DNA of 64,000 nt from Tupaia tana (Eukaryota; Chordata; Mammalia; Scandentia; Tupaiidae): the NCBI GenBank assembly GCA_026018925.1, contig JAKSZU010000131.1, forward strand, positions 124,001-188,000. Reading direction: 5' to 3'. The notes under the pieces are model-generated. The model saw only the letters and a program-made list of their open reading frames with translations, made no database searches and was not told the origin of the DNA. Of this stretch, positions 1-64,000 are shown one piece after another. Position 1 is the stretch's first letter. Every line of letters begins with the position of its first letter. A program made the position numbers and the translations under genes.

Positions 1-1087
1 CCTGTTCCCTGAAAAATCTAGTTCCCAGTAGCCATGAGGAGTCTGCTCAGAGAAGGGCTCAACTCTCCTGCCTGGGAGGAAGAAGCAGAAGGGATTATTA
101 ACAAAACAATAGGAGGAGCTGGGAGCCAGAGAAAAACTTTGCCTTTAAAAAAATCGTAAAAAGGAAAAATTACCAAAAAAAAAATGAGGAGACAGGAGCA
201 GAGAGAGACAGAGACCTCAGAGACACAGAGACAGAGATAGAAGGCCAGAAGGGCTCCCTACCACACTAGCTCTGCTTGCTGGAGACTGAATTATGAGTAG
301 AAAGTCTTCATTTCTCCTGTTCCCTGAAAAATCTAGTTCCCAGTAGCCATGAGGAGTCTGTTCAGAGAAGGGCTCAACTCTCCTGCCTGGGAGGAAGAAG
401 CAGAAGGGATTATTAACAAAACAATAGGAGGAGCTGGGAGCCAGAGAAAAACTTTGCCTTTAAAAAAAGTCGTAAAAAGAAAAAATTACCAAAAAAAAAA
501 TGAGGAGACAGGAGCAGAGAGAGACAGAGACCTCAGAGACAGAGAGACAGAGATAGAAGACCAGAGGGGCTCCCTACCACACTAGCTCTGCTTGCTGGAG
601 GCTGAATTATGAGTAGAGAATCTTCATTTCTCCTGTTCCATGAAAAATCTTGTTCACATTAACCATGAGGAGTCTGCTCAGAGAAGGGCTCAACTCTCCT
701 GCCTGGGAGGAAGAAGCAGAAGCTATTAATAACAAAACAATAGGAGGAGCTGGGAGCCAGAGAAAACCTTTGCCTTTAAAAAAGTCGTAAAAAGGAAAAA
801 TTACGAAAAAAAAAATGAGGAGACAGGAGCAGAGAGAGACAGAGACCTCAGAGACACAGAGACAGAGATAGAATGCCAGAGGGGCTCCCTACCACACTAG
901 CTCTGCTTGCTGGAGGCTGAATTATGAGTAGAAAATCTTCATTTCTCCTGTTCCCTGAAAAATCTAGTTCCCAGTAGCCATGAGGAGTCTGCTCAGAGAA
1001 GGGCTCAACTCTCCTGCCTGGGAGGAAGAAGCAGAAGGGATTATTAACAAAACAATAGGAGGAGCTGGGAGCCAGAGAAAAACTTTG

Positions 1088-1130
1088 CCTTTAAAAAAGT
1101 CGTAAAAAGGAAAAATTACCAAAAAAAAAA
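1088..1130 (+). other. A-rich hinge of the monomer with its single CpG (representative)
   Basis: The hinge runs TTTAAAAAAGTCGTAAAAAGG, then AAAAATTACC, then ten A. It is the most variable part of the monomer. A-run lengths differ from copy to copy. Subtypes carry CAAATAAAATAAAATGACG (e.g. 4898), ATAAAAATGAGG (1440), AAGAAAAAAAATGAGG (8056) or ATAAAATGAGG (9324). The CpG has decayed in some copies (TCATAAAA at 2047 and 7085, TTGTAAAA at 5829). It is also where the 1-kb insert entered one monomer. Confidence 0.85.
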
Positions 1131-1198
1131 TGAGGAGACAGGAGCAGAGAGAGACAGAGACCTCAGAGACACAGAGACAGAGATAGAAGGCAAGAGGG
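1131..1198 (+). repeat. Purine-rich GA tract with degenerate internal subrepeats (representative)
   Basis: From TGAGGAGACAGG to GATAGAAGGCAAGAGG the plus strand is almost all purine plus scattered C. It is built from short variants of GAGACAG: GAGACAGG, GAGAGACAGAGAC, CAGAGACACAG, AGACAGAG. Together with the A-rich hinge before it, this makes a plus-strand purine bias of roughly 110 bp in every monomer. Recurrent one-step variants (CACAGAGACAG against CAGAGAGACAG against CACAGAAACAG) mark monomer subtypes. Known property: long purine tracts can adopt triplex structures; whether this one does is not shown here. Confidence 0.8.
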
Positions 1199-1926
1199 GC
1201 TCCCTACCACACTAGCTCTGCTTGCTGGAGGCTGAATTATGAGTAGAAAATCTTCATTTCTCCTGTTCTCTGAAAAATCTAGTTCTCAGTAGCCATGAGG
1301 AGTCTGCTCAGAGAAGGGCTCAACTTTCCTGCCTGGGAGGAAGAAGCAGAAGGGATTATTAACAAAACAATAGGAGGAGCTAGGTGCCAGAGAAAAACTT
1401 TGCCTTTAAAAAAATCGTAAAAAGGAAAAATTACCAAAAATAAAAATGAGGAGACGGGAGCAGAGAGAGACAGAGACCTCAGAGACACAGAGAGAGAGAT
1501 AGAATGCCAGAGGGGCTCCCTACCACACTAGCTCTGCTTGCTGGAGGCTGAATTATGAGTAGAAAATCTTCATTTCTCCTGTTCCCTGAAAAATCTTGTT
1601 CCCAGTAGCCATGAGGAGTCTGCTCAGAGAAGGGCTCAACTCTCCTGCCTGGGAGGAAGAAGGAAAAGGGATTATTAACAAAACAATAGGAGGAGTTGGG
1701 AGCCAGAGAAAAACTTTGCCTTTAAAAAAGTCGTAAAAAGGAAAAATTACCAAAAAAAAAAATGAGGAGACAGGAGCAGAGAGAGATAGAGACCTCAGAG
1801 ACACAGAGACAGAGATAGAAGGCCAGAGGGTCTCCCTACCACATTAGCTCTGCTTGCTGGAGGCTGAATTATGAGTAGAAAATCTTCATTTCTCCTGTTC
1901 CCTGAAAAATCTAGTTCCCAGTAGCC

Positions 1927-2555
1927 ATGAGGAGTCTGCTCAGAGAAGGGCTCAACTCTCCTGCCTGGGAGGAAGAAGCAGAAGGGATTATTAACAAAAC
2001 AATAGGAGGAGCTGGGAGCCAGAGAAAAACTTTGCCTTTTAAAAATTCATAAAAAGGAAAAATTACCAAAAAAAAAATGAGGAGACAGGAGCAGAGAGAG
2101 ACAGAGACCTCAGAGACAGAGAGACAGAGATAGAAGGCCAGAGGGGCTCCCTACCACAGTAGCTCTGCTTGCTGGAGGCTGAATTATCAGTAGAAAATCT
2201 TCATTTCTCCTGTTCCCTGAAAAATCTAGTTCCCAGTAGCCATGAGGAGTCTGCTCAGAGAAGGGCTCAACTCTCCTGCCTGGGAGGAAGAAGCAGAAGG
2301 GATTATTAACAAAACAGTAGGAGGAGCTGGGAGCCACAGAAAAACTTTGCCTTTAAAAAAATCGTAAAAAGGAAAAAATTACCAAAAAAAATGAGGAGAC
2401 AGAAGCAGAGAGGGACAGAGACCTCAGAGACACAGAAACAGAGATAGAAGGCCAGAGGGGTTCCCTACCACACTAGCTCTGCTTGCTGGAGGCTGAATTA
2501 TGAGTAGAAAATCTTCATTTCTCCTGTTCCCTGAAAAATCTAGTTCACAGTAGCC
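1927..2555 (+). repeat. Two-monomer module (CAGAGAGACAG type then ACAGTAGG type), copy 1
   Basis: The first monomer ends in CTCAGAGACAGAGAGACAG with ACAGTAGCTC; the second opens after TTATCAG and carries ACAGTAGG, GAGCCACAG, GACAGAAGCAGAGAGGG. The pair recurs at 5393-6021 and 7280-7910 inside the same HOR and again in later copies, so it behaves as a module that was moved as a dimer. Confidence 0.83.
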
Positions 2556-3497
2556 ATGAGGAGTCTGCTCAGAGAAGGGCTCAACTCTCCTGCCTGGGAG
2601 GAAGAAGCAGAAGGGATTATTAACAAAACAATAGGATGAGCTGGGAGCCAGAGAAAAAATTTGCCTTTAAAAAAGTCGTAAAAAGGAAAAATTACCAAAA
2701 AAAAAATGAGGAGACAGGAGCAGAGAGAGACAGAGACCTCAGAATCACAGAGACAGAGATAGAAGGCTAGAGGGGCTCCCTGCCACACTAGCTCTGCTTG
2801 CTGGAGGCAGAATTATGAGTAGAAAATCTTCATTTCTCCTGTTCCCTGAAAAATCTAGTTCCCAGTAGCCATGAGGAGTCTGCTCAGAGAAGGGCTCAAC
2901 TCTCCTGCCTGGGAGGAAGAAGCAGAAGGGATTATTAACAAAACAATAGGAGGAGATGGGAGCCAGAGAAAAATTTGCCTTTAAAAAAATCGTATAAAGG
3001 AAAAATTACCAAAAAAAAATGAGGAGACAGGAGCAGAGAGAGACAGAGACCTCAGAGACACAGAGACAGATATAGAAGGCCAGAGGGGCTCCCTACCACA
3101 CTAGCTCTGCTTTCTGGAGGCTGAATTATGAGTAGAAAATCTTCATTTCTCCTGTTCCCTGAAAAATCTAGTTCCCAGTAGCCATGAGGAGTCTGCTCAG
3201 AAAAGGGTCAACTATCCTGCCAGGGAGGAAGAAGCAGAAGGGATTATTAACAAAACAATAGGAGGAGCTGGGAGCCAGAGAAAAACTTTGCCTTTAAAAA
3301 AATCGTAAAAAGGAAAAATTACCAAAAAAAAATTGAGGAGACAGGAGCAGAGAGAGTCAGAGACCTCAGAGACACAGAGGCAGAGATAGAAGACCAGAGG
3401 GGCTCCCTACCACACTAGCTCTGCTTGCTGGAGGCTGAATTATGAGTAGAGAATCTTCATTTCTCCTGTTCCATGAAAAATCTTGTTCACATTAACC

Positions 3498-4757
3498 ATG
3501 AGGAGTCTGCTCAGAGAAGGGCTCAACTCTCCTGCCTGGGAGGAAGAAGCAGAAGGGATTAATAACAAAACAATAGGAGGAGCTGGGAGCCAGAGAAAAC
3601 CTTTGCCTTTAAAAAAGTCGTAAAAAGGAAAAATTACGAAAAAAAAATGAGGAGACAGGAGCAGAGAGAGACAGAGACCTCAGAGACACAGAGACAGAGA
3701 TAGAATGCCAGAGGGGCTCCCTACCACACTAGCTCTGCTTGCTGGAGGCTGAATTATGAGTAGAAAATCTTCATTTCTCCTGTTCCCTGAAAAATCTAGT
3801 TCCCAGTAGCCATGAGGAGTCTGCTCAGAGAAGGGCTCAACTCTCCTGCCTGGGAGGAAGAAGCAGAAGGGATTATTAACAAAACAATAGGAGGAGCTGG
3901 GAGCCAGAGAAATACTTTGCCTTTAAAAAAGTCGTAAAAAGGAAAAATTACCAAAAAAAAAATGAGGAGACAGGAGCAGAGAGAGACAGAGACCTCAGAG
4001 ACACAGAGACAGAGATAGAAGGCAAGAGGGGCTCCCTACCACACTAGCTCTGCTTGCTGGAGGCTGAATTATGAGTAGAAAATCTTCATTTCTCCTGTTC
4101 TCTGAAAAATCTAGTTCTCAGTAGCCATGAGGAGTCTGCTCAGAGAAGGGCTCAACTTTCCTACCTGGGAGGAAGAAGCAGAAGGGATTATTAACAAAAC
4201 AATAGGAGGAGCTGGGTGCCAGAGAAAAACTTTGCCTTTAAAAAAATCGTAAAAAGGAAAAATTACCAAAAATAAAAATGAGGAGACGGGAGCAGAGAGA
4301 GACAGAGACCTCAGAGACACACAGAGAGAGATAGAATGCCAGAGGGGCTCCCTACCACACTAGCTCTGCTTGCTGGAGGCTGAATTATGAGTAGAAAATC
4401 TTCATTTCTCCTGTTCCCTGAAAAATCTTGTTCCCAGTAGCCATGAGGAGTCTGCTCAGAGAAGGGCTCAACTCTCCTGCCTGGGAGGAAGAAGGAAAAG
4501 GGATTATTAACAAAACAATAGGAGGAGCTGGGAGCCAGAGAAAAACTTTGCCTTTAAAAAAGTCGTAAAAAGGAAAAATTACCAAAAAAAAAATGAGGAG
4601 ACAGGAGCAGATAGAGACAGAGACCTCAGAGACACAGAGACAGAGATAGAAGGCCAGAGGGTCTCCCTACCACATTAGCTCTGCTTGCTGGAGGCTGAAT
4701 TATGAGTAGAAAATCTTCATTTCTCCTGTTCCCTGAAAAATCTAGTTCCCAGTAGCC
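3498..4757 (+). repeat. Second copy of the types 3-6 block (monomers 12-15)
   Basis: It is collinear with 665-1926 at +2,832. Private changes include ATACTTTGCC near 3912, TTTCCTACC near 4157 and GGGTGCC at 4215. Similarity starts before the first monomer, in the GAAGACCAGAGG stretch near 3390 (558 in the first copy), so the breakpoint lies inside a monomer. Confidence 0.85.
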
Positions 4758-5392
4758 ATGAGGAGTCTGCTCAGAGAAGTGCTCAACTCTCCTGCCTGGG
4801 AGGAAGAAGCAGAAGGGATTATTAACAAAACAATAGGAGGAGCTGGGAGCCAGAGAAAAACTTTGCCTTTAAAAAATCGTAAAAAGGAAAAATTATCAAA
4901 TAAAATAAAATGACGAGACAGGAGCAGAGTGAGACAGAGACCTCAGAGACACAGAAACAGAGATAGAAAGCCAGAGGGGCTCCCTACCACACTAGCTCTG
5001 CTTGCTGGAGGCTGAATTATGAGTAGAAAATCTTCATTTCTCCTGTTCCCTGAAAAATCTAGTTCCCAGTAGCCATGAAGAGTCTGCTCAGAGAAGGGCT
5101 CAACTCTCCTGCCTGGGAGGAAGAAGCAGAAGGGATTATTAACAAAACAATAGGAGGAGCTGGGAGCCAGAGAACAACTTTGCCTTTAAAAAAATCGTAT
5201 AAAGGAAAAATTACCAAAAAAAAAAAATGAGGAGACAGGAGCAGAGAGAAACAGAGACCTCAGAGACACAGAGACAGAGATAGAAGGCCAGAGGGGCTCC
5301 CTACCACACTAGCTCTGCTTGCTGGAGGCTGAATTATCAGTAGAAAATCTTCATTTCTCCTGTTCCCTGAAAAAATCTAGTTCCCAGTAGCC

Positions 5393-6021
5393 ATGAGGAG
5401 TCTGCTCAGAGAAGGGCTCAACTCTCCTGCCTGGGAGGAAGAAGCAGAAGGGATTATTAACAAAACAATAGGAGGAGCTGGGAGCCAGAGAAAAACTTTG
5501 CCTTTAAAAAAGTCGTAAAAAGGAAAAATTACCAAAAAAAAAAATGAGGAGACAGGAGCAGAGAGAGACAGAGACCTCAGAGACAGAGAGACAGAGATAG
5601 AAGGCCAGAGGGGCTCCCTACCACAGTAGTTCTGCTTGCTGGAGGCTGAATTATGAGTAGAAAATCTTCATTTCTCCTGTTCCCTGAAAAATCTAGTTCC
5701 CAGTAGCCATGAGGAGTCTGCTCAGAGAAGGGTTCAACTCTCCTGCCTGGGAGGAAGAAGCAGAAGGGATTATTAACAAAACAGTAGGAGGAGCTGGGAG
5801 CCATAGAAAAACTTTGCCTTTAAAAAAATTGTAAAATAAAAAATTACCAAAAAAAAATGAGGAGACAGAAGCAGAGAGGGACAGAGACATCAGAGACACA
5901 GAGACAGAGATAGAAGGCCAGAGGGGCTCCCTACCACACTAGCTCTGCTTGCTGGAGGCTGAATTATGAGTAGAAAATCTTCATTTCTCCTGTTCCCTGA
6001 AAAATCTAGTTCCCAGTAGCC
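5393..6021 (+). repeat. Two-monomer module, copy 2
   Basis: It has the same dimer order as 1927-2555. Private changes are ACAGTAGTTC, GAAGGGTTC, GAGCCATAG, TTGTAAAATAAAAAATTACC and GACATCAG. The TTGTAAAA is a decayed form of the hinge CpG. Confidence 0.82.
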
Positions 6022-7279
6022 ATGAGGAGTCTGCTCAGAGAAGGGCTCAACTCTCCTGCCTGGGAGGAAGAAGCAGAAGGGATTATTAACAAAACAATAG
6101 GAGGAGCTGGGAGCCAGAGAAAAACTGCCTTTAAAAAAGTCGTAAAATGGAAAAATTACCAAAAAAAAATGAGGAGACAGGAGCAAAGAGTGACAGAGAC
6201 CTCAGAGACACAGAGACAGAGATAGAAGGCCAGAGGGGCTCCCTACCACACTAGCTCTGCTTGCTGGAGGCTGAATTATGAGTAGAAAATCTTCATTTCT
6301 CCTGTTCCCTGAAAAATCTAGTTCCCAGTAGCCATGAGGTGTCTACTCAGAGAAGGGCTCAACTCTCCTGCATGGGAGGAAGAAGCAGAAGGGATTATTA
6401 ACAAAACAATAGGAGGAGCTGGGAGAAAGAGAAAAACTTTGCCTTTAAAAAAGTCGTAAAAAGGAAAAATTACCAAAAAAAAAAAGAGGAGACAGGAGCA
6501 GAGAGAGACAGAGACCTCAGAGACACAGAAACAGAGATAGAAAGCCAGAGGGGCTCCCTACCACACTAGCTCTGCTTGCTGGAGGCTGAATTATGAGTAG
6601 AAAATCTTCATTTCTCCTGTTCCCTGAAAAATCTAGTTCCCAGTAGCCATGAGGAGTCTGCTCAGAGAAGGGCTCAACTCTCCTGCCTGGGAGGAAGAAG
6701 CAGAAGGGATTATTAACAAAACAATAGGAGGAGCTGGGAGCCAGAGAAAAACTTTGCCCTTTAAAAAAATCGTAAAAAGGAAAAATTACCAAAAAAAAAA
6801 TGAGGAGACAGGAGCAGAGAGAGACAGAGACCTCAGAGACACAGAGACAGAGATAGAAGGCCAGAAGGGCTCCCTACCACACTAGCTCTGCTTGCTGGAG
6901 GCTGAATTATGAGTAGAAAATCTTCATTTCTCCTGTTCCCTGAAAAATCTAGATCTCAGTAGCCATGAGGAGTCTCCTCAGAGAAGGGCTCAACTCTCTG
7001 CCTGGGAGGAAGAAGCAGAAGGGATTATTAACAAAACAATAGGAGGAGCTGGGAGCCAGAGAAAAAACTTTGCCTTTAAAAAAGTCATAAAAAGGAAAAA
7101 TTACCAAAAAGAAAATGAGGAGACAGGAGCAGAGAGAGACAGAGACCTCAGAGACACAGAGACAGAGATAGAAGGCCAGAGGGGCTCCCTACCACACTAG
7201 CTCTGCTTGCTGGAGGCTGAATTATGAGTAGAAAATCTTCATTTCTCCTGTTCCCTGAAAAATCTAGTTCCCAGTAGCC

Positions 7280-7910
7280 ATGAGGAGTCTGCTCAGAGAA
7301 GGGCTCAACTCTCCTGCCTGGGAGGAAGAAGCAGAAGGGATTATTAACAAAACAATAGGAGGAGCTGGGAGCCAGAGAAAAACTTTTGCCTTTAAAAAGT
7401 CGTAAAAAGGAAAAATTACCAAAAAAAAAAATGAGGAGACAGGAGCAGAGAGAGACAGAGACCTCAGAGACAGAGAGACAGAGATAGAAGGCCAGAGGGG
7501 CTCCCTACCACAGTAGCTCTGCTTGCTGGAGGCTGAATTATCAGTAGAAAATCTTCATTTCTCCTGTTCCCTGAAAAATCTAGTTCCCAGTAGCCATGAG
7601 GAGTCTGCTCAGAGAAGGGCTCAACTCTCCTGCCTGGGAGGAAGAAGCAGAAGGGATTATTAACAAAACAGTAGGAGGAGCTGGGAGCCACAGAAAAACT
7701 TTGCCTTTAAAAAAATCGTTAAAAAGGAAAAAATTACCAAAAAAAATGAGGAGACAGAAGCAGAGAGGGACAGAGACCTCAGAGACACAGAAACAGAGAT
7801 AGAAGGCCAGAGGGGCTCCCTACCACACTAGCTCTGCTTGCTGGAGGCTGAATTATGAGTAGAAAATCTTCATTTCTCCTGTTCCCTGAAAAATCTAGTT
7901 CACAGTAGCC
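7280..7910 (+). repeat. Two-monomer module, copy 3
   Basis: It has the same dimer order as 1927-2555 and sits 5,353-5,354 bp (17 monomers) after it. The TTCACAGTAG / GGATGAGC monomer follows in both places (2556 and 7911), so the shared run is really three monomers long. Confidence 0.82.
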
Positions 7911-8228
7911 ATGAGGAGTCTGCTCAGAGAAGGGGCTCAACTCTCCTGCCTGGGAGGAAGAAGCAGAAGGGATTATTAACAAAACAATAGGATGAGCTGG
8001 GAGCCAGAGAAAAAATTTGCCTTTAAAAAGTCGTAAAAAGGAAAAATTACCAAAAGAAAAAAAATGAGGAGACAGGAGCAGAGAGAGACAGAGACCTCAG
8101 AGACACAGAGACAGAGATAGAAGTCCAGAGGGGCTCCCTGCCACACTAGCTCTGCTTGCTGGAGGCAGAATTATGAGTAGAAAATCTTCATTTCTCCTGT
8201 TCCCTGAAAAATCTAGTTCCCAGTAGCC

Positions 8229-9172
8229 ATGAGGAGTCTGCTCAGAGAAGGGCTCAACTCTCCTGCCTGGGAGGAAGAAGCAGAAGGGATTATTAACAAA
8301 ACAATAGGAGGAGCTGGGAGCCAGAGAAAAACTTTGCCTTTAAAAAAGTCGTAAAAAGGAAAAATTACCAAAAAAAAATGAGGAGACAGGAGCAGAGAGA
8401 GACAGAGACCTCAGAGACACAGAGACAGAGATAGAAGGCAAGAGGGGCTCCCTACCACACTAGCTCTGCTTGCTGGAGGCTGAATTATGAGTAGAAAATC
8501 TTCATTTCTCCTGTTCCCTGAAAAATCTAGTTCTCAGTAGCCATGAGGAGTCTGCTCAGAGAAGGGCTCAACTTTCCTGCCTGGGAGGAAGAAGCAGAAG
8601 GGATTATTAACAAACAATAGGAGGAGCTGGGTGCCAGAGAAAAACTTTGCCTTTAAAAAAATCGTATAAAAGGAAAAATTACCAAAAATAAAAATGAGGA
8701 GACGGGAGCAGAGAGAGACAGAGACCTCAGAGACACAGAGAGAGAGATAGAATGCCAGAGGGGCTCCCTACCACACTAGCTCTGCTTGCTGGAGGCTGAA
8801 TTATGAGTAGAAAATCTTCATTTCTCCTGTTCCCTGAAAAATCTTGTTCCCAGTAGCCATGAGGAGTCTGCTCAGAGAAGGGCTCAACTCTCCTGCCTGG
8901 GAGGAAGAGGAAAAGGGATTATTAACAAAAAAATAGGAGGAGCTGGGAGCCAGAGAAAAACTTTGCCTTAAAAAAGTCGTAAAAAGGAAAAATTACCAAA
9001 AAAAAAAATGAGGAGACAGGAGCAGAGAGAGACAGAGACCTCAGAGACACAGAGACAGAGATAGAAGGCCAGAGGGTCTCCCTACCACATTAGCTCTGCT
9101 TGCTGGAGGCTGAATTTTGAGTAGAAAATCTTCATTTCTCCTGTTCCCTGAAAAATCTAGTTCCCAGTAGCC
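8229..9172 (+). repeat. Third copy of part of the block (monomers 27-29)
   Basis: Three monomers carry GCAAGAGG, GTTCTCAG/GGGTGCC/GACGGGAG and CTTGTTCCC/GGAAAAGGG, in the same order as 980-1926 and 3812-4757. They sit 4,416-4,417 bp (14 monomers) after the latter. Private variants include AACAAACAATAGG near 8609 and CAAAAAAATAGG near 8927. Confidence 0.83.
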
Positions 9173-9493
9173 ATGAGGAGTCTGCTCAGAGAAGGGCTCA
9201 ACTCTCCTGCCTGGGAGGAAGAAGCAGAAGGGATTATTAACAAAACAATAGGAGGAGCTGGGAGCCAGAGAAAAAACTTTGCCTTTAAAAAAATCGTAAG
9301 AAGGAAAAATTACCAAAAAAAAAATAAAATGAGGAGACAGGAGCAGAGAGAGACAGAGACCTCAGAGACACAGAGACAGAGATAGAAGGCCAGAGGAGAT
9401 CCCTACCACACTAGCTCTGCTTGCTGGAGGCTGAATTATGAGTAGAAAATCTTCATTTCTCCTGTTCCCTGAAAAATCTAGTTCCCAGTAGCC

Positions 9494-12400
9494 ATGAGGA
9501 GTCTGCTCAGAGAAGGGCTCAACTCTCCTGCCTGGGAGGAAGAAGCAGAAGGGATTATTAACAAAACAATAGGAGGAGCTGGGAGCCAGAGAAAAACTTT
9601 GCCTTTAAAAAAATCGTAAAAAGGAAAAATTACCAAAAAAAAAATGAGGAGACAGGAGCAGAGAGAGACAGAGACCTCAGAGACACAGAGACAGAGATAG
9701 AAGGCCAGAAGGGCTCCCTACCACACTAGCTCTGCTTGCTGGAGGCTGAATTATGAGTAGAAAGTCTTCATTTCTCCTGTTCCCTGAAAAATCTAGTTCC
9801 CAGTAGCCATGAGGAGTCTGTTCAGAGAAGGGCTCAACTCTCCTGCCTGGGAGGAAGAAGCAGAAGGGATTATTAACAAAACAATAGGAGGAGCTGGGAG
9901 CCAGAGAAAAACTTTGCCTTTAAAAAAGTCGTAAAAAGAAAAAATTACCAAAAAAAAAATGAGGAGACAGGAGCAGAGAGAGACAGAGACCTCAGAGACA
10001 GAGAGACAGAGATAGAAGACCAGAGGGGCTCCCTACCACACTAGCTCTGCTTGCTGGAGGCTGAATTATGAGTAGAGAATCTTCATTTCTCCTGTTCCAT
10101 GAAAAATCTTGTTCACATTAACCATGAGGAGTCTGCTCAGAGAAGGGCTCAACTCTCCTGCCTGGGAGGAAGAAGCAGAAGCTATTAATAACAAAACAAT
10201 AGGAGGAGCTGGGAGCCAGAGAAAACCTTTGCCTTTAAAAAAGTCGTAAAAAGGAAAAATTACGAAAAAAAAAATGAGGAGACAGGAGCAGAGAGAGACA
10301 GAGACCTCAGAGACACAGAGACAGAGATAGAATGCCAGAGGGGCTCCCTACCACACTAGCTCTGCTTGCTGGAGGCTGAATTATGAGTAGAAAATCTTCA
10401 TTTCTCCTGTTCCCTGAAAAATCTAGTTCCCAGTAGCCATGAGGAGTCTGCTCAGAGAAGGGCTCAACTCTCCTGCCTGGGAGGAAGAAGCAGAAGGGAT
10501 TATTAACAAAACAATAGGAGGAGCTGGGAGCCAGAGAAAAACTTTGCCTTTAAAAAAGTCGTAAAAAGGAAAAATTACCAAAAAAAAAATGAGGAGACAG
10601 GAGCAGAGAGAGACAGAGACCTCAGAGACACAGAGACAGAGATAGAAGGCAAGAGGGGCTCCCTACCACACTAGCTCTGCTTGCTGGAGGCTGAATTATG
10701 AGTAGAAAATCTTCATTTCTCCTGTTCTCTGAAAAATCTAGTTCTCAGTAGCCATGAGGAGTCTGCTCAGAGAAGGGCTCAACTTTCCTGCCTGGGAGGA
10801 AGAAGCAGAAGGGATTATTAACAAAACAATAGGAGGAGCTAGGTGCCAGAGAAAAACTTTGCCTTTAAAAAAATCGTAAAAAGGAAAAATTACCAAAAAT
10901 AAAAATGAGGAGACGGGAGCAGAGAGAGACAGAGACCTCAGAGACACAGAGAGAGAGATAGAATGCCAGAGGGGCTCCCTACCACACTAGCTCTGCTTGC
11001 TGGAGGCTGAATTATGAGTAGAAAATCTTCATTTCTCCTGTTCCCTGAAAAATCTTGTTCCCAGTAGCCATGAGGAGTCTGCTCAGAGAAGGGCTCAACT
11101 CTCCTGCCTGGGAGGAAGAAGGAAAAGGGATTATTAACAAAACAATAGGAGGAGTTGGGAGCCAGAGAAAAAACTTTGCCTTTAAAAAAGTCGTAAAAAG
11201 GAAAAATTACCAAAAAAAAAAATGAGGAGACAGGAGCAGAGAGAGATAGAGACCTCAGAGACACAGAGACAGAGATAGAAGGCCAGAGGGTCTCCCTACC
11301 ACATTAGCTCTGCTTGCTGGAGGCTGAATTATGAGTAGAAAATCTTCATTTCTCCTGTTCCCTGAAAAATCTAGTTCCCAGTAGCCATGAGGAGTCTGCT
11401 CAGAGAAGGGCTCAACTCTCCTGCCTGGGAGGAAGAAGCAGAAGGGATTATTAACAAAACAATAGGAGGAGCTGGGAGCCAGAGAAAAACTTTGCCTTTT
11501 AAAAATTCATAAAAGGAAAAATTACCAAAAAAAAAATGAGGAGACAGGAGCAGAGAGAGACAGAGACCTCAGAGACAGAGAGACAGAGATAGAAGGCCAG
11601 AGGGGCTCCCTACCACAGTAGCTCTGCTTGCTGGAGGCTGAATTATCAGTAGAAAATCTTCATTTCTCCTGTTCCCTGAAAAATCTAGTTCCCAGTAGCC
11701 ATGAGGAGTCTGCTCAGAGAAGGGCTCAACTCTCCTGCCTGGGAGGAAGAAGCAGAAGGGATTATTAACAAAACAGTAGGAGGAGCTGGGAGCCACAGAA
11801 AAACTTTGCCTTTAAAAAAATCGTAAAAAGGAAAAAATTACCAAAAAAAATGAGGAGACAGAAGCAGAGAGGGACAGAGACCTCAGAGACACAGAAACAG
11901 AGATAGAAGGCCAGAGGGGTTCCCTACCACACTAGCTCTGCTTGCTGGAGGCTGAATTATGAGTAGAAAATCTTCATTTCTCCTGTTCCCTGAAAAATCT
12001 AGTTCACAGTAGCCATGAGGAGTCTGCTCAGAGAAGGGCTCAACTCTCCTGCCTGGGAGGAAGAAGCAGAAGGGATTATTAACAAAACAATAGGATGAGC
12101 TGGGAGCCAGAGAAAAAATTTGCCTTTAAAAAAGTCGTAAAAAGGAAAAATTACCAAAAAAAAAATGAGGAGACAGGAGCAGAGAGAGACAGAGACCTCA
12201 GAATCACAGAGACAGAGATAGAAGGCTAGAGGGGCTCCCTGCCACACTAGCTCTGCTTGCTGGAGGCAGAATTATGAGTAGAAAATCTTCATTTCTCCTG
12301 TTCCCTGAAAAATCTAGTTCCCAGTAGCCATGAGGAGTCTGCTCAGAGAAGGGCTCAACTCTCCTGCCTGGGAGGAAGAAGCAGAAGGGATTATTAACAA

Positions 12401-15400
12401 AACAATAGGAGGAGATGGGAGCCAGAGAAAAATTTGCCTTTAAAAAAATCGTATAAAGGAAAAATTACCAAAAAAAAATGAGGAGACAGGAGCAGAGAGA
12501 GACAGAGACCTCAGAGACACAGAGACAGATATAGAAGGCCAGAGGGGCTCCCTACCACACTAGCTCTGCTTTCTGGAGGCTGAATTATGAGTAGAAAATC
12601 TTCATTTCTCCTGTTCCCTGAAAAATCTAGTTCCCAGTAGCCATGAGGAGTCTGCTCAGAAAAGGGTCAACTATCCTGCCAGGGAGGAAGAAGCAGAAGG
12701 GATTATTAACAAAACAATAGGAGGAGCTGGGAGCCAGAGAAAAACTTTGCCTTTAAAAAAATCGTAAAAAGGAAAAATTACCAAAAAAAAATTGAGGAGA
12801 CAGGAGCAGAGAGAGTCAGAGACCTCAGAGACACAGAGGCAGAGATAGAAGACCAGAGGGGCTCCCTACCACACTAGCTCTGCTTGCTGGAGGCTGAATT
12901 ATGAGTAGAGAATCTTCATTTCTCCTGTTCCATGAAAAATCTTGTTCACATTAACCATGAGGAGTCTGCTCAGAGAAGGGCTCAACTCTCCTGCCTGGGA
13001 GGAAGAAGCAGAAGGGATTAATAACAAAACAATAGGAGGAGCTGGGAGCCAGAGAAAACCTTTGCCTTTAAAAAAGTCGTAAAAAGGAAAAATTACGAAA
13101 AAAAAATGAGGAGACAGGAGCAGAGAGAGACAGAGACCTCAGAGACACAGAGACAGAGATAGAATGCCAGAGGGGCTCCCTACCACACTAGCTCTGCTTG
13201 CTGGAGGCTGAATTATGAGTAGAAAATCTTCATTTCTCCTGTTCCCTGAAAAATCTAGTTCCCAGTAGCCATGAGGAGTCTGCTCAGAGAAGGGCTCAAC
13301 TCTCCTGCCTGGGAGGAAGAAGCAGAAGGGATTATTAACAAAACAATAGGAGGAGCTGGGAGCCAGAGAAATACTTTGCCTTTAAAAAAGTCGTAAAAAG
13401 GAAAAATTACCAAAAAAAAAATGAGGAGACAGGAGCAGAGAGAGACAGAGACCTCAGAGACACAGAGACAGAGATAGAAGGCAAGAGGGGCTCCCTACCA
13501 CACTAGCTCTGCTTGCTGGAGGCTGAATTATGAGTAGAAAATCTTCATTTCTCCTGTTCTCTGAAAAATCTAGTTCTCAGTAGCCATGAGGAGTCTGCTC
13601 AGAGAAGGGCTCAACTTTCCTACCTGGGAGGAAGAAGCAGAAGGGATTATTAACAAAACAATAGGAGGAGCTGGGTGCCAGAGAAAAACTTTGCCTTTAA
13701 AAAAATCGTAAAAAGGAAAAATTACCAAAAATAAAAATGAGGAGACGGGAGCAGAGAGAGACAGAGACCTCAGAGACACACAGAGAGAGATAGAATGCCA
13801 GAGGGGCTCCCTACCACACTAGCTCTGCTTGCTGGAGGCTGAATTATGAGTAGAAAATCTTCATTTCTCCTGTTCCCTGAAAAATCTTGTTCCCAGTAGC
13901 CATGAGGAGTCTGCTCAGAGAAGGGCTCAACTCTCCTGCCTGGGAGGAAGAAGGAAAAGGGATTATTAACAAAACAATAGGAGGAGCTGGGAGCCAGAGA
14001 AAAACTTTGCCTTTAAAAAAGTCGTAAAAAGGAAAAATTACCAAAAAAAAAATGAGGAGACAGGAGCAGATAGAGACAGAGACCTCAGAGACACAGAGAC
14101 AGAGATAGAAGGCCAGAGGGTCTCCCTACCACATTAGCTCTGCTTGCTGGAGGCTGAATTATGAGTAGAAAATCTTCATTTCTCCTGTTCCCTGAAAAAT
14201 CTAGTTCCCAGTAGCCATGAGGAGTCTGCTCAGAGAAGTGCTCAACTCTCCTGCCTGGGAGGAAGAAGCAGAAGGGATTATTAACAAAACAATAGGAGGA
14301 GCTGGGAGCCAGAGAAAAACTTTGCCTTTAAAAAATCGTAAAAAGGAAAAATTATCAAATAAAATAAAATGACGAGACAGGAGCAGAGTGAGACAGAGAC
14401 CTCAGAGACACAGAAACAGAGATAGAAAGCCAGAGGGGCTCCCTACCACACTAGCTCTGCTTGCTGGAGGCTGAATTATGAGTAGAAAATCTTCATTTCT
14501 CCTGTTCCCTGAAAAATCTAGTTCCCAGTAGCCATGAAGAGTCTGCTCAGAGAAGGGCTCAACTCTCCTGCCTGGGAGGAAGAAGCAGAAGGGATTATTA
14601 ACAAAACAATAGGAGGAGCTGGGAGCCAGAGAACAACTTTGCCTTTAAAAAAATCGTATAAAGGAAAAATTACCAAAAAAAAAAAATGAGGAGACAGGAG
14701 CAGAGAGAAACAGAGACCTCAGAGACACAGAGACAGAGATAGAAGGCCAGAGGGGCTCCCTACCACACTAGCTCTGCTTGCTGGAGGCTGAATTATCAGT
14801 AGAAAATCTTCATTTCTCCTGTTCCCTGAAAAATCTAGTTCCCAGTAGCCATGAGGAGTCTGCTCAGAGAAGGGCTCAACTCTCCTGCCTGGGAGGAAGA
14901 AGCAGAAGGGATTATTAACAAAACAATAGGAGGAGCTGGGAGCCAGAGAAAAACTTTGCCTTTAAAAAAGTCGTAAAAGGAAAAATTACCAAAAAAAAAA
15001 ATGAGGAGACAGGAGCAGAGAGAGACAGAGACCTCAGAGACAGAGAGACAGAGATAGAAGGCCAGAGGGGCTCCCTACCACAGTAGTTCTGCTTGCTGGA
15101 GGCTGAATTATGAGTAGAAAATCTTCATTTCTCCTGTTCCCTGAAAAATCTAGTTCCCAGTAGCCATGAGGAGTCTGCTCAGAGAAGGGTTCAACTCTCC
15201 TGCCTGGGAGGAAGAAGCAGAAGGGATTATTAACAAAACAGTAGGAGGAGCTGGGAGCCATAGAAAAACTTTGCCTTTAAAAAAATTGTAAAATAAAAAA
15301 TTACCAAAAAAAATGAGGAGACAGAAGCAGAGAGGGACAGAGACATCAGAGACACAGAGACAGAGATAGAAGGCCAGAGGGGCTCCCTACCACACTAGCT

Positions 15401-18400
15401 CTGCTTGCTGGAGGCTGAATTATGAGTAGAAAATCTTCATTTCTCCTGTTCCCTGAAAAATCTAGTTCCCAGTAGCCATGAGGAGTCTGCTCAGAGAAGG
15501 GCTCAACTCTCCTGCCTGGGAGGAAGAAGCAGAAGGGATTATTAACAAAACAATAGGAGGAGCTGGGAGCCAGAGAAAAACTGCCTTTAAAAAAGTCGTA
15601 AAATGGAAAAATTACCAAAAAAAAATGAGGAGACAGGAGCAAAGAGTGACAGAGACCTCAGAGACACAGAGACAGAGATAGAAGGCCAGAGGGGCTCCCT
15701 ACCACACTAGCTCTGCTTGCTGGAGGCTGAATTATGAGTAGAAAATCTTCATTTCTCCTGTTCCCTGAAAAATCTAGTTCCCAGTAGCCATGAGGTGTCT
15801 ACTCAGAGAAGGGCTCAACTCTCCTGCATGGGAGGAAGAAGCAGAAGGGATTATTAACAAAACAATAGGAGGAGCTGGGAGAAAGAGAAAAACTTTGCCT
15901 TTAAAAAAGTCGTAAAAAGGAAAAATTACCAAAAAAAAAAGAGGAGACAGGAGCAGAGAGACACAGAGACCTCAGAGACACAGAAACAGAGATAGAAAGC
16001 CAGAGGGGCTCCCTACCACACTAGCTCTGCTTGCTGGAGGCTGAATTATGAGTAGAAAATCTTCATTTCTCCTGTTCCCTGAAAAATCTAGTTCCCAGTA
16101 GCCATGAGGAGTCTGCTCAGAGAAGGGCTCAACTCTCCTGCCTGGGAGGAAGAAGCAGAAGGGATTATTAACAAAACAATAGGAGGAGCTGGGAGCCAGA
16201 GAAAAACTTTGCCTTTAAAAAAATCGTAAAAAGGAAAAATTACCAAAAAAAAAATGAGGAGACAGGAGCAGAGAGAGACAGAGACCTCAGAGACACAGAG
16301 ACAGAGATAGAAGGCCAGAAGGGCTCCCTACCACACTAGCTCTGCTGGCTGGAGGCTGAATTATGAGTAGAAAATCTTCATTTCTCCTGTTCCCTGAAAA
16401 ATCTAGATCTCAGTAGCCATGAGGAGTCTCCTCAGAGAAGGGCTCAACTCTCCTGCCTGGGAGGAAGAAGCAGAAGGGATTATTAACAAAACAATAGGAG
16501 GAGCTGGGAGCCAGAGAAAAACTTTGCCTTTAAAAAAGTCATAAAAAGGAAAAATTACCAAAAAAGAAAATGAGGAGACAGGAGCAGAGAGAGACAGAGA
16601 CCTCAGAGACACAGAGACAGAGATAGAAGGCCAGAGGGGCTCCCTACCACACTAGCTCTGCTTGCTGGAGGCTGAATTATGAGTAGAAAATCTTCATTTC
16701 TCCTGTTCCCTGAAAAATCTAGTTCCCAGTAGCCATGAGGAGTCTGCTCAGAGAAGGGCTCAACTCTCCTGCCTGGGAGGAAGAAGCAGAAGGGATTATT
16801 AACAAAACAATAGGAGGAGCTGGGAGCCAGAGAAAAACTTTGCCTTTAAAAAAGTCGTAAAAAGGAAAAATTACCAAAAAAAAAAATGAGGAGACAGGAG
16901 CAGAGAGAGACAGAGACCTCAGAGACAGAGAGACAGAGATAGAAGGCCAGAGGGGCTCCCTACCACAGTAGCTCTGCTTGCTGGAGGCTGAATTATCAGT
17001 AGAAAATCTTCATTTCTCCTGTTCCCTGAAAAATCTAGTTCCCAGTAGCCATGAGGAGTCTGCTCAGAGAAGGGCTCAACTCTCCTGCCTGGGAGGAAGA
17101 AGCAGAAGGGATTATTAACAAAACAGTAGGAGGAGCTGGGAGCCACAGAAAAACTTTGCCTTTAAAAAAATCGTAAAAAGGAAAAAATTACCAAAAAAAA
17201 TGAGGAGACAGAAGCAGAGAGGGACAGAGACCTCAGAGACACAGAAACAGAGATAGAAGGCCAGAGGGGCTCCCTACCACACTAGCTCTGCTTGCTGGAG
17301 GCTGAATTATGAGTAGAAAATCTTCATTTCTCCTGTTCCCTGAAAAATCTAGTTCACAGTAGCCATGAGGAGTCTGCTCAGAGAAGGGCTCAACTCTCCT
17401 GCCTGGGAGGAAGAAGCAGAAGGGATTATTAACAAAACAATAGGATGAGCTGGGAGCCAGAGAAAAAATTTGCCTTTAAAAAAGTCGTAAAAAGGAAAAA
17501 TTACCAAAAGAAAAAAAATGAGGAGACAGGAGCAGAGAGAGACAGAGACCTCAGAGACACAGAGACAGAGATAGAAGTCCAGAGGGGCTCCCTGCCACAC
17601 TAGCTCTGCTTGCTGGAGGCAGAATTATGAGTAGAAAATCTTCATTTCTCCTGTTCCCTGAAAAATCTAGTTCCCAGTAGCCATGAGGAGTCTGCTCAGA
17701 GAAGGGCTCAACTCTCCTGCCTGGGAGGAAGAAGCAGAAGGGATTATTAACAAAACAATAGGAGGAGCTGGGAGCCAGAGAAAAACTTTGCCTTTAAAAA
17801 AGTCGTAAAAAGGAAAAATTACCAAAAAAAAAATGAGGAGACAGGAGCAGAGAGAGACAGAGACCTCAGAGACACAGAGACAGAGATAGAAGGCAAGAGG
17901 GGCTCCCTACCACACTAGCTCTGCTTGCTGGAGGCTGAATTATGAGTAGAAAATCTTCATTTCTCCTGTTCCCTGAAAAATCTAGTTCTCAGTAGCCATG
18001 AGGAGTCTGCTCAGAGAAGGGCTCAACTTTCCTGCCTGGGAGGAAGAAGCAGAAGGGATTATTAACAAACAATAGGAGGAGCTGGGTGCCAGAGAAAAAC
18101 TTTGCCTTTAAAAAAATCGTAAAAAGGAAAAATTACCAAAAATAAAAATGAGGAGACGGGAGCAGAGAGAGACAGAGACCTCAGAGACACAGAGAGAGAG
18201 ATAGAATGCCAGAGGGGCTCCCTACCACACTAGCTCTGCTTGCTGGAGGCTGAATTATGAGTAGAAAATCTTCATTTCTCCTGTTCCCTGAAAAATCTTG
18301 TTCCCAGTAGCCATGAGGAGTCTGCTCAGAGAAGGGCTCAACTCTCCTGCCTGGGAGGAAGAAGGAAAAGGGATTATTAACAAAAAAATAGGAGGAGCTG

Positions 18401-18948
18401 GGAGCCAGAGAAAAACTTTGCCTTTAAAAAAGTCGTAAAAAGGAAAAATTACCAAAAAAAAAAATGAGGAGACAGGAGCAGAGAGAGACAGAGACCTCAG
18501 AGACACAGAGACAGAGATAGAAGGCCAGAGGGTCTCCCTACCACATTAGCTCTGCTTGCTGGAGGCTGAATTATGAGTAGAAAATCTTCATTTCTCCTGT
18601 TCCCTGAAAAATCTAGTTCCCAGTAGCCATGAGGAGTCTGCTCAGAGAAGGGCTCAACTCTCCTGCCTGGGAGGAAGAAGCAGAAGGGATTATTAACAAA
18701 ACAATAGGAGGAGCTGGGAGCCAGAGAAAAACTTTGCCTTTAAAAAAATCGTAAGAAGGAAAAATTACCAAAAAAAAAATAAAATGAGGAGACAGGAGCA
18801 GAGAGAGACAGAGACCTCAGAGACACAGAGACAGAGATAGAAGGCCAGAGGAGATCCCTACCACACTAGCTCTGCTTGCTGGAGGCTGAATTATGAGTAG
18901 AAAATCTTCATTTCTCCTGTTCCCTGAAAAATCTAGTTCCCAGTAGCC
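9494..18948 (+). repeat. Higher-order repeat copy B (30 monomers, 9,455 bp)
   Basis: This is the second full copy of the 30-monomer unit, in the same order as 34-9493. Most differences I noted from copy A are single-base homopolymer changes: the hinge A-run at 461 against 9921, ATAAAAAGG at 2049 against ATAAAAGG at 11509, CTGAAAAAATC at 5369 against one A fewer at 14827. A few are substitutions: GAGAGAGACAG near 6501 against GAGAGACACAG near 15956, and TTGCTGG near 6884 against TGGCTGG near 16345. The copy ends with the GTAAGAAGG / GAGGAGATCCC monomer (18629), the same monomer that ends copy A (9173). Confidence 0.92.
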
Positions 18949-20532
18949 ATGAGGAGTCTGCTCAGAGAAGGGCTCAACTCTCCTGCCTGGGAGGAAGAAG
19001 CAGAAGGGATTATTAACAAAACAATAGGAGGAGCTGGGAGCCAGAGAAAAACTTTGCCTTTAAAAAATCGTAAAAAGGAAAAATTATCAAATAAAATAAA
19101 ATGACGAGACAGGAGCAGAGTGAGACAGAGACCTCAGAGACACAGAAACAGAGATAGAAAGCCAGAGGGGCTCCCTACCACACTAGCTCTGCTTGCTGGA
19201 GGCTGAATTATGAGTAGAAAATCTTCATTTCTCCTGTTCCCTGAAAAATCTAGTTCCCAGTAGCCATGAAGAGTCTGCTCAGAGAAGGGCTCAACTCTCC
19301 TGCCTGGGAGGAAGAAGCAGAAGGGATTATTAACAAAACAATAGGGAGGGAGCTGGGAGCCAGAGAACAAATTTGCCTTTAAAAAAATCGTATAAAGGAA
19401 AAATTACCAAAAAAAAAAAATGAGGAGACAGGAGCAGAGAGAAACAGAGACCTCAGAGACACAGAGACAGAGATAGAAGGCCAGAGGGGCTCCCTACCAC
19501 ACTAGCTCTGCTTGCTGGAGGCTGAATTATCAGTAGAAAATCTTCATTTCTCCTGTTCCCTGAAAAATTTAGTTCCCAGTAGCCATGAGGAGTCTGCTCA
19601 GAGAAGGGCTCAACTCTCCTGCCTGGGAGGAAGAAGCAGAATGGATTATTAACAAAACAATAGGAGGAGCTGGGAGCCAGAGAAAAACTTTGCCTTTAAA
19701 AAAGTCGTAAAAAGGAAAAATTACCAAAAATAAAAATGAGGAGACAGGAGCAGAGAGAGACAGAGACCTCAGAGACAGAGAGACAGAGATAGAAGGCCAG
19801 AGGGGCTCCCTACCACAGTAGCTCTGCTTGCTGGAGGCTGAATTATGAGTAGAAAATCTTCATTTCTCCTGTTCCCTGAAAAATCTAGTTCCCAGTAGCC
19901 ATGAGGAGTCTGCTCAGAGAAGGGCTCAACTCTCCTGCCTGGGAGGAAGAAGCAGAAGGGATTATTAACAAAACAGTAGGAGGAGCTGGGAGCCACAGAA
20001 AAACTTTGCCTTTAAAAAAATCGTAAAATAAAAAATTACCAAAAAAAAAATGAGGAGACAGAAGCAGAGAGGACAGAGACATCAGAGACACAGAGACAGA
20101 GATAGAAGGCCAGAGGGGCTCCCTACCACACTAGCTCTGCTTGCTGGAGGCTGAATTATGAGTAGAAAATCTTCATTTCTCCTGTTCCCTGAAAAATCTA
20201 GTTCCCAGTAGCCATGAGGAGTCTGCTCAGAGAAGAGCTCAACTCTCCTGCCTGGGAGGAAGAAGCAGAAGGGATTATTAACAAAACAATAGGAGGAGCT
20301 GGGAGCCAGAGAAAAACTTTGTCTTTAAAAAAGTCGTAAAAAGGAAAAATTACCAAAAATAAAAAAAATGAGGAGACAGGAGCAGAGAGAGACAGAGACC
20401 TCAGAAACACAGAGACAGTGATAGAAGGCCAGAGGGGCTCCCTACCACACTAGCTCTGCTTGCTGGAGGCAGAATTATGAGTAGAAAATCTTCATTTCTC
20501 CTGTTCCCTGAAAAATCTAGTTCCCAGTAGCC
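18949..20532 (+). repeat. Five-monomer cassette opening HOR copy C
   Basis: This five-monomer stretch of 1,584 bp has the subtype order: CAAATAAAATAAAATGACG monomer (as at 4758); ATGAAGAG plus GAGAACAAATTTG (as at 5075); TTATCAG plus AGAATGG and CAAAAATAAAAATG (related to 5393); ACAGTAGG plus GAGAGGACAGAGACATC (as at 5709); and a new type with GAAGAGCTC, TTTGTCTTT and ACAGTGATAG. It stands where copies A and B carry the CTGTTCAG, TTCACATTAACC, GCAAGAGG and GTTCTCAG types. The next 30-monomer period (28417) opens with the same cassette. Confidence 0.88.
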
Positions 20533-23500
20533 ATGAGGAGTCTGCTCAGAGAAGGGCTCAACTCTCCTGCCTGGGAGGAAGAAGGAAAAGGGATTATTAA
20601 CAAAACAATAGGAGGAGTTGGGAGCCAGAGAAAAACTTTGCCTTTAAAAAAGTCGTAAAAAGGAAAAATTACCAAAAAAAAAAATGAGGAGACAGGAGCA
20701 GAGAGAGATAGAGACCTCAGAGACACAGAGACAGAGATAGAAGGCCAGAGGGTCTCCCTACCACATTAGCTCTGCTTGCTGGAGGCTGAATTATGAGTAG
20801 AAAATCTTCATTTCTCCTGTTCCCTGAAAAATCTAGTTCCCAGTAGCCATGAGGAGTCTGCTCAGAGAAGGGCTCAACTCTCCTGCCTGGGAGGAAGAAG
20901 CAGAAGGGATTATTAACAAAACAATAGGAGGAGCTGGGAGCCAGAGAAAAACTTTGCCTTTTAAAAATTCATAAAAAGGAAAAATTACCAAAAAAAAAAA
21001 TGAGGAGACAGGAGCAGAGAGAGACAGAGACCTCAGAGACAGAGAGACAGAGATAGAAGGCCAGAGGGGCTCCCTACCACAGTAGCTCTGCTTGCTGGAG
21101 GCTGAATTATCAGTAGAAAATCTTCATTTCTCCTGTTCCCTGAAAAATCTAGTTCCCAGTAGCCATGAGGAGTCTGCTCAGAGAAGGGCTCAACTCTCCT
21201 GCCTGGGAGGAAGAAGCAGAAGGGATTATTAACAAAACAGTAGGAGGAGCTGGGAGCCACAGAAAAACTTTGCCTTTAAAAAAATCGTAAAAAGGAAAAA
21301 ATTACCAAAAAAAATGAGGAGACAGAAGCAGAGAGGGACAGAGACCTCAGAGACACAGAAACAGAGATAGAAGGCCAGAGGGGTTCCCTACCACACTAGC
21401 TCTGCTTGCTGGAGGCTGAATTATGAGTAGAAAATCTTCATTTCTCCTGTTCCCTGAAAAATCTAGTTCACAGTAGCCATGAGGAGTCTGCTCAGAGAAG
21501 GGCTCAACTCTCCTGCCTGGGAGGAAGAAGCAGAAGGGATTATTAACAAAACAATAGGATGAGCTGGGAGCCAGAGAAAAAATTTGCCTTTAAAAAAGTC
21601 GTAAAAAGGAAAAATTACCAAAAAAAAAATGAGGAGACAGGAGCAGAGAGAGACAGAGACCTCAGAATCACAGAGACAGAGATAGAAGGCTAGAGGGGCT
21701 CCCTGCCACACTAGCTCTGCTTGCTGGAGGCAGAATTATGAGTAGAAAATCTTCATTTCTCCTGTTCCCTGAAAAATCTAGTTCCCAGTAGCCATGAGGA
21801 GTCTGCTCAGAGAAGGGCTCAACTCTCCTGCCTGGGAGGAAGAAGCAGAAGGGATTATTAACAAAACAATAGGAGGAGATGGGAGCCAGAGAAAAATTTG
21901 CCTTTAAAAAAATCGTATAAAGGAAAAATTACCAAAAAAAAATGAGGAGACAGGAGCAGAGAGAGACAGAGACCTCAGAGACACAGAGACAGATATAGAA
22001 GGCCAGAGGGGCTCCCTACCACACTAGCTCTGCTTTCTGGAGGCTGAATTATGAGTAGAAAATCTTCATTTCTCCTGTTCCCTGAAAAATCTAGTTCCCA
22101 GTAGCCATGAGGAGTCTGCTCAGAAAAGGGTCAACTATCCTGCCAGGGAGGAAGAAGCAGAAGGGATTATTAACAAAACAATAGGAGGAGCTGGGAGCCA
22201 GAGAAAAACTTTGCCTTTAAAAAAATCGTAAAAAGGAAAAATTACCAAAAAAAAATTGAGGAGACAGGAGCAGAGAGAGTCAGAGACCTCAGAGACACAG
22301 AGGCAGAGATAGAAGACCAGAGGGGCTCCCTACCACACTAGCTCTGCTTGCTGGAGGCTGAATTATGAGTAGAGAATCTTCATTTCTCCTGTTCCATGAA
22401 AAATCTTGTTCACATTAACCATGAGGAGTCTGCTCAGAGAAGGGCTCAACTCTCCTGCCTGGGAGGAAGAAGCAGAAGGGATTAATAACAAAACAATAGG
22501 AGGAGCTGGGAGCCAGAGAAAACCTTTGCCTTTAAAAAAGTCGTAAAAAGGAAAAAATTACGAAAAAAAAATGAGGAGACAGGAGCAGAGAGAGACAGAG
22601 ACCTCAGAGACACAGAGACAGAGATAGAATGCCAGAGGGGCTCCCTACCACACTAGCTCTGCTTGCTGGAGGCTGAATTATGAGTAGAAAATCTTCATTT
22701 CTCCTGTTCCCTGAAAAATCTAGTTCCCAGTAGCCATGAGGAGTCTGCTCAGAGAAGGGCTCAACTCTCCTGCCTGGGAGGAAGAAGCAGAAGGGATTAT
22801 TAACAAAACAATAGGAGGAGCTGGGAGCCAGAGAAATACTTTGCCTTTAAAAAAGTCGTAAAAAGGAAAAATTACCAAAAAAAAAATGAGGGAGACAGGA
22901 GCAGAGAGAGACAGAGACCTCAGAGACACAGAGACAGAGATAGAAGGCAAGAGGGGCTCCCTACCACACTAGCTCTGCTTGCTGGAGGCTGAATTATGAG
23001 TAGAAAATCTTCATTTCTCCTGTTCTCTGAAAAATCTAGTTCTCAGTAGCCATGAGGAGTCTGCTCAGAGAAGGGCTCAACTTTCCTACCTGGGAGGAAG
23101 AAGCAGAAGGGATTATTAACAAAACAATAGGAGGAGCTGGGTGCCAGAGAAAAACTTTGCCTTTAAAAAAATCGTAAAAAGGAAAAATTACCAAAAATAA
23201 AAATGAGGAGACGGGAGCAGAGAGAGACAGAGACCTCAGAGACACACAGAGAGAGATAGAATGCCAGAGGGGCTCCCTACCACACTAGCTCTGCTTGCTG
23301 GAGGCTGAATTATGAGTAGAAAATCTTCATTTCTCCTGTTCCCTGAAAAATCTTGTTCCCAGTAGCCATGAGGAGTCTGCTCAGAGAAGGGCTCAACTCT
23401 CCTGCCTGGGAGGAAGAAGGAAAAGGGATTATTAACAAAACAATAGGAGGAGCTGGGAGCCAGAGAAAAACTTTGCCTTTAAAAAAGTCGTAAAAAGGAA

Positions 23501-26500
23501 AAATTACCAAAAAAAAAATGAGGAGACAGGAGCAGATAGAGACAGAGACCTCAGAGACACAGAGACAGAGATAGAAGGCCAGAGGGTCTCCCTACCACAT
23601 TAGCTCTGCTTGCTGGAGGCTGAATTATGAGTAGAAAATCTTCATTTCTCCTGTTCCCTGAAAAATCTAGTTCCCAGTAGCCATGAGGAGTCTGCTCAGA
23701 GAAGTGCTCAACTCTCCTGCCTGGGAGGAAGAAGCAGAAGGGATTATTAACAAAACAATAGGAGGAGCTGGGAGCCAGAGAAAAACTTTGCCTTTAAAAA
23801 ATCGTAAAAAGGAAAAATTATCAAATAAAATAAAATGACGAGACAGGAGCAGAGTGAGACAGAGACCTCAGAGACACAGAAACAGAGATAGAAAGCCAGA
23901 GGGGCTCCCTACCACACTAGCTCTGCTTGCTGGAGGCTGAATTATGAGTAGAAAATCTTCATTTCTCCTGTTCCCTGAAAAATCTAGTTCCCAGTAGCCA
24001 TGAAGAGTCTGCTCAGAGAAGGGCTCAACTCTCCTGCCTGGGAGGAAGAAGCAGAAGGGATTATTAACAAAACAATAGGAGGAGCTGGGAGCCAGAGAAC
24101 AACTTTGCCTTTAAAAAAATCGTATAAAGGAAAAATTACCAAAAAAAAAAAATGAGGAGACAGGAGCAGAGAGAAACAGAGACCTCAGAGACACAGAGAC
24201 AGAGATAGAAGGCCAGAGGGGCTCCCTACCACACTAGCTCTGCTTGCTGGAGGCTGAATTATCAGTAGAAAATCTTCATTTCTCCTGTTCCCTGAAAAAT
24301 CTAGTTCCCAGTAGCCATGAGGAGTCTGCTCAGAGAAGGGCTCAACTCTCCTGCCTGGGAGGAAGAAGCAGAAGGGATTATTAACAAAACAATAGGAGGA
24401 GCTGGGAGCCAGAGAAAAACTTTGCCTTTAAAAAAGTCGTAAAAAGGAAAAATTACCAAAAAAAAAAATGAGGAGACAGGAGCAGAGAGAGACAGAGACC
24501 TCAGAGACAGAGAGACAGAGATAGAAGGCCAGAGGGGCTCCCTACCACAGTAGTTCTGCTTGCTGGAGGCTGAATTATGAGTAGAAAATCTTCATTTCTC
24601 CTGTTCCCTGAAAAATCTAGTTCCCAGTAGCCATGAGGAGTCTGCTCAGAGAAGGGTTCAACTCTCCTGCCTGGGAGGAAGAAGCAGAAGGGATTATTAA
24701 CAAAACAGTAGGAGGAGCTGGGAGCCATAGAAAAACTTTGCCTTTAAAAAAATTGTAAAATAAAAAATTACCAAAAAAAAATGAGGAGACAGAAGCAGAG
24801 AGGGACAGAGACATCAGAGACACAGAGACAGAGATAGAAGGCCAGAGGGGCTCCCTACCACACTAGCTCTGCTTGCTGGAGGCTGAATTATGAGTAGAAA
24901 ATCTTCATTTCTCCTGTTCCCTGAAAAATCTAGTTCCCAGTAGCCATGAGGAGTCTGCTCAGAGAAGGGCTCAACTCTCCTGCCTGGGAGGAAGAAGCAG
25001 AAGGGATTATTAACAAAACAATAGGAGGAGCTGGGAGCCAGAGAAAAACTGCCTTTAAAAAAGTCGTAAAATGGAAAAATTACCAAAAAAAAATGAGGAG
25101 ACAGGAGCAAAGAGTGACAGAGACCTCAGAGACACAGAGACAGAGATAGAAGGCCAGAGGGGCTCCCTACCACACTAGCTCTGCTTGCTGGAGGCTGAAT
25201 TATGAGTAGAAAATCTTCATTTCTCCTGTTCCCTGAAAAATCTAGTTCCCAGTAGCCATGAGGTGTCTACTCAGAGAAGGGCTCAACTCTCCTGCATGGG
25301 AGGAAGAAGCAGAAGGGATTATTAACAAAACAATAGGAGGAGCTGGGAGAAAGAGAAAAACTTTGCCTTTAAAAAAGTCGTAAAAAGGAAAAATTACCAA
25401 AAAAAAAAGAGGAGACAGGAGCAGAGAGACACAGAGACCTCAGAGACACAGAAACAGAGATAGAAAGCCAGAGGGGCTCCCTACCACACTAGCTCTGCTT
25501 GCTGGAGGCTGAATTATGAGTAGAAAATCTTCATTTCTCCTGTTCCCTGAAAAATCTAGTTCCCAGTAGCCATGAGGAGTCTGCTCAGAGAAGGGCTCAA
25601 CTCTCCTGCCTGGGAGGAAGAAGCAGAAGGGATTATTAACAAAACAATAGGAGGAGCTGGGAGCCAGAGAAAAACTTTGCCTTTAAAAAAATCGTAAAAA
25701 GGAAAAATTACCAAAAAAAAAATGAGGAGACAGGAGCAGAGAGAGACAGAGACCTCAGAGACACAGAGACAGAGATAGAAGGCCAGAAGGGCTCCCTACC
25801 ACACTAGCTCTGCTGGCTGGAGGCTGAATTATGAGTAGAAAATCTTCATTTCTCCTGTTCCCTGAAAAATCTAGATCTCAGTAGCCATGAGGAGTCTCCT
25901 CAGAGAAGGGCTCAACTCTCCTGCCTGGGAGGAAGAAGCAGAAGGGATTATTAACAAAACAATAGGAGGAGCTGGGAGCCAGAGAAAAACTTTGCCTTTA
26001 AAAAAGTCATAAAAAGGAAAAATTACCAAAAAAGAAAATGAGGAGACAGGAGCAGAGAGAGACAGAGACCTCAGAGACACAGAGACAGAGATAGAAGGCC
26101 AGAGGGGCTCCCTACCACACTAGCTCTGCTTGCTGGAGGCTGAATTATGAGTAGAAAATCTTCATTTCTCCTGTTCCCTGAAAAATCTAGTTCCCAGTAG
26201 CCATGAGGAGTCTGCTCAGAGAAGGGCTCAACTCTCCTGCCTGGGAGGAAGAAGCAGAAGGGATTATTAACAAAACAATAGGAGGAGCTGGGAGCCAGAG
26301 AAAAACTTTGCCTTTAAAAAAGTCGTAAAAAGGAAAAATTACCAAAAAAAAAAATGAGGAGACAGGAGCAGAGAGAGACAGAGACCTCAGAGACAGAGAG
26401 ACAGAGATAGAAGGCCAGAGGGGCTCCCTACCACAGTAGCTCTGCTTGCTGGAGGCTGAATTATCAGTAGAAAATCTTCATTTCTCCTGTTCCCTGAAAA

Positions 26501-28416
26501 ATCTAGTTCCCAGTAGCCATGAGGAGTCTGCTCAGAGAAGGGCTCAACTCTCCTGCCTGGGAGGAAGAAGCAGAAGGGATTATTAACAAAACAGTAGGAG
26601 GAGCTGGGAGCCACAGAAAAACTTTGCCTTTAAAAAAATCGTAAAAAGGAAAAAATTACCAAAAAAAATGAGGAGACAGAAGCAGAGAGGGACAGAGACC
26701 TCAGAGACACAGAAACAGAGATAGAAGGCCAGAGGGGCTCCCTACCACACTAGCTCTGCTTGCTGGAGGCTGAATTATGAGTAGAAAATCTTCATTTCTC
26801 CTGTTCCCTGAAAAATCTAGTTCACAGTAGCCATGAGGAGTCTGCTCAGAGAAGGGCTCAACTCTCCTGCCTGGGAGGAAGAAGCAGAAGGGATTATTAA
26901 CAAAACAATAGGATGAGCTGGGAGCCAGAGAAAAAATTTGCCTTTAAAAAAGTCGTAAAAAGGAAAAATTACCAAAAGAAAAAAAATGAGGAGACAGGAG
27001 CAGAGAGAGACAGAGACCTCAGAGACACAGAGACAGAGATAGAAGTCCAGAGGGGCTCCCTGCCACACTAGCTCTGCTTGCTGGAGGCAGAATTATGAGT
27101 AGAAAATCTTCATTTCTCCTGTTCCCTGAAAAATCTAGTTCCCAGTAGCCATGAGGAGTCTGCTCAGAGAAGGGCTCAACTCTCCTGCCTGGGAGGAAGA
27201 AGCAGAAGGGATTATTAACAAAACAATAGGAGGAGCTGGGAGCCAGAGAAAAACTTTGCCTTTAAAAAAGTCGTAAAAAGGAAAAATTACCAAAAAAAAA
27301 ATGAGGAGACAGGAGCAGAGAGAGACAGAGACCTCAGAGACACAGAGACAGAGATAGAAGGCAAGAGGGGCTCCCTACCACACTAGCTCTGCTTGCTGGA
27401 GGCTGAATTATGAGTAGAAAATCTTCATTTCTCCTGTTCCCTGAAAAATCTAGTTCTCAGTAGCCATGAGGAGTCTGCTCAGAGAAGGGCTCAACTTTCC
27501 TGCCTGGGAGGAAGAAGCAGAAGGGATTATTAACAAACAATAGGAGGAGCTGGGTGCCAGAGAAAAACTTTGCCTTTAAAAAAATCGTAAAAAGGAAAAA
27601 TTACCAAAAATAAAAATGAGGAGACGGGAGCAGAGAGAGACAGAGACCTCAGAGACACAGAGAGAGAGATAGAATGCCAGAGGGGCTCCCTACCACACTA
27701 GCTCTGCTTGCTGGAGGCTGAATTATGAGTAGAAAATCTTCATTTCTCCTGTTCCCTGAAAAATCTTGTTCCCAGTAGCCATGAGGAGTCTGCTCAGAGA
27801 AGGGCTCAACTCTCCTGCCTGGGAGGAAGAAGGAAAAGGGATTATTAACAAAAAAATAGGAGGAGCTGGGAGCCAGAGAAAAACTTTGCCTTTAAAAAAG
27901 TCGTAAAAAGGAAAAATTACCAAAAAAAAAAATGAGGAGACAGGAGCAGAGAGAGACAGAGACCTCAGAGACACAGAGACAGAGATAGAAGGCCAGAGGG
28001 TCTCCCTACCACATTAGCTCTGCTTGCTGGAGGCTGAATTATGAGTAGAAAATCTTCATTTCTCCTGTTCCCTGAAAAATCTAGTTCCCAGTAGCCATGA
28101 GGAGTCTGCTCAGAGAAGGGCTCAACTCTCCTGCCTGGGAGGAAGAAGCAGAAGGGATTATTAACAAAACAATAGGAGGAGCTGGGAGCCAGAGAAAAAC
28201 TTTGCCTTTAAAAAAATCGTAAGAAGGAAAAATTACCAAAAAAAAAATAAAATGAGGAGACAGGAGCAGAGAGAGACAGAGACCTCAGAGACACAGAGAC
28301 AGAGATAGAAGGCCAGAGGAGATCCCTACCACACTAGCTCTGCTTGCTGGAGGCTGAATTATGAGTAGAAAATCTTCATTTCTCCTGTTCCCTGAAAAAT
28401 CTAGTTCCCAGTAGCC
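18949..28416 (+). repeat. Higher-order repeat copy C (30 monomers, 9,468 bp; first five swapped)
   Basis: From 20533 to 28416 the copy follows monomers 6-30 of copies A and B at offsets of 9,464-9,468 from B. The first five monomers (18949-20532) do not match monomers 1-5 of A or B, but resemble monomers 16-19 plus a novel subtype. Total monomer number stays at 30, so the exchange kept register. Odd single-base insertions in G runs (AGGGAGGGAG near 19345; ATGAGGGAGAC near 22889) are absent from sister copies and may be assembly errors. Confidence 0.91.
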
Positions 28417-29998
28417 ATGAGGAGTCTGCTCAGAGAAGGGCTCAACTCTCCTGCCTGGGAGGAAGAAGCAGAAGGGATTATTAACAAAACAATAGGAGGA
28501 GCTGGGAGCCAGAGAAAAACTTTGCCTTTAAAAAATCGTAAAAAGGAAAAATTATCAAATAAAATAAAATGACGAGACAGGAGCAGAGTGAGACAGAGAC
28601 CTCAGAGACACAGAAACAGAGATAGAAAGCCAGAGGGGCTCCCTACCACACTAGCTCTGCTTGCTGGAGGCTGAATTATGAGTAGAAAATCTTCATTTCT
28701 CCTGTTCCCTGAAAAATCTAGTTCCCAGTAGCCATGAAGAGTCTGCTCAGAGAAGGGCTCAACTCTCCTGCCTGGGAGGAAGAAGCAGAAGGGATTATTA
28801 ACAAAACAATAGGAGGAGCTGGGAGCCAGAGAACAAATTTGCCTTTAAAAAAATCGTATAAAGGAAAAATTACCAAAAAAAAAAAATGAGGAGACAGGAG
28901 CAGAGAGAAACAGAGACCTCAGAGACACAGAGACAGAGATAGAAGGCCAGAGGGGCTCCCTACCACACTAGCTCTGCTTGCTGGAGGCTGAATTATCAGT
29001 AGAAAATCTTCATTTCTCCTGTTCCCTGAAAAATTTAGTTCCCAGTAGCCATGAGGAGTCTGCTCAGAGAAGGGCTCAACTCTCCTGCCTGGGAGGAAGA
29101 AGCAGAATGGATTATTAACAAAACAATAGGAGGAGCTGGGAGCCAGAGAAAAACTTTGCCTTTAAAAAAGTCGTAAAAAGGAAAAATTACCAAAAATAAA
29201 AATGAGGAGACAGGAGCAGAGAGAGACAGAGACCTCAGAGACAGAGAGACAGAGATAGAAGGCCAGAGGGGCTCCCTACCACAGTAGCTCTGCTTGCTGG
29301 AGGCTGAATTATGAGTAGAAAATCTTCATTTCTCCTGTTCCCTGAAAAATCTAGTTCCCAGTAGCCATGAGGAGTCTGCTCAGAGAAGGGCTCAACTCTC
29401 CTGCCTGGGAGGAAGAAGCAGAAGGGATTATTAACAAAACAGTAGGAGGAGCTGGGAGCCACAGAAAAACTTTGCCTTTAAAAAAATCGTAAAATAAAAA
29501 ATTACCAAAAAAAAAATGAGGAGACAGAAGCAGAGAGGACAGAGACATCAGAGACACAGAGACAGAGATAGAAGGCCAGAGGGGCTCCCTACCACACTAG
29601 CTCTGCTTGCTGGAGGCTGAATTATGAGTAGAAAATCTTCATTTCTCCTGTTCCCTGAAAAATCTAGTTCCCAGTAGCCATGAGGAGTCTGCTCAGAGAA
29701 GAGCTCAACTCTCCTGCCTGGGAGGAAGAAGCAGAAGGGATTATTAACAAAACAATAGGAGGAGCTGGGAGCCAGAGAAAAACTTTGTCTTTAAAAAAGT
29801 CGTAAAAAGGAAAAATTACCAAAAATAAAAAAAATGAGGAGACAGGAGCAGAGAGAGACAGAGACCTCAGAAACACAGAGACAGTGATAGAAGGCCAGAG
29901 GGGCTCCCTACCACACTAGCTCTGCTTGCTGGAGGCAGAATTATGAGTAGAAAATCTTCATTTCTCCTGTTCCCTGAAAAATCTAGTTCCCAGTAGCC
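28417..29998 (+). repeat. Second copy of the five-monomer cassette
   Basis: It matches 18949-20532 at an offset of 9,466-9,468, including GAGAACAAATTTG, AGAATGGATT, GAGAGGACAG, GAAGAGCTC, TTTGTCTTT and ACAGTGATAG. It lacks the extra G bases seen near 19345. After it the array leaves the 30-monomer order: monomer 6 type is not next; a GAGATGGGTGCC monomer is. Confidence 0.9.
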
Positions 29999-32519
29999 AT
30001 GAGGAGTCTGCTCAGAGAAGGGCTCAACTCTCCTGCCTGGGAGGAAGAAGCAGAAGGGATTATTAACAAAACAATAGGAGGAGATGGGTGCCAGAGAAAA
30101 ATTTGCCTTTAAAAAAATCGTATAAAGGAAAAATTACCAAAAAAAAATGAGGAGACAGGAGCAGAGAGAGACAGAGACCTCAGAGACACAGAGACAGATA
30201 TAGAAGGCCAGAGGGGCTCCATACCACAGTAGCTCTGCTTGCTGGAGCCTGAATTATGAGTAGAAAATCTTCATTTCTCCTGTTCCCTGAAAAATCTAGT
30301 TCCCAGTAGCCATGAGGAGTCTGCTCAGAAAAGGGCTCAACTATCCTGCCAGGGAGGAAGAAGCAGAAGGGATTATTAACAAAACAATAGGAGGAGCTGG
30401 GAGCCAGAGAAAAACTTTGCCTGTACAAAAATCGTAAAAAGGAAAAATTACCAAAAAAAAAATTGAGGAGACAGGAGCAGAGAGAATCAGAGACCTCAGA
30501 GACACAGAGACAGATATAGAAGGCCAGAGGGGCTCCCTACCACACTAGCTCTGCTTGCTGGAGGCTGAATTATGAGTAGAGAATCTTCATTTCTCCTGTT
30601 CCATGAAAAATCTTGTTCACAGTAGCCATGAGGAGTCTGCTCAGAGAAGGGCTCAACTCTCCTGCCTGGGAGGAAGAAGCAGAAGGGATTAATAACAAAA
30701 CAATAGGAGGAGCTGGGAGCCAGAGAAAACCTTTGCCTTTAAAAAAGTCGTAAAAAGGAAAAATTACCAAAAAAAAAATGAGGAGACAGGAGCAGAGAGA
30801 GACAGAGACCTCAGAGACACAGAGACAGAGATAGAAGGCCAGAGGGGCTCCCTACCACACTAGCTCTGCTTGCTGGAGGCTGAATTATGAGTAGAAAATC
30901 TTCATTTCTCCTGTTCCCTGAAAAATCTAGTTCCCAGTAGCCATGAGGAGTCTGCTCAGAGAAGGGCTCAACTCTCCTGCCTGGGAGGAAGAAGCAGAAG
31001 GGATTATTAACAAAACAATAGGAGGAGCTGGGAGCCAGAGAAAAACTTTGCCTTTAAAAAAATCGTAAAAAGGAAAAATTACCAAAAAAAAATGAGGAGA
31101 CAGGAGCAGAGAGATACAGAGACCTCAGAGACACAGAGACAGAGATAGAAGGCCAGAGGGGCTCCCTACCACACTAGCTCTGCTTGCTGGAGGCTGAATT
31201 ATGAGTAGAAAATCTTCATTTCTCCTGTTCCCTGAAATATCTAGTTCTCAGTAGCCATGAGTAGTCTGCTCAGAGAAGGGCTCAACTCTCCTGCCTGGGA
31301 GGAAGAAGCAGAAGGGATTATTAACAAAACAATAGGAGGAGCTGCGTGCCAGAGAAAAACTTTGCCTTTAAAAAAATCGTAAAAAGGATAAATTACCAAA
31401 AAAAAAAAAATGAGGAGACGGGAGCAGAGAGAGACAGAGACCTCAGAGACACAGAGAGAGAGATAGAAGGCCAGAGGGGCTCCCTACCACACTAGCTCTG
31501 CTTGCTGGAGGCTGAATTATGAGTAGAAAATCTTCATTTCTCCTGTTCCCTGAAAAATCTTGTTCCCAATAGCCATGAGGAGTGTGCTCAGAGAAGGGCT
31601 CAACTCTCCTGCCTGGGAGGAAGAAGGAAAAGGGATTATTAACAAAACAATAGGAGGAGCTGGGAGCCAGAGAAAAACTTTGCCTTTAAAAAAGTCGTAA
31701 AAAGGAAAAATTACCAAAAAAAAAATGAGGAGACAGGAGCAGAGAGAAACAGAGACCTCAGAGACACAGAGACAGAGATAGAAGGCCAGAGGGTCTCCCT
31801 ACCACACTAGCTCTGCTTGCTGGAGGCTGAATTATGAGTAGAAAATCTTCATTTCTCCTGTTCCCTGAAAAATCTAGTTCCCAGTAGCCATGAGGAGTCT
31901 GCTCAGAGAAGGGCTCAACTCTCCTGCCTGGGAGGAAGAAGCAGAAGGGATTATTAACAAAATAATAGGAGGAGCTGGGAGCTAGAGAAAAACTTTGCCT
32001 TTAAAAAAGTCGTAAAAAGGAAAAATTACGAAAAAAAAAAATGAGGAGACAGGAGCAGAGAGAGACAGAGACCTCAGAGACAGAGAGACAGAGATAGAAG
32101 GCTAGAGGGGCTCCCTACCACAGTAGCTCTGCTTGCTGGAGGCTGAATTATCAGTAGAAAATCTTCATTTCTCCTGTTCCCTGAAAAATCTAGTTCCCAG
32201 TAGCCATGAGGAGTCTGCTCAGAGAAGGGCTCAACTCTCCTGCCTGGGAGGAAGAAGCAGAAGGGATTATTAACAAAACAGTAGGAGGAGCTGGGAGCCA
32301 CAGAAAAACTTTGCCTTTAAAAAAATCGTAAAAAGGAAAAATTACCAAAAAAAAATGAGGAGACAGAAGCAGAGAGGGACAGAGAACTCAGAGACACAGA
32401 GACAGAGATAGAAGGCCAGAGGGGCTCCCTACGACACTAGCTCTGCTTGCTGGAGGCTGAATTATGAGTAGAAAATCTTCATTTCTCCTGTTCCCTGAAA
32501 AATCTAGTTCCCAGTAGCC
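29999..32519 (+). repeat. Reshuffled satellite section (eight monomers, types 10-15 then 7-8 like)
   Basis: After the cassette the order resembles HOR types 10 (GAGATGGG, ATTTGCC, GTATAAAGG), 11 (CAGAAAAGGGC, TCCTGCCAGGG), 12 (GAGAATCTTC, ATTAATAAC), 13, 14 (GTTCTCAG, here ATGAGTAG and GCTGCGTGCC), 15 (CTTGTTCCC, GGAAAAGGG), then 7-8 (CAGAGAGACAG; ACAGTAGG). Types 6-9 are skipped and 16 onward does not follow directly. Private variants such as GTACAAAAATCG (30423) and AAAATAATAGG (31959) distinguish the section from copies A-C. Confidence 0.82.
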
Positions 32520-34105
32520 ATGAGGAGTCTGCTCAGAGAAGGGCTCAACTCTCCTGCCTGGGAGGAAGAAGCAGAAGGGATTATTAACAAAACAATAGTA
32601 GGAGCTGGGAGCCAGAGAAAAACTTTGCTTTAAAAAAGTCGTAAAAAGGAAAAATTACCAAAAAAAAAATGAGGAGACAGGAGCAGAGAGAGACAGAGAC
32701 CTCAGAAACACAGAGACAGAGATAGAAGGCCAGAGGGGATCCCTACCACACTAGCTCTGCTTGCTGGAGGCTGAATTATGAGTAGAAAATCTTCATTTCT
32801 CCTGTTCCCTGAAAAATCTAGTTCCCAGTAGCCATGAGGAGTCTGCTCAGAGAAGGGCTCAACTCTCCTGCCTGGGAGGAAGAAGCAGAAGGGATTATTA
32901 ACAAAACAGTAGGAGGAGCTGGGAGCCAGAGAAAAACTTTGCCTTTAAAAAAATCGTAAAATGGAAAAATTATCAAAAAAAAAAAAATGACGAGACAGGA
33001 GCAGAGAGAGACAGAGACCTCAGAGACACAGAAACAGAGATAGAAAGCCAGAGGGGCTCCCTACCACACTAGCTCTGCTTGCTGGAGGCTGAATTATGAG
33101 TAGAAAATCTTCATTTCTCCTGTTCCCTGAAAAATCTAGTTCCCAGTAGCCATGAGGAGTCTGCTCAGAGAAGGGCTCAACTCTCCTGCCTGGGAGGAAG
33201 AAGCAGAAGGGATTATTAACAAAACAATAGGAGGAGCTGGGAGCCAGAGAACAACTTTGCCTTTAAAAAAATCGTATAAAGGAAAAATTACCAAAAAAAA
33301 AAAAATGAGGAGACAGGAGCAGAGAGAAACAGAGACCTCAGAGACACAGAGACAGAGATAGAAGGCCAGAGGGGCTCCCTACCACACTAGATCTGCTTGC
33401 TGGAGGCTGAATTATGAGTAGAAAATCTTCATTTCTCCTGTTCCCTGAAAAATCTAGTTCCCAGTAGCCATGACGAGTCTGCTCAGAGAAGGGCTCAACT
33501 CTCCTGCCTGGGAGGAAGAAGCAGAAGGCATTATTAACAAAACAATAGGAGGAGCTGGGAGCCATAGAAAAACTTTGCCTTTAAAAAAATCGTAAAAAGG
33601 AAAAATTACCAAAAAAAAAAATAAAATGAGGAGACAGGAGCAGAGAGAGACAGAGACCTCATAGACACAGAGACAGAGATAGAAGGCCAGAGGGGCTCCC
33701 TACCACACTAGCTCTGCTTGCTGGAGGCTGAATTATGAGTAGAAAATCTTCATTTCTCCTGTTCCCTGAAAAATCTAGTTCCCAGTAGCCATGAGGAGTC
33801 TGCTCAGAGAAGGGCTCAACTCTCCTGCCTGGGAGGAAGAAGCAGAAGGGATTATTAACAAAACAATAGGAGGAGCTGGGAGCCAGAGAAAAACTTTGCC
33901 TTTAAAAAAGTCATAAAAAGGAAAAATTACCAAAAAAAAAATGAGGAGACAGGAGCAGAGAGAGACAGAGACCTCAGAGACACAGAGACAGAGATAGAAG
34001 GCCAGAGGGTCTCCCTACCACATTAGCTCTGCTTGCTGGAGGCTGAATTATGAGTAGAAAATCTTCATTTCTCCTGTTCCCTGAAAAATCTAGTTCCCAG
34101 TAGCC
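32520..34105 (+). repeat. Five-monomer block present here, absent from the later super-repeat copy
   Basis: Five monomers (starts 32520, 32834, 33152, 33470, 33791; 1,586 bp) carry CAATAGTAGG with TTTGCTTT; ACAGTAGG with AAAATGGAAAAATTATC; GAGAACAACTTTG; ATGACGAG; and GTCATAAAAAGG. The later copy aligns at +26,015 up to the monomer at 32206 (58221) and at +24,429 from 34106 (58535). It therefore lacks exactly these five. Types 1-3 of the block also recur downstream at 36952, 37266 and 37585. Confidence 0.88.
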
Positions 34106-34426
34106 ATGAGGAGTCTGCTCAGAGAAGGGCTCAACTCTCCTGCCTGGGAGGAAGAAGCAGAAGGGATTATTAACAAAACAATAGGAGGAGCTGGGAGCCA
34201 GAGAAAAACTTTGCCTTTAAAAAAATCGTAAGAAGGAAAAATTACCAAAAAAAAAAATAAAATGAGGAGACAGGAGCAGAGAGAGACAGAGACCTCAGAG
34301 ACACAGAGACAGAGATAGAAGGCCAGAGGAGATCCCTACCACACTAGCTCTGCTTGCTGGAGGCTGAATTATGAGTAGAAAATCTTCATTTCTCCTGTTC
34401 CCTGAAAAATCTAGTTCCCAGTAGCC

Positions 34427-37400
34427 ATGAGGAGTCTGCTCAGAGAAGGGCTCAACTCTCCTGCCTGGGAGGAAGAAGCAGAAGGGATTATTAACAAAAC
34501 AGTAGGAGGAGCTGGGAGCCACAGAAAAACTTTGCCTTTAAAAAAATCGTAAAATAAAAAATTACCAAAAAAAAAATGAGGAGACAGAAGCAGAGAGGGA
34601 CAGAGACATCAGAGACACAGAGACAGAGATAGAAGGCCAGAGGGGCTCCCTAACACACTAGCTCTGCTTGCTGGAGGCTGAATTATGAGTGGAAAATCTT
34701 CATTTCTCCTGTTCCCTGAAAAATCTAGTTCCCAGTAGCCATGAGGAGTCTGCTCAGAGAAGGGCTCAACTCTCCTGCCTGGGAGGAAGAAGCAGAAGGG
34801 ATTATTAACAAAAAAATAGGAGGAGCTGGGCGCCAGAGAAAAACTTTGTCTTTAAAAAAGTCGTAAAAAGGAAAAATTACCAAAAATAAAAAAAATGAGG
34901 AGACAGGAGCAGAGAGAGACAGAGACCTCAGAAACACAGAGACAGTGATAGAAGGCCAGAGGGGCCCCCTACCACACTAGCTCTGCTTGCTGGAGGCAGA
35001 ATTATGAGTAGAAAATCTTCATTTCTCCTGTTCCCTGAAAAATCTAGTTCCCAGTAGCCATGAGGAGTCTGCTCAGAGAAGGGCTCAACTCTCCTGCCTG
35101 GGAGGAAGAAGCAGAAGGGATTATTAACAAAACAATAGGAGGAGATGGGTGCCAGAGAAAAATTTGCCTTTAAAAAAATCGTATAAAGGAAAAATTACCA
35201 AAAAAAAATGAGGAGACAGGAGCAGAGAGAGACAGAGACCTCAGAGACACAGAGACAGAGATAGAAGGCCAGAGGGGCTCCATACCACAGTAGCTCTGCT
35301 TGCTGGAGCCTGAATTATGAGTAGAAAATCTTCATTTCTCCTGTTCCCTGAAAAATCTAGTTCCCAGTAGCCATGAGGAGTCTGCTCAGAAAAGGGCTCA
35401 ACTATCCTGCCAGGGAGGAAGAAGCAGAAGGGATTATTAACAAAACAATAGGAGGAGCTGGGAGCCAGAGAAAAACTTTGCCTTTAAAAAAATCGTAAAA
35501 AGGAAAAATTACCAAAAAAAAAAAAAAATTGAGGAGACAGGAGCAGAGAGAATCAGAGACCTCAGAGACACAGAGACAGAGATAGAAGGCAAGAGGGGCT
35601 CCCTACCACACTAGCTCTGCTTGCTGGAGGCTGAATTATGAGTAGAGAATCTTCATTTCTCCTGTTCCATGAAAAATCTTGTTCACAGTAGCCATGAGGA
35701 GTCTGCTCAGAGAAGGGCTCAACTCTCCTGCCTGGGAGGAAGAAGCAGAAGGGATTAATAACAAAACAATAGGAGGAGCTGGGAGCCAGAGAAAACCTTT
35801 GCCTTTAAAAAAGTCGTAAAAAGGAAAAATTACCAAAAAAAAAATGAGGAGACAGGAGCAGAGAGAGACAGAGACCTCAGAGACACAGAGACAGAGATAG
35901 AAGGCCAGAGGGGCTCCCTACCACACTAGCTCTGCTTGCTGGAGGCTGAATTATGAGTAGAAAATCTTCATTTCTCCTGTTCCCTGAAAAATCTAGTTCC
36001 CAGTAGCCATGAGGAGTCTGCTCAGAGAAGGGCTCAACTCTCCTGCCTGGGAGGAAGAAGCATAAGGGATTATTAACAAAACAATAGGAGGAGCTGGGAG
36101 CCAGAGAAAAACTTTGCCTTTAAAAAAATCGTAAAAAGGAAAAATTACCAAAAAAAAATGAGGAGACAGGAGCAGAGAGATACAGAGACCTCAGAGACAC
36201 AGAGACAGAGATAGAAGGCCAGAAGGGCTCCCTACCACACTAGCTCGGCTTGCTGGAGGCTGAATAATGAGTAGAAAATCTTCATTTCTCCTGTTCCCTG
36301 AAAAATCTAGTTCCCAGTAGCCATGAGGAGTCTGCTCAGAGAAGGGCTCAACTCTCCTGCCTGGGAGGAAGAAGCAGAAGGGATTATTAACAAAACAATA
36401 GGAGGAGCTGGGAGCCAGAGAAAAACTTTGCCTTTAAAAAACTCGTAAAAAGGAAAAATTACCAAAAAAAAAATGAGGAGACAGGAGCAGAGAGAGACAG
36501 AGACCTCAGAGACAGAGAGACAGAGATAGAAGGCTAGAGGGGCTCCCTACCACAGTAGCTCTGCTTGCTGGAGGCTGAATTATGAGTAGAAAATCTTCAT
36601 TTCTCCTGTTCCCTGAAAAATCTAGTTCCCAGTAGCCATGAGGAGTCTGCTCAGAGAAGGGCTCAACTTTCCTCCCTGGGAGGAAGAAGCAGAAGGGATT
36701 ATTAACAAAACAGTAGGAGGAGCTGGGAGCCACAGAAAAACTTTGCCTTTAAAAAAATCGTAAAAAGGAAAAATTACCAAAAAAAAATGAGGAGACAGAA
36801 GCAGAGAGGGACAGAGACCTCAGAGACACAGAGACAGAGATAGAAGGCCAGAGGGGCTCCCTACCACACTAGCTCTGCTTGCTGGAGGCTGAATTATGAG
36901 TAGAAAATCTTCATTTCTCCTGTTCCCTGAAAAATCTAGTTCCCAGTAGCCATGAGGAGTCTGCTCAGAGAAGGGCTCAACTCTCCTGCCTGGGAGGAAG
37001 AAGCAGAAGGGATTATTAACAAAACAATAGTAGGAGCTGGGAGCCAGAGAAAAACTTTGCTTTAAAAAAGTCGTAAAAAGGAAAAATTACCAAAAAAAAA
37101 ATGAGGAGACAGGAGCAGAGAGAGACAGAGACCTCAGAAACACAGAGACAGAGATAGAAGGCCAGAGGGGATCCCTACCACACTAGCTCTGCTTGCTGGA
37201 GGCTGAATTATGAGTAGAAAATCTTCATTTCTCCTGTTCCCTGAAAAATCTAGTTCCCAGTAGCCATGAGGAGTCTGCTCAGAGAAGGGCTCAACTCTCC
37301 TGCCTGGGAGGAAGAAGCAGAAGGGATTATTAACAAAACAGTAGGAGGAGCTGGGAGCCAGAGAAAAACTTTGCCTTTAAAAAAATCGTAAAATGGAAAA

Positions 37401-37902
37401 ATTATCAAAAAAAAATAAAATGACGAGACAGGAGCAGAGAGAGACAGAGACCTCAGAGACACAGAAACAGAGATAGAAAGCCAGAGGGGCTCCCTACCAC
37501 ACTAGCTCTGCTTGCTGGAGGCTGAATTATGAGTAGAAAATCTTCATTTCTCCTGTTCCCTGAAAAATCTAGTTCCCAGTAGCCATGAGGAGTCTGCTCA
37601 GAGAAGGGCTCAACTCTCCTGCCTGGGAGGAAGAAGCAGAAGGGATTATTAACAAAACAATAGGAGGAGCTGGGAGCCAGAGAACAACTTTGCCTTTAAA
37701 AAAATCGTATAAAGGAAAAATTACCAAAAAAAAAAAAATGAGGAGACAGGAGCAGAGAGAAACAGAGACCTCAGAGACACAGAGACAGAGATAGAAGGCC
37801 AGAGGGTCTCCCTACCACACTAGCTCTGCTTGCTGGAGGCTGAATTATGAGTAGAAAATCTTCATTTCTCCTGTTCCCTGAAAAATCTAGTTCCCTGTAG
37901 CC
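34427..37902 (+). repeat. Second copy of a ~4.1-kb satellite block (11 of 13 monomers)
   Basis: The block repeats 29367-33469. Offsets are 5,060-5,066 bp for monomers 34427, 34741, 35060, 35373, 35694 and 36009, then 4,432-4,433 bp for 36323, 36638, 36952, 37266 and 37585. The step of about 633 bp equals the loss of two monomers (31257 and 31575 types). Shared markers include GGCGCC/TTTGTCTTT with ACAGTGATAG, GAGATGGGTGCC, CATACCACAG, GAGAGATACAG, CAATAGTAGG and AAAATGGAAAAATTATC. Confidence 0.85.
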
Positions 37903-38537
37903 ATGAGGAGTCTGCTCAGAGAAGGGCTCAACTCTCCTGCCTGGGAGGAAGAAGCAGAAGGGATTATTAACAAAACAATAGGAGGAGCTGGGAGCCAGAG
38001 AAAAACTTTGCCTTTAAAAAAATCGTAAAATGGAAAAATTATCAAAAAAAAATAAAATGACGAGACAGGAGCAGAGAGAGACAGAGACCTCAGAGACACA
38101 GAAACAGAGATAGAAAGCCAGAGGGGCTCCCTACCACACTAGCTCTGCTTGCTGGAGGCTGAATTATGAGTAGAAAATCTTCATTTCTCCTGTTCCCTGA
38201 AAAATCTAGTTCCCAGTAGCCATGAGGAGTCTGCTCAGAGAAGGGCTCAACTCTCCTGCCTGGGAGGAAGAAGCAGAAGGGATTATTAACAAAACAATAG
38301 GAGGAGCTGGGAGCCAGAGAACAACTTTGCCTTTAAAAAAATCGTATAAAGGAAAAATTACCAAAAAAAAAAAAGAGGAGACAGGAGCAGAGAGAAACAG
38401 AGACCTCAGAGACACAGAGACAGAGATAGAAGGCCAGAGGGGCTCCCTACCACACTAGCTCTGCTTGCTGGAGGCTGAATTATGAGTAGAAAATCTTCAT
38501 TTCTCCTGTTCCCTGAAAAATCTAGTTCCCAGTAGCC
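37266..38537 (+). repeat. Local duplication of a two-monomer unit (637 bp x 2)
   Basis: Monomers at 37266 (AAAATGG hinge with ATCAAAAAAAAATAAAATGACG) and 37585 (GAGAACAAC, GTATAAAGG) are followed by the same pair at 37903 and 38222, exactly 637 bp later in both cases. The second pair is marked by CCCTGTAGCC at 37894. The four-monomer arrangement is kept in the later super-repeat copy at 61694, 62013, 62331 and 62650. Confidence 0.88.
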
Positions 38538-40745
38538 ATGAGGAGTCTGCTCAGAGAAGGGCTCAACTCCCCTGCCTGGGAGGAAGAAGCAGAAGGGATT
38601 ATTAACAAAACAATAGGAGGAGCTGGGAGCCAGAGAAAAACTTTGCCTTTAAAAAAGTCGCAAAAAGGAAAAATTACCAAAAAAAAATGAGGAGACAGGA
38701 GCAAAGAGTGACAGAGACCTCAGGGACACAGAGACAGAGATAGAAGGCCAGAGGGGCTCCCTACCACACTAGCTCTGCTTGCTGGAGGCTGAATTATGAG
38801 TAGAAAATCTTCATTTCTCCTGTTCCCTGAAAAATCTAGTTCCCAGTAGCCATGAGGTGTCTACTCAGAGAAGGGCTCAAGTCTCCTGCATGGGAGGAAG
38901 AAGCAGAAGGGATTATTAACAAAACAATAGGAGGAGCTGGGAGAAAGAGAATAACTTTGCCTTTAAAAAAGTCGTAAAAAGGAAAAATTACCAAAAAAAA
39001 AGAGGAGACAGGAGCAGAGAGAGACAGAGACCTCAGAGACACAGAAACAGAGATAGAAAGCCAGAGGGGCTCCCTACCACACTAGCTCTGCTTGCTGGAG
39101 GCTGAATTATGAGTAGAAAATCTTCATTTCTCCTGTTCCCTGAAAAATCTAGTTCCCAGTAGCCATGAGGAGTCTGCTCAGAGAAGGGCTCAACTCTCCT
39201 GCCTGGGAGGAAGAAGCAGAAGGGATTATTAACAAAACAATAGGAGGAGCTGGGAGCCAGAGAAAAACTTTGCCTTTAAAAAAATCGTAAAAAGGAAAAA
39301 TTACCAAAAAAAAAATGAGGAGACAGGAGCAGAGAGAGACAGAGAACTCAGAGACACAGAGACAGAGATAGAAGGCCAGAAGGGCTCCCTACCACACTAG
39401 CTCTGCTTGCTGGAGGCTGAATTATGAGTAGAAAATCTTCATTTCTCCTGTTCCCTGAAAAATCTAGATCTCAGTAGCCATGAGGAGTCTGCTCAGAGAA
39501 GGGCTCAACTCTCCTGCCTGGGAGGAAGAAGCAGAAGGGATTATTAACAAAACAATAGGAGGAGCTGGGAGCCAGAGAAAAACTTTGCCTTTAAAAAAGT
39601 CATAAAAAGGAAAAATTACCAAAAAAGAAAATGAGGAGACAGGAGCAGAGAGAGACAGAGACCTCAGAGACACAGAGACAGAGATAGAAGGCCAGAGGGG
39701 CTCCCTACCACACTAGCTCTGCTTGCTGGAGGCTGAATTATGAGTAGAAAATCTTCATTTCTCCTGTTCCCTGAAAAATCTAGTTCCCAGTAGCCATGAG
39801 GAGTCTGCTCAGAGAAGGGCTCAACTCTCCTGCCTGGGAGGATGAAGCAGAAGGGATTAATAACAAAACAATAGGAGGAGCTGGGAGCCAGAGAAAACCT
39901 TTGCCTTTAAAAAAGTCGTAAAAAGGAAAAATTACCAAAAATAAAAAAAATGAGGAGACAGGAGCAGAGAGAGACAGAGACCTCAGAAACACAGAGACAG
40001 TGATAGAAGGCCAGAGGGGCTCCCTACCACACTAGCTCTGCGTGCTGGAGGCAGAATTATGAGTAGAAAATCTTCATTTCTCCTGTTCCCTGAAAAATCT
40101 AGTTCCCAGTAGCCATGAGGAGTCTGCTCAGAGAAGGGCTCAACTCTCCTGCCTGGGAGGAAGAAGCAGAAGGGATTATTATCAAAACAATAGGAGGAGC
40201 TGGGAGCCAGAGAAATACGTTGCCTTTAAAAATGTCGTAAAAAGGAAAAATTACCAAAAAAAAAAAATGAGGAGACAGGAGCATAGAGAGACAGAGACCT
40301 CAGAGACACAGAGACAGAGATAGAAGGCCAGTGGGGCTCCCTACCACACTAGCTCTGCTTGCTGGAGGCTGAATTATTAGTAGAAAATCTTCATTTCTGC
40401 TGTTCCCTGAAAAATCTAGTTCCAAGTAGCCATGAGGAGGCTGCTCAGAGAAGGGCTTAACTCTCCTGACTGGGAGAAAGAAGCAGAAGGGATTATTAAG
40501 AAAACAATAGGAGGAGCTGGGAGCCAGAGAAAAACTTTGCCTTTAAAAAAGTCGTAAAAAGGAATAATTACCAAAAAAAAATGAGGAGACAGGAGCAGAG
40601 AGAGACAGAGACCTCAGAAACACAGAGACAGAGATAGAAGGCCAGAGGGGCTCCCTACCACACTAGCTCTGCTTGCTGGAGCCTGAATTATGAGTAGAAA
40701 ATCTTCATTTCTACTGTTCCCTGAAAAATCTAGTTCCCAGTAGCC
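38538..40745 (+). repeat. Seven satellite monomers preceding the duplicated insert block
   Basis: Monomer starts are 38538, 38852 (ATGAGGTGTCTAC, GAGAAAGAG, the subtype later hit by the insert), 39165, 39480 (AGATCTCAG), 39796 (GATGAAGC, hybrid features of the ATTAATAAC and ACAGTGATAG types), 40115 (ATCAAAAC, ATACGTTGCC, AATGTCG, GCATAGAG) and 40432 (CCAAGTAGCC, GGAGGCTGC, GAATAATTACC). The last two are unusually diverged; both recur at 47171-47801. Confidence 0.8.
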
Positions 40746-42016
40746 ATGAGGAGTCTGCTCAGAGAAGGGCTCAACTCTCCTGCCTGGGAGGAAGAAGCAG
40801 AAGGGATTATTAACAAAACAATAGGAGGAGCTGGGAGCCAGAGAAAAACTTTGCCTTTTAAAAAGTCATAAAAAGGAAAAATTACCCAAAAAAATGAGGA
40901 GACAGGAGCAGAGAGAGACAGAGACCTCAGAGACACAGAGACAGAGATAGAAGGCCAGAGGGGCTCCCTACCACACTAGCTCTGCTTGCTGGAGGCTGAA
41001 TTATGAGTAGAAAATCTTCATTTCTCCTGTTCCCTGAAAAATCTAGTTCTCAGTAGCCATGAGGAGTCTGCTCAGAGAAGGGCTCAACTCTCCTGCCTGG
41101 GAGGAAGAAGCAGAAGGGATTATTAACAAAACAATAGGAGGAGCTGGGTGCCAGAGAAAAACTTTGCCTTTAAAAAAATCGTAAAAAGGATAAATTACCA
41201 AAAAAAAAATGAGGAGATGGGAGCAGAGAGAGACAGAGACCTCAGAGACAGAGAGAGAGAGATAGAAGGCCAGAGGGGCTCCCTACCACACTAGCTCTGC
41301 TTGCTGGAGGCTGAATTATGAGTAGAAAATCTTCATTTCTCCTGTTCCCTGAAAAATCTAGTTCCCAGTAGCCATGAGGAGTCTGCTCAGAGAAGGGCTC
41401 AACTCTCCTGCCTGGGAGGAAGAAGCAGAATGGATTATTAACAAAACAATAGGAGGAGCTTGGAGCCAGAGAAAAACTTTGCCTTTAAAAAAATCGTAAG
41501 AAGGAAAAATTACCAAAAAAAAAAAATAAAATGAGGAGACAGGAGCAGAGAGAGACAGAGACCTCAGAGACACAGAGACAGAGATAGAAGGCCAGAGGGG
41601 CTCCCTACCACACTAGCTCTGCTTGCTGGAGGCTGAATAATGAGTAGAAAATCTTCATTTCTCCTGTTCCCTGAAAAATCTAGTTCCCAGTAGCCATGAG
41701 GAGTCTGCTCAGAGAAGGGCTCAACTCTCCTGCCTGGGAGGAAGAAGCAGAAGGGATTATTAACAAAACAATAGGAGGAGCTGGGAGCCAGAGAAAAACT
41801 TTGCCTTTAAAAAAATCGTAAAAAGGAAAAATTATCAAAAAAAAAAATAAAATGACGAGACAGGAGCAGAGTGAGACAGAGACCTCAGAGACACAGAAAC
41901 AGAGATAGAAAGCCAGAGGGGCTCCCTACCACACTAGCTCTGCTTGCTGGAGGCTGAATTATGAGTAGAAAATCTTCATTTCTCCTGTTCCCTGAAAAAT
42001 CTAGTTCCCAGTAGCC

Positions 42017-42132
42017 ATGAGGTGTCTTCTCAGAGAAGGGCTCAACTCTCCTGCATGGGAGGAAGAAGCAGAAGGGATTATTAACAAAACAATAGGAGGA
42101 GCTGGGAGAAAGAGAAAAACTTTGCCTTTAAA
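42017..42132 (+). repeat. Left half of the monomer split by the insert (copy 1)
   Basis: It carries the subtype marks ATGAGGTGTCT, CTCCTGCATGGG and GGGAGAAAGAG, known from 6334, 15790 and 38852, and breaks off at GCCTTTAAA. Its right half resumes at 43134. Confidence 0.9.
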
Positions 42133-42475
42133 CACAGACACACGGAAATAAGAGTCAAAAAACCATGAAAGTGGCCAACTTAATCAGAGGGACAAGTCTG
42201 GAGTTGAATATTATATCCCAGAATTTTAATCAGGAAAATTGAACCAGAATAGAAGATAAAAAGTACATGAGACTGATAGGTTCATGCACCTTCCATTTGA
42301 ACAGAATCCTAACTTGTTTCCTGGCTTTAAGCAAAGTTCCTTGGCATTTCTTTGAGTTAAGTTAAAACTGGTTTTCTTAGTAGTAATGAGTGAACTCACC
42401 ATTGAAAGTAGTTAGATTATGTAGGAAATTGTGTGATCAATGCAACGTGGGTGGGAAGGGAATGAAGGACAATTG

Positions 42476-42682
42476 TAGACACCGGAGGTGGTGTGAGAGG
42501 AGGGTGGGAAGGGACAGAGGGTCAGAAAGAGGGGTGGAAGTAATTCTAGGAACTAGTAATGGAAAATTTTTTGTAATGTGCATGATTGTATCACTATGCA
42601 GTGTGTACTGGATGGGAGATTGCATTTTGTATGCTGTGATGAAGCTTAGGGAAGGAATGTAAATGGAGTTACAAAAAAAAAA
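42476..42682 (+). repeat. Retroposon-like subunit U1 inside the insert (copy 1)
   Basis: It runs from about GTAGACACCGG to an A10 tail. The 3' part (TAATGTGCATGATTG to GGAATGTAAAT) aligns with U2 at roughly four identical bases in five over the last ~56 bp, with ATTTTGTATGCTGT identical in both. The 5' part is G-rich (GTGGGAAGGG-like). The shared core and the A tail suggest two members of one ancient short element family or of one LINE 3' end. The 5' boundary is approximate. Confidence 0.6.
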
Positions 42683-42709
42683 GTTTCAGAAAAAAATATA
42701 TATATATTC
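42672..42709. repeat. A-run and (TA)n microsatellite between U1 and U2
   Basis: A10, then GTTTCAG, A7 and a TA run of about 11 bases follow the end of U1. Such simple repeats commonly grow from retroposon A tails. The A10 is A11 in the second insert copy. Confidence 0.8.
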
Positions 42710-42887
42710 AATTACTGCAGTAGGATATGTAGCCACAGCTAGGTTCTACTTTATAGGATGCGTAAAGTAAGACTTGTGTTCATGGAAATATGGGTATCAC
42801 CTGTGTTTGCTATGAGGGTATTTGGATTGATTAGGGTCTTTGGCGTTACAATAAAATGTGAAGAGAAAACAGTATAGAAGACAAACA

Positions 42888-43133
42888 TAGATACCAGAGA
42901 CTGTGGGAAGAGAGTGGGAGATGGCAGAGGGTAAGAGATAGAGAATCTAGGATGGGGGGAAAAAAGCAAAACATACAGAAGACAAGAAATGGAAGATCAT
43001 TTGCTGACAATAACATGTTTGTTGATGTGCTTGATTGAGACAATATATAGTGTAATTTGGATGGAAAATCTCATTTTGTATGCTGTAATGATGTTCAGAG
43101 AATGAATGCAAATAAATAAATTAAAAAAAAAAA
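42888..43133 (+). repeat. Retroposon-like subunit U2 with AATAAA and A tail (copy 1)
   Basis: It runs from about TAGATACCAGAGACTG to the terminal A run. Alignment to U1 is clear in TGATGTGCTTGATTG, GGATGG, ATTTTGTATGCTGT and GAATGCAAAT, and weaker in the G-rich 5' part. AATAAA lies at 43111-43116, shortly before the A11 tail at 43123-43133, as expected of a polyadenylated retroposed transcript. The 5' boundary is approximate. Confidence 0.62.
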
Positions 43134-43325
43134 GTCATAAAAAGGAAAAATTACCAAAAAAAGAGGAGACAGGAGCAGAGAGAGACAGAGACCTCAGAGA
43201 CACAGAAACAGAGATAGAAAGCCAGAGGGGCTCCCTACCACACTAGCTCTGCTTGCTGGAGGCTGAATTATGAGTAGAAAATCTTCATTTCTCCTGTTCC
43301 CTGAAAAATCTTGTTCCCAGTAGCC
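43134..43325 (+). repeat. Right half of the split monomer (copy 1)
   Basis: It resumes at GTCATAAAAAGG and carries AAAAGAGGAGACAGG (no T before GAGGAG), CACAGAAACAG and GAAAGCCAG. These are the marks that accompany the ATGAGGTGTCT left half in intact monomers at 6334 and 38852. Both halves therefore come from one monomer. Confidence 0.9.
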
Positions 43326-45345
43326 ATGAGGAGTCTGCACAGAGAAGGGCTCAATTCTCCTGCCTGGGAGGAAGAAGCAGAAGGGATTATTAACAAAACA
43401 ATAGGAGGAGCTGGGAGCCAGAGAAAAACTTTGCCTTTAAAAAAATCGTAAAAAGGAAAAATTACCAACAACAAAAAAATGAGGAGACAGGAGCAGAGAG
43501 AGACAGAGACCTCAGAGACACAGAGACAGAGATAGAAGGCCAGAAGGGCTCCCTACCACACTAGCTCTGCTTGCTGGAGGCTGAATAATGAGTAGAAAAT
43601 CTTCATTTCTCCTATTCCCTGAAAAATCTAGTTCCCAGTAGCCATGAGGAGTCTGCTCAGAGAAGGGCTCAACTCTCTTGCCTGGGAGGAAGAAGCAGAA
43701 GGGATTATTATCAAAACAATAGGAGGAGCTGGGAGCCAGAGAAATACGTTGCCTTTAAAAAAGTCGTAAAAAGGAAAAATTCCCAAAAAAAAAAATGAGG
43801 AGACAGGAGCAGAGAGAGACAGAGACCTCAGAGACACAGAGACAGAGATAGAAGGCCAGAGGGGCTCCCTACCACACTAGCTCTGCTTGCTGGAGGCTGA
43901 ATTATGAGTAGAAAATCTTCATTTCTCCTGTTCCCTGAAAAATCTTGTTCCCAGTAGCCATGAGGAGTCTGCTCAGAGAAGGGCTCAACTCTCCTGCCTG
44001 GGAGGAAGAAGCAGAAGGGATTATTAACAAAACAATAGGAGGAGCTGGGAGCCAGAGAAAAACTTTGCCTTTTAAAAAGTCATAAAAAGGAAAAATTACC
44101 CAAAAAAATGAGGAGACAGGAGCAGAGAGAGACAGAGACCTCAGAGACACAGAGACAGAGATAGAAGGCCAGAGGGGCTCCCTACCACACTAGCTCTGCT
44201 TGCTGGAGGCTGAATTATGAGTAGAAAATCTTCATTTCTCCTGTTCCCTGAAAAATCTAGTTCTCAGTAGCCATGAGGAGTCTGCTCAGAGAAGGGCTCA
44301 ACTCTCCTGCCTGGGAGGAAGAAGCAGAAGGGATTATTAACAAAACAATAGGAGGAGCTGGGTGCCAGAGAAAAACTTTGCCTTTAAAAAAATCGTAAAA
44401 AGGATAAATTACCAAAAAAAAAATGAGGAGATGGGAGCAGAGAGAGACAGAGACCTCAGAGACAGAGAGAGAGAGATAGAAGGCCAGAGGGGCTCCCTAC
44501 CACACTAGCTCTGCTTGCTGGAGGCTGAATTATGAGTAGAAAATCTTCATTTCTCCTGTTCCCTGAAAAATCTAGTTCCCAGTAGCCATGAGGAGTCTGC
44601 TCAGAGAAGGGCTCAACTCTCCTGCCTGGGAGGAAGAAGCAGAATGGATTATTAACAAAACAATAGGAGGAGCTTGGAGCCAGAGAAAAACTTTGCCTTT
44701 AAAAAAATCGTAAGAAGGAAAAATTACCAAAAAAAAAAATAAAATGAGGAGACAGGAGCAGAGAGAGACAGAGACCTCAGAGACACAGAGACAGAGATAG
44801 AAGGCCAGAGGGGCTCCCTACCACACTAGCTCTGCTTGCTGGAGGCTGAATAATGAGTAGAAAATCTTCATTTCTCCTGTTCCCTGAAAAATCTAGTTCC
44901 CAGTAGCCATGAGGAGTCTGCTCAGAGAAGGGCTCAACTCTCCTGCCTGGGAGGAAGAAGCAGAAGGGATTATTAACAAAACAATAGGAGGAGCTGGGAG
45001 CCAGAGAAAAACTTTGCCTTTAAAAAAATCGTAAAAAGGAAAAATTATCAAAAAAAAAAATAAAATGACGAGACAGGAGCAGAGTGAGACAGAGACCTCA
45101 GAGACACAGAAACAGAGATAGAAAGCCAGAGGGGCTCCCTACCACACTAGCTCTGCTTGCTGGAGGCTGAATTATGAGTAGAAAATCTTCATTTCTCCTG
45201 TTCCCTGAAAAATCTAGTTCCCAGTAGCCATGAGGTGTCTTCTCAGAGAAGGGCTCAACTCTCCTGCATGGGAGGAAGAAGCAGAAGGGATTATTAACAA
45301 AACAATAGGAGGAGCTGGGAGAAAGAGAAAAACTTTGCCTTTAAA
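43134..45345 (+). repeat. Satellite array, segment II (between the two inserts)
   Basis: It holds the right half of the split monomer, six full monomers (starts 43326 to 44909) and the left half of the second split monomer (45230-45345). Subtypes include CAACAACAAAAAAATG (43467), ATCAAAACAATAGG with ATACGTTGCC (43711) and GCCTTTTAAAAAGTCAT with ACCCAAAAAAATG (44067). Unit length and orientation match segment I. Confidence 0.95.
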
Positions 45346-45687
45346 CACAGACACACGGAAATAAGAGTCAAAAAACCATGAAAGTGGCCAACTTAATCAG
45401 AGGGACAAGTCTGGAGTTGAATATTATATCCCAGAATTTAATCAGGAAAATTGAACCAGAATAGAAGATAAAAAGTACATGAGACTGATAGGTTCATGCA
45501 CCTTCCATTTGAACAGAATCCTAACTTGTTTCCTGGCTTTAAGCAAAGTTCCTTGGCATTTCTTTGAGTTAAGTTAAAACTGGTTTTCTTAGTAGTAATG
45601 AGTGAACTCACCATTGAAAGTAGTTAGATTATGTAGGAAATTGTGTGATCAATGCAACGTGGGTGGGAAGGGAATGAAGGACAATTG

Positions 45688-45895
45688 TAGACACCGGAGG
45701 TGGTGTGAGAGGAGGGTGGGAAGGGACAGAGGGTCAGAAAGAGGGGTGGAAGTAATTCTAGGAACTAGTAATGGAAAATTTTTTGTAATGTGCATGATTG
45801 TATCACTATGCAGTGTGTACTGGATGGGAGATTGCATTTTGTATGCTGTGATGAAGCTTAGGGAAGGAATGTAAATGGAGTTACAAAAAAAAAAA
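45688..45895 (+). repeat. Subunit U1 (copy 2)
   Basis: It is the same as 42476-42682 with one extra A in the tail. No other change was seen. Confidence 0.6.
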
Positions 45896-46100
45896 GTTTC
45901 AGAAAAAAATATATATATATTCAATTACTGCAGTAGGATATGTAGCCACAGCTAGGTTCTACTTTATAGGATGCGTAAAGTAAGACTTGTGTTCATGGAA
46001 ATATGGGTATCACCTGTGTTTGCTATGAGGGTATTTGGATTGATTAGGGTCTTTGGCGTTACAATAAAATGTGAAGAGAAAACAGTATAGAAGACAAACA

Positions 46101-46345
46101 TAGATACCAGAGACTGTGGGAAGAGAGTGGGAGATGGCAGAGGGTAAGAGATAGAGAATCTAGGATGGGGGGAAAAAAAGCAAAACATACAGAAGACAAG
46201 AAATGGAAGATCATTTGCTGACAATAACATGTTTGTTGATGTGCTTGATTGAGACAATATATAGTGTAATTTGGATGGAAAATCTCATTTTGTATGCTGT
46301 AATGATGTTCAGAGAATGAATGCAAATAAATAAATTAAAAAAAAA
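46101..46345 (+). repeat. Subunit U2 (copy 2)
   Basis: It is the same as 42888-43133 apart from one extra A after the GGATGGGGGG block and a shorter terminal A run (9 against 11). AATAAA is retained. Confidence 0.62.
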
Positions 46346-47170
46346 GTCATAAAAAGGAAAAATTACCAAAAAAAGAGGAGACAGGAGCAGAGAGAGACAG
46401 AGACCTCAGAGACACAGAAACAGAGATAGAAAGCCAGAGGGGCTCCCTACCACACTAGCTCTGCTTGCTGGAGGCTGAATTATGAGTAGAAAATCTTCAT
46501 TTCTCCTGTTCCCTGAAAAATCTTGTTCCCAGTAGCCATGAGGAGTCTGCACAGAGAAGGGCTCAATTCTCCTGCCTGGGAGGAAGAAGCAGAAGGGATT
46601 ATTAACAAAACAATAGGAGGAGCTGGGAGCCAGAGAAAAACTTTGCCTTTAAAAAAATCGTAAAAAGGAAAAATTACCAACAACAAAAAAATGAGGAGAC
46701 AGGAGCAGAGAGAGACAGAGACCTCAGAGACACAGAGACAGAGATAGAAGGCCAGAAGGGCTCCCTACCACACTAGCTCTGCTTGCTGGAGGCTGAATAA
46801 TGAGTAGAAAATCTTCATTTCTCCTATTCCCTGAAAAATCTAGTTCCCAGTAGCCATGAGGAGTCTGCTCAGAGAAGGGCTCAACTCTCTTGCCTGGGAG
46901 GAAGAAGCAGAAGGGATTATTATCAAAACAATAGGAGGAGCTGGGAGCCAGAGAAATACGTTGCCTTTAAAAAAGTCGTAAAAAGGAAAAATTCCCAAAA
47001 AAAAAATGAGGAGACAGGAGCAGAGAGAGACAGAGACCTCAGAGACACAGAGACAGAGATAGAAGGCCAGAGGGGCTCCCTACCACACTAGCTCTGCTTG
47101 CTGGAGGCTGAATTATGAGTAGAAAATCTTCATTTCTCCTGTTCCCTGAAAAATCTTGTTCCCAGTAGCC

Positions 47171-48434
47171 ATGAGGAGTCTGCTCAGAGAAGGGCTCAAC
47201 TCTCCTGCCTGGGAGGAAGAAGCAGAAGGGATTATTAACAAAACAATAGGAGGAGCTGGGAGCCAGAGAAATACTTTCCCTTTAAAAATGTCGTAAAAAG
47301 GAAAAATTACCAAAAAAAAAAAATGAGGAGACAGGAGCATAGAGAGACAGAGACCTCAGAGACACAGAGACAGAGATAGAAGGCCAGTGGGGCTCCCTAC
47401 CACACTAGCTCTGCTTGCTGGAGGCTGAATTATTAGTAGAAAATCTTCATTTCTGCTGTTCCCTGAAAAATCTAGTTCCAAGTAGCCATGAGGAGGCTGC
47501 TCAGAGAAGGGCTTAACTCTCCTGACTGGGAGAAAGAAGCAGAAGGGATTATTAAGAAAACAATAGGAGGAGCTGGGAGCCAGAGAAAAACTTTGCCTTT
47601 AAAAAAGTCGTAAAAAGGAATAATTACCAAAAAAAAATGAGGAGACAGGAGCAGAGAGAGACAGAGACCTCAGAAACACAGAGACAAAGATAGAAGGCCA
47701 GAGGGGCTCCCTACCACACTAGCTCTGCTTGCTGGAGCCTGAATTATGAGTAGAAAATCTTCATTTCTACTGTTCCCTGAAAAATCTAGTTCCCAGTAGC
47801 CATGAGGAGTCTGCTCAGAGAAGGGCTCAACTCTCCTGCCTGGGAGGAAGAAGCAGAAGGGATTATTAACAAAACAATAGGAGGAGCTGGGAGCCAGAGA
47901 AAACCTTTGCCTTTAAAAAAATCGTAAAAAGGAAAAATTACCAACAACAAAAAAATGAGGAGACAGGAGCAGAGAGAGACAGAGACCTCAGAGACACAGA
48001 GACAGAGATAGAAGACCAGAGGGGCTCCCTACCACACTACCTCTGCTTGCTGGAGGCTGAATTATGAGTAGAAAATCTTCATTTCTCCTGTTCCCTGAAA
48101 AATCTAGTTCCCAGTAGCCATGAGGAGTCTGCTCAGAGAAGGGCTCAACTCTCCTGCCTGGGAGGAAGAAGCAGAAGGGATTATTAACAAAACAATAGGA
48201 GGAGCTGGGAGCCAGAGAAAAACTTTCCCTTTAAAAAAATCGTAAAAAGGAAAAATTACCAAAAAAAAAATGAGGAGACAGGAGCAGAGAGAGACAGAGA
48301 ACTCAGAGACACAGAGACAGAGATAGAAGGCCAGAAGGGCTCCCTACCACACTAGCTCTGCTTGCTGGAGGCTGAATAATGAGTAGATAATCTTCATTTC
48401 TCCTATTCCCTGAAAAATCTAGTTCCCAGTAGCC
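47171..48434 (+). repeat. Four transitional monomers after the duplicated block
   Basis: Monomers at 47171, 47488 and 47802 match 40115, 40432 and 40746 at a constant +7,056 bp (AATGTCG with GCATAGAG; CCAAGTAGCC with GGAGGCTGC; CTACTGTTCC). The first is a hybrid whose left part follows 43960. The third switches within the hinge to the CAACAACAAAAAAATG type seen at 43467. The fourth (48120) is a common type with AACTTTCCC and AGAGAACTCAG. Confidence 0.82.
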
Positions 48435-48761
48435 ATGAGGAGTCTGCTCAGAGAAGGGCTCAACTCTCCTGCCTGGGCGGAAGAAGCAGAAGGGATTATT
48501 AACAAAACAATAGGAGGAGCTGGGAGCCAGAGAAAAACTTTGCCTTTAAAAAAGTCGTAAAAAGGAAAAATTACCAAAAAAAAAAAATGAGGAGACAGGA
48601 GCAGAGAGAGACAGAGACCTCAGAATCACAGAGACAGAGATAGAAGGCTAGAGGGGCTCCCTGCCACACTAGCTCTGCTTGCTGGAGGCAGAATTATGAG
48701 TAGAAAATCTTCATTTCTCCTGTTCCCTGAAAAATCTAGTTCCCAGTAGCCATGAGGAGTC
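48435..48761 (+). repeat. Hybrid junction monomer that starts the second super-repeat copy
   Basis: The left part (plain CTAGTTCCCAG, GGGCGGAAG, GGAGGAGC, ACTTTGCC) lacks the marks of HOR type 9 (TTCACAG, GGATGAGC, AAAATTTG). The right part has TCAGAATCACAG, GAAGGCTAG and CCCTGCC, which are diagnostic of type 9 (2740, 12199, 21664). The breakpoint lies between about 48545 and 48622, in the hinge or GA tract. From here the array follows 21.66 kb onward at +26,956. Confidence 0.87.
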
Positions 48762-51700
48762 TGCTCAGAGAAGGGCTCAACTCTCCTGCCTGGGAGGAAG
48801 AAGCAGAAGGGATTATTAACAAAACAATAGGAGGAGATGGGAGCCAGAGAAAAATTTGCCTTTAAAAAAATCGTATAAAGGAAAAATTACCAAAAAAATA
48901 TGAGGAGACAGGAGCAGAGAGAGACAGAGACCTCAGAGACACAGAGACAGATATAGAAGGCCAGAGGGGCTCCCTACCACACTAGCTCTGCTTTCTGGAG
49001 GCTGAATTATGAGTAGAAAATCTTCATTTCTCCTGTTCCCTGAAAAATCTAGTTCCCAGTAGCCATGAGGAGTCTGCTCAGAAAAGGGTCAACTATCCTG
49101 CCAGGGAGGAAGAAGCAGAAGGGATTATTAACAAAACAATAGGAGGAGCTGGGAGCCAGAGAAAAACTTTGCCTTTAAAAAAATCGTAAAAAGGAAAAAT
49201 TACCAAAAAAAAATTGAGGAGACAGGAGCAGAGAGAGTCAGAGACCTCAGAGACACAGAGGCAGAGATAGAAGACCAGAGGGGCTCCCTACCACACTAGC
49301 TCTGCTTGCTGGAGGCTGAATTATGAGTAGAGAATCTTCATTTCTCCTGTTCCATGAAAAATCTTGTTCACATTAACCATGAGGAGTCTGCTCAGAGAAG
49401 GGCTCAACTCTCCTGCCTGGGAGGAAGAAGCAGAAGGGATTAATAACAAAACAATAGGAGGAGCTGGGAGCCAGAGAAAACCTTTGCCTTTAAAAAAGTC
49501 GTAAAAAGGAAAAATTACGAAAAAAAAATGAGGAGACAGGAGCAGAGAGAGACAGAGACGTCAGAGACACAGAGACAGAGATAGAATGCCAGAGGGGCTC
49601 CCTACCACACTAGCTCTGCTTGCTGGAGGCTGAATTATGAGTAGAAAATCTTCATTTCTCCTGTTCCCTGAAAAATCTAGTTCCCAGTAGCCATGAGGAG
49701 TCTGCTCAGAGAAGGGCTCAACTCTCCTGCCTGGGAGGAAGAAGCAGAAGGGATTATTAACAAAACAATAGGAGGAGCTGGGAGCCAGAGAAAAACTTTG
49801 CCTTTAAAAAAGTCGTAAAAAGGAAAAATTACCAAAAAAAAAATGAGGAGACAGGAGCAGAGAGAGACAGAGACCTCAGAGACACAGAGACAGAGATAGA
49901 AGGCAAGAGGGGCTCCCTACCACACTAGCTCTGCTTGCTGGAGGCTGAATTATGAGTAGAAAATCTTCATTTCTCCTGTTCTCTGAAAAATCTAGTTCTC
50001 AGTAGCCATGAGGAGTCTGCTCAGAGAAGGGCTCAACTTTCCTACCTGGGAGGAAGAAGCAGAAGGGATTATTAACAAAACAATAGGAGGAGCTGGGTGC
50101 CAGAGAAAAACTTTGCCTTTAAAAAAATCGTAAAAAGGAAAAATTACCAAAAATAAAAATGAGGAGACGGGAGCAGAGAGAGACAGAGACCTCAGAGACA
50201 CACAGAGAGAGATAGAATGCCAGAGGGGCTCCCTACCACACTAGCTCTGCTTGCTGGAGGCTGAATTATGAGTAGAAAATCTTCATTTCTCCTGTTCCCT
50301 GAAAAATCTTGTTCCCAGTAGCCATGAGGAGTCTGCTCAGAGAAGGGCTCAACTCTCCTGCCTGGGAGGAAGAAGGAAAAGGGATTATTAACAAAACAAT
50401 AGGAGGAGCTGGGAGCCAGAGAAAAACTTTGCCTTTAAAAAAGTCGTAAAAAGGAAAAATTACCAAGAAAAAAATGAGGAGACAGGAGCAGAGAGAGACA
50501 GAGACCTCAGAGACACAGAGACAGAGATAGAAGGCCAGAGGGTCTCCCTACCACATTAGCTCTGCTTGCTGGAGGCTGAATTATGAGTAGAAATCTTCAT
50601 TTCTCCTGTTCCCTGAAAAATCTAGTTCCCAGTAGCCATGAGGAGTCTGCTCAGAGAAGGGCTCAACTCTCCTGCCTGGGAGGAAGAAGCAGAAGGGATT
50701 ATTAACAAAACAATAGGAGGAGCTGGGAGCCAGAGAAAAACTTTGCCTTTAAAAAATCGTAAAAAGGAAAAATTATCAAATAAAATAAAATGACGAGACA
50801 GGAGCAGAGTGAGACAGAGACCTCAGAGACACAGAAACAGAGATAGAAAGCCAGAGGGGCTCCCTACCACACTAGCTCTGCTTGCTGGAGGCTGAATTAT
50901 GAGTAGAAAATCTTCATTTCTCCTGTTCCCTGAAAAATCTAGTTCCCAGTAGCCATGAAGAGTCTGCTCAGAGAAGGGCTCAACTCTCCTGCCTGGGAGG
51001 AAGAAGCAGAAGGGATTATTAACAAAACAATAGGAGGAGCTGGGAGCCAGAGAACAACTTTGCCTTTAAAAAAATCGTATAAAGGAAAAATTACCAAAAA
51101 AAAAATGAGGAGACAGGAGCAGAGAGAAACAGAGACCTCAGAGACACAGAGACAGAGATAGAAGGCCAGAGGGGCTCCCTACCACACTAGCTCTGCTTGC
51201 TGGAGGCTGAATTATCAGTAGAAAATCTTCATTTCTCCTGTTCCCTGAAAAATCTAGTTCCCAGTAGCCATGAGGAGTCTGCTCAGAGAAGGGCTCAACT
51301 CTCCTGCCTGGGAGGAAGAAGCAGAAGGGATTATTAACAAAACAATAGGAGGAGCTGGGAGCCAGAGAAAAACTTTGCCTTTAAAAAAGTCGTAAAAAGG
51401 AAAAATTACCAAAAAAAAAAATGAGGAGACAGGAGCAGAGAGAGACAGAGACCTCAGAGACAGAGAGACAGAGATAGAAGGCCAGAGGGGCTCCCTACCA
51501 CAGTAGTTCTGCTTGCTGGAGGCTGAATTATGAGTAGAAAATCTTCATTTCTCCTGTTCCCTGAAAAATCTAGTTCCCAGTAGCCATGAGGAGTCTGCTC
51601 AGAGAAGGGTTCAACTCTCCTGCCTGGGAGGAAGAAGCAGAAGGGATTATTAACAAAACAGTAGGAGGAGCTGGGAGCCATAGAAAAACTTTACCTTTAA

Positions 51701-52212
51701 AAAAATCGTAAAATAAAAAATTACCAAAAAAAAAATGAGGAGACAGAAGCAGAGAGGGACAGAGACATCAGAGACACAGAGACAGAGATAGAAGGCCAGA
51801 GGGGCTCCCTACCACACTAGCTCTGCTTGCTGGAGGCTGAATTATGAGTAGAAAATCTTCATTTCTCCTGTTCCCTGAAAAATCTAGTTCCCAGTAGCCA
51901 TGAGGAGTCTGCTCAGAGAAGGGCTCAACTCTCCTGCCTGGGAGGAAGAAGCAGAAGGGATTATTAACAAAACAATAGGAGGAGCTGGGAGCCAGAGAAA
52001 AACTGCCTTTAAAAAAGTCGTAAAATGGAAAAATTACCAAAAAAAAAATGAGGAGACAGGAGCAAAGAGTGACAGAGACCTCAGAGACACAGAGACAGAG
52101 ATAGAAGGCCAGAGGGGCTCCCTACCACACTAGCTCTGCTTGCTGGAGGCTGAATTATGAGTAGAAAATCTTCATTTCTCCTGTTCCCTGAAAAATCTAG
52201 TTCCCAGTAGCC

Positions 52213-52526
52213 ATGAGGTGTCTACTCAGAGAAGGGCTCAACTCTCCTGCATGGGAGGAAGAAGCAGAAGGGATTATTAACAAAACAATAGGAGGAGCTG
52301 GGAGCCAGAGAAAAACTTTGCCTTTAAAAAAGTCGTAAAAAGGAAAAATTACCAAAAAAAAAAGAGGAGACAGGAGCAGAGAGAGACAGAGACCTCAGAG
52401 ACACAGAAACAGAGATAGAAAGCCAGAGGGGCTCCCTACCACACTAGCTCTGCTTGCTGGAGGCTGAATTATGAGTAGAAAATCTTCATTTCTCCTGTTC
52501 CCTGAAAAATCTAGTTCCCAGTAGCC
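52213..52526 (+). repeat. Monomer at the minus-two junction
   Basis: It has ATGAGGTGTCTAC and GCATGGG, but GGGAGCCAGAG in place of the GGGAGAAAGAG that normally goes with them. It keeps AAAAGAGGAGAC and CACAGAAACAG. The next monomer (52527) is the CAGAGAGACAG type, whereas in copies A-C two monomers (plain type, then AGATCTCAG type) stand between. Confidence 0.82.
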
Positions 52527-53474
52527 ATGAGGAGTCTGCTCAGAGAAGGGCTCAACTCTCCTGCCTGGGAGGAAGAAGCAGAAGGGATTATTAACAAAAC
52601 AATAGGAGGAGCTGGGAGCCAGAGAAAAACTTTGCCTTTAAAAAAGTCGTAAAAAGGAAAAATTACCAAAAAAAAAAATGAGGAGACAGGAGCAGAGAGA
52701 GACAGAGACCTCAGAGACAGAGAGACAGAGATAGAAGGCCAGAGGGGCTCCCTACCACAGTATCTCTGCTTGCTGGAGGCTGAATTATCAGTAGAAAATC
52801 TTCATTTCTCCTGTTCCCTGAAAAATCTAGTTCCCAGTAGCCATGAGGAGTCTGCTCAGAGAAGGGCTCAACTCTCCTGCCTGGGAGGAAGAAGCAGAAG
52901 GGATTATTAACAAAACAGTAGGAGGAGCTGGGAGCCACAGAAAAACTTTGCCTTTAAAAAAATCGTAAAAAGGAAAAAATTACCAAAAAAAATGAGGAGA
53001 CAGAAGCAGAGAGGGACAGAGACCTCAGAGACACAGAAACAGAGATAGAAGGCCAGAGGGGCTCCCTACCACACTAGCTCGGCTTGCTGGAGGCTGAATT
53101 ATGAGTAGAAAATCTTCATTTCTCCTGTTCCCTGAAAAATCTAGTTCACAGTAGCCATGAGGAGTCTGCTCAGAGAAGGGCTCAACTCTCCTGCCTGGGA
53201 GGAAGAAGCAGAAGGGATTATTAACAAAACAATAGGATGAGCTGGGAGCCAGAGAAAAAATTTGCCTTTAAAAAAGTCGTAAAAAGGAAAAATTACCAAA
53301 AAAAAAAAAATGAGGAGACAGGAGCAGAGAGAGACAGAGACCTCAGAGACACAGAGACAGAGATAGAAGTCCAGAGGGGCTCCCTGCCACACTAGCTCTG
53401 CTTGCTGGAGGCAGAATTATGAGTAGAAAATCTTCATTTCTCCTGTTCCCTGAAAAATCTAGTTCCCAGTAGCC

Positions 53475-53795
53475 ATGAGGAGTCTGCTCAGAGAAGGGCT
53501 CAACTCTCCTGCCTGGGAGGAAGAAGCAGAAGGGATTATTAACAAAACAATAGGAGGAGCTGGGAGCCAGAGAAAAACTTTGCCTTTAAAAAAATCGTAA
53601 GAAGGAAAAATTACCAAAAAAAAAAATAAAATGAGGAGACAGGAGCAGAGAGAGACAGAGACCTCAGAGACACAGAGACAGAGATAGAAGGCCAGAGGAG
53701 ATCCCTACCACACTAGCTCTGCTTGCTGGAGGCTGAATTATGAGTAGAAAATCTTCATTTCTCCTGTTCCCTGAAAAATCTTGTTCCCAGTAGCC
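53475..53795 (+). repeat. Monomer replacing two at the minus-one junction
   Basis: It is a GTAAGAAGG / ATAAAATGAGG / GAGGAGATCCC monomer where copies A-C carry GCAAGAGG and GTTCTCAG types. The same GTAAGAAGG type follows again at 54112, on the other side of the CTTGTTCCC/GGAAAAGGG monomer (53796). This looks like a copy-choice or conversion event that inserted a neighbour's sequence while losing two monomers. Confidence 0.78.
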
Positions 53796-56700
53796 ATGAG
53801 GAGTCTGCTCAGAGAAGGGCTCAACTCTCCTGCCTGGGAGGAAGAAGGAAAAGGGATTATTAACAAAACAATAGGAGGAGCTGGGAGCCAGAGAAAAACT
53901 TTGCCTTTAAAAAAGTCGTAAAAAGGAAAAATTACCAAAAAAAAAAATGAGGAGACAGGAGCAGAGAGAGACAGAGACCTCAGAGACACAGAGACAGAGA
54001 TAGAAGGCCAGAGGGTCTCCCTACCACATTAGCTCTGCTTGCTGGAGGCTGAATTATGAGTAGAAAATCTTCATTTCTCCTGTTCCCTGAAAAATCTAGT
54101 TCCCAGTAGCCATGAGGAGTCTGCTCAGAGAAGGGCTCAACTCTCCTGCCTGGGAGGAAGAAGCAGAAGGGATTATTAACAAAACAATAGGAGGAGCAGG
54201 GAGCCAGAGAAAAACTTTGCCTTTAAAAAAATCGTAAGAAGGAAAAATTACCAAAAAAAAAAAATAAAATGAGGAGACAGGAGCAGAGAGAGACAGAGAC
54301 CTCAGAGACACAGAGACAGAGATAGAAGGCCAGAGGAGATCCCTACCACACTAGCTCTGCTTGCTGGAGGCTGAATTATGAGTAGAAAATCTTCATTTCT
54401 CCTGTTCCCTGAAAAATCTAGTTCCCAGTAGCCATGAGGAGTCTGCTCAGAGAAGGGCTCAACTCTCCTGCCTGGGAGGAAGAAGCAGAAGGGATTATTA
54501 ACAAAACAATAGGAGGAGCTGGGAGCCAGAGAAAAACTTTGCCTTTAAAAAATCGTAAAAAGGAAAAATTATCAAATAAAATAAAATGACGAGACAGGAG
54601 CAGAGTGAGACAGAGACCTCAGAGACACAGAAACAGAGATAGAAAGCCAGAGGGGCTCCCTACCACACTAGCTCTGCTTGCTGGAGGCTGAATTATGAGT
54701 AGAAAATCTTCATTTCTCCTGTTCCCTGAAAAATCTAGTTCCCAGTAGCCATGAAGAGTCTGCTCAGAGAAGGGCTCAACTCTCCTGCCTGGGAGGAAGA
54801 AGCAGAAGGGATTATTAACAAAACAATAGGAGGAGCTGGGAGCCAGAGAACAAATTTGCCTTTAAAAAAATCGTATAAAGGAAAAATTACCAAAAAAAAA
54901 AAATGAGGAGACAGGAGCAGAGAGAAACAGAGACCTCAGAGACACAGAGACAGAGATAGAAGGCCAGAGGGGCTCCCTACCACACTAGCTCTGCTTGCTG
55001 GAGGCTGAATTATCAGTAGAAAATCTTCATTTCTCCTGTTCCCTGAAAAATTTAGTTCCCAGTAGCCATGAGGAGTCTGCTCAGAGAAGGGCTCAACTCT
55101 CCTGCCTGGGAGGAAGAAGCAGAATGGATTATTAACAAAACAATAGGAGGAGCTGGGAGCCAGAGAAAAACTTTGCCTTTAAAAAAGTCGTAAAAAGGAA
55201 AAATTACCAAAAATAAAAATGAGGAGACAGGAGCAGAGAGAGACAGAGACCTCAGAGACAGAGAGACAGAGATAGAAGGCCAGAGGGGCTCCCTACCACA
55301 GTAGCTCTGCTTGCTGGAGGCTGAATTATGAGTAGAAAATCTTCATTTCTCCTGTTCCCTGAAAAATCTAGTTCCCAGTAGCCATGAGGAGTCTGCTCAG
55401 AGAAGGGCTCAACTCTCCTGCCTGGGAGGAAGAAGCAGAAGGGATTATTAACAAAACAGTATTAGGAGCTGGGAGCCACAGAAAAACTTTGCCTTTAAAA
55501 AAATCGTAAAATAAAAAATTACCAAAAAAAAAATGAGGAGACAGAAGCAGAGAGGACAGAGACATCAGAGACACAGAGACAGAGATAGAAGGCCAGAGGG
55601 GCTCCCTACCACACTAGCTCTGCTTGCTGGAGGCTGAATTATGAGTAGAAAATCTTCATTTCTCCTGTTCCCTGAAAAATCTAGTTCCCAGTAGCCATGA
55701 GGAGTCTGCTCAGAGAAGGGCTCAACTCTCCTGCCTGGGAGGAAGAAGCAGAAGGGATTATTAACAAAACAATAGGAGGAGCTGGGAGCCAGAGAAAAAC
55801 TTTGTCTTTAAAAAAGTCGTAAAAAGGAAAAATTACCAAAAATAAAAAAAATGAGGAGACAGGAGCAGAGAGAGACAGAGACCTCAGAAACACAGAGACA
55901 GTGATAGAAGGCCAGAGGGGCTCCCTACCACACTAGCTCTGCTTGCTGGAGGCAGAATTATGAGTAGAAAATCTTCATTTCTCCTGTTCCCTGAAAAATC
56001 TAGTTCCCAGTAGCCATGAGGAGTCTGCTCAGAGAAGGGCTCAACTCTCCTGCCTGGGAGGAAGAAGCAGAAGGGATTATTAACAAAACAATAGGAGGAG
56101 ATGGGTGCCAGAGAAAAATTTGCCTTTAAAAAAATCGTATAAAGGAAAAATTACCAAAAAAAAATGAGGAGACAGGAGCAGAGAGAGACAGAGACCTCAG
56201 AGACACAGAGACAGATATAGAAGGCCAGAGGGGCTCCATACCACAGTAGCTCTGCTTGCTGGAGCCTGAATTATGAGTAGAAAATCTTCATTTCTCCTGT
56301 TCCCTGAAAAATCTAGTTCCCAGTAGCCATGAGGAGTCTGCTCAGAAAAGGGCTCAACTATCCTGCCAGGGAGGAAGAAGCAGAAGGGATTATTAACAAA
56401 ACAATAGGAGGAGCTGGGAGCCAGAGAAAAACTTTGCCTTTACAAAAATCGTAAAAAGGAAAAATTACCAAAAAAAAAAATTGAGGAGACAGGAGCAGAG
56501 AGAATCAGAGACCTCAGAGACACAGAGACAGATATAGAAGGCCAGAGGGGCTCCCTACCACACTAGCTCTGCTTGCTGGAGGCTGAATTATGAGTAGAGA
56601 ATCTTCATTTCTCCTGTTCCATGAAAAATCTTGTTCACAGTAGCCATGAGGAGTCTGCTCAGAGAAGGGCTCAACTCTCCTGCCTGGGAGGAAGAAGCAG

Positions 56701-58220
56701 AAGGGATTAATAACAAAACAATAGGAGGAGCTGGGAGCCAGAGAAAACCTTTGCCTTTAAAAAAGTCGTAAAAAGGAAAAATTACCAAAAAAAAAATGAG
56801 GAGACAGGAGCAGAGAGAGACAGAGACCTCAGAGACACAGAGACAGAGATAGAAGGCCAGAGGGGCTCCCTACCACACTAGCTCTGCTTGCTGGAGGCTG
56901 AATTATGAGTAGAAAATCTTCATTTCTCCTGTTCCCTGAAAAATCTAGTTCCCAGTAGCCATGAGGAGTCTGCTCAGAGAAGGGCTCAACTCTCCTGCCT
57001 GGGAGGAAGAAGCAGAAGGGATTATTAACAAAACAATAGGAGGAGCTGGGAGCCAGAGAAAAACTTTGCCTTTAAAAAAATCGTAAAAAGGAAAAATTAC
57101 CAAAAAAAATGAGGAGACAGGAGCAGAGAGATACAGAGACCTCAGAGACACAGAGACAGAGATAGAAGACCAGAGGGGCTCCCTACCACACTAGCTCTGC
57201 TTGCTGGAGGCTGAATTATGAGTAGAAAATCTTCATTTCTCCTGTTCCCTGAAATATCTAGTTCTCAGTAGCCATGAGTAGTCTGCTCAGAGAAGGGCTC
57301 AACTCTCCTGCCTGGGAGGAAGAAGCAGAAGGGATTATTAACAAAACAATAGGAGGAGCTGCGTGCCAGAGAAAAACTTTGCCTTTAAAAAAATCGTAAA
57401 AAGGATAAATTACCAAAAAAAAAAAATGAGGAGACGGGAGCAGAGAGAGACAGAGAACTCAGAGACACAGAGAGAGAGATAGAAGGCCAGAGGGGCTCCC
57501 TACCACACTAGCTCTGCTTGCTGGAGGCTGAATTATGAGTAGAAAATCTTCATTTCTCCTGTTCCCTGAAAAATCTTGTTCCCAATAGCCATGAGGAGTG
57601 TGCTCAGAGAAGGGCTCAACTCTCCTGCCTGGGAGGAAGAAGGAAAAGGGATTATTAACAAAACAATAGGAGGAGCTGGGAGCCAGAGAAAAACTTTGCC
57701 TTTAAAAAAGTCGTAAAAAGGAAAAATTACCAAAAAAAAAATGAGGAGACAGGAGCAGAGAGAAACAGAGACCTCAGAGACACAGAGACAGAGATAGAAG
57801 GCCAGAGGGTCTCCCTACCACACTAGCTCTGCTTGCTGGAGGCTGAATTATGAGTAGAAAATCTTCATTTCTCCTGTTCCCTGAAAAATCTAGTTCCCAG
57901 TAGCCATGAGGAGTCTGCTCAGAGAAGGGCTCAACTCTCCTGCCTGGGAGGAAGAAGCAGAAGGGATTATTAACAAAATAATAGGAGGAGCTGGGAGCTA
58001 GAGAAAAACTTTGCCTTTAAAAAAGTCGTAAAAAGGAAAAATTACGAAAAAAAAAATGAGGAGACAGGAGCAGAGAGAGACAGAGACCTCAGAGACAGAG
58101 AGACAGAGATAGAAGGCTAGAGGGGCTCCCTACCACAGTAGCTCTGCTTGCTGGAGGCTGAATTATCAGTAGAAAATCTTCATTTCTCCTGTTCCCTGAA
58201 AAATCTAGTTCCCAGTAGCC

Positions 58221-58534
58221 ATGAGGAGTCTGCTCAGAGAAGGGCTCAACTCTCCTGCCTGGGAGGAAGAAGCAGAAGGGATTATTAACAAAACAGTAGG
58301 AGGAGCTGGGAGCCACAGAAAAACTTTGCCTTTAAAAAAATCGTAAAAAGGAAAAATTACCAAAAAAAAATGAGGAGACAGAAGCAGAGAGGGACAGAGA
58401 CCTCAGAGACACAGAGACAGAGATAGAAGGCCAGAGGGTCTCCCTACCACATTAGCTCTGCTTGCTGGAGGCTGAATTATGAGTAGAAAATCTTCATTTC
58501 TCCTGTTCCCTGAAAAATCTAGTTCCCAGTAGCC
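58221..58534 (+). repeat. Monomer at the minus-five junction
   Basis: Its left half matches 32206 (ACAGTAGG, GAGCCACAG, GACAGAAGCAGAGAGGG) and its right end matches the end of the monomer at 33791 (GAGGGTCTCCC, CACATTAG). Joining these two removes the five monomers 32520-34105. The switch lies in or just after the GA tract, between about 58380 and 58438. Confidence 0.86.
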
Positions 58535-61500
58535 ATGAGGAGTCTGCTCAGAGAAGGGCTCAACTCTCCTGCCTGGGAGGAAGAAGCAGAAGGGATTATT
58601 AACAAAACAATAGGAGGAGCTGGGAGCCAGAGAAAAACTTTGCCTTTAAAAAAATCGTAAGAAGGAAAAATTACCAAAAAAAAAAATAAAATGAGGAGAC
58701 AGGAGCAGAGAGAGACAGAGACCTCAGAGACACAGAGACAGAGATAGAAGGCCAGAGGGGCTCCCTACCACACTAGCTCTGCTTGCTGGAGGCTGAATAA
58801 TGAGTAGAAAATCTTCATTTCTCCTGTTCCCTGAAAAATCTAGTTCCCAGTAGCCATGAGGAGTCTGCTCAGAGAAGGGCTCAACTCTCCTGCCTGGGAG
58901 GAAGAAGCAGAAGGGATTATTAACAAAACAGTAGGAGGAGCTGGGAGCCACAGAAAAACTTTGCCTTTAAAAAAATCGTAAAATAAAAAATTACCAAAAA
59001 AAAAATGAGGAGACAGAAGCAGAGAGGGACAGAGACATCAGAGACACAGAGACAGAGATAGAAGGCCAGAGGGGCTCCCTACCACACTAGCTCTGCTTGC
59101 TGGAGGCTGAATTATGAGTGGAAAATCTTCATTTCTCCTGTTCCCTGAAAAATCTAGTTCCCAGTAGCCATGAGGAGTCTGCTCAGAGAAGGGCTCAACT
59201 CTCCTGCCTGGGAGGAAGAAGCAGAAGGGATTATTAACAAAAAAATAGGAGGAGCTGGGCGCCAGAGAAAAACTTTGTCTTTAAAAAAGTCGTAAAAAGG
59301 AAAAATTACCAAAAATAAAAAAAATGAGGAGACAGGAGCAGAGAGAGACAGAGACCTCAGAAACACAGAGACAGTGATAGAAGGCCAGAGGGGCCCCCTA
59401 CCACACTAGCTCTGCTTGCTGGAGGCAGAATTATGAGTAGAAAATCTTCATTTCTCCTGTTCCCTGAAAAATCTAGTTCCCAGTAGCCATGAGGAGTCTG
59501 CTCAGAGAAGGGCTCAACTCTCCTGCCTGGGAGGAAGAAGCAGAAGGGATTATTAACAAAACAATAGGAGGAGATGGGTGCCAGAGAAAAATTTGCCTTT
59601 AAAAAAATCGTATAAAGGAAAAATTACCAAAAAAAAAATGAGGAGACAGGAGCAGAGAGAGACAGAGACCTCAGAGACACAGAGACAGAGATAGAAGGCC
59701 AGAGGGGCTCCATACCACAGTAGCTCTGCTTGCTGGAGCCTGAATTATGAGTAGAAAATCTTCATTTCTCCTGTTCCCTGAAAAATCTAGTTCCCAGTAG
59801 CCATGAGGAGTCTGCTCAGAAAAGGGCTCAACTATCCTGCCAGGGAGGAAGAAGCAGAAGGGATTATTAACAAAACAATAGGAGGAGCTGGGAGCCAGAG
59901 AAAAACTTTGCCTTTAAAAAAATCGTAAAAAGGAAAAATTACCAAAAAAAAAAAAATTGAGGAGACAGGAGCAGAGAGAATCAGAGACCTCAGAGACACA
60001 GAGACAGAGATAGAAGGCCAGAGGGGCTCCCTACCACACTAGCTCTGCTTGCTGGAGGCTGAATTATGAGTAGAGAATCTTCATTTCTCCTGTTCCATGA
60101 AAAATCTTGTTCACAGTAGCCATGAGGAGTCTGCTCAGAGAAGGGCTCAACTCTCCTGCCTGGGAGGAAGAAGCAGAAGGGATTAATAACAAAACAATAG
60201 GAGGAGCTGGGAGCCAGAGAAAACCTTTGCCTTTAAAAAAGTCGTAAAAAGGAAAAATTACCAAAAAAAAAATGAGGAGACAGGAGCAGAGAGAGACAGA
60301 GACCTCAGAGACACAGAGACAGAGATAGAAGGCCAGAGGGGCTCCCTACCACACTAGCTCTGCTTGCTGGAGGCTGAATTATGAGTAGAAAATCTTCATT
60401 TCTCCTGTTCCCTGAAAAATCTAGTTCACAGTAGCCATGAGGAGTCTGCTCAGAGAAGGGCTCAACTCTCCTGCCTGGGAGGAAGAAGCATAAGGGATTA
60501 TTAACAAAACAATAGGAGGAGCTGGGAGCCAGAGAAAAACTTTGCCTTTAAAAAAATCGTAAAAAGGAAAAATTACCAAAAAAAAATGAGGAGACAGGAG
60601 CAGAGAGATACAGAGACCTCAGAGACACAGAGACAGAGATAGAAGGCCAGAAGGGCTCCCTACCACACTAGCTCGGCTTGCTGGAGGCTGAATAATGAGT
60701 AGAAAATCTTCATTTCTCCTGTTCCCTGAAAAATCTAGTTCCCAGTAGCCATGAGGAGTCTGCTCAGAGAAGGGCTCAACTCTCCTGCCTGGGAGGAAGA
60801 AGCAGAAGGGATTATTAACAAAACAATAGGAGGAGCTGGGAGCCAGAGAAAAACTTTGCCTTTAAAAAACTCGTAAAAAGGAAAAATTACCAAAAAAAAA
60901 AATGAGGAGACAGGAGCAGAGAGAGACAGAGACCTCAGAGACAGAGAGACAGAGATAGAAGGCTAGAGGGGCTCCCTACCACAGTAGCTCTGCTTGCTGG
61001 AGGCTGAATTATGAGTAGAAAATCTTCATTTCTCCTGTTCCCTTAAAAATCTAGTTCCCAGTAGCCATGAGGAGTCTGCTTAGAGAAGGGCTCAACTTTC
61101 CTGCCTGGGAGGAAGAAGCAGAAGGGATTATTAACAAAACAGTAGGAGGAGCTGGGAGCCACAGAAAAACTTTGCCTTTAAAAAAATCGTAAAAAGGAAA
61201 AATTACCAAAAAAAAATGAGGAGACAGAAGCAGAGAGGGACAGAGACCTCAGAGACACAGAGACAGAGATAGAAGGCCAGAGGGGCTCCCTACCACACTA
61301 GCTCTGCTTGCTGGAGGCTGAATTATGAGTAGAAAATCTTCATTTCTCCTGTTCCCTGAAAAATCTAGTTCCCAGTAGCCATGAGGAGTCTGCTCAGAGA
61401 AGGGCTCAACTCTCCTGCCTGGGAGGAAGAAGCAGAAGGGATTATTAACAAAACAATAGTAGGAGCTGGGAGCCAGAGAAAAACTTTGCTTTAAAAAAGT

Positions 61501-62965
61501 CGTAAAAAGGAAAAATTACCAAAAAAAAATGAGGAGACAGGAGCAGAGAGAGACAGAGACCTCAGAAACACAGAGACAGTGATAGAAGGCCAGAGGGGAT
61601 CCCTACCACACTAGCTCTGCTTGCTGGAGGCTGAATTATGAGTAGAAAATCTTCATTTCTCCTGTTCCCTGAAAAATCTAGTTCCCAGTAGCCATGAGGA
61701 GTCTGCTCAGAGAAGGGCTCAACTCTCCTGCCTGGGAGGAAGAAGCAGAAGGGATTATTAACAAAACAGTAGGAGGAGCTGGGAGCCAGAGAAAAACTTT
61801 GCCTTTAAAAAAATCGTAAAATGGAAAAATTATCAAAAAAAAATAAAATGACGAGACAGGAGCAGAGAGAGACAGAGACCTCAGAGACACAGAAACAGAG
61901 ATAGAAAGCCAGAGGGGCTCCCTACCACACTAGCTCTGCTTGCTGGAGGCTGAATTATGAGTAGAAAATCTTCATTTCTCCAGTTCCCTGAAAAATCTAG
62001 TTCCCAGTAGCCATGAGGAGTCTGCTCAGAGAAGGGCTCAACTCTCCTGCCTGGGAGGAAGAAGCAGAAGGGATTATTAACAAAACAATAGGAGGAGCTG
62101 GGAGCCAGAGAACAACTTTGCCTTTAAAAAAATCGTATAAAGGAAAAATTACCAAAAAAAAAAAAATGAGGAGACAGGAGCAGAGAGAAACAGAGACCTC
62201 AGAGACACAGAGACAGAGATAGAAGGCCAGAGGGTCTCCCTACCACACTAGCTCTGCTTGCTGGAGGCTGAATTATGAGTAGAAAATCTTCATTTCTCCT
62301 GTTCCCTGAAAAATCTAGTTCCCTGTAGCCATGAGGAGTCTGCTCAGAGAAGGGCTCAACTCTCCTGCCTGGGAGGAAGAAGCAGAAGGGATTATTAACA
62401 AAACAATAGGAGGAGCTGGGAGCCAGAGAAAAACTTTGCCTTTAAAAAAATCGTAAAATGGAAAAATTATCAAAAAAAAATAAAATGACGAGACAGGAGC
62501 AGAGAGAGACAGAGACCTCAGAGACACAGAAACAGAGATAGAAAGCCAGAGGGGCTCCCTACCACACTAGCTCTGCTTGCTGGAGGCTGAATTATGAGTA
62601 GAAAATCTTCATTTCTCCTGTTCCCTGAAAAATCTAGTTCCCAGTAGCCATGAGGAGTCTGCTCAGAGAAGGGCTCAACTCTCCTGCCTGGGAGGAAGAA
62701 GCAGAAGGGATTATTAACAAAACAATAGGAGGAGCTGGGAGCCAGAGAACAACTTTGCCTTTAAAAAAATCGTATAAAGGAAAAATTACCAAAAAAAAAA
62801 AAGAGGAGACAGGAGCAGAGAGAAACAGAGACCTCAGAGACACAGAGACAGAGATAGAAGGCCAGAGGGGCTCCCTACCACACTAGCTCTGCTTGCTGGA
62901 GGCTGAATTATGAGTAGAAAATCTTCATTTCTCCTGTTCCCTGAAAAATCTAGTTCCCAGTAGCC

Positions 62966-63592
62966 ATGAGGAGTCTGCTCAGAGAAGGGCTCAACTCCCC
63001 TGCCTGGGAGGAAGAAGCAGAAGGGATTATTAACAAAACAATAGGAGGAGCTGGGAGAAAGAGAAAAACTTTGCCTTTAAAAAAGTCGTAAAAAGGAAAA
63101 ATTACCAAAAAAGAAGAGGAGACAGGAGCAGAGAGAGACAGAGACCTCAGAGACACAGAAACAGAGATAGAAAGCCAGAGGGGCTCCCTACCACACTAGC
63201 TCTGCTTGCTGGAGGCTGAATTATGAGTAGAAAATCTTCATTTCTCCTGTTCCCTGAAAAATCTAGTTCCCAGTAGCCATGAGGAGTCTGCTCAGAGAAG
63301 GGCTCAACTCTCCTGCCTGGGAGAAAGAAGCAGAAGGGATTATTAACAAAACAATAGGAGGAGCTGGGAGCCAGAGAAAAACTTTGCCTTTAAAAAAGTC
63401 GTAAAAAGGAATAATTACCAAAAAAAAATGAGGAGACAGGAGCAGAGAGAGACAGAGACCTCAGAAACACAGAGACAGAGATAGAAGGCCAGAGGGGCTC
63501 CCTACCACACTAGCTCTGCTTGCTGGAGCCTGAATTATGAGTAGAAAATCTTCATTTCTACTGTTCCCTGAAAAATCTAGTTCCCAGTAGCC
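62966..63592 (+). repeat. Two hybrid monomers joining the 38.5-kb and 40.4-kb regions
   Basis: The monomer at 62966 begins as 38538 (CAACTCCCCTGCC) and continues as 38852 (GGGAGAAAGAG, AAGAGGAGAC, CACAGAAACAG). The monomer at 63279 begins as a plain type and continues as 40432 (GGGAGAAAGAAG, GGAATAATTACC). Together they drop five monomers; the offset falls from +24,428 to +22,847. Confidence 0.82.
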
Positions 63593-64000
63593 ATGAGGAG
63601 TCTGCTCAGAGAAGGGCTCAACTCTCCTGCCTGGGAGGAAGAAGCAGAAGGGATTATTAACAAAACAATAGGAGGAGCTGGGAGCCAGAGAAAAACTTTG
63701 CCTTTTAAAAAGTCATAAAAAGGAAAAATTACCCAAAAAAAATGAGGAGACAGGAGCAGAGAGAGACAGAGACCTCAGAGACACAGAGACAGAGATAGAA
63801 GGCCAGAGGGGCTCCCTACCACACTAGCTCTGCTTGCTGGAGGCTGAATTATGAGTAGAAAATCTTCATTTCTCCTGTTCCCTGAAAAATCTAGTTCTCA
63901 GTAGCCATGAGGAGTCTGCTCAGAGAAGGGCTCAACTCTCCTGCCTGGGAGGAAGAAGCAGAAGGGATTATTAACAAAACAATAGGAGGAGCTGGGTGCC
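63593..64000 (+). repeat. Continuation matching 40746 onward (right window edge)
   Basis: CTACTGTTCC at 63558, GCCTTTTAAAAAGTCAT near 63699, ACCCAAAAAAAATG near 63731, GTTCTCAG at 63895 and GGGTGCC at the edge follow 40711, 40854, 40886, 41048 and 41146 at +22,847 or +22,848. These are the monomers that precede the insert-bearing one in the first copy. Confidence 0.86.

Follow-up and report, generated by a model that had tools for sequence, protein, structure and literature searches.

The window (the whole 64,000-bp stretch of DNA that was analysed) is filled from one end to the other by a single satellite array, in which 315-bp monomers follow each other head to tail (period 315, 202.4 copies by Tandem Repeats Finder) and which is interrupted by two copies of a ~1-kb insert; all features described below lie on the + strand. 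Stepwise alignment split the array into 202 segments, numbered m0 to m201, of which 190 well-formed monomers (308-322 bp) were retained, the 12 segments left out being poorly aligned pieces in or beside the two inserts. Across all 17,955 pairs of retained monomers, the median edit distance is 14. The satellite has a G+C content of 44.8% and carries about one CpG per monomer, within an ATCG/GTCG motif. For the window as a whole, 238 CpG dinucleotides were observed against 3,018 expected (8%), and this depletion, taken together with the poly-A end of the insert, suggests a methylated vertebrate genome, probably that of a mammal. Neither subrepeats nor large inverted repeats were found in the consensus monomer, and a half-length repeat is likewise absent from it, the best circular shift reaching an identity of 0.36.

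What kind of satellite is this? Alpha satellite was rejected on the basis of the period (315 versus ~171 bp) and the lack of a half-length repeat. One 315-bp satellite was met in literature text searches, namely SSUsat of the clam Spisula subtruncata (PMC5537241), the published G+C content of which is also similar (44.05% versus 44.8% here); a phrase search missed the very paper describing it, so that these searches do not demonstrate absence of a match. All sequenced SSUsat monomers are described as carrying a TaqI site, whereas TCGA occurs 0 times in the 64,000-bp window, and both published primers have 0 matches in the window at ≤3 mismatches; identity with SSUsat was therefore rejected on the TaqI and primer sites. 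SSUsat further differs in that its description reports no higher-order repeat (HOR). The centromeric satellites of lemurs (PMC13228423) resemble the present one as mammalian non-alpha satellites with HORs, but their monomers, of 41 to 548 bp, are set apart from it by their description rather than by sequence, the figure "315" being absent from the main text of that paper. The satellite monomer found no match among plasmid records, nor did an exact satellite probe among viral and prokaryote contigs, collections that by their scope say little about a eukaryotic satellite.

The first-pass annotation had proposed a 30-monomer HOR in which adjacent monomers differ while copies recur at offsets of 9,455-9,468 bp, and this organisation is confirmed by edit distances. 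Among all well-formed monomers, neighbours (lag 1) differ by a median of 14 edits and 0 of 187 such pairs lie at ≤3 edits, whereas at lag 30 the first 90 monomers show a median of 0 edits, with 55 of 60 pairs at ≤3 edits, and at lag 60 the same holds for 25 of 30 pairs. When the comparison is extended to m0-m94, ≤3 edits are seen in 60 of 65 lag-30 pairs and in 0 of 94 lag-1 pairs, against 78 of 4,360 pairs at lags that are not multiples of 30. The mean lag-30 distance over m0-m94 is 1.6 edits, compared with a mean of 13.2 and a minimum of 11.7 in 1,000 shuffles of monomer order. The period offsets read from the measured monomer starts are 9,460 (m0 to m30), 9,455 (m30 to m60) and 9,468 (m60 to m90), exactly the range proposed. 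The array is thus a HOR in the general sense of the term, its multimers being far more alike than neighbouring monomers in the monomer-level comparison that had been suggested with the original claim. Its extent, first placed at 28416, is greater: the period goes on to 29,965, spanning 1-29,965, and the satellite itself fills the whole window. About 3.2 periods (m0-m94) are contained in the window, one of them a variant, and the array may extend past the left edge.

The anatomy of the units also modifies the initial count of three 30-monomer copies. Unit 1 (m0-m29, 1-9460), the start of which lies at the window edge or upstream of it, matches unit 2 (m30-m59, 9461-18915) in 30 of 30 monomers, and both are assigned to type alpha; unit 3 (m60-m89, 18916-28383; type beta) has 25 monomers in common with units 1 and 2, so that copies 1 and 2 stand as described whereas copy 3 matches at only 25 of 30 places. 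The difference is confined to a five-monomer block, m60-64 (18916-20499), which stands in unit 3 in place of m0-4/m30-34 and accounts for the five lag-30 failures (m30-34 versus m60-64, 10-17 edits). A second copy of this block opens the fourth period as m90-94 (28384-29965), with 0 substitutions in 1,582 bases. Grouping of monomers by single linkage at ≤3 edits gave 51 groups, in terms of which units 1 and 2 bear the identical 30 labels in the same order, while unit 3 bears the last 25 of these preceded by the block 11-12-19-20-21. The 30 places of the unit are filled by 19 groups (the 19 monomer types counted in unit 2), some of them repeatedly, the run 3-4-5, for example, occurring three times. 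Within unit 2, monomers differ by a median of 14 edits in ~315, or about 4.4%.

How does such a unit compare with HORs already described? As in alpha-satellite HORs (PMC12385485, PMC11276891), units are far less diverged than monomers, and the likeness to primate alpha satellite drawn in the first-pass annotation holds to this extent. It does not extend to the monomers, since those of one alpha-satellite unit are given as 20-40% apart and monomers <5% apart count as one type (PMC12385485), whereas here they are ~4.4% apart and 19 types are distributed, with repeats, over 30 places, unlike in a Willard's-type HOR. The recurrence of monomer types within a unit rather resembles the cascading HORs described in the same two sources (PMC11276891, PMC12385485). 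The 315-bp monomer is, moreover, of a length unrelated to that of alpha satellite, and about three units are seen. Longer units are in print, with 52 monomers in human (PMC12385485) and 59 in orangutan (PMC11276891), and lemur units reach up to 35 monomers (R1L35 of the black and white ruffed lemur; PMC13228423). Of the 171 species with Sanger data surveyed by Melters and colleagues, 76 had clear HORs (PMC4053949), which makes the earlier remark that HORs are less often described in other lineages too strong; the organisation is the same as here, but the animal and plant HORs of that survey are mostly dimers and trimers, read length being limiting. In rodents, HORs seldom define centromeres according to a preprint (PMC11230421). 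A 30-monomer HOR as such is ordinary, a known kind of structure, and what distinguishes the present one is the low divergence between its monomers together with its legible junctions.

Active alpha-satellite arrays typically have HORs (PMC12385485, PMC13228423), which raises the question of whether the array forms a functional centromere core, its HOR being maintained because kinetochore chromatin assembles there. The best match to a CENP-B box in the consensus covers 11 of 17 positions, within the range of 9-12 given by 20 shuffles, so that a CENP-B-box satellite was rejected; many centromeric satellites, however, lack this box. A centromeric or pericentromeric role of the array is possible, while maintenance of the HOR by kinetochore chromatin appears doubtful as an account of its structure.

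The copies of the 30-monomer unit are nearly free of substitutions. Over 9,447 aligned bases, units 1 and 2 show 4 substitutions and 21 indels, 18 of these indels consisting of A or T; the comparison of m5-29 with m65-89 yields 4 substitutions over 7,874 aligned bases; and m35-64 differs from m65-94 by 1 substitution and 9 indels in 9,460 aligned bases, the sole substitution falling in the junction monomer m65 considered below. By contrast, m0-4 and m60-64 are separated by 47 substitutions in 1,568 (about 3%). These values bear on the notion that the copies are old and have been kept alike by gene conversion instead of having arisen as new duplications, a notion to which the occurrence of monomer types at many places (type 12 in 12 of 190 monomers, type 6 in 13 of 190) would lend itself. 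Nevertheless, near-zero substitution over whole 9.46-kb units, ending in a sharp jump to ~3% (m0-4 versus m60-64), is more simply explained by one duplication tract than by many short conversions, and conversion as the main cause seems improbable.

The same near-identity could equally be produced by false duplication or by an assembler join, in which case the unit would be genuine but its three copies and the chimeric junction would stem from graph traversal or a mis-join. In keeping with such an artefact, copy 1 contains 15 private one-base indels between 6,475 and 9,271 that are absent from copies 2 and 3, and the rare indels are concentrated in m21-29, resembling consensus error. This cluster is probably an assembly consensus error, and, taken as such, implies that the copy number may be wrong. 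There is also a precedent in the 33-mer HOR of human chromosome 21, which is present in hg38 but missing from the complete assembly T2T-CHM13 (PMC12385485). Against an artefact speak the whole five-monomer block that separates units 1 and 2 from unit 3, the substitutions at 6,507, 6,893 and 9,117 that are private to unit 1, and the recurrence of the order 18-11-12-19-20-21-22 in the right copy of a larger repeat; we consequently regard an error in number as unlikely, though less so than upkeep by conversion.

This larger repeat comprises a left copy (m69-121, 21761-38504) and a right copy (m154-198, 48719-62932), which lie 24-27 kb apart. The right copy is 8 monomers shorter; 8 monomers are accordingly without a partner, and of the 45 aligned pairs 44 lie at ≤4 edits and one at 16. 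Three stretches of the alignment gave 11 substitutions in 3,773, 8 in 4,422 and 11 in 4,429 bases, in total 30 in 12,624 aligned bases. With 0.18-0.29% substitutions between its copies, versus 0.01-0.05% between those of the HOR, the larger repeat would be the older structure and the 30-monomer unit the later one. The neutral rate in mammals is ~2.2 substitutions per billion sites and year. If a mammalian rate is assumed, 4 substitutions in 9,447 bases would translate into about 0.1 million years and the divergence of the larger repeat into about half a million, both of these being rough figures. Judged from the sequence, the low divergence among monomers is itself a sign of the youth of the HOR.

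What do the junctions reveal about how these blocks arose? The HOR junctions contain no partial monomers, and monomer length is kept across them (190 monomers at 308-322 bp), which indicates that the exchanges were in register. If the 30-monomer unit came from exchange between mispaired monomers, its junction monomer would be expected to resemble m95 at the 5' end and m35 at the 3' end. This monomer, m65 (20500-20815), can indeed be read as the 5' part of m95 joined to the 3' part of m35, the switch from one parent to the other falling between columns 21 and 87 of the alignment. As an m95/m35 chimera it has 0 mismatches, a fit reached by 0 of 121 control pairs of equal spacing; m65 differs from m35 alone by just 1 mismatch, however, so that the case for a chimera rests on one diagnostic site. 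Since m65 shares its base at this site, A, with most monomers (166 of 190), a back mutation or conversion would suffice to explain it. The case is stronger for m184 (58188-58501), which stands where the right copy of the larger repeat has lost five monomers. Compared with m102 alone it has 4 mismatches and with m107 alone 6, but with a chimera of the two it has 0, a fit that 0 of 173 controls reach. Perfect chimeras were thus obtained in 2 of seven junction trials. In the remaining trials, m199 had 2 mismatches as an m122/m123 chimera (1 of 184 controls as good) and 9 as an m122/m127 chimera (64 of 174 as good), m200 had 4 as an m123/m128 chimera (8 of 174 as good), m166 had 1 as an m81/m83 chimera (4 of 181 controls), as it likewise has to m83 alone, and m153 had 4 as an m131/m68 chimera (1 of 119 as good).

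The repeats, the in-register junctions, the near-zero divergence and the chimeric fit of m65 and m184 are best accommodated, with a probability that we put at roughly 60%, by a young array within a long satellite, in which blocks were duplicated by in-register unequal exchange or equivalent copying. Blocks of many monomers would have been duplicated by recombination between monomers paired in register but out of place, be it through unequal exchange between sister chromatids or homologues or through break-induced copying, which would have the same outcome. An older round would have produced the repeat copies some 24-27 kb apart. In a later round, a monomer of the m35 kind would have paired out of place with a monomer like m95, which lay 30 units further downstream than its proper partner, and the change-over at this pairing would have left the chimeric m65 and created the 30-monomer unit. 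We infer unequal exchange as the process, this order of events and the recent date.

It is conceivable, at somewhat less than even odds, that the birth of a HOR has been caught here, with the founding exchange still readable in m65 and lying inside an older repeat that bears the mark of the same process (m184). If so, one could date the seed event and localise it within a monomer to ~66 columns, whereas HOR structure in satellites is usually deduced from old, much-reworked arrays. Single exchanges are traceable because the monomers are only ~4.4% apart and the copies are near-identical, and, should reads confirm the copies, the locus would provide a clean test case for models of unequal exchange.

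A further duplication sits between the two copies of the larger repeat. At 41026-46503, a 3.2-kb segment is tandemly duplicated with an offset of 3,214, its copies differing solely by one- or two-base A/T indels; each includes the non-satellite insert, which has a poly-A end and lies inside a monomer (42131-43140 and 45345-46350, the limits being approximate, where satellite alignment fails). The insert copies show 0 substitutions in 1,004 aligned bases, and 0 in 2,262 when the left satellite flank is included. Similarity between insert and satellite was rejected, as there were A-rich matches only (E at least 0.27). No clean target-site duplication was apparent by eye beyond a few A, and the insert had no match among phage records. 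As to a coding origin, Pfam returned 0 families for 7 stretches from the 37 listed open frames; an Rfam search confined to 40,000-49,000 gave 5 matches, at E 0.44-0.83 and far below gathering score, which were taken as chance. The insert has 5 CpG against 28 expected, and its halves are 72.8% identical over 125 bp, so that it may consist of two related elements, or of one with an internal repeat.

A separate observation concerns monomer position 153, at which 97 of the 190 monomers have A and 88 have G. Along m0-132 (1-41983) the two bases switch 87 times, against a mean of 70.6 (sd 5.4) in shuffles, which hints at an older two-monomer tendency, a signal inflated by the repeated units.
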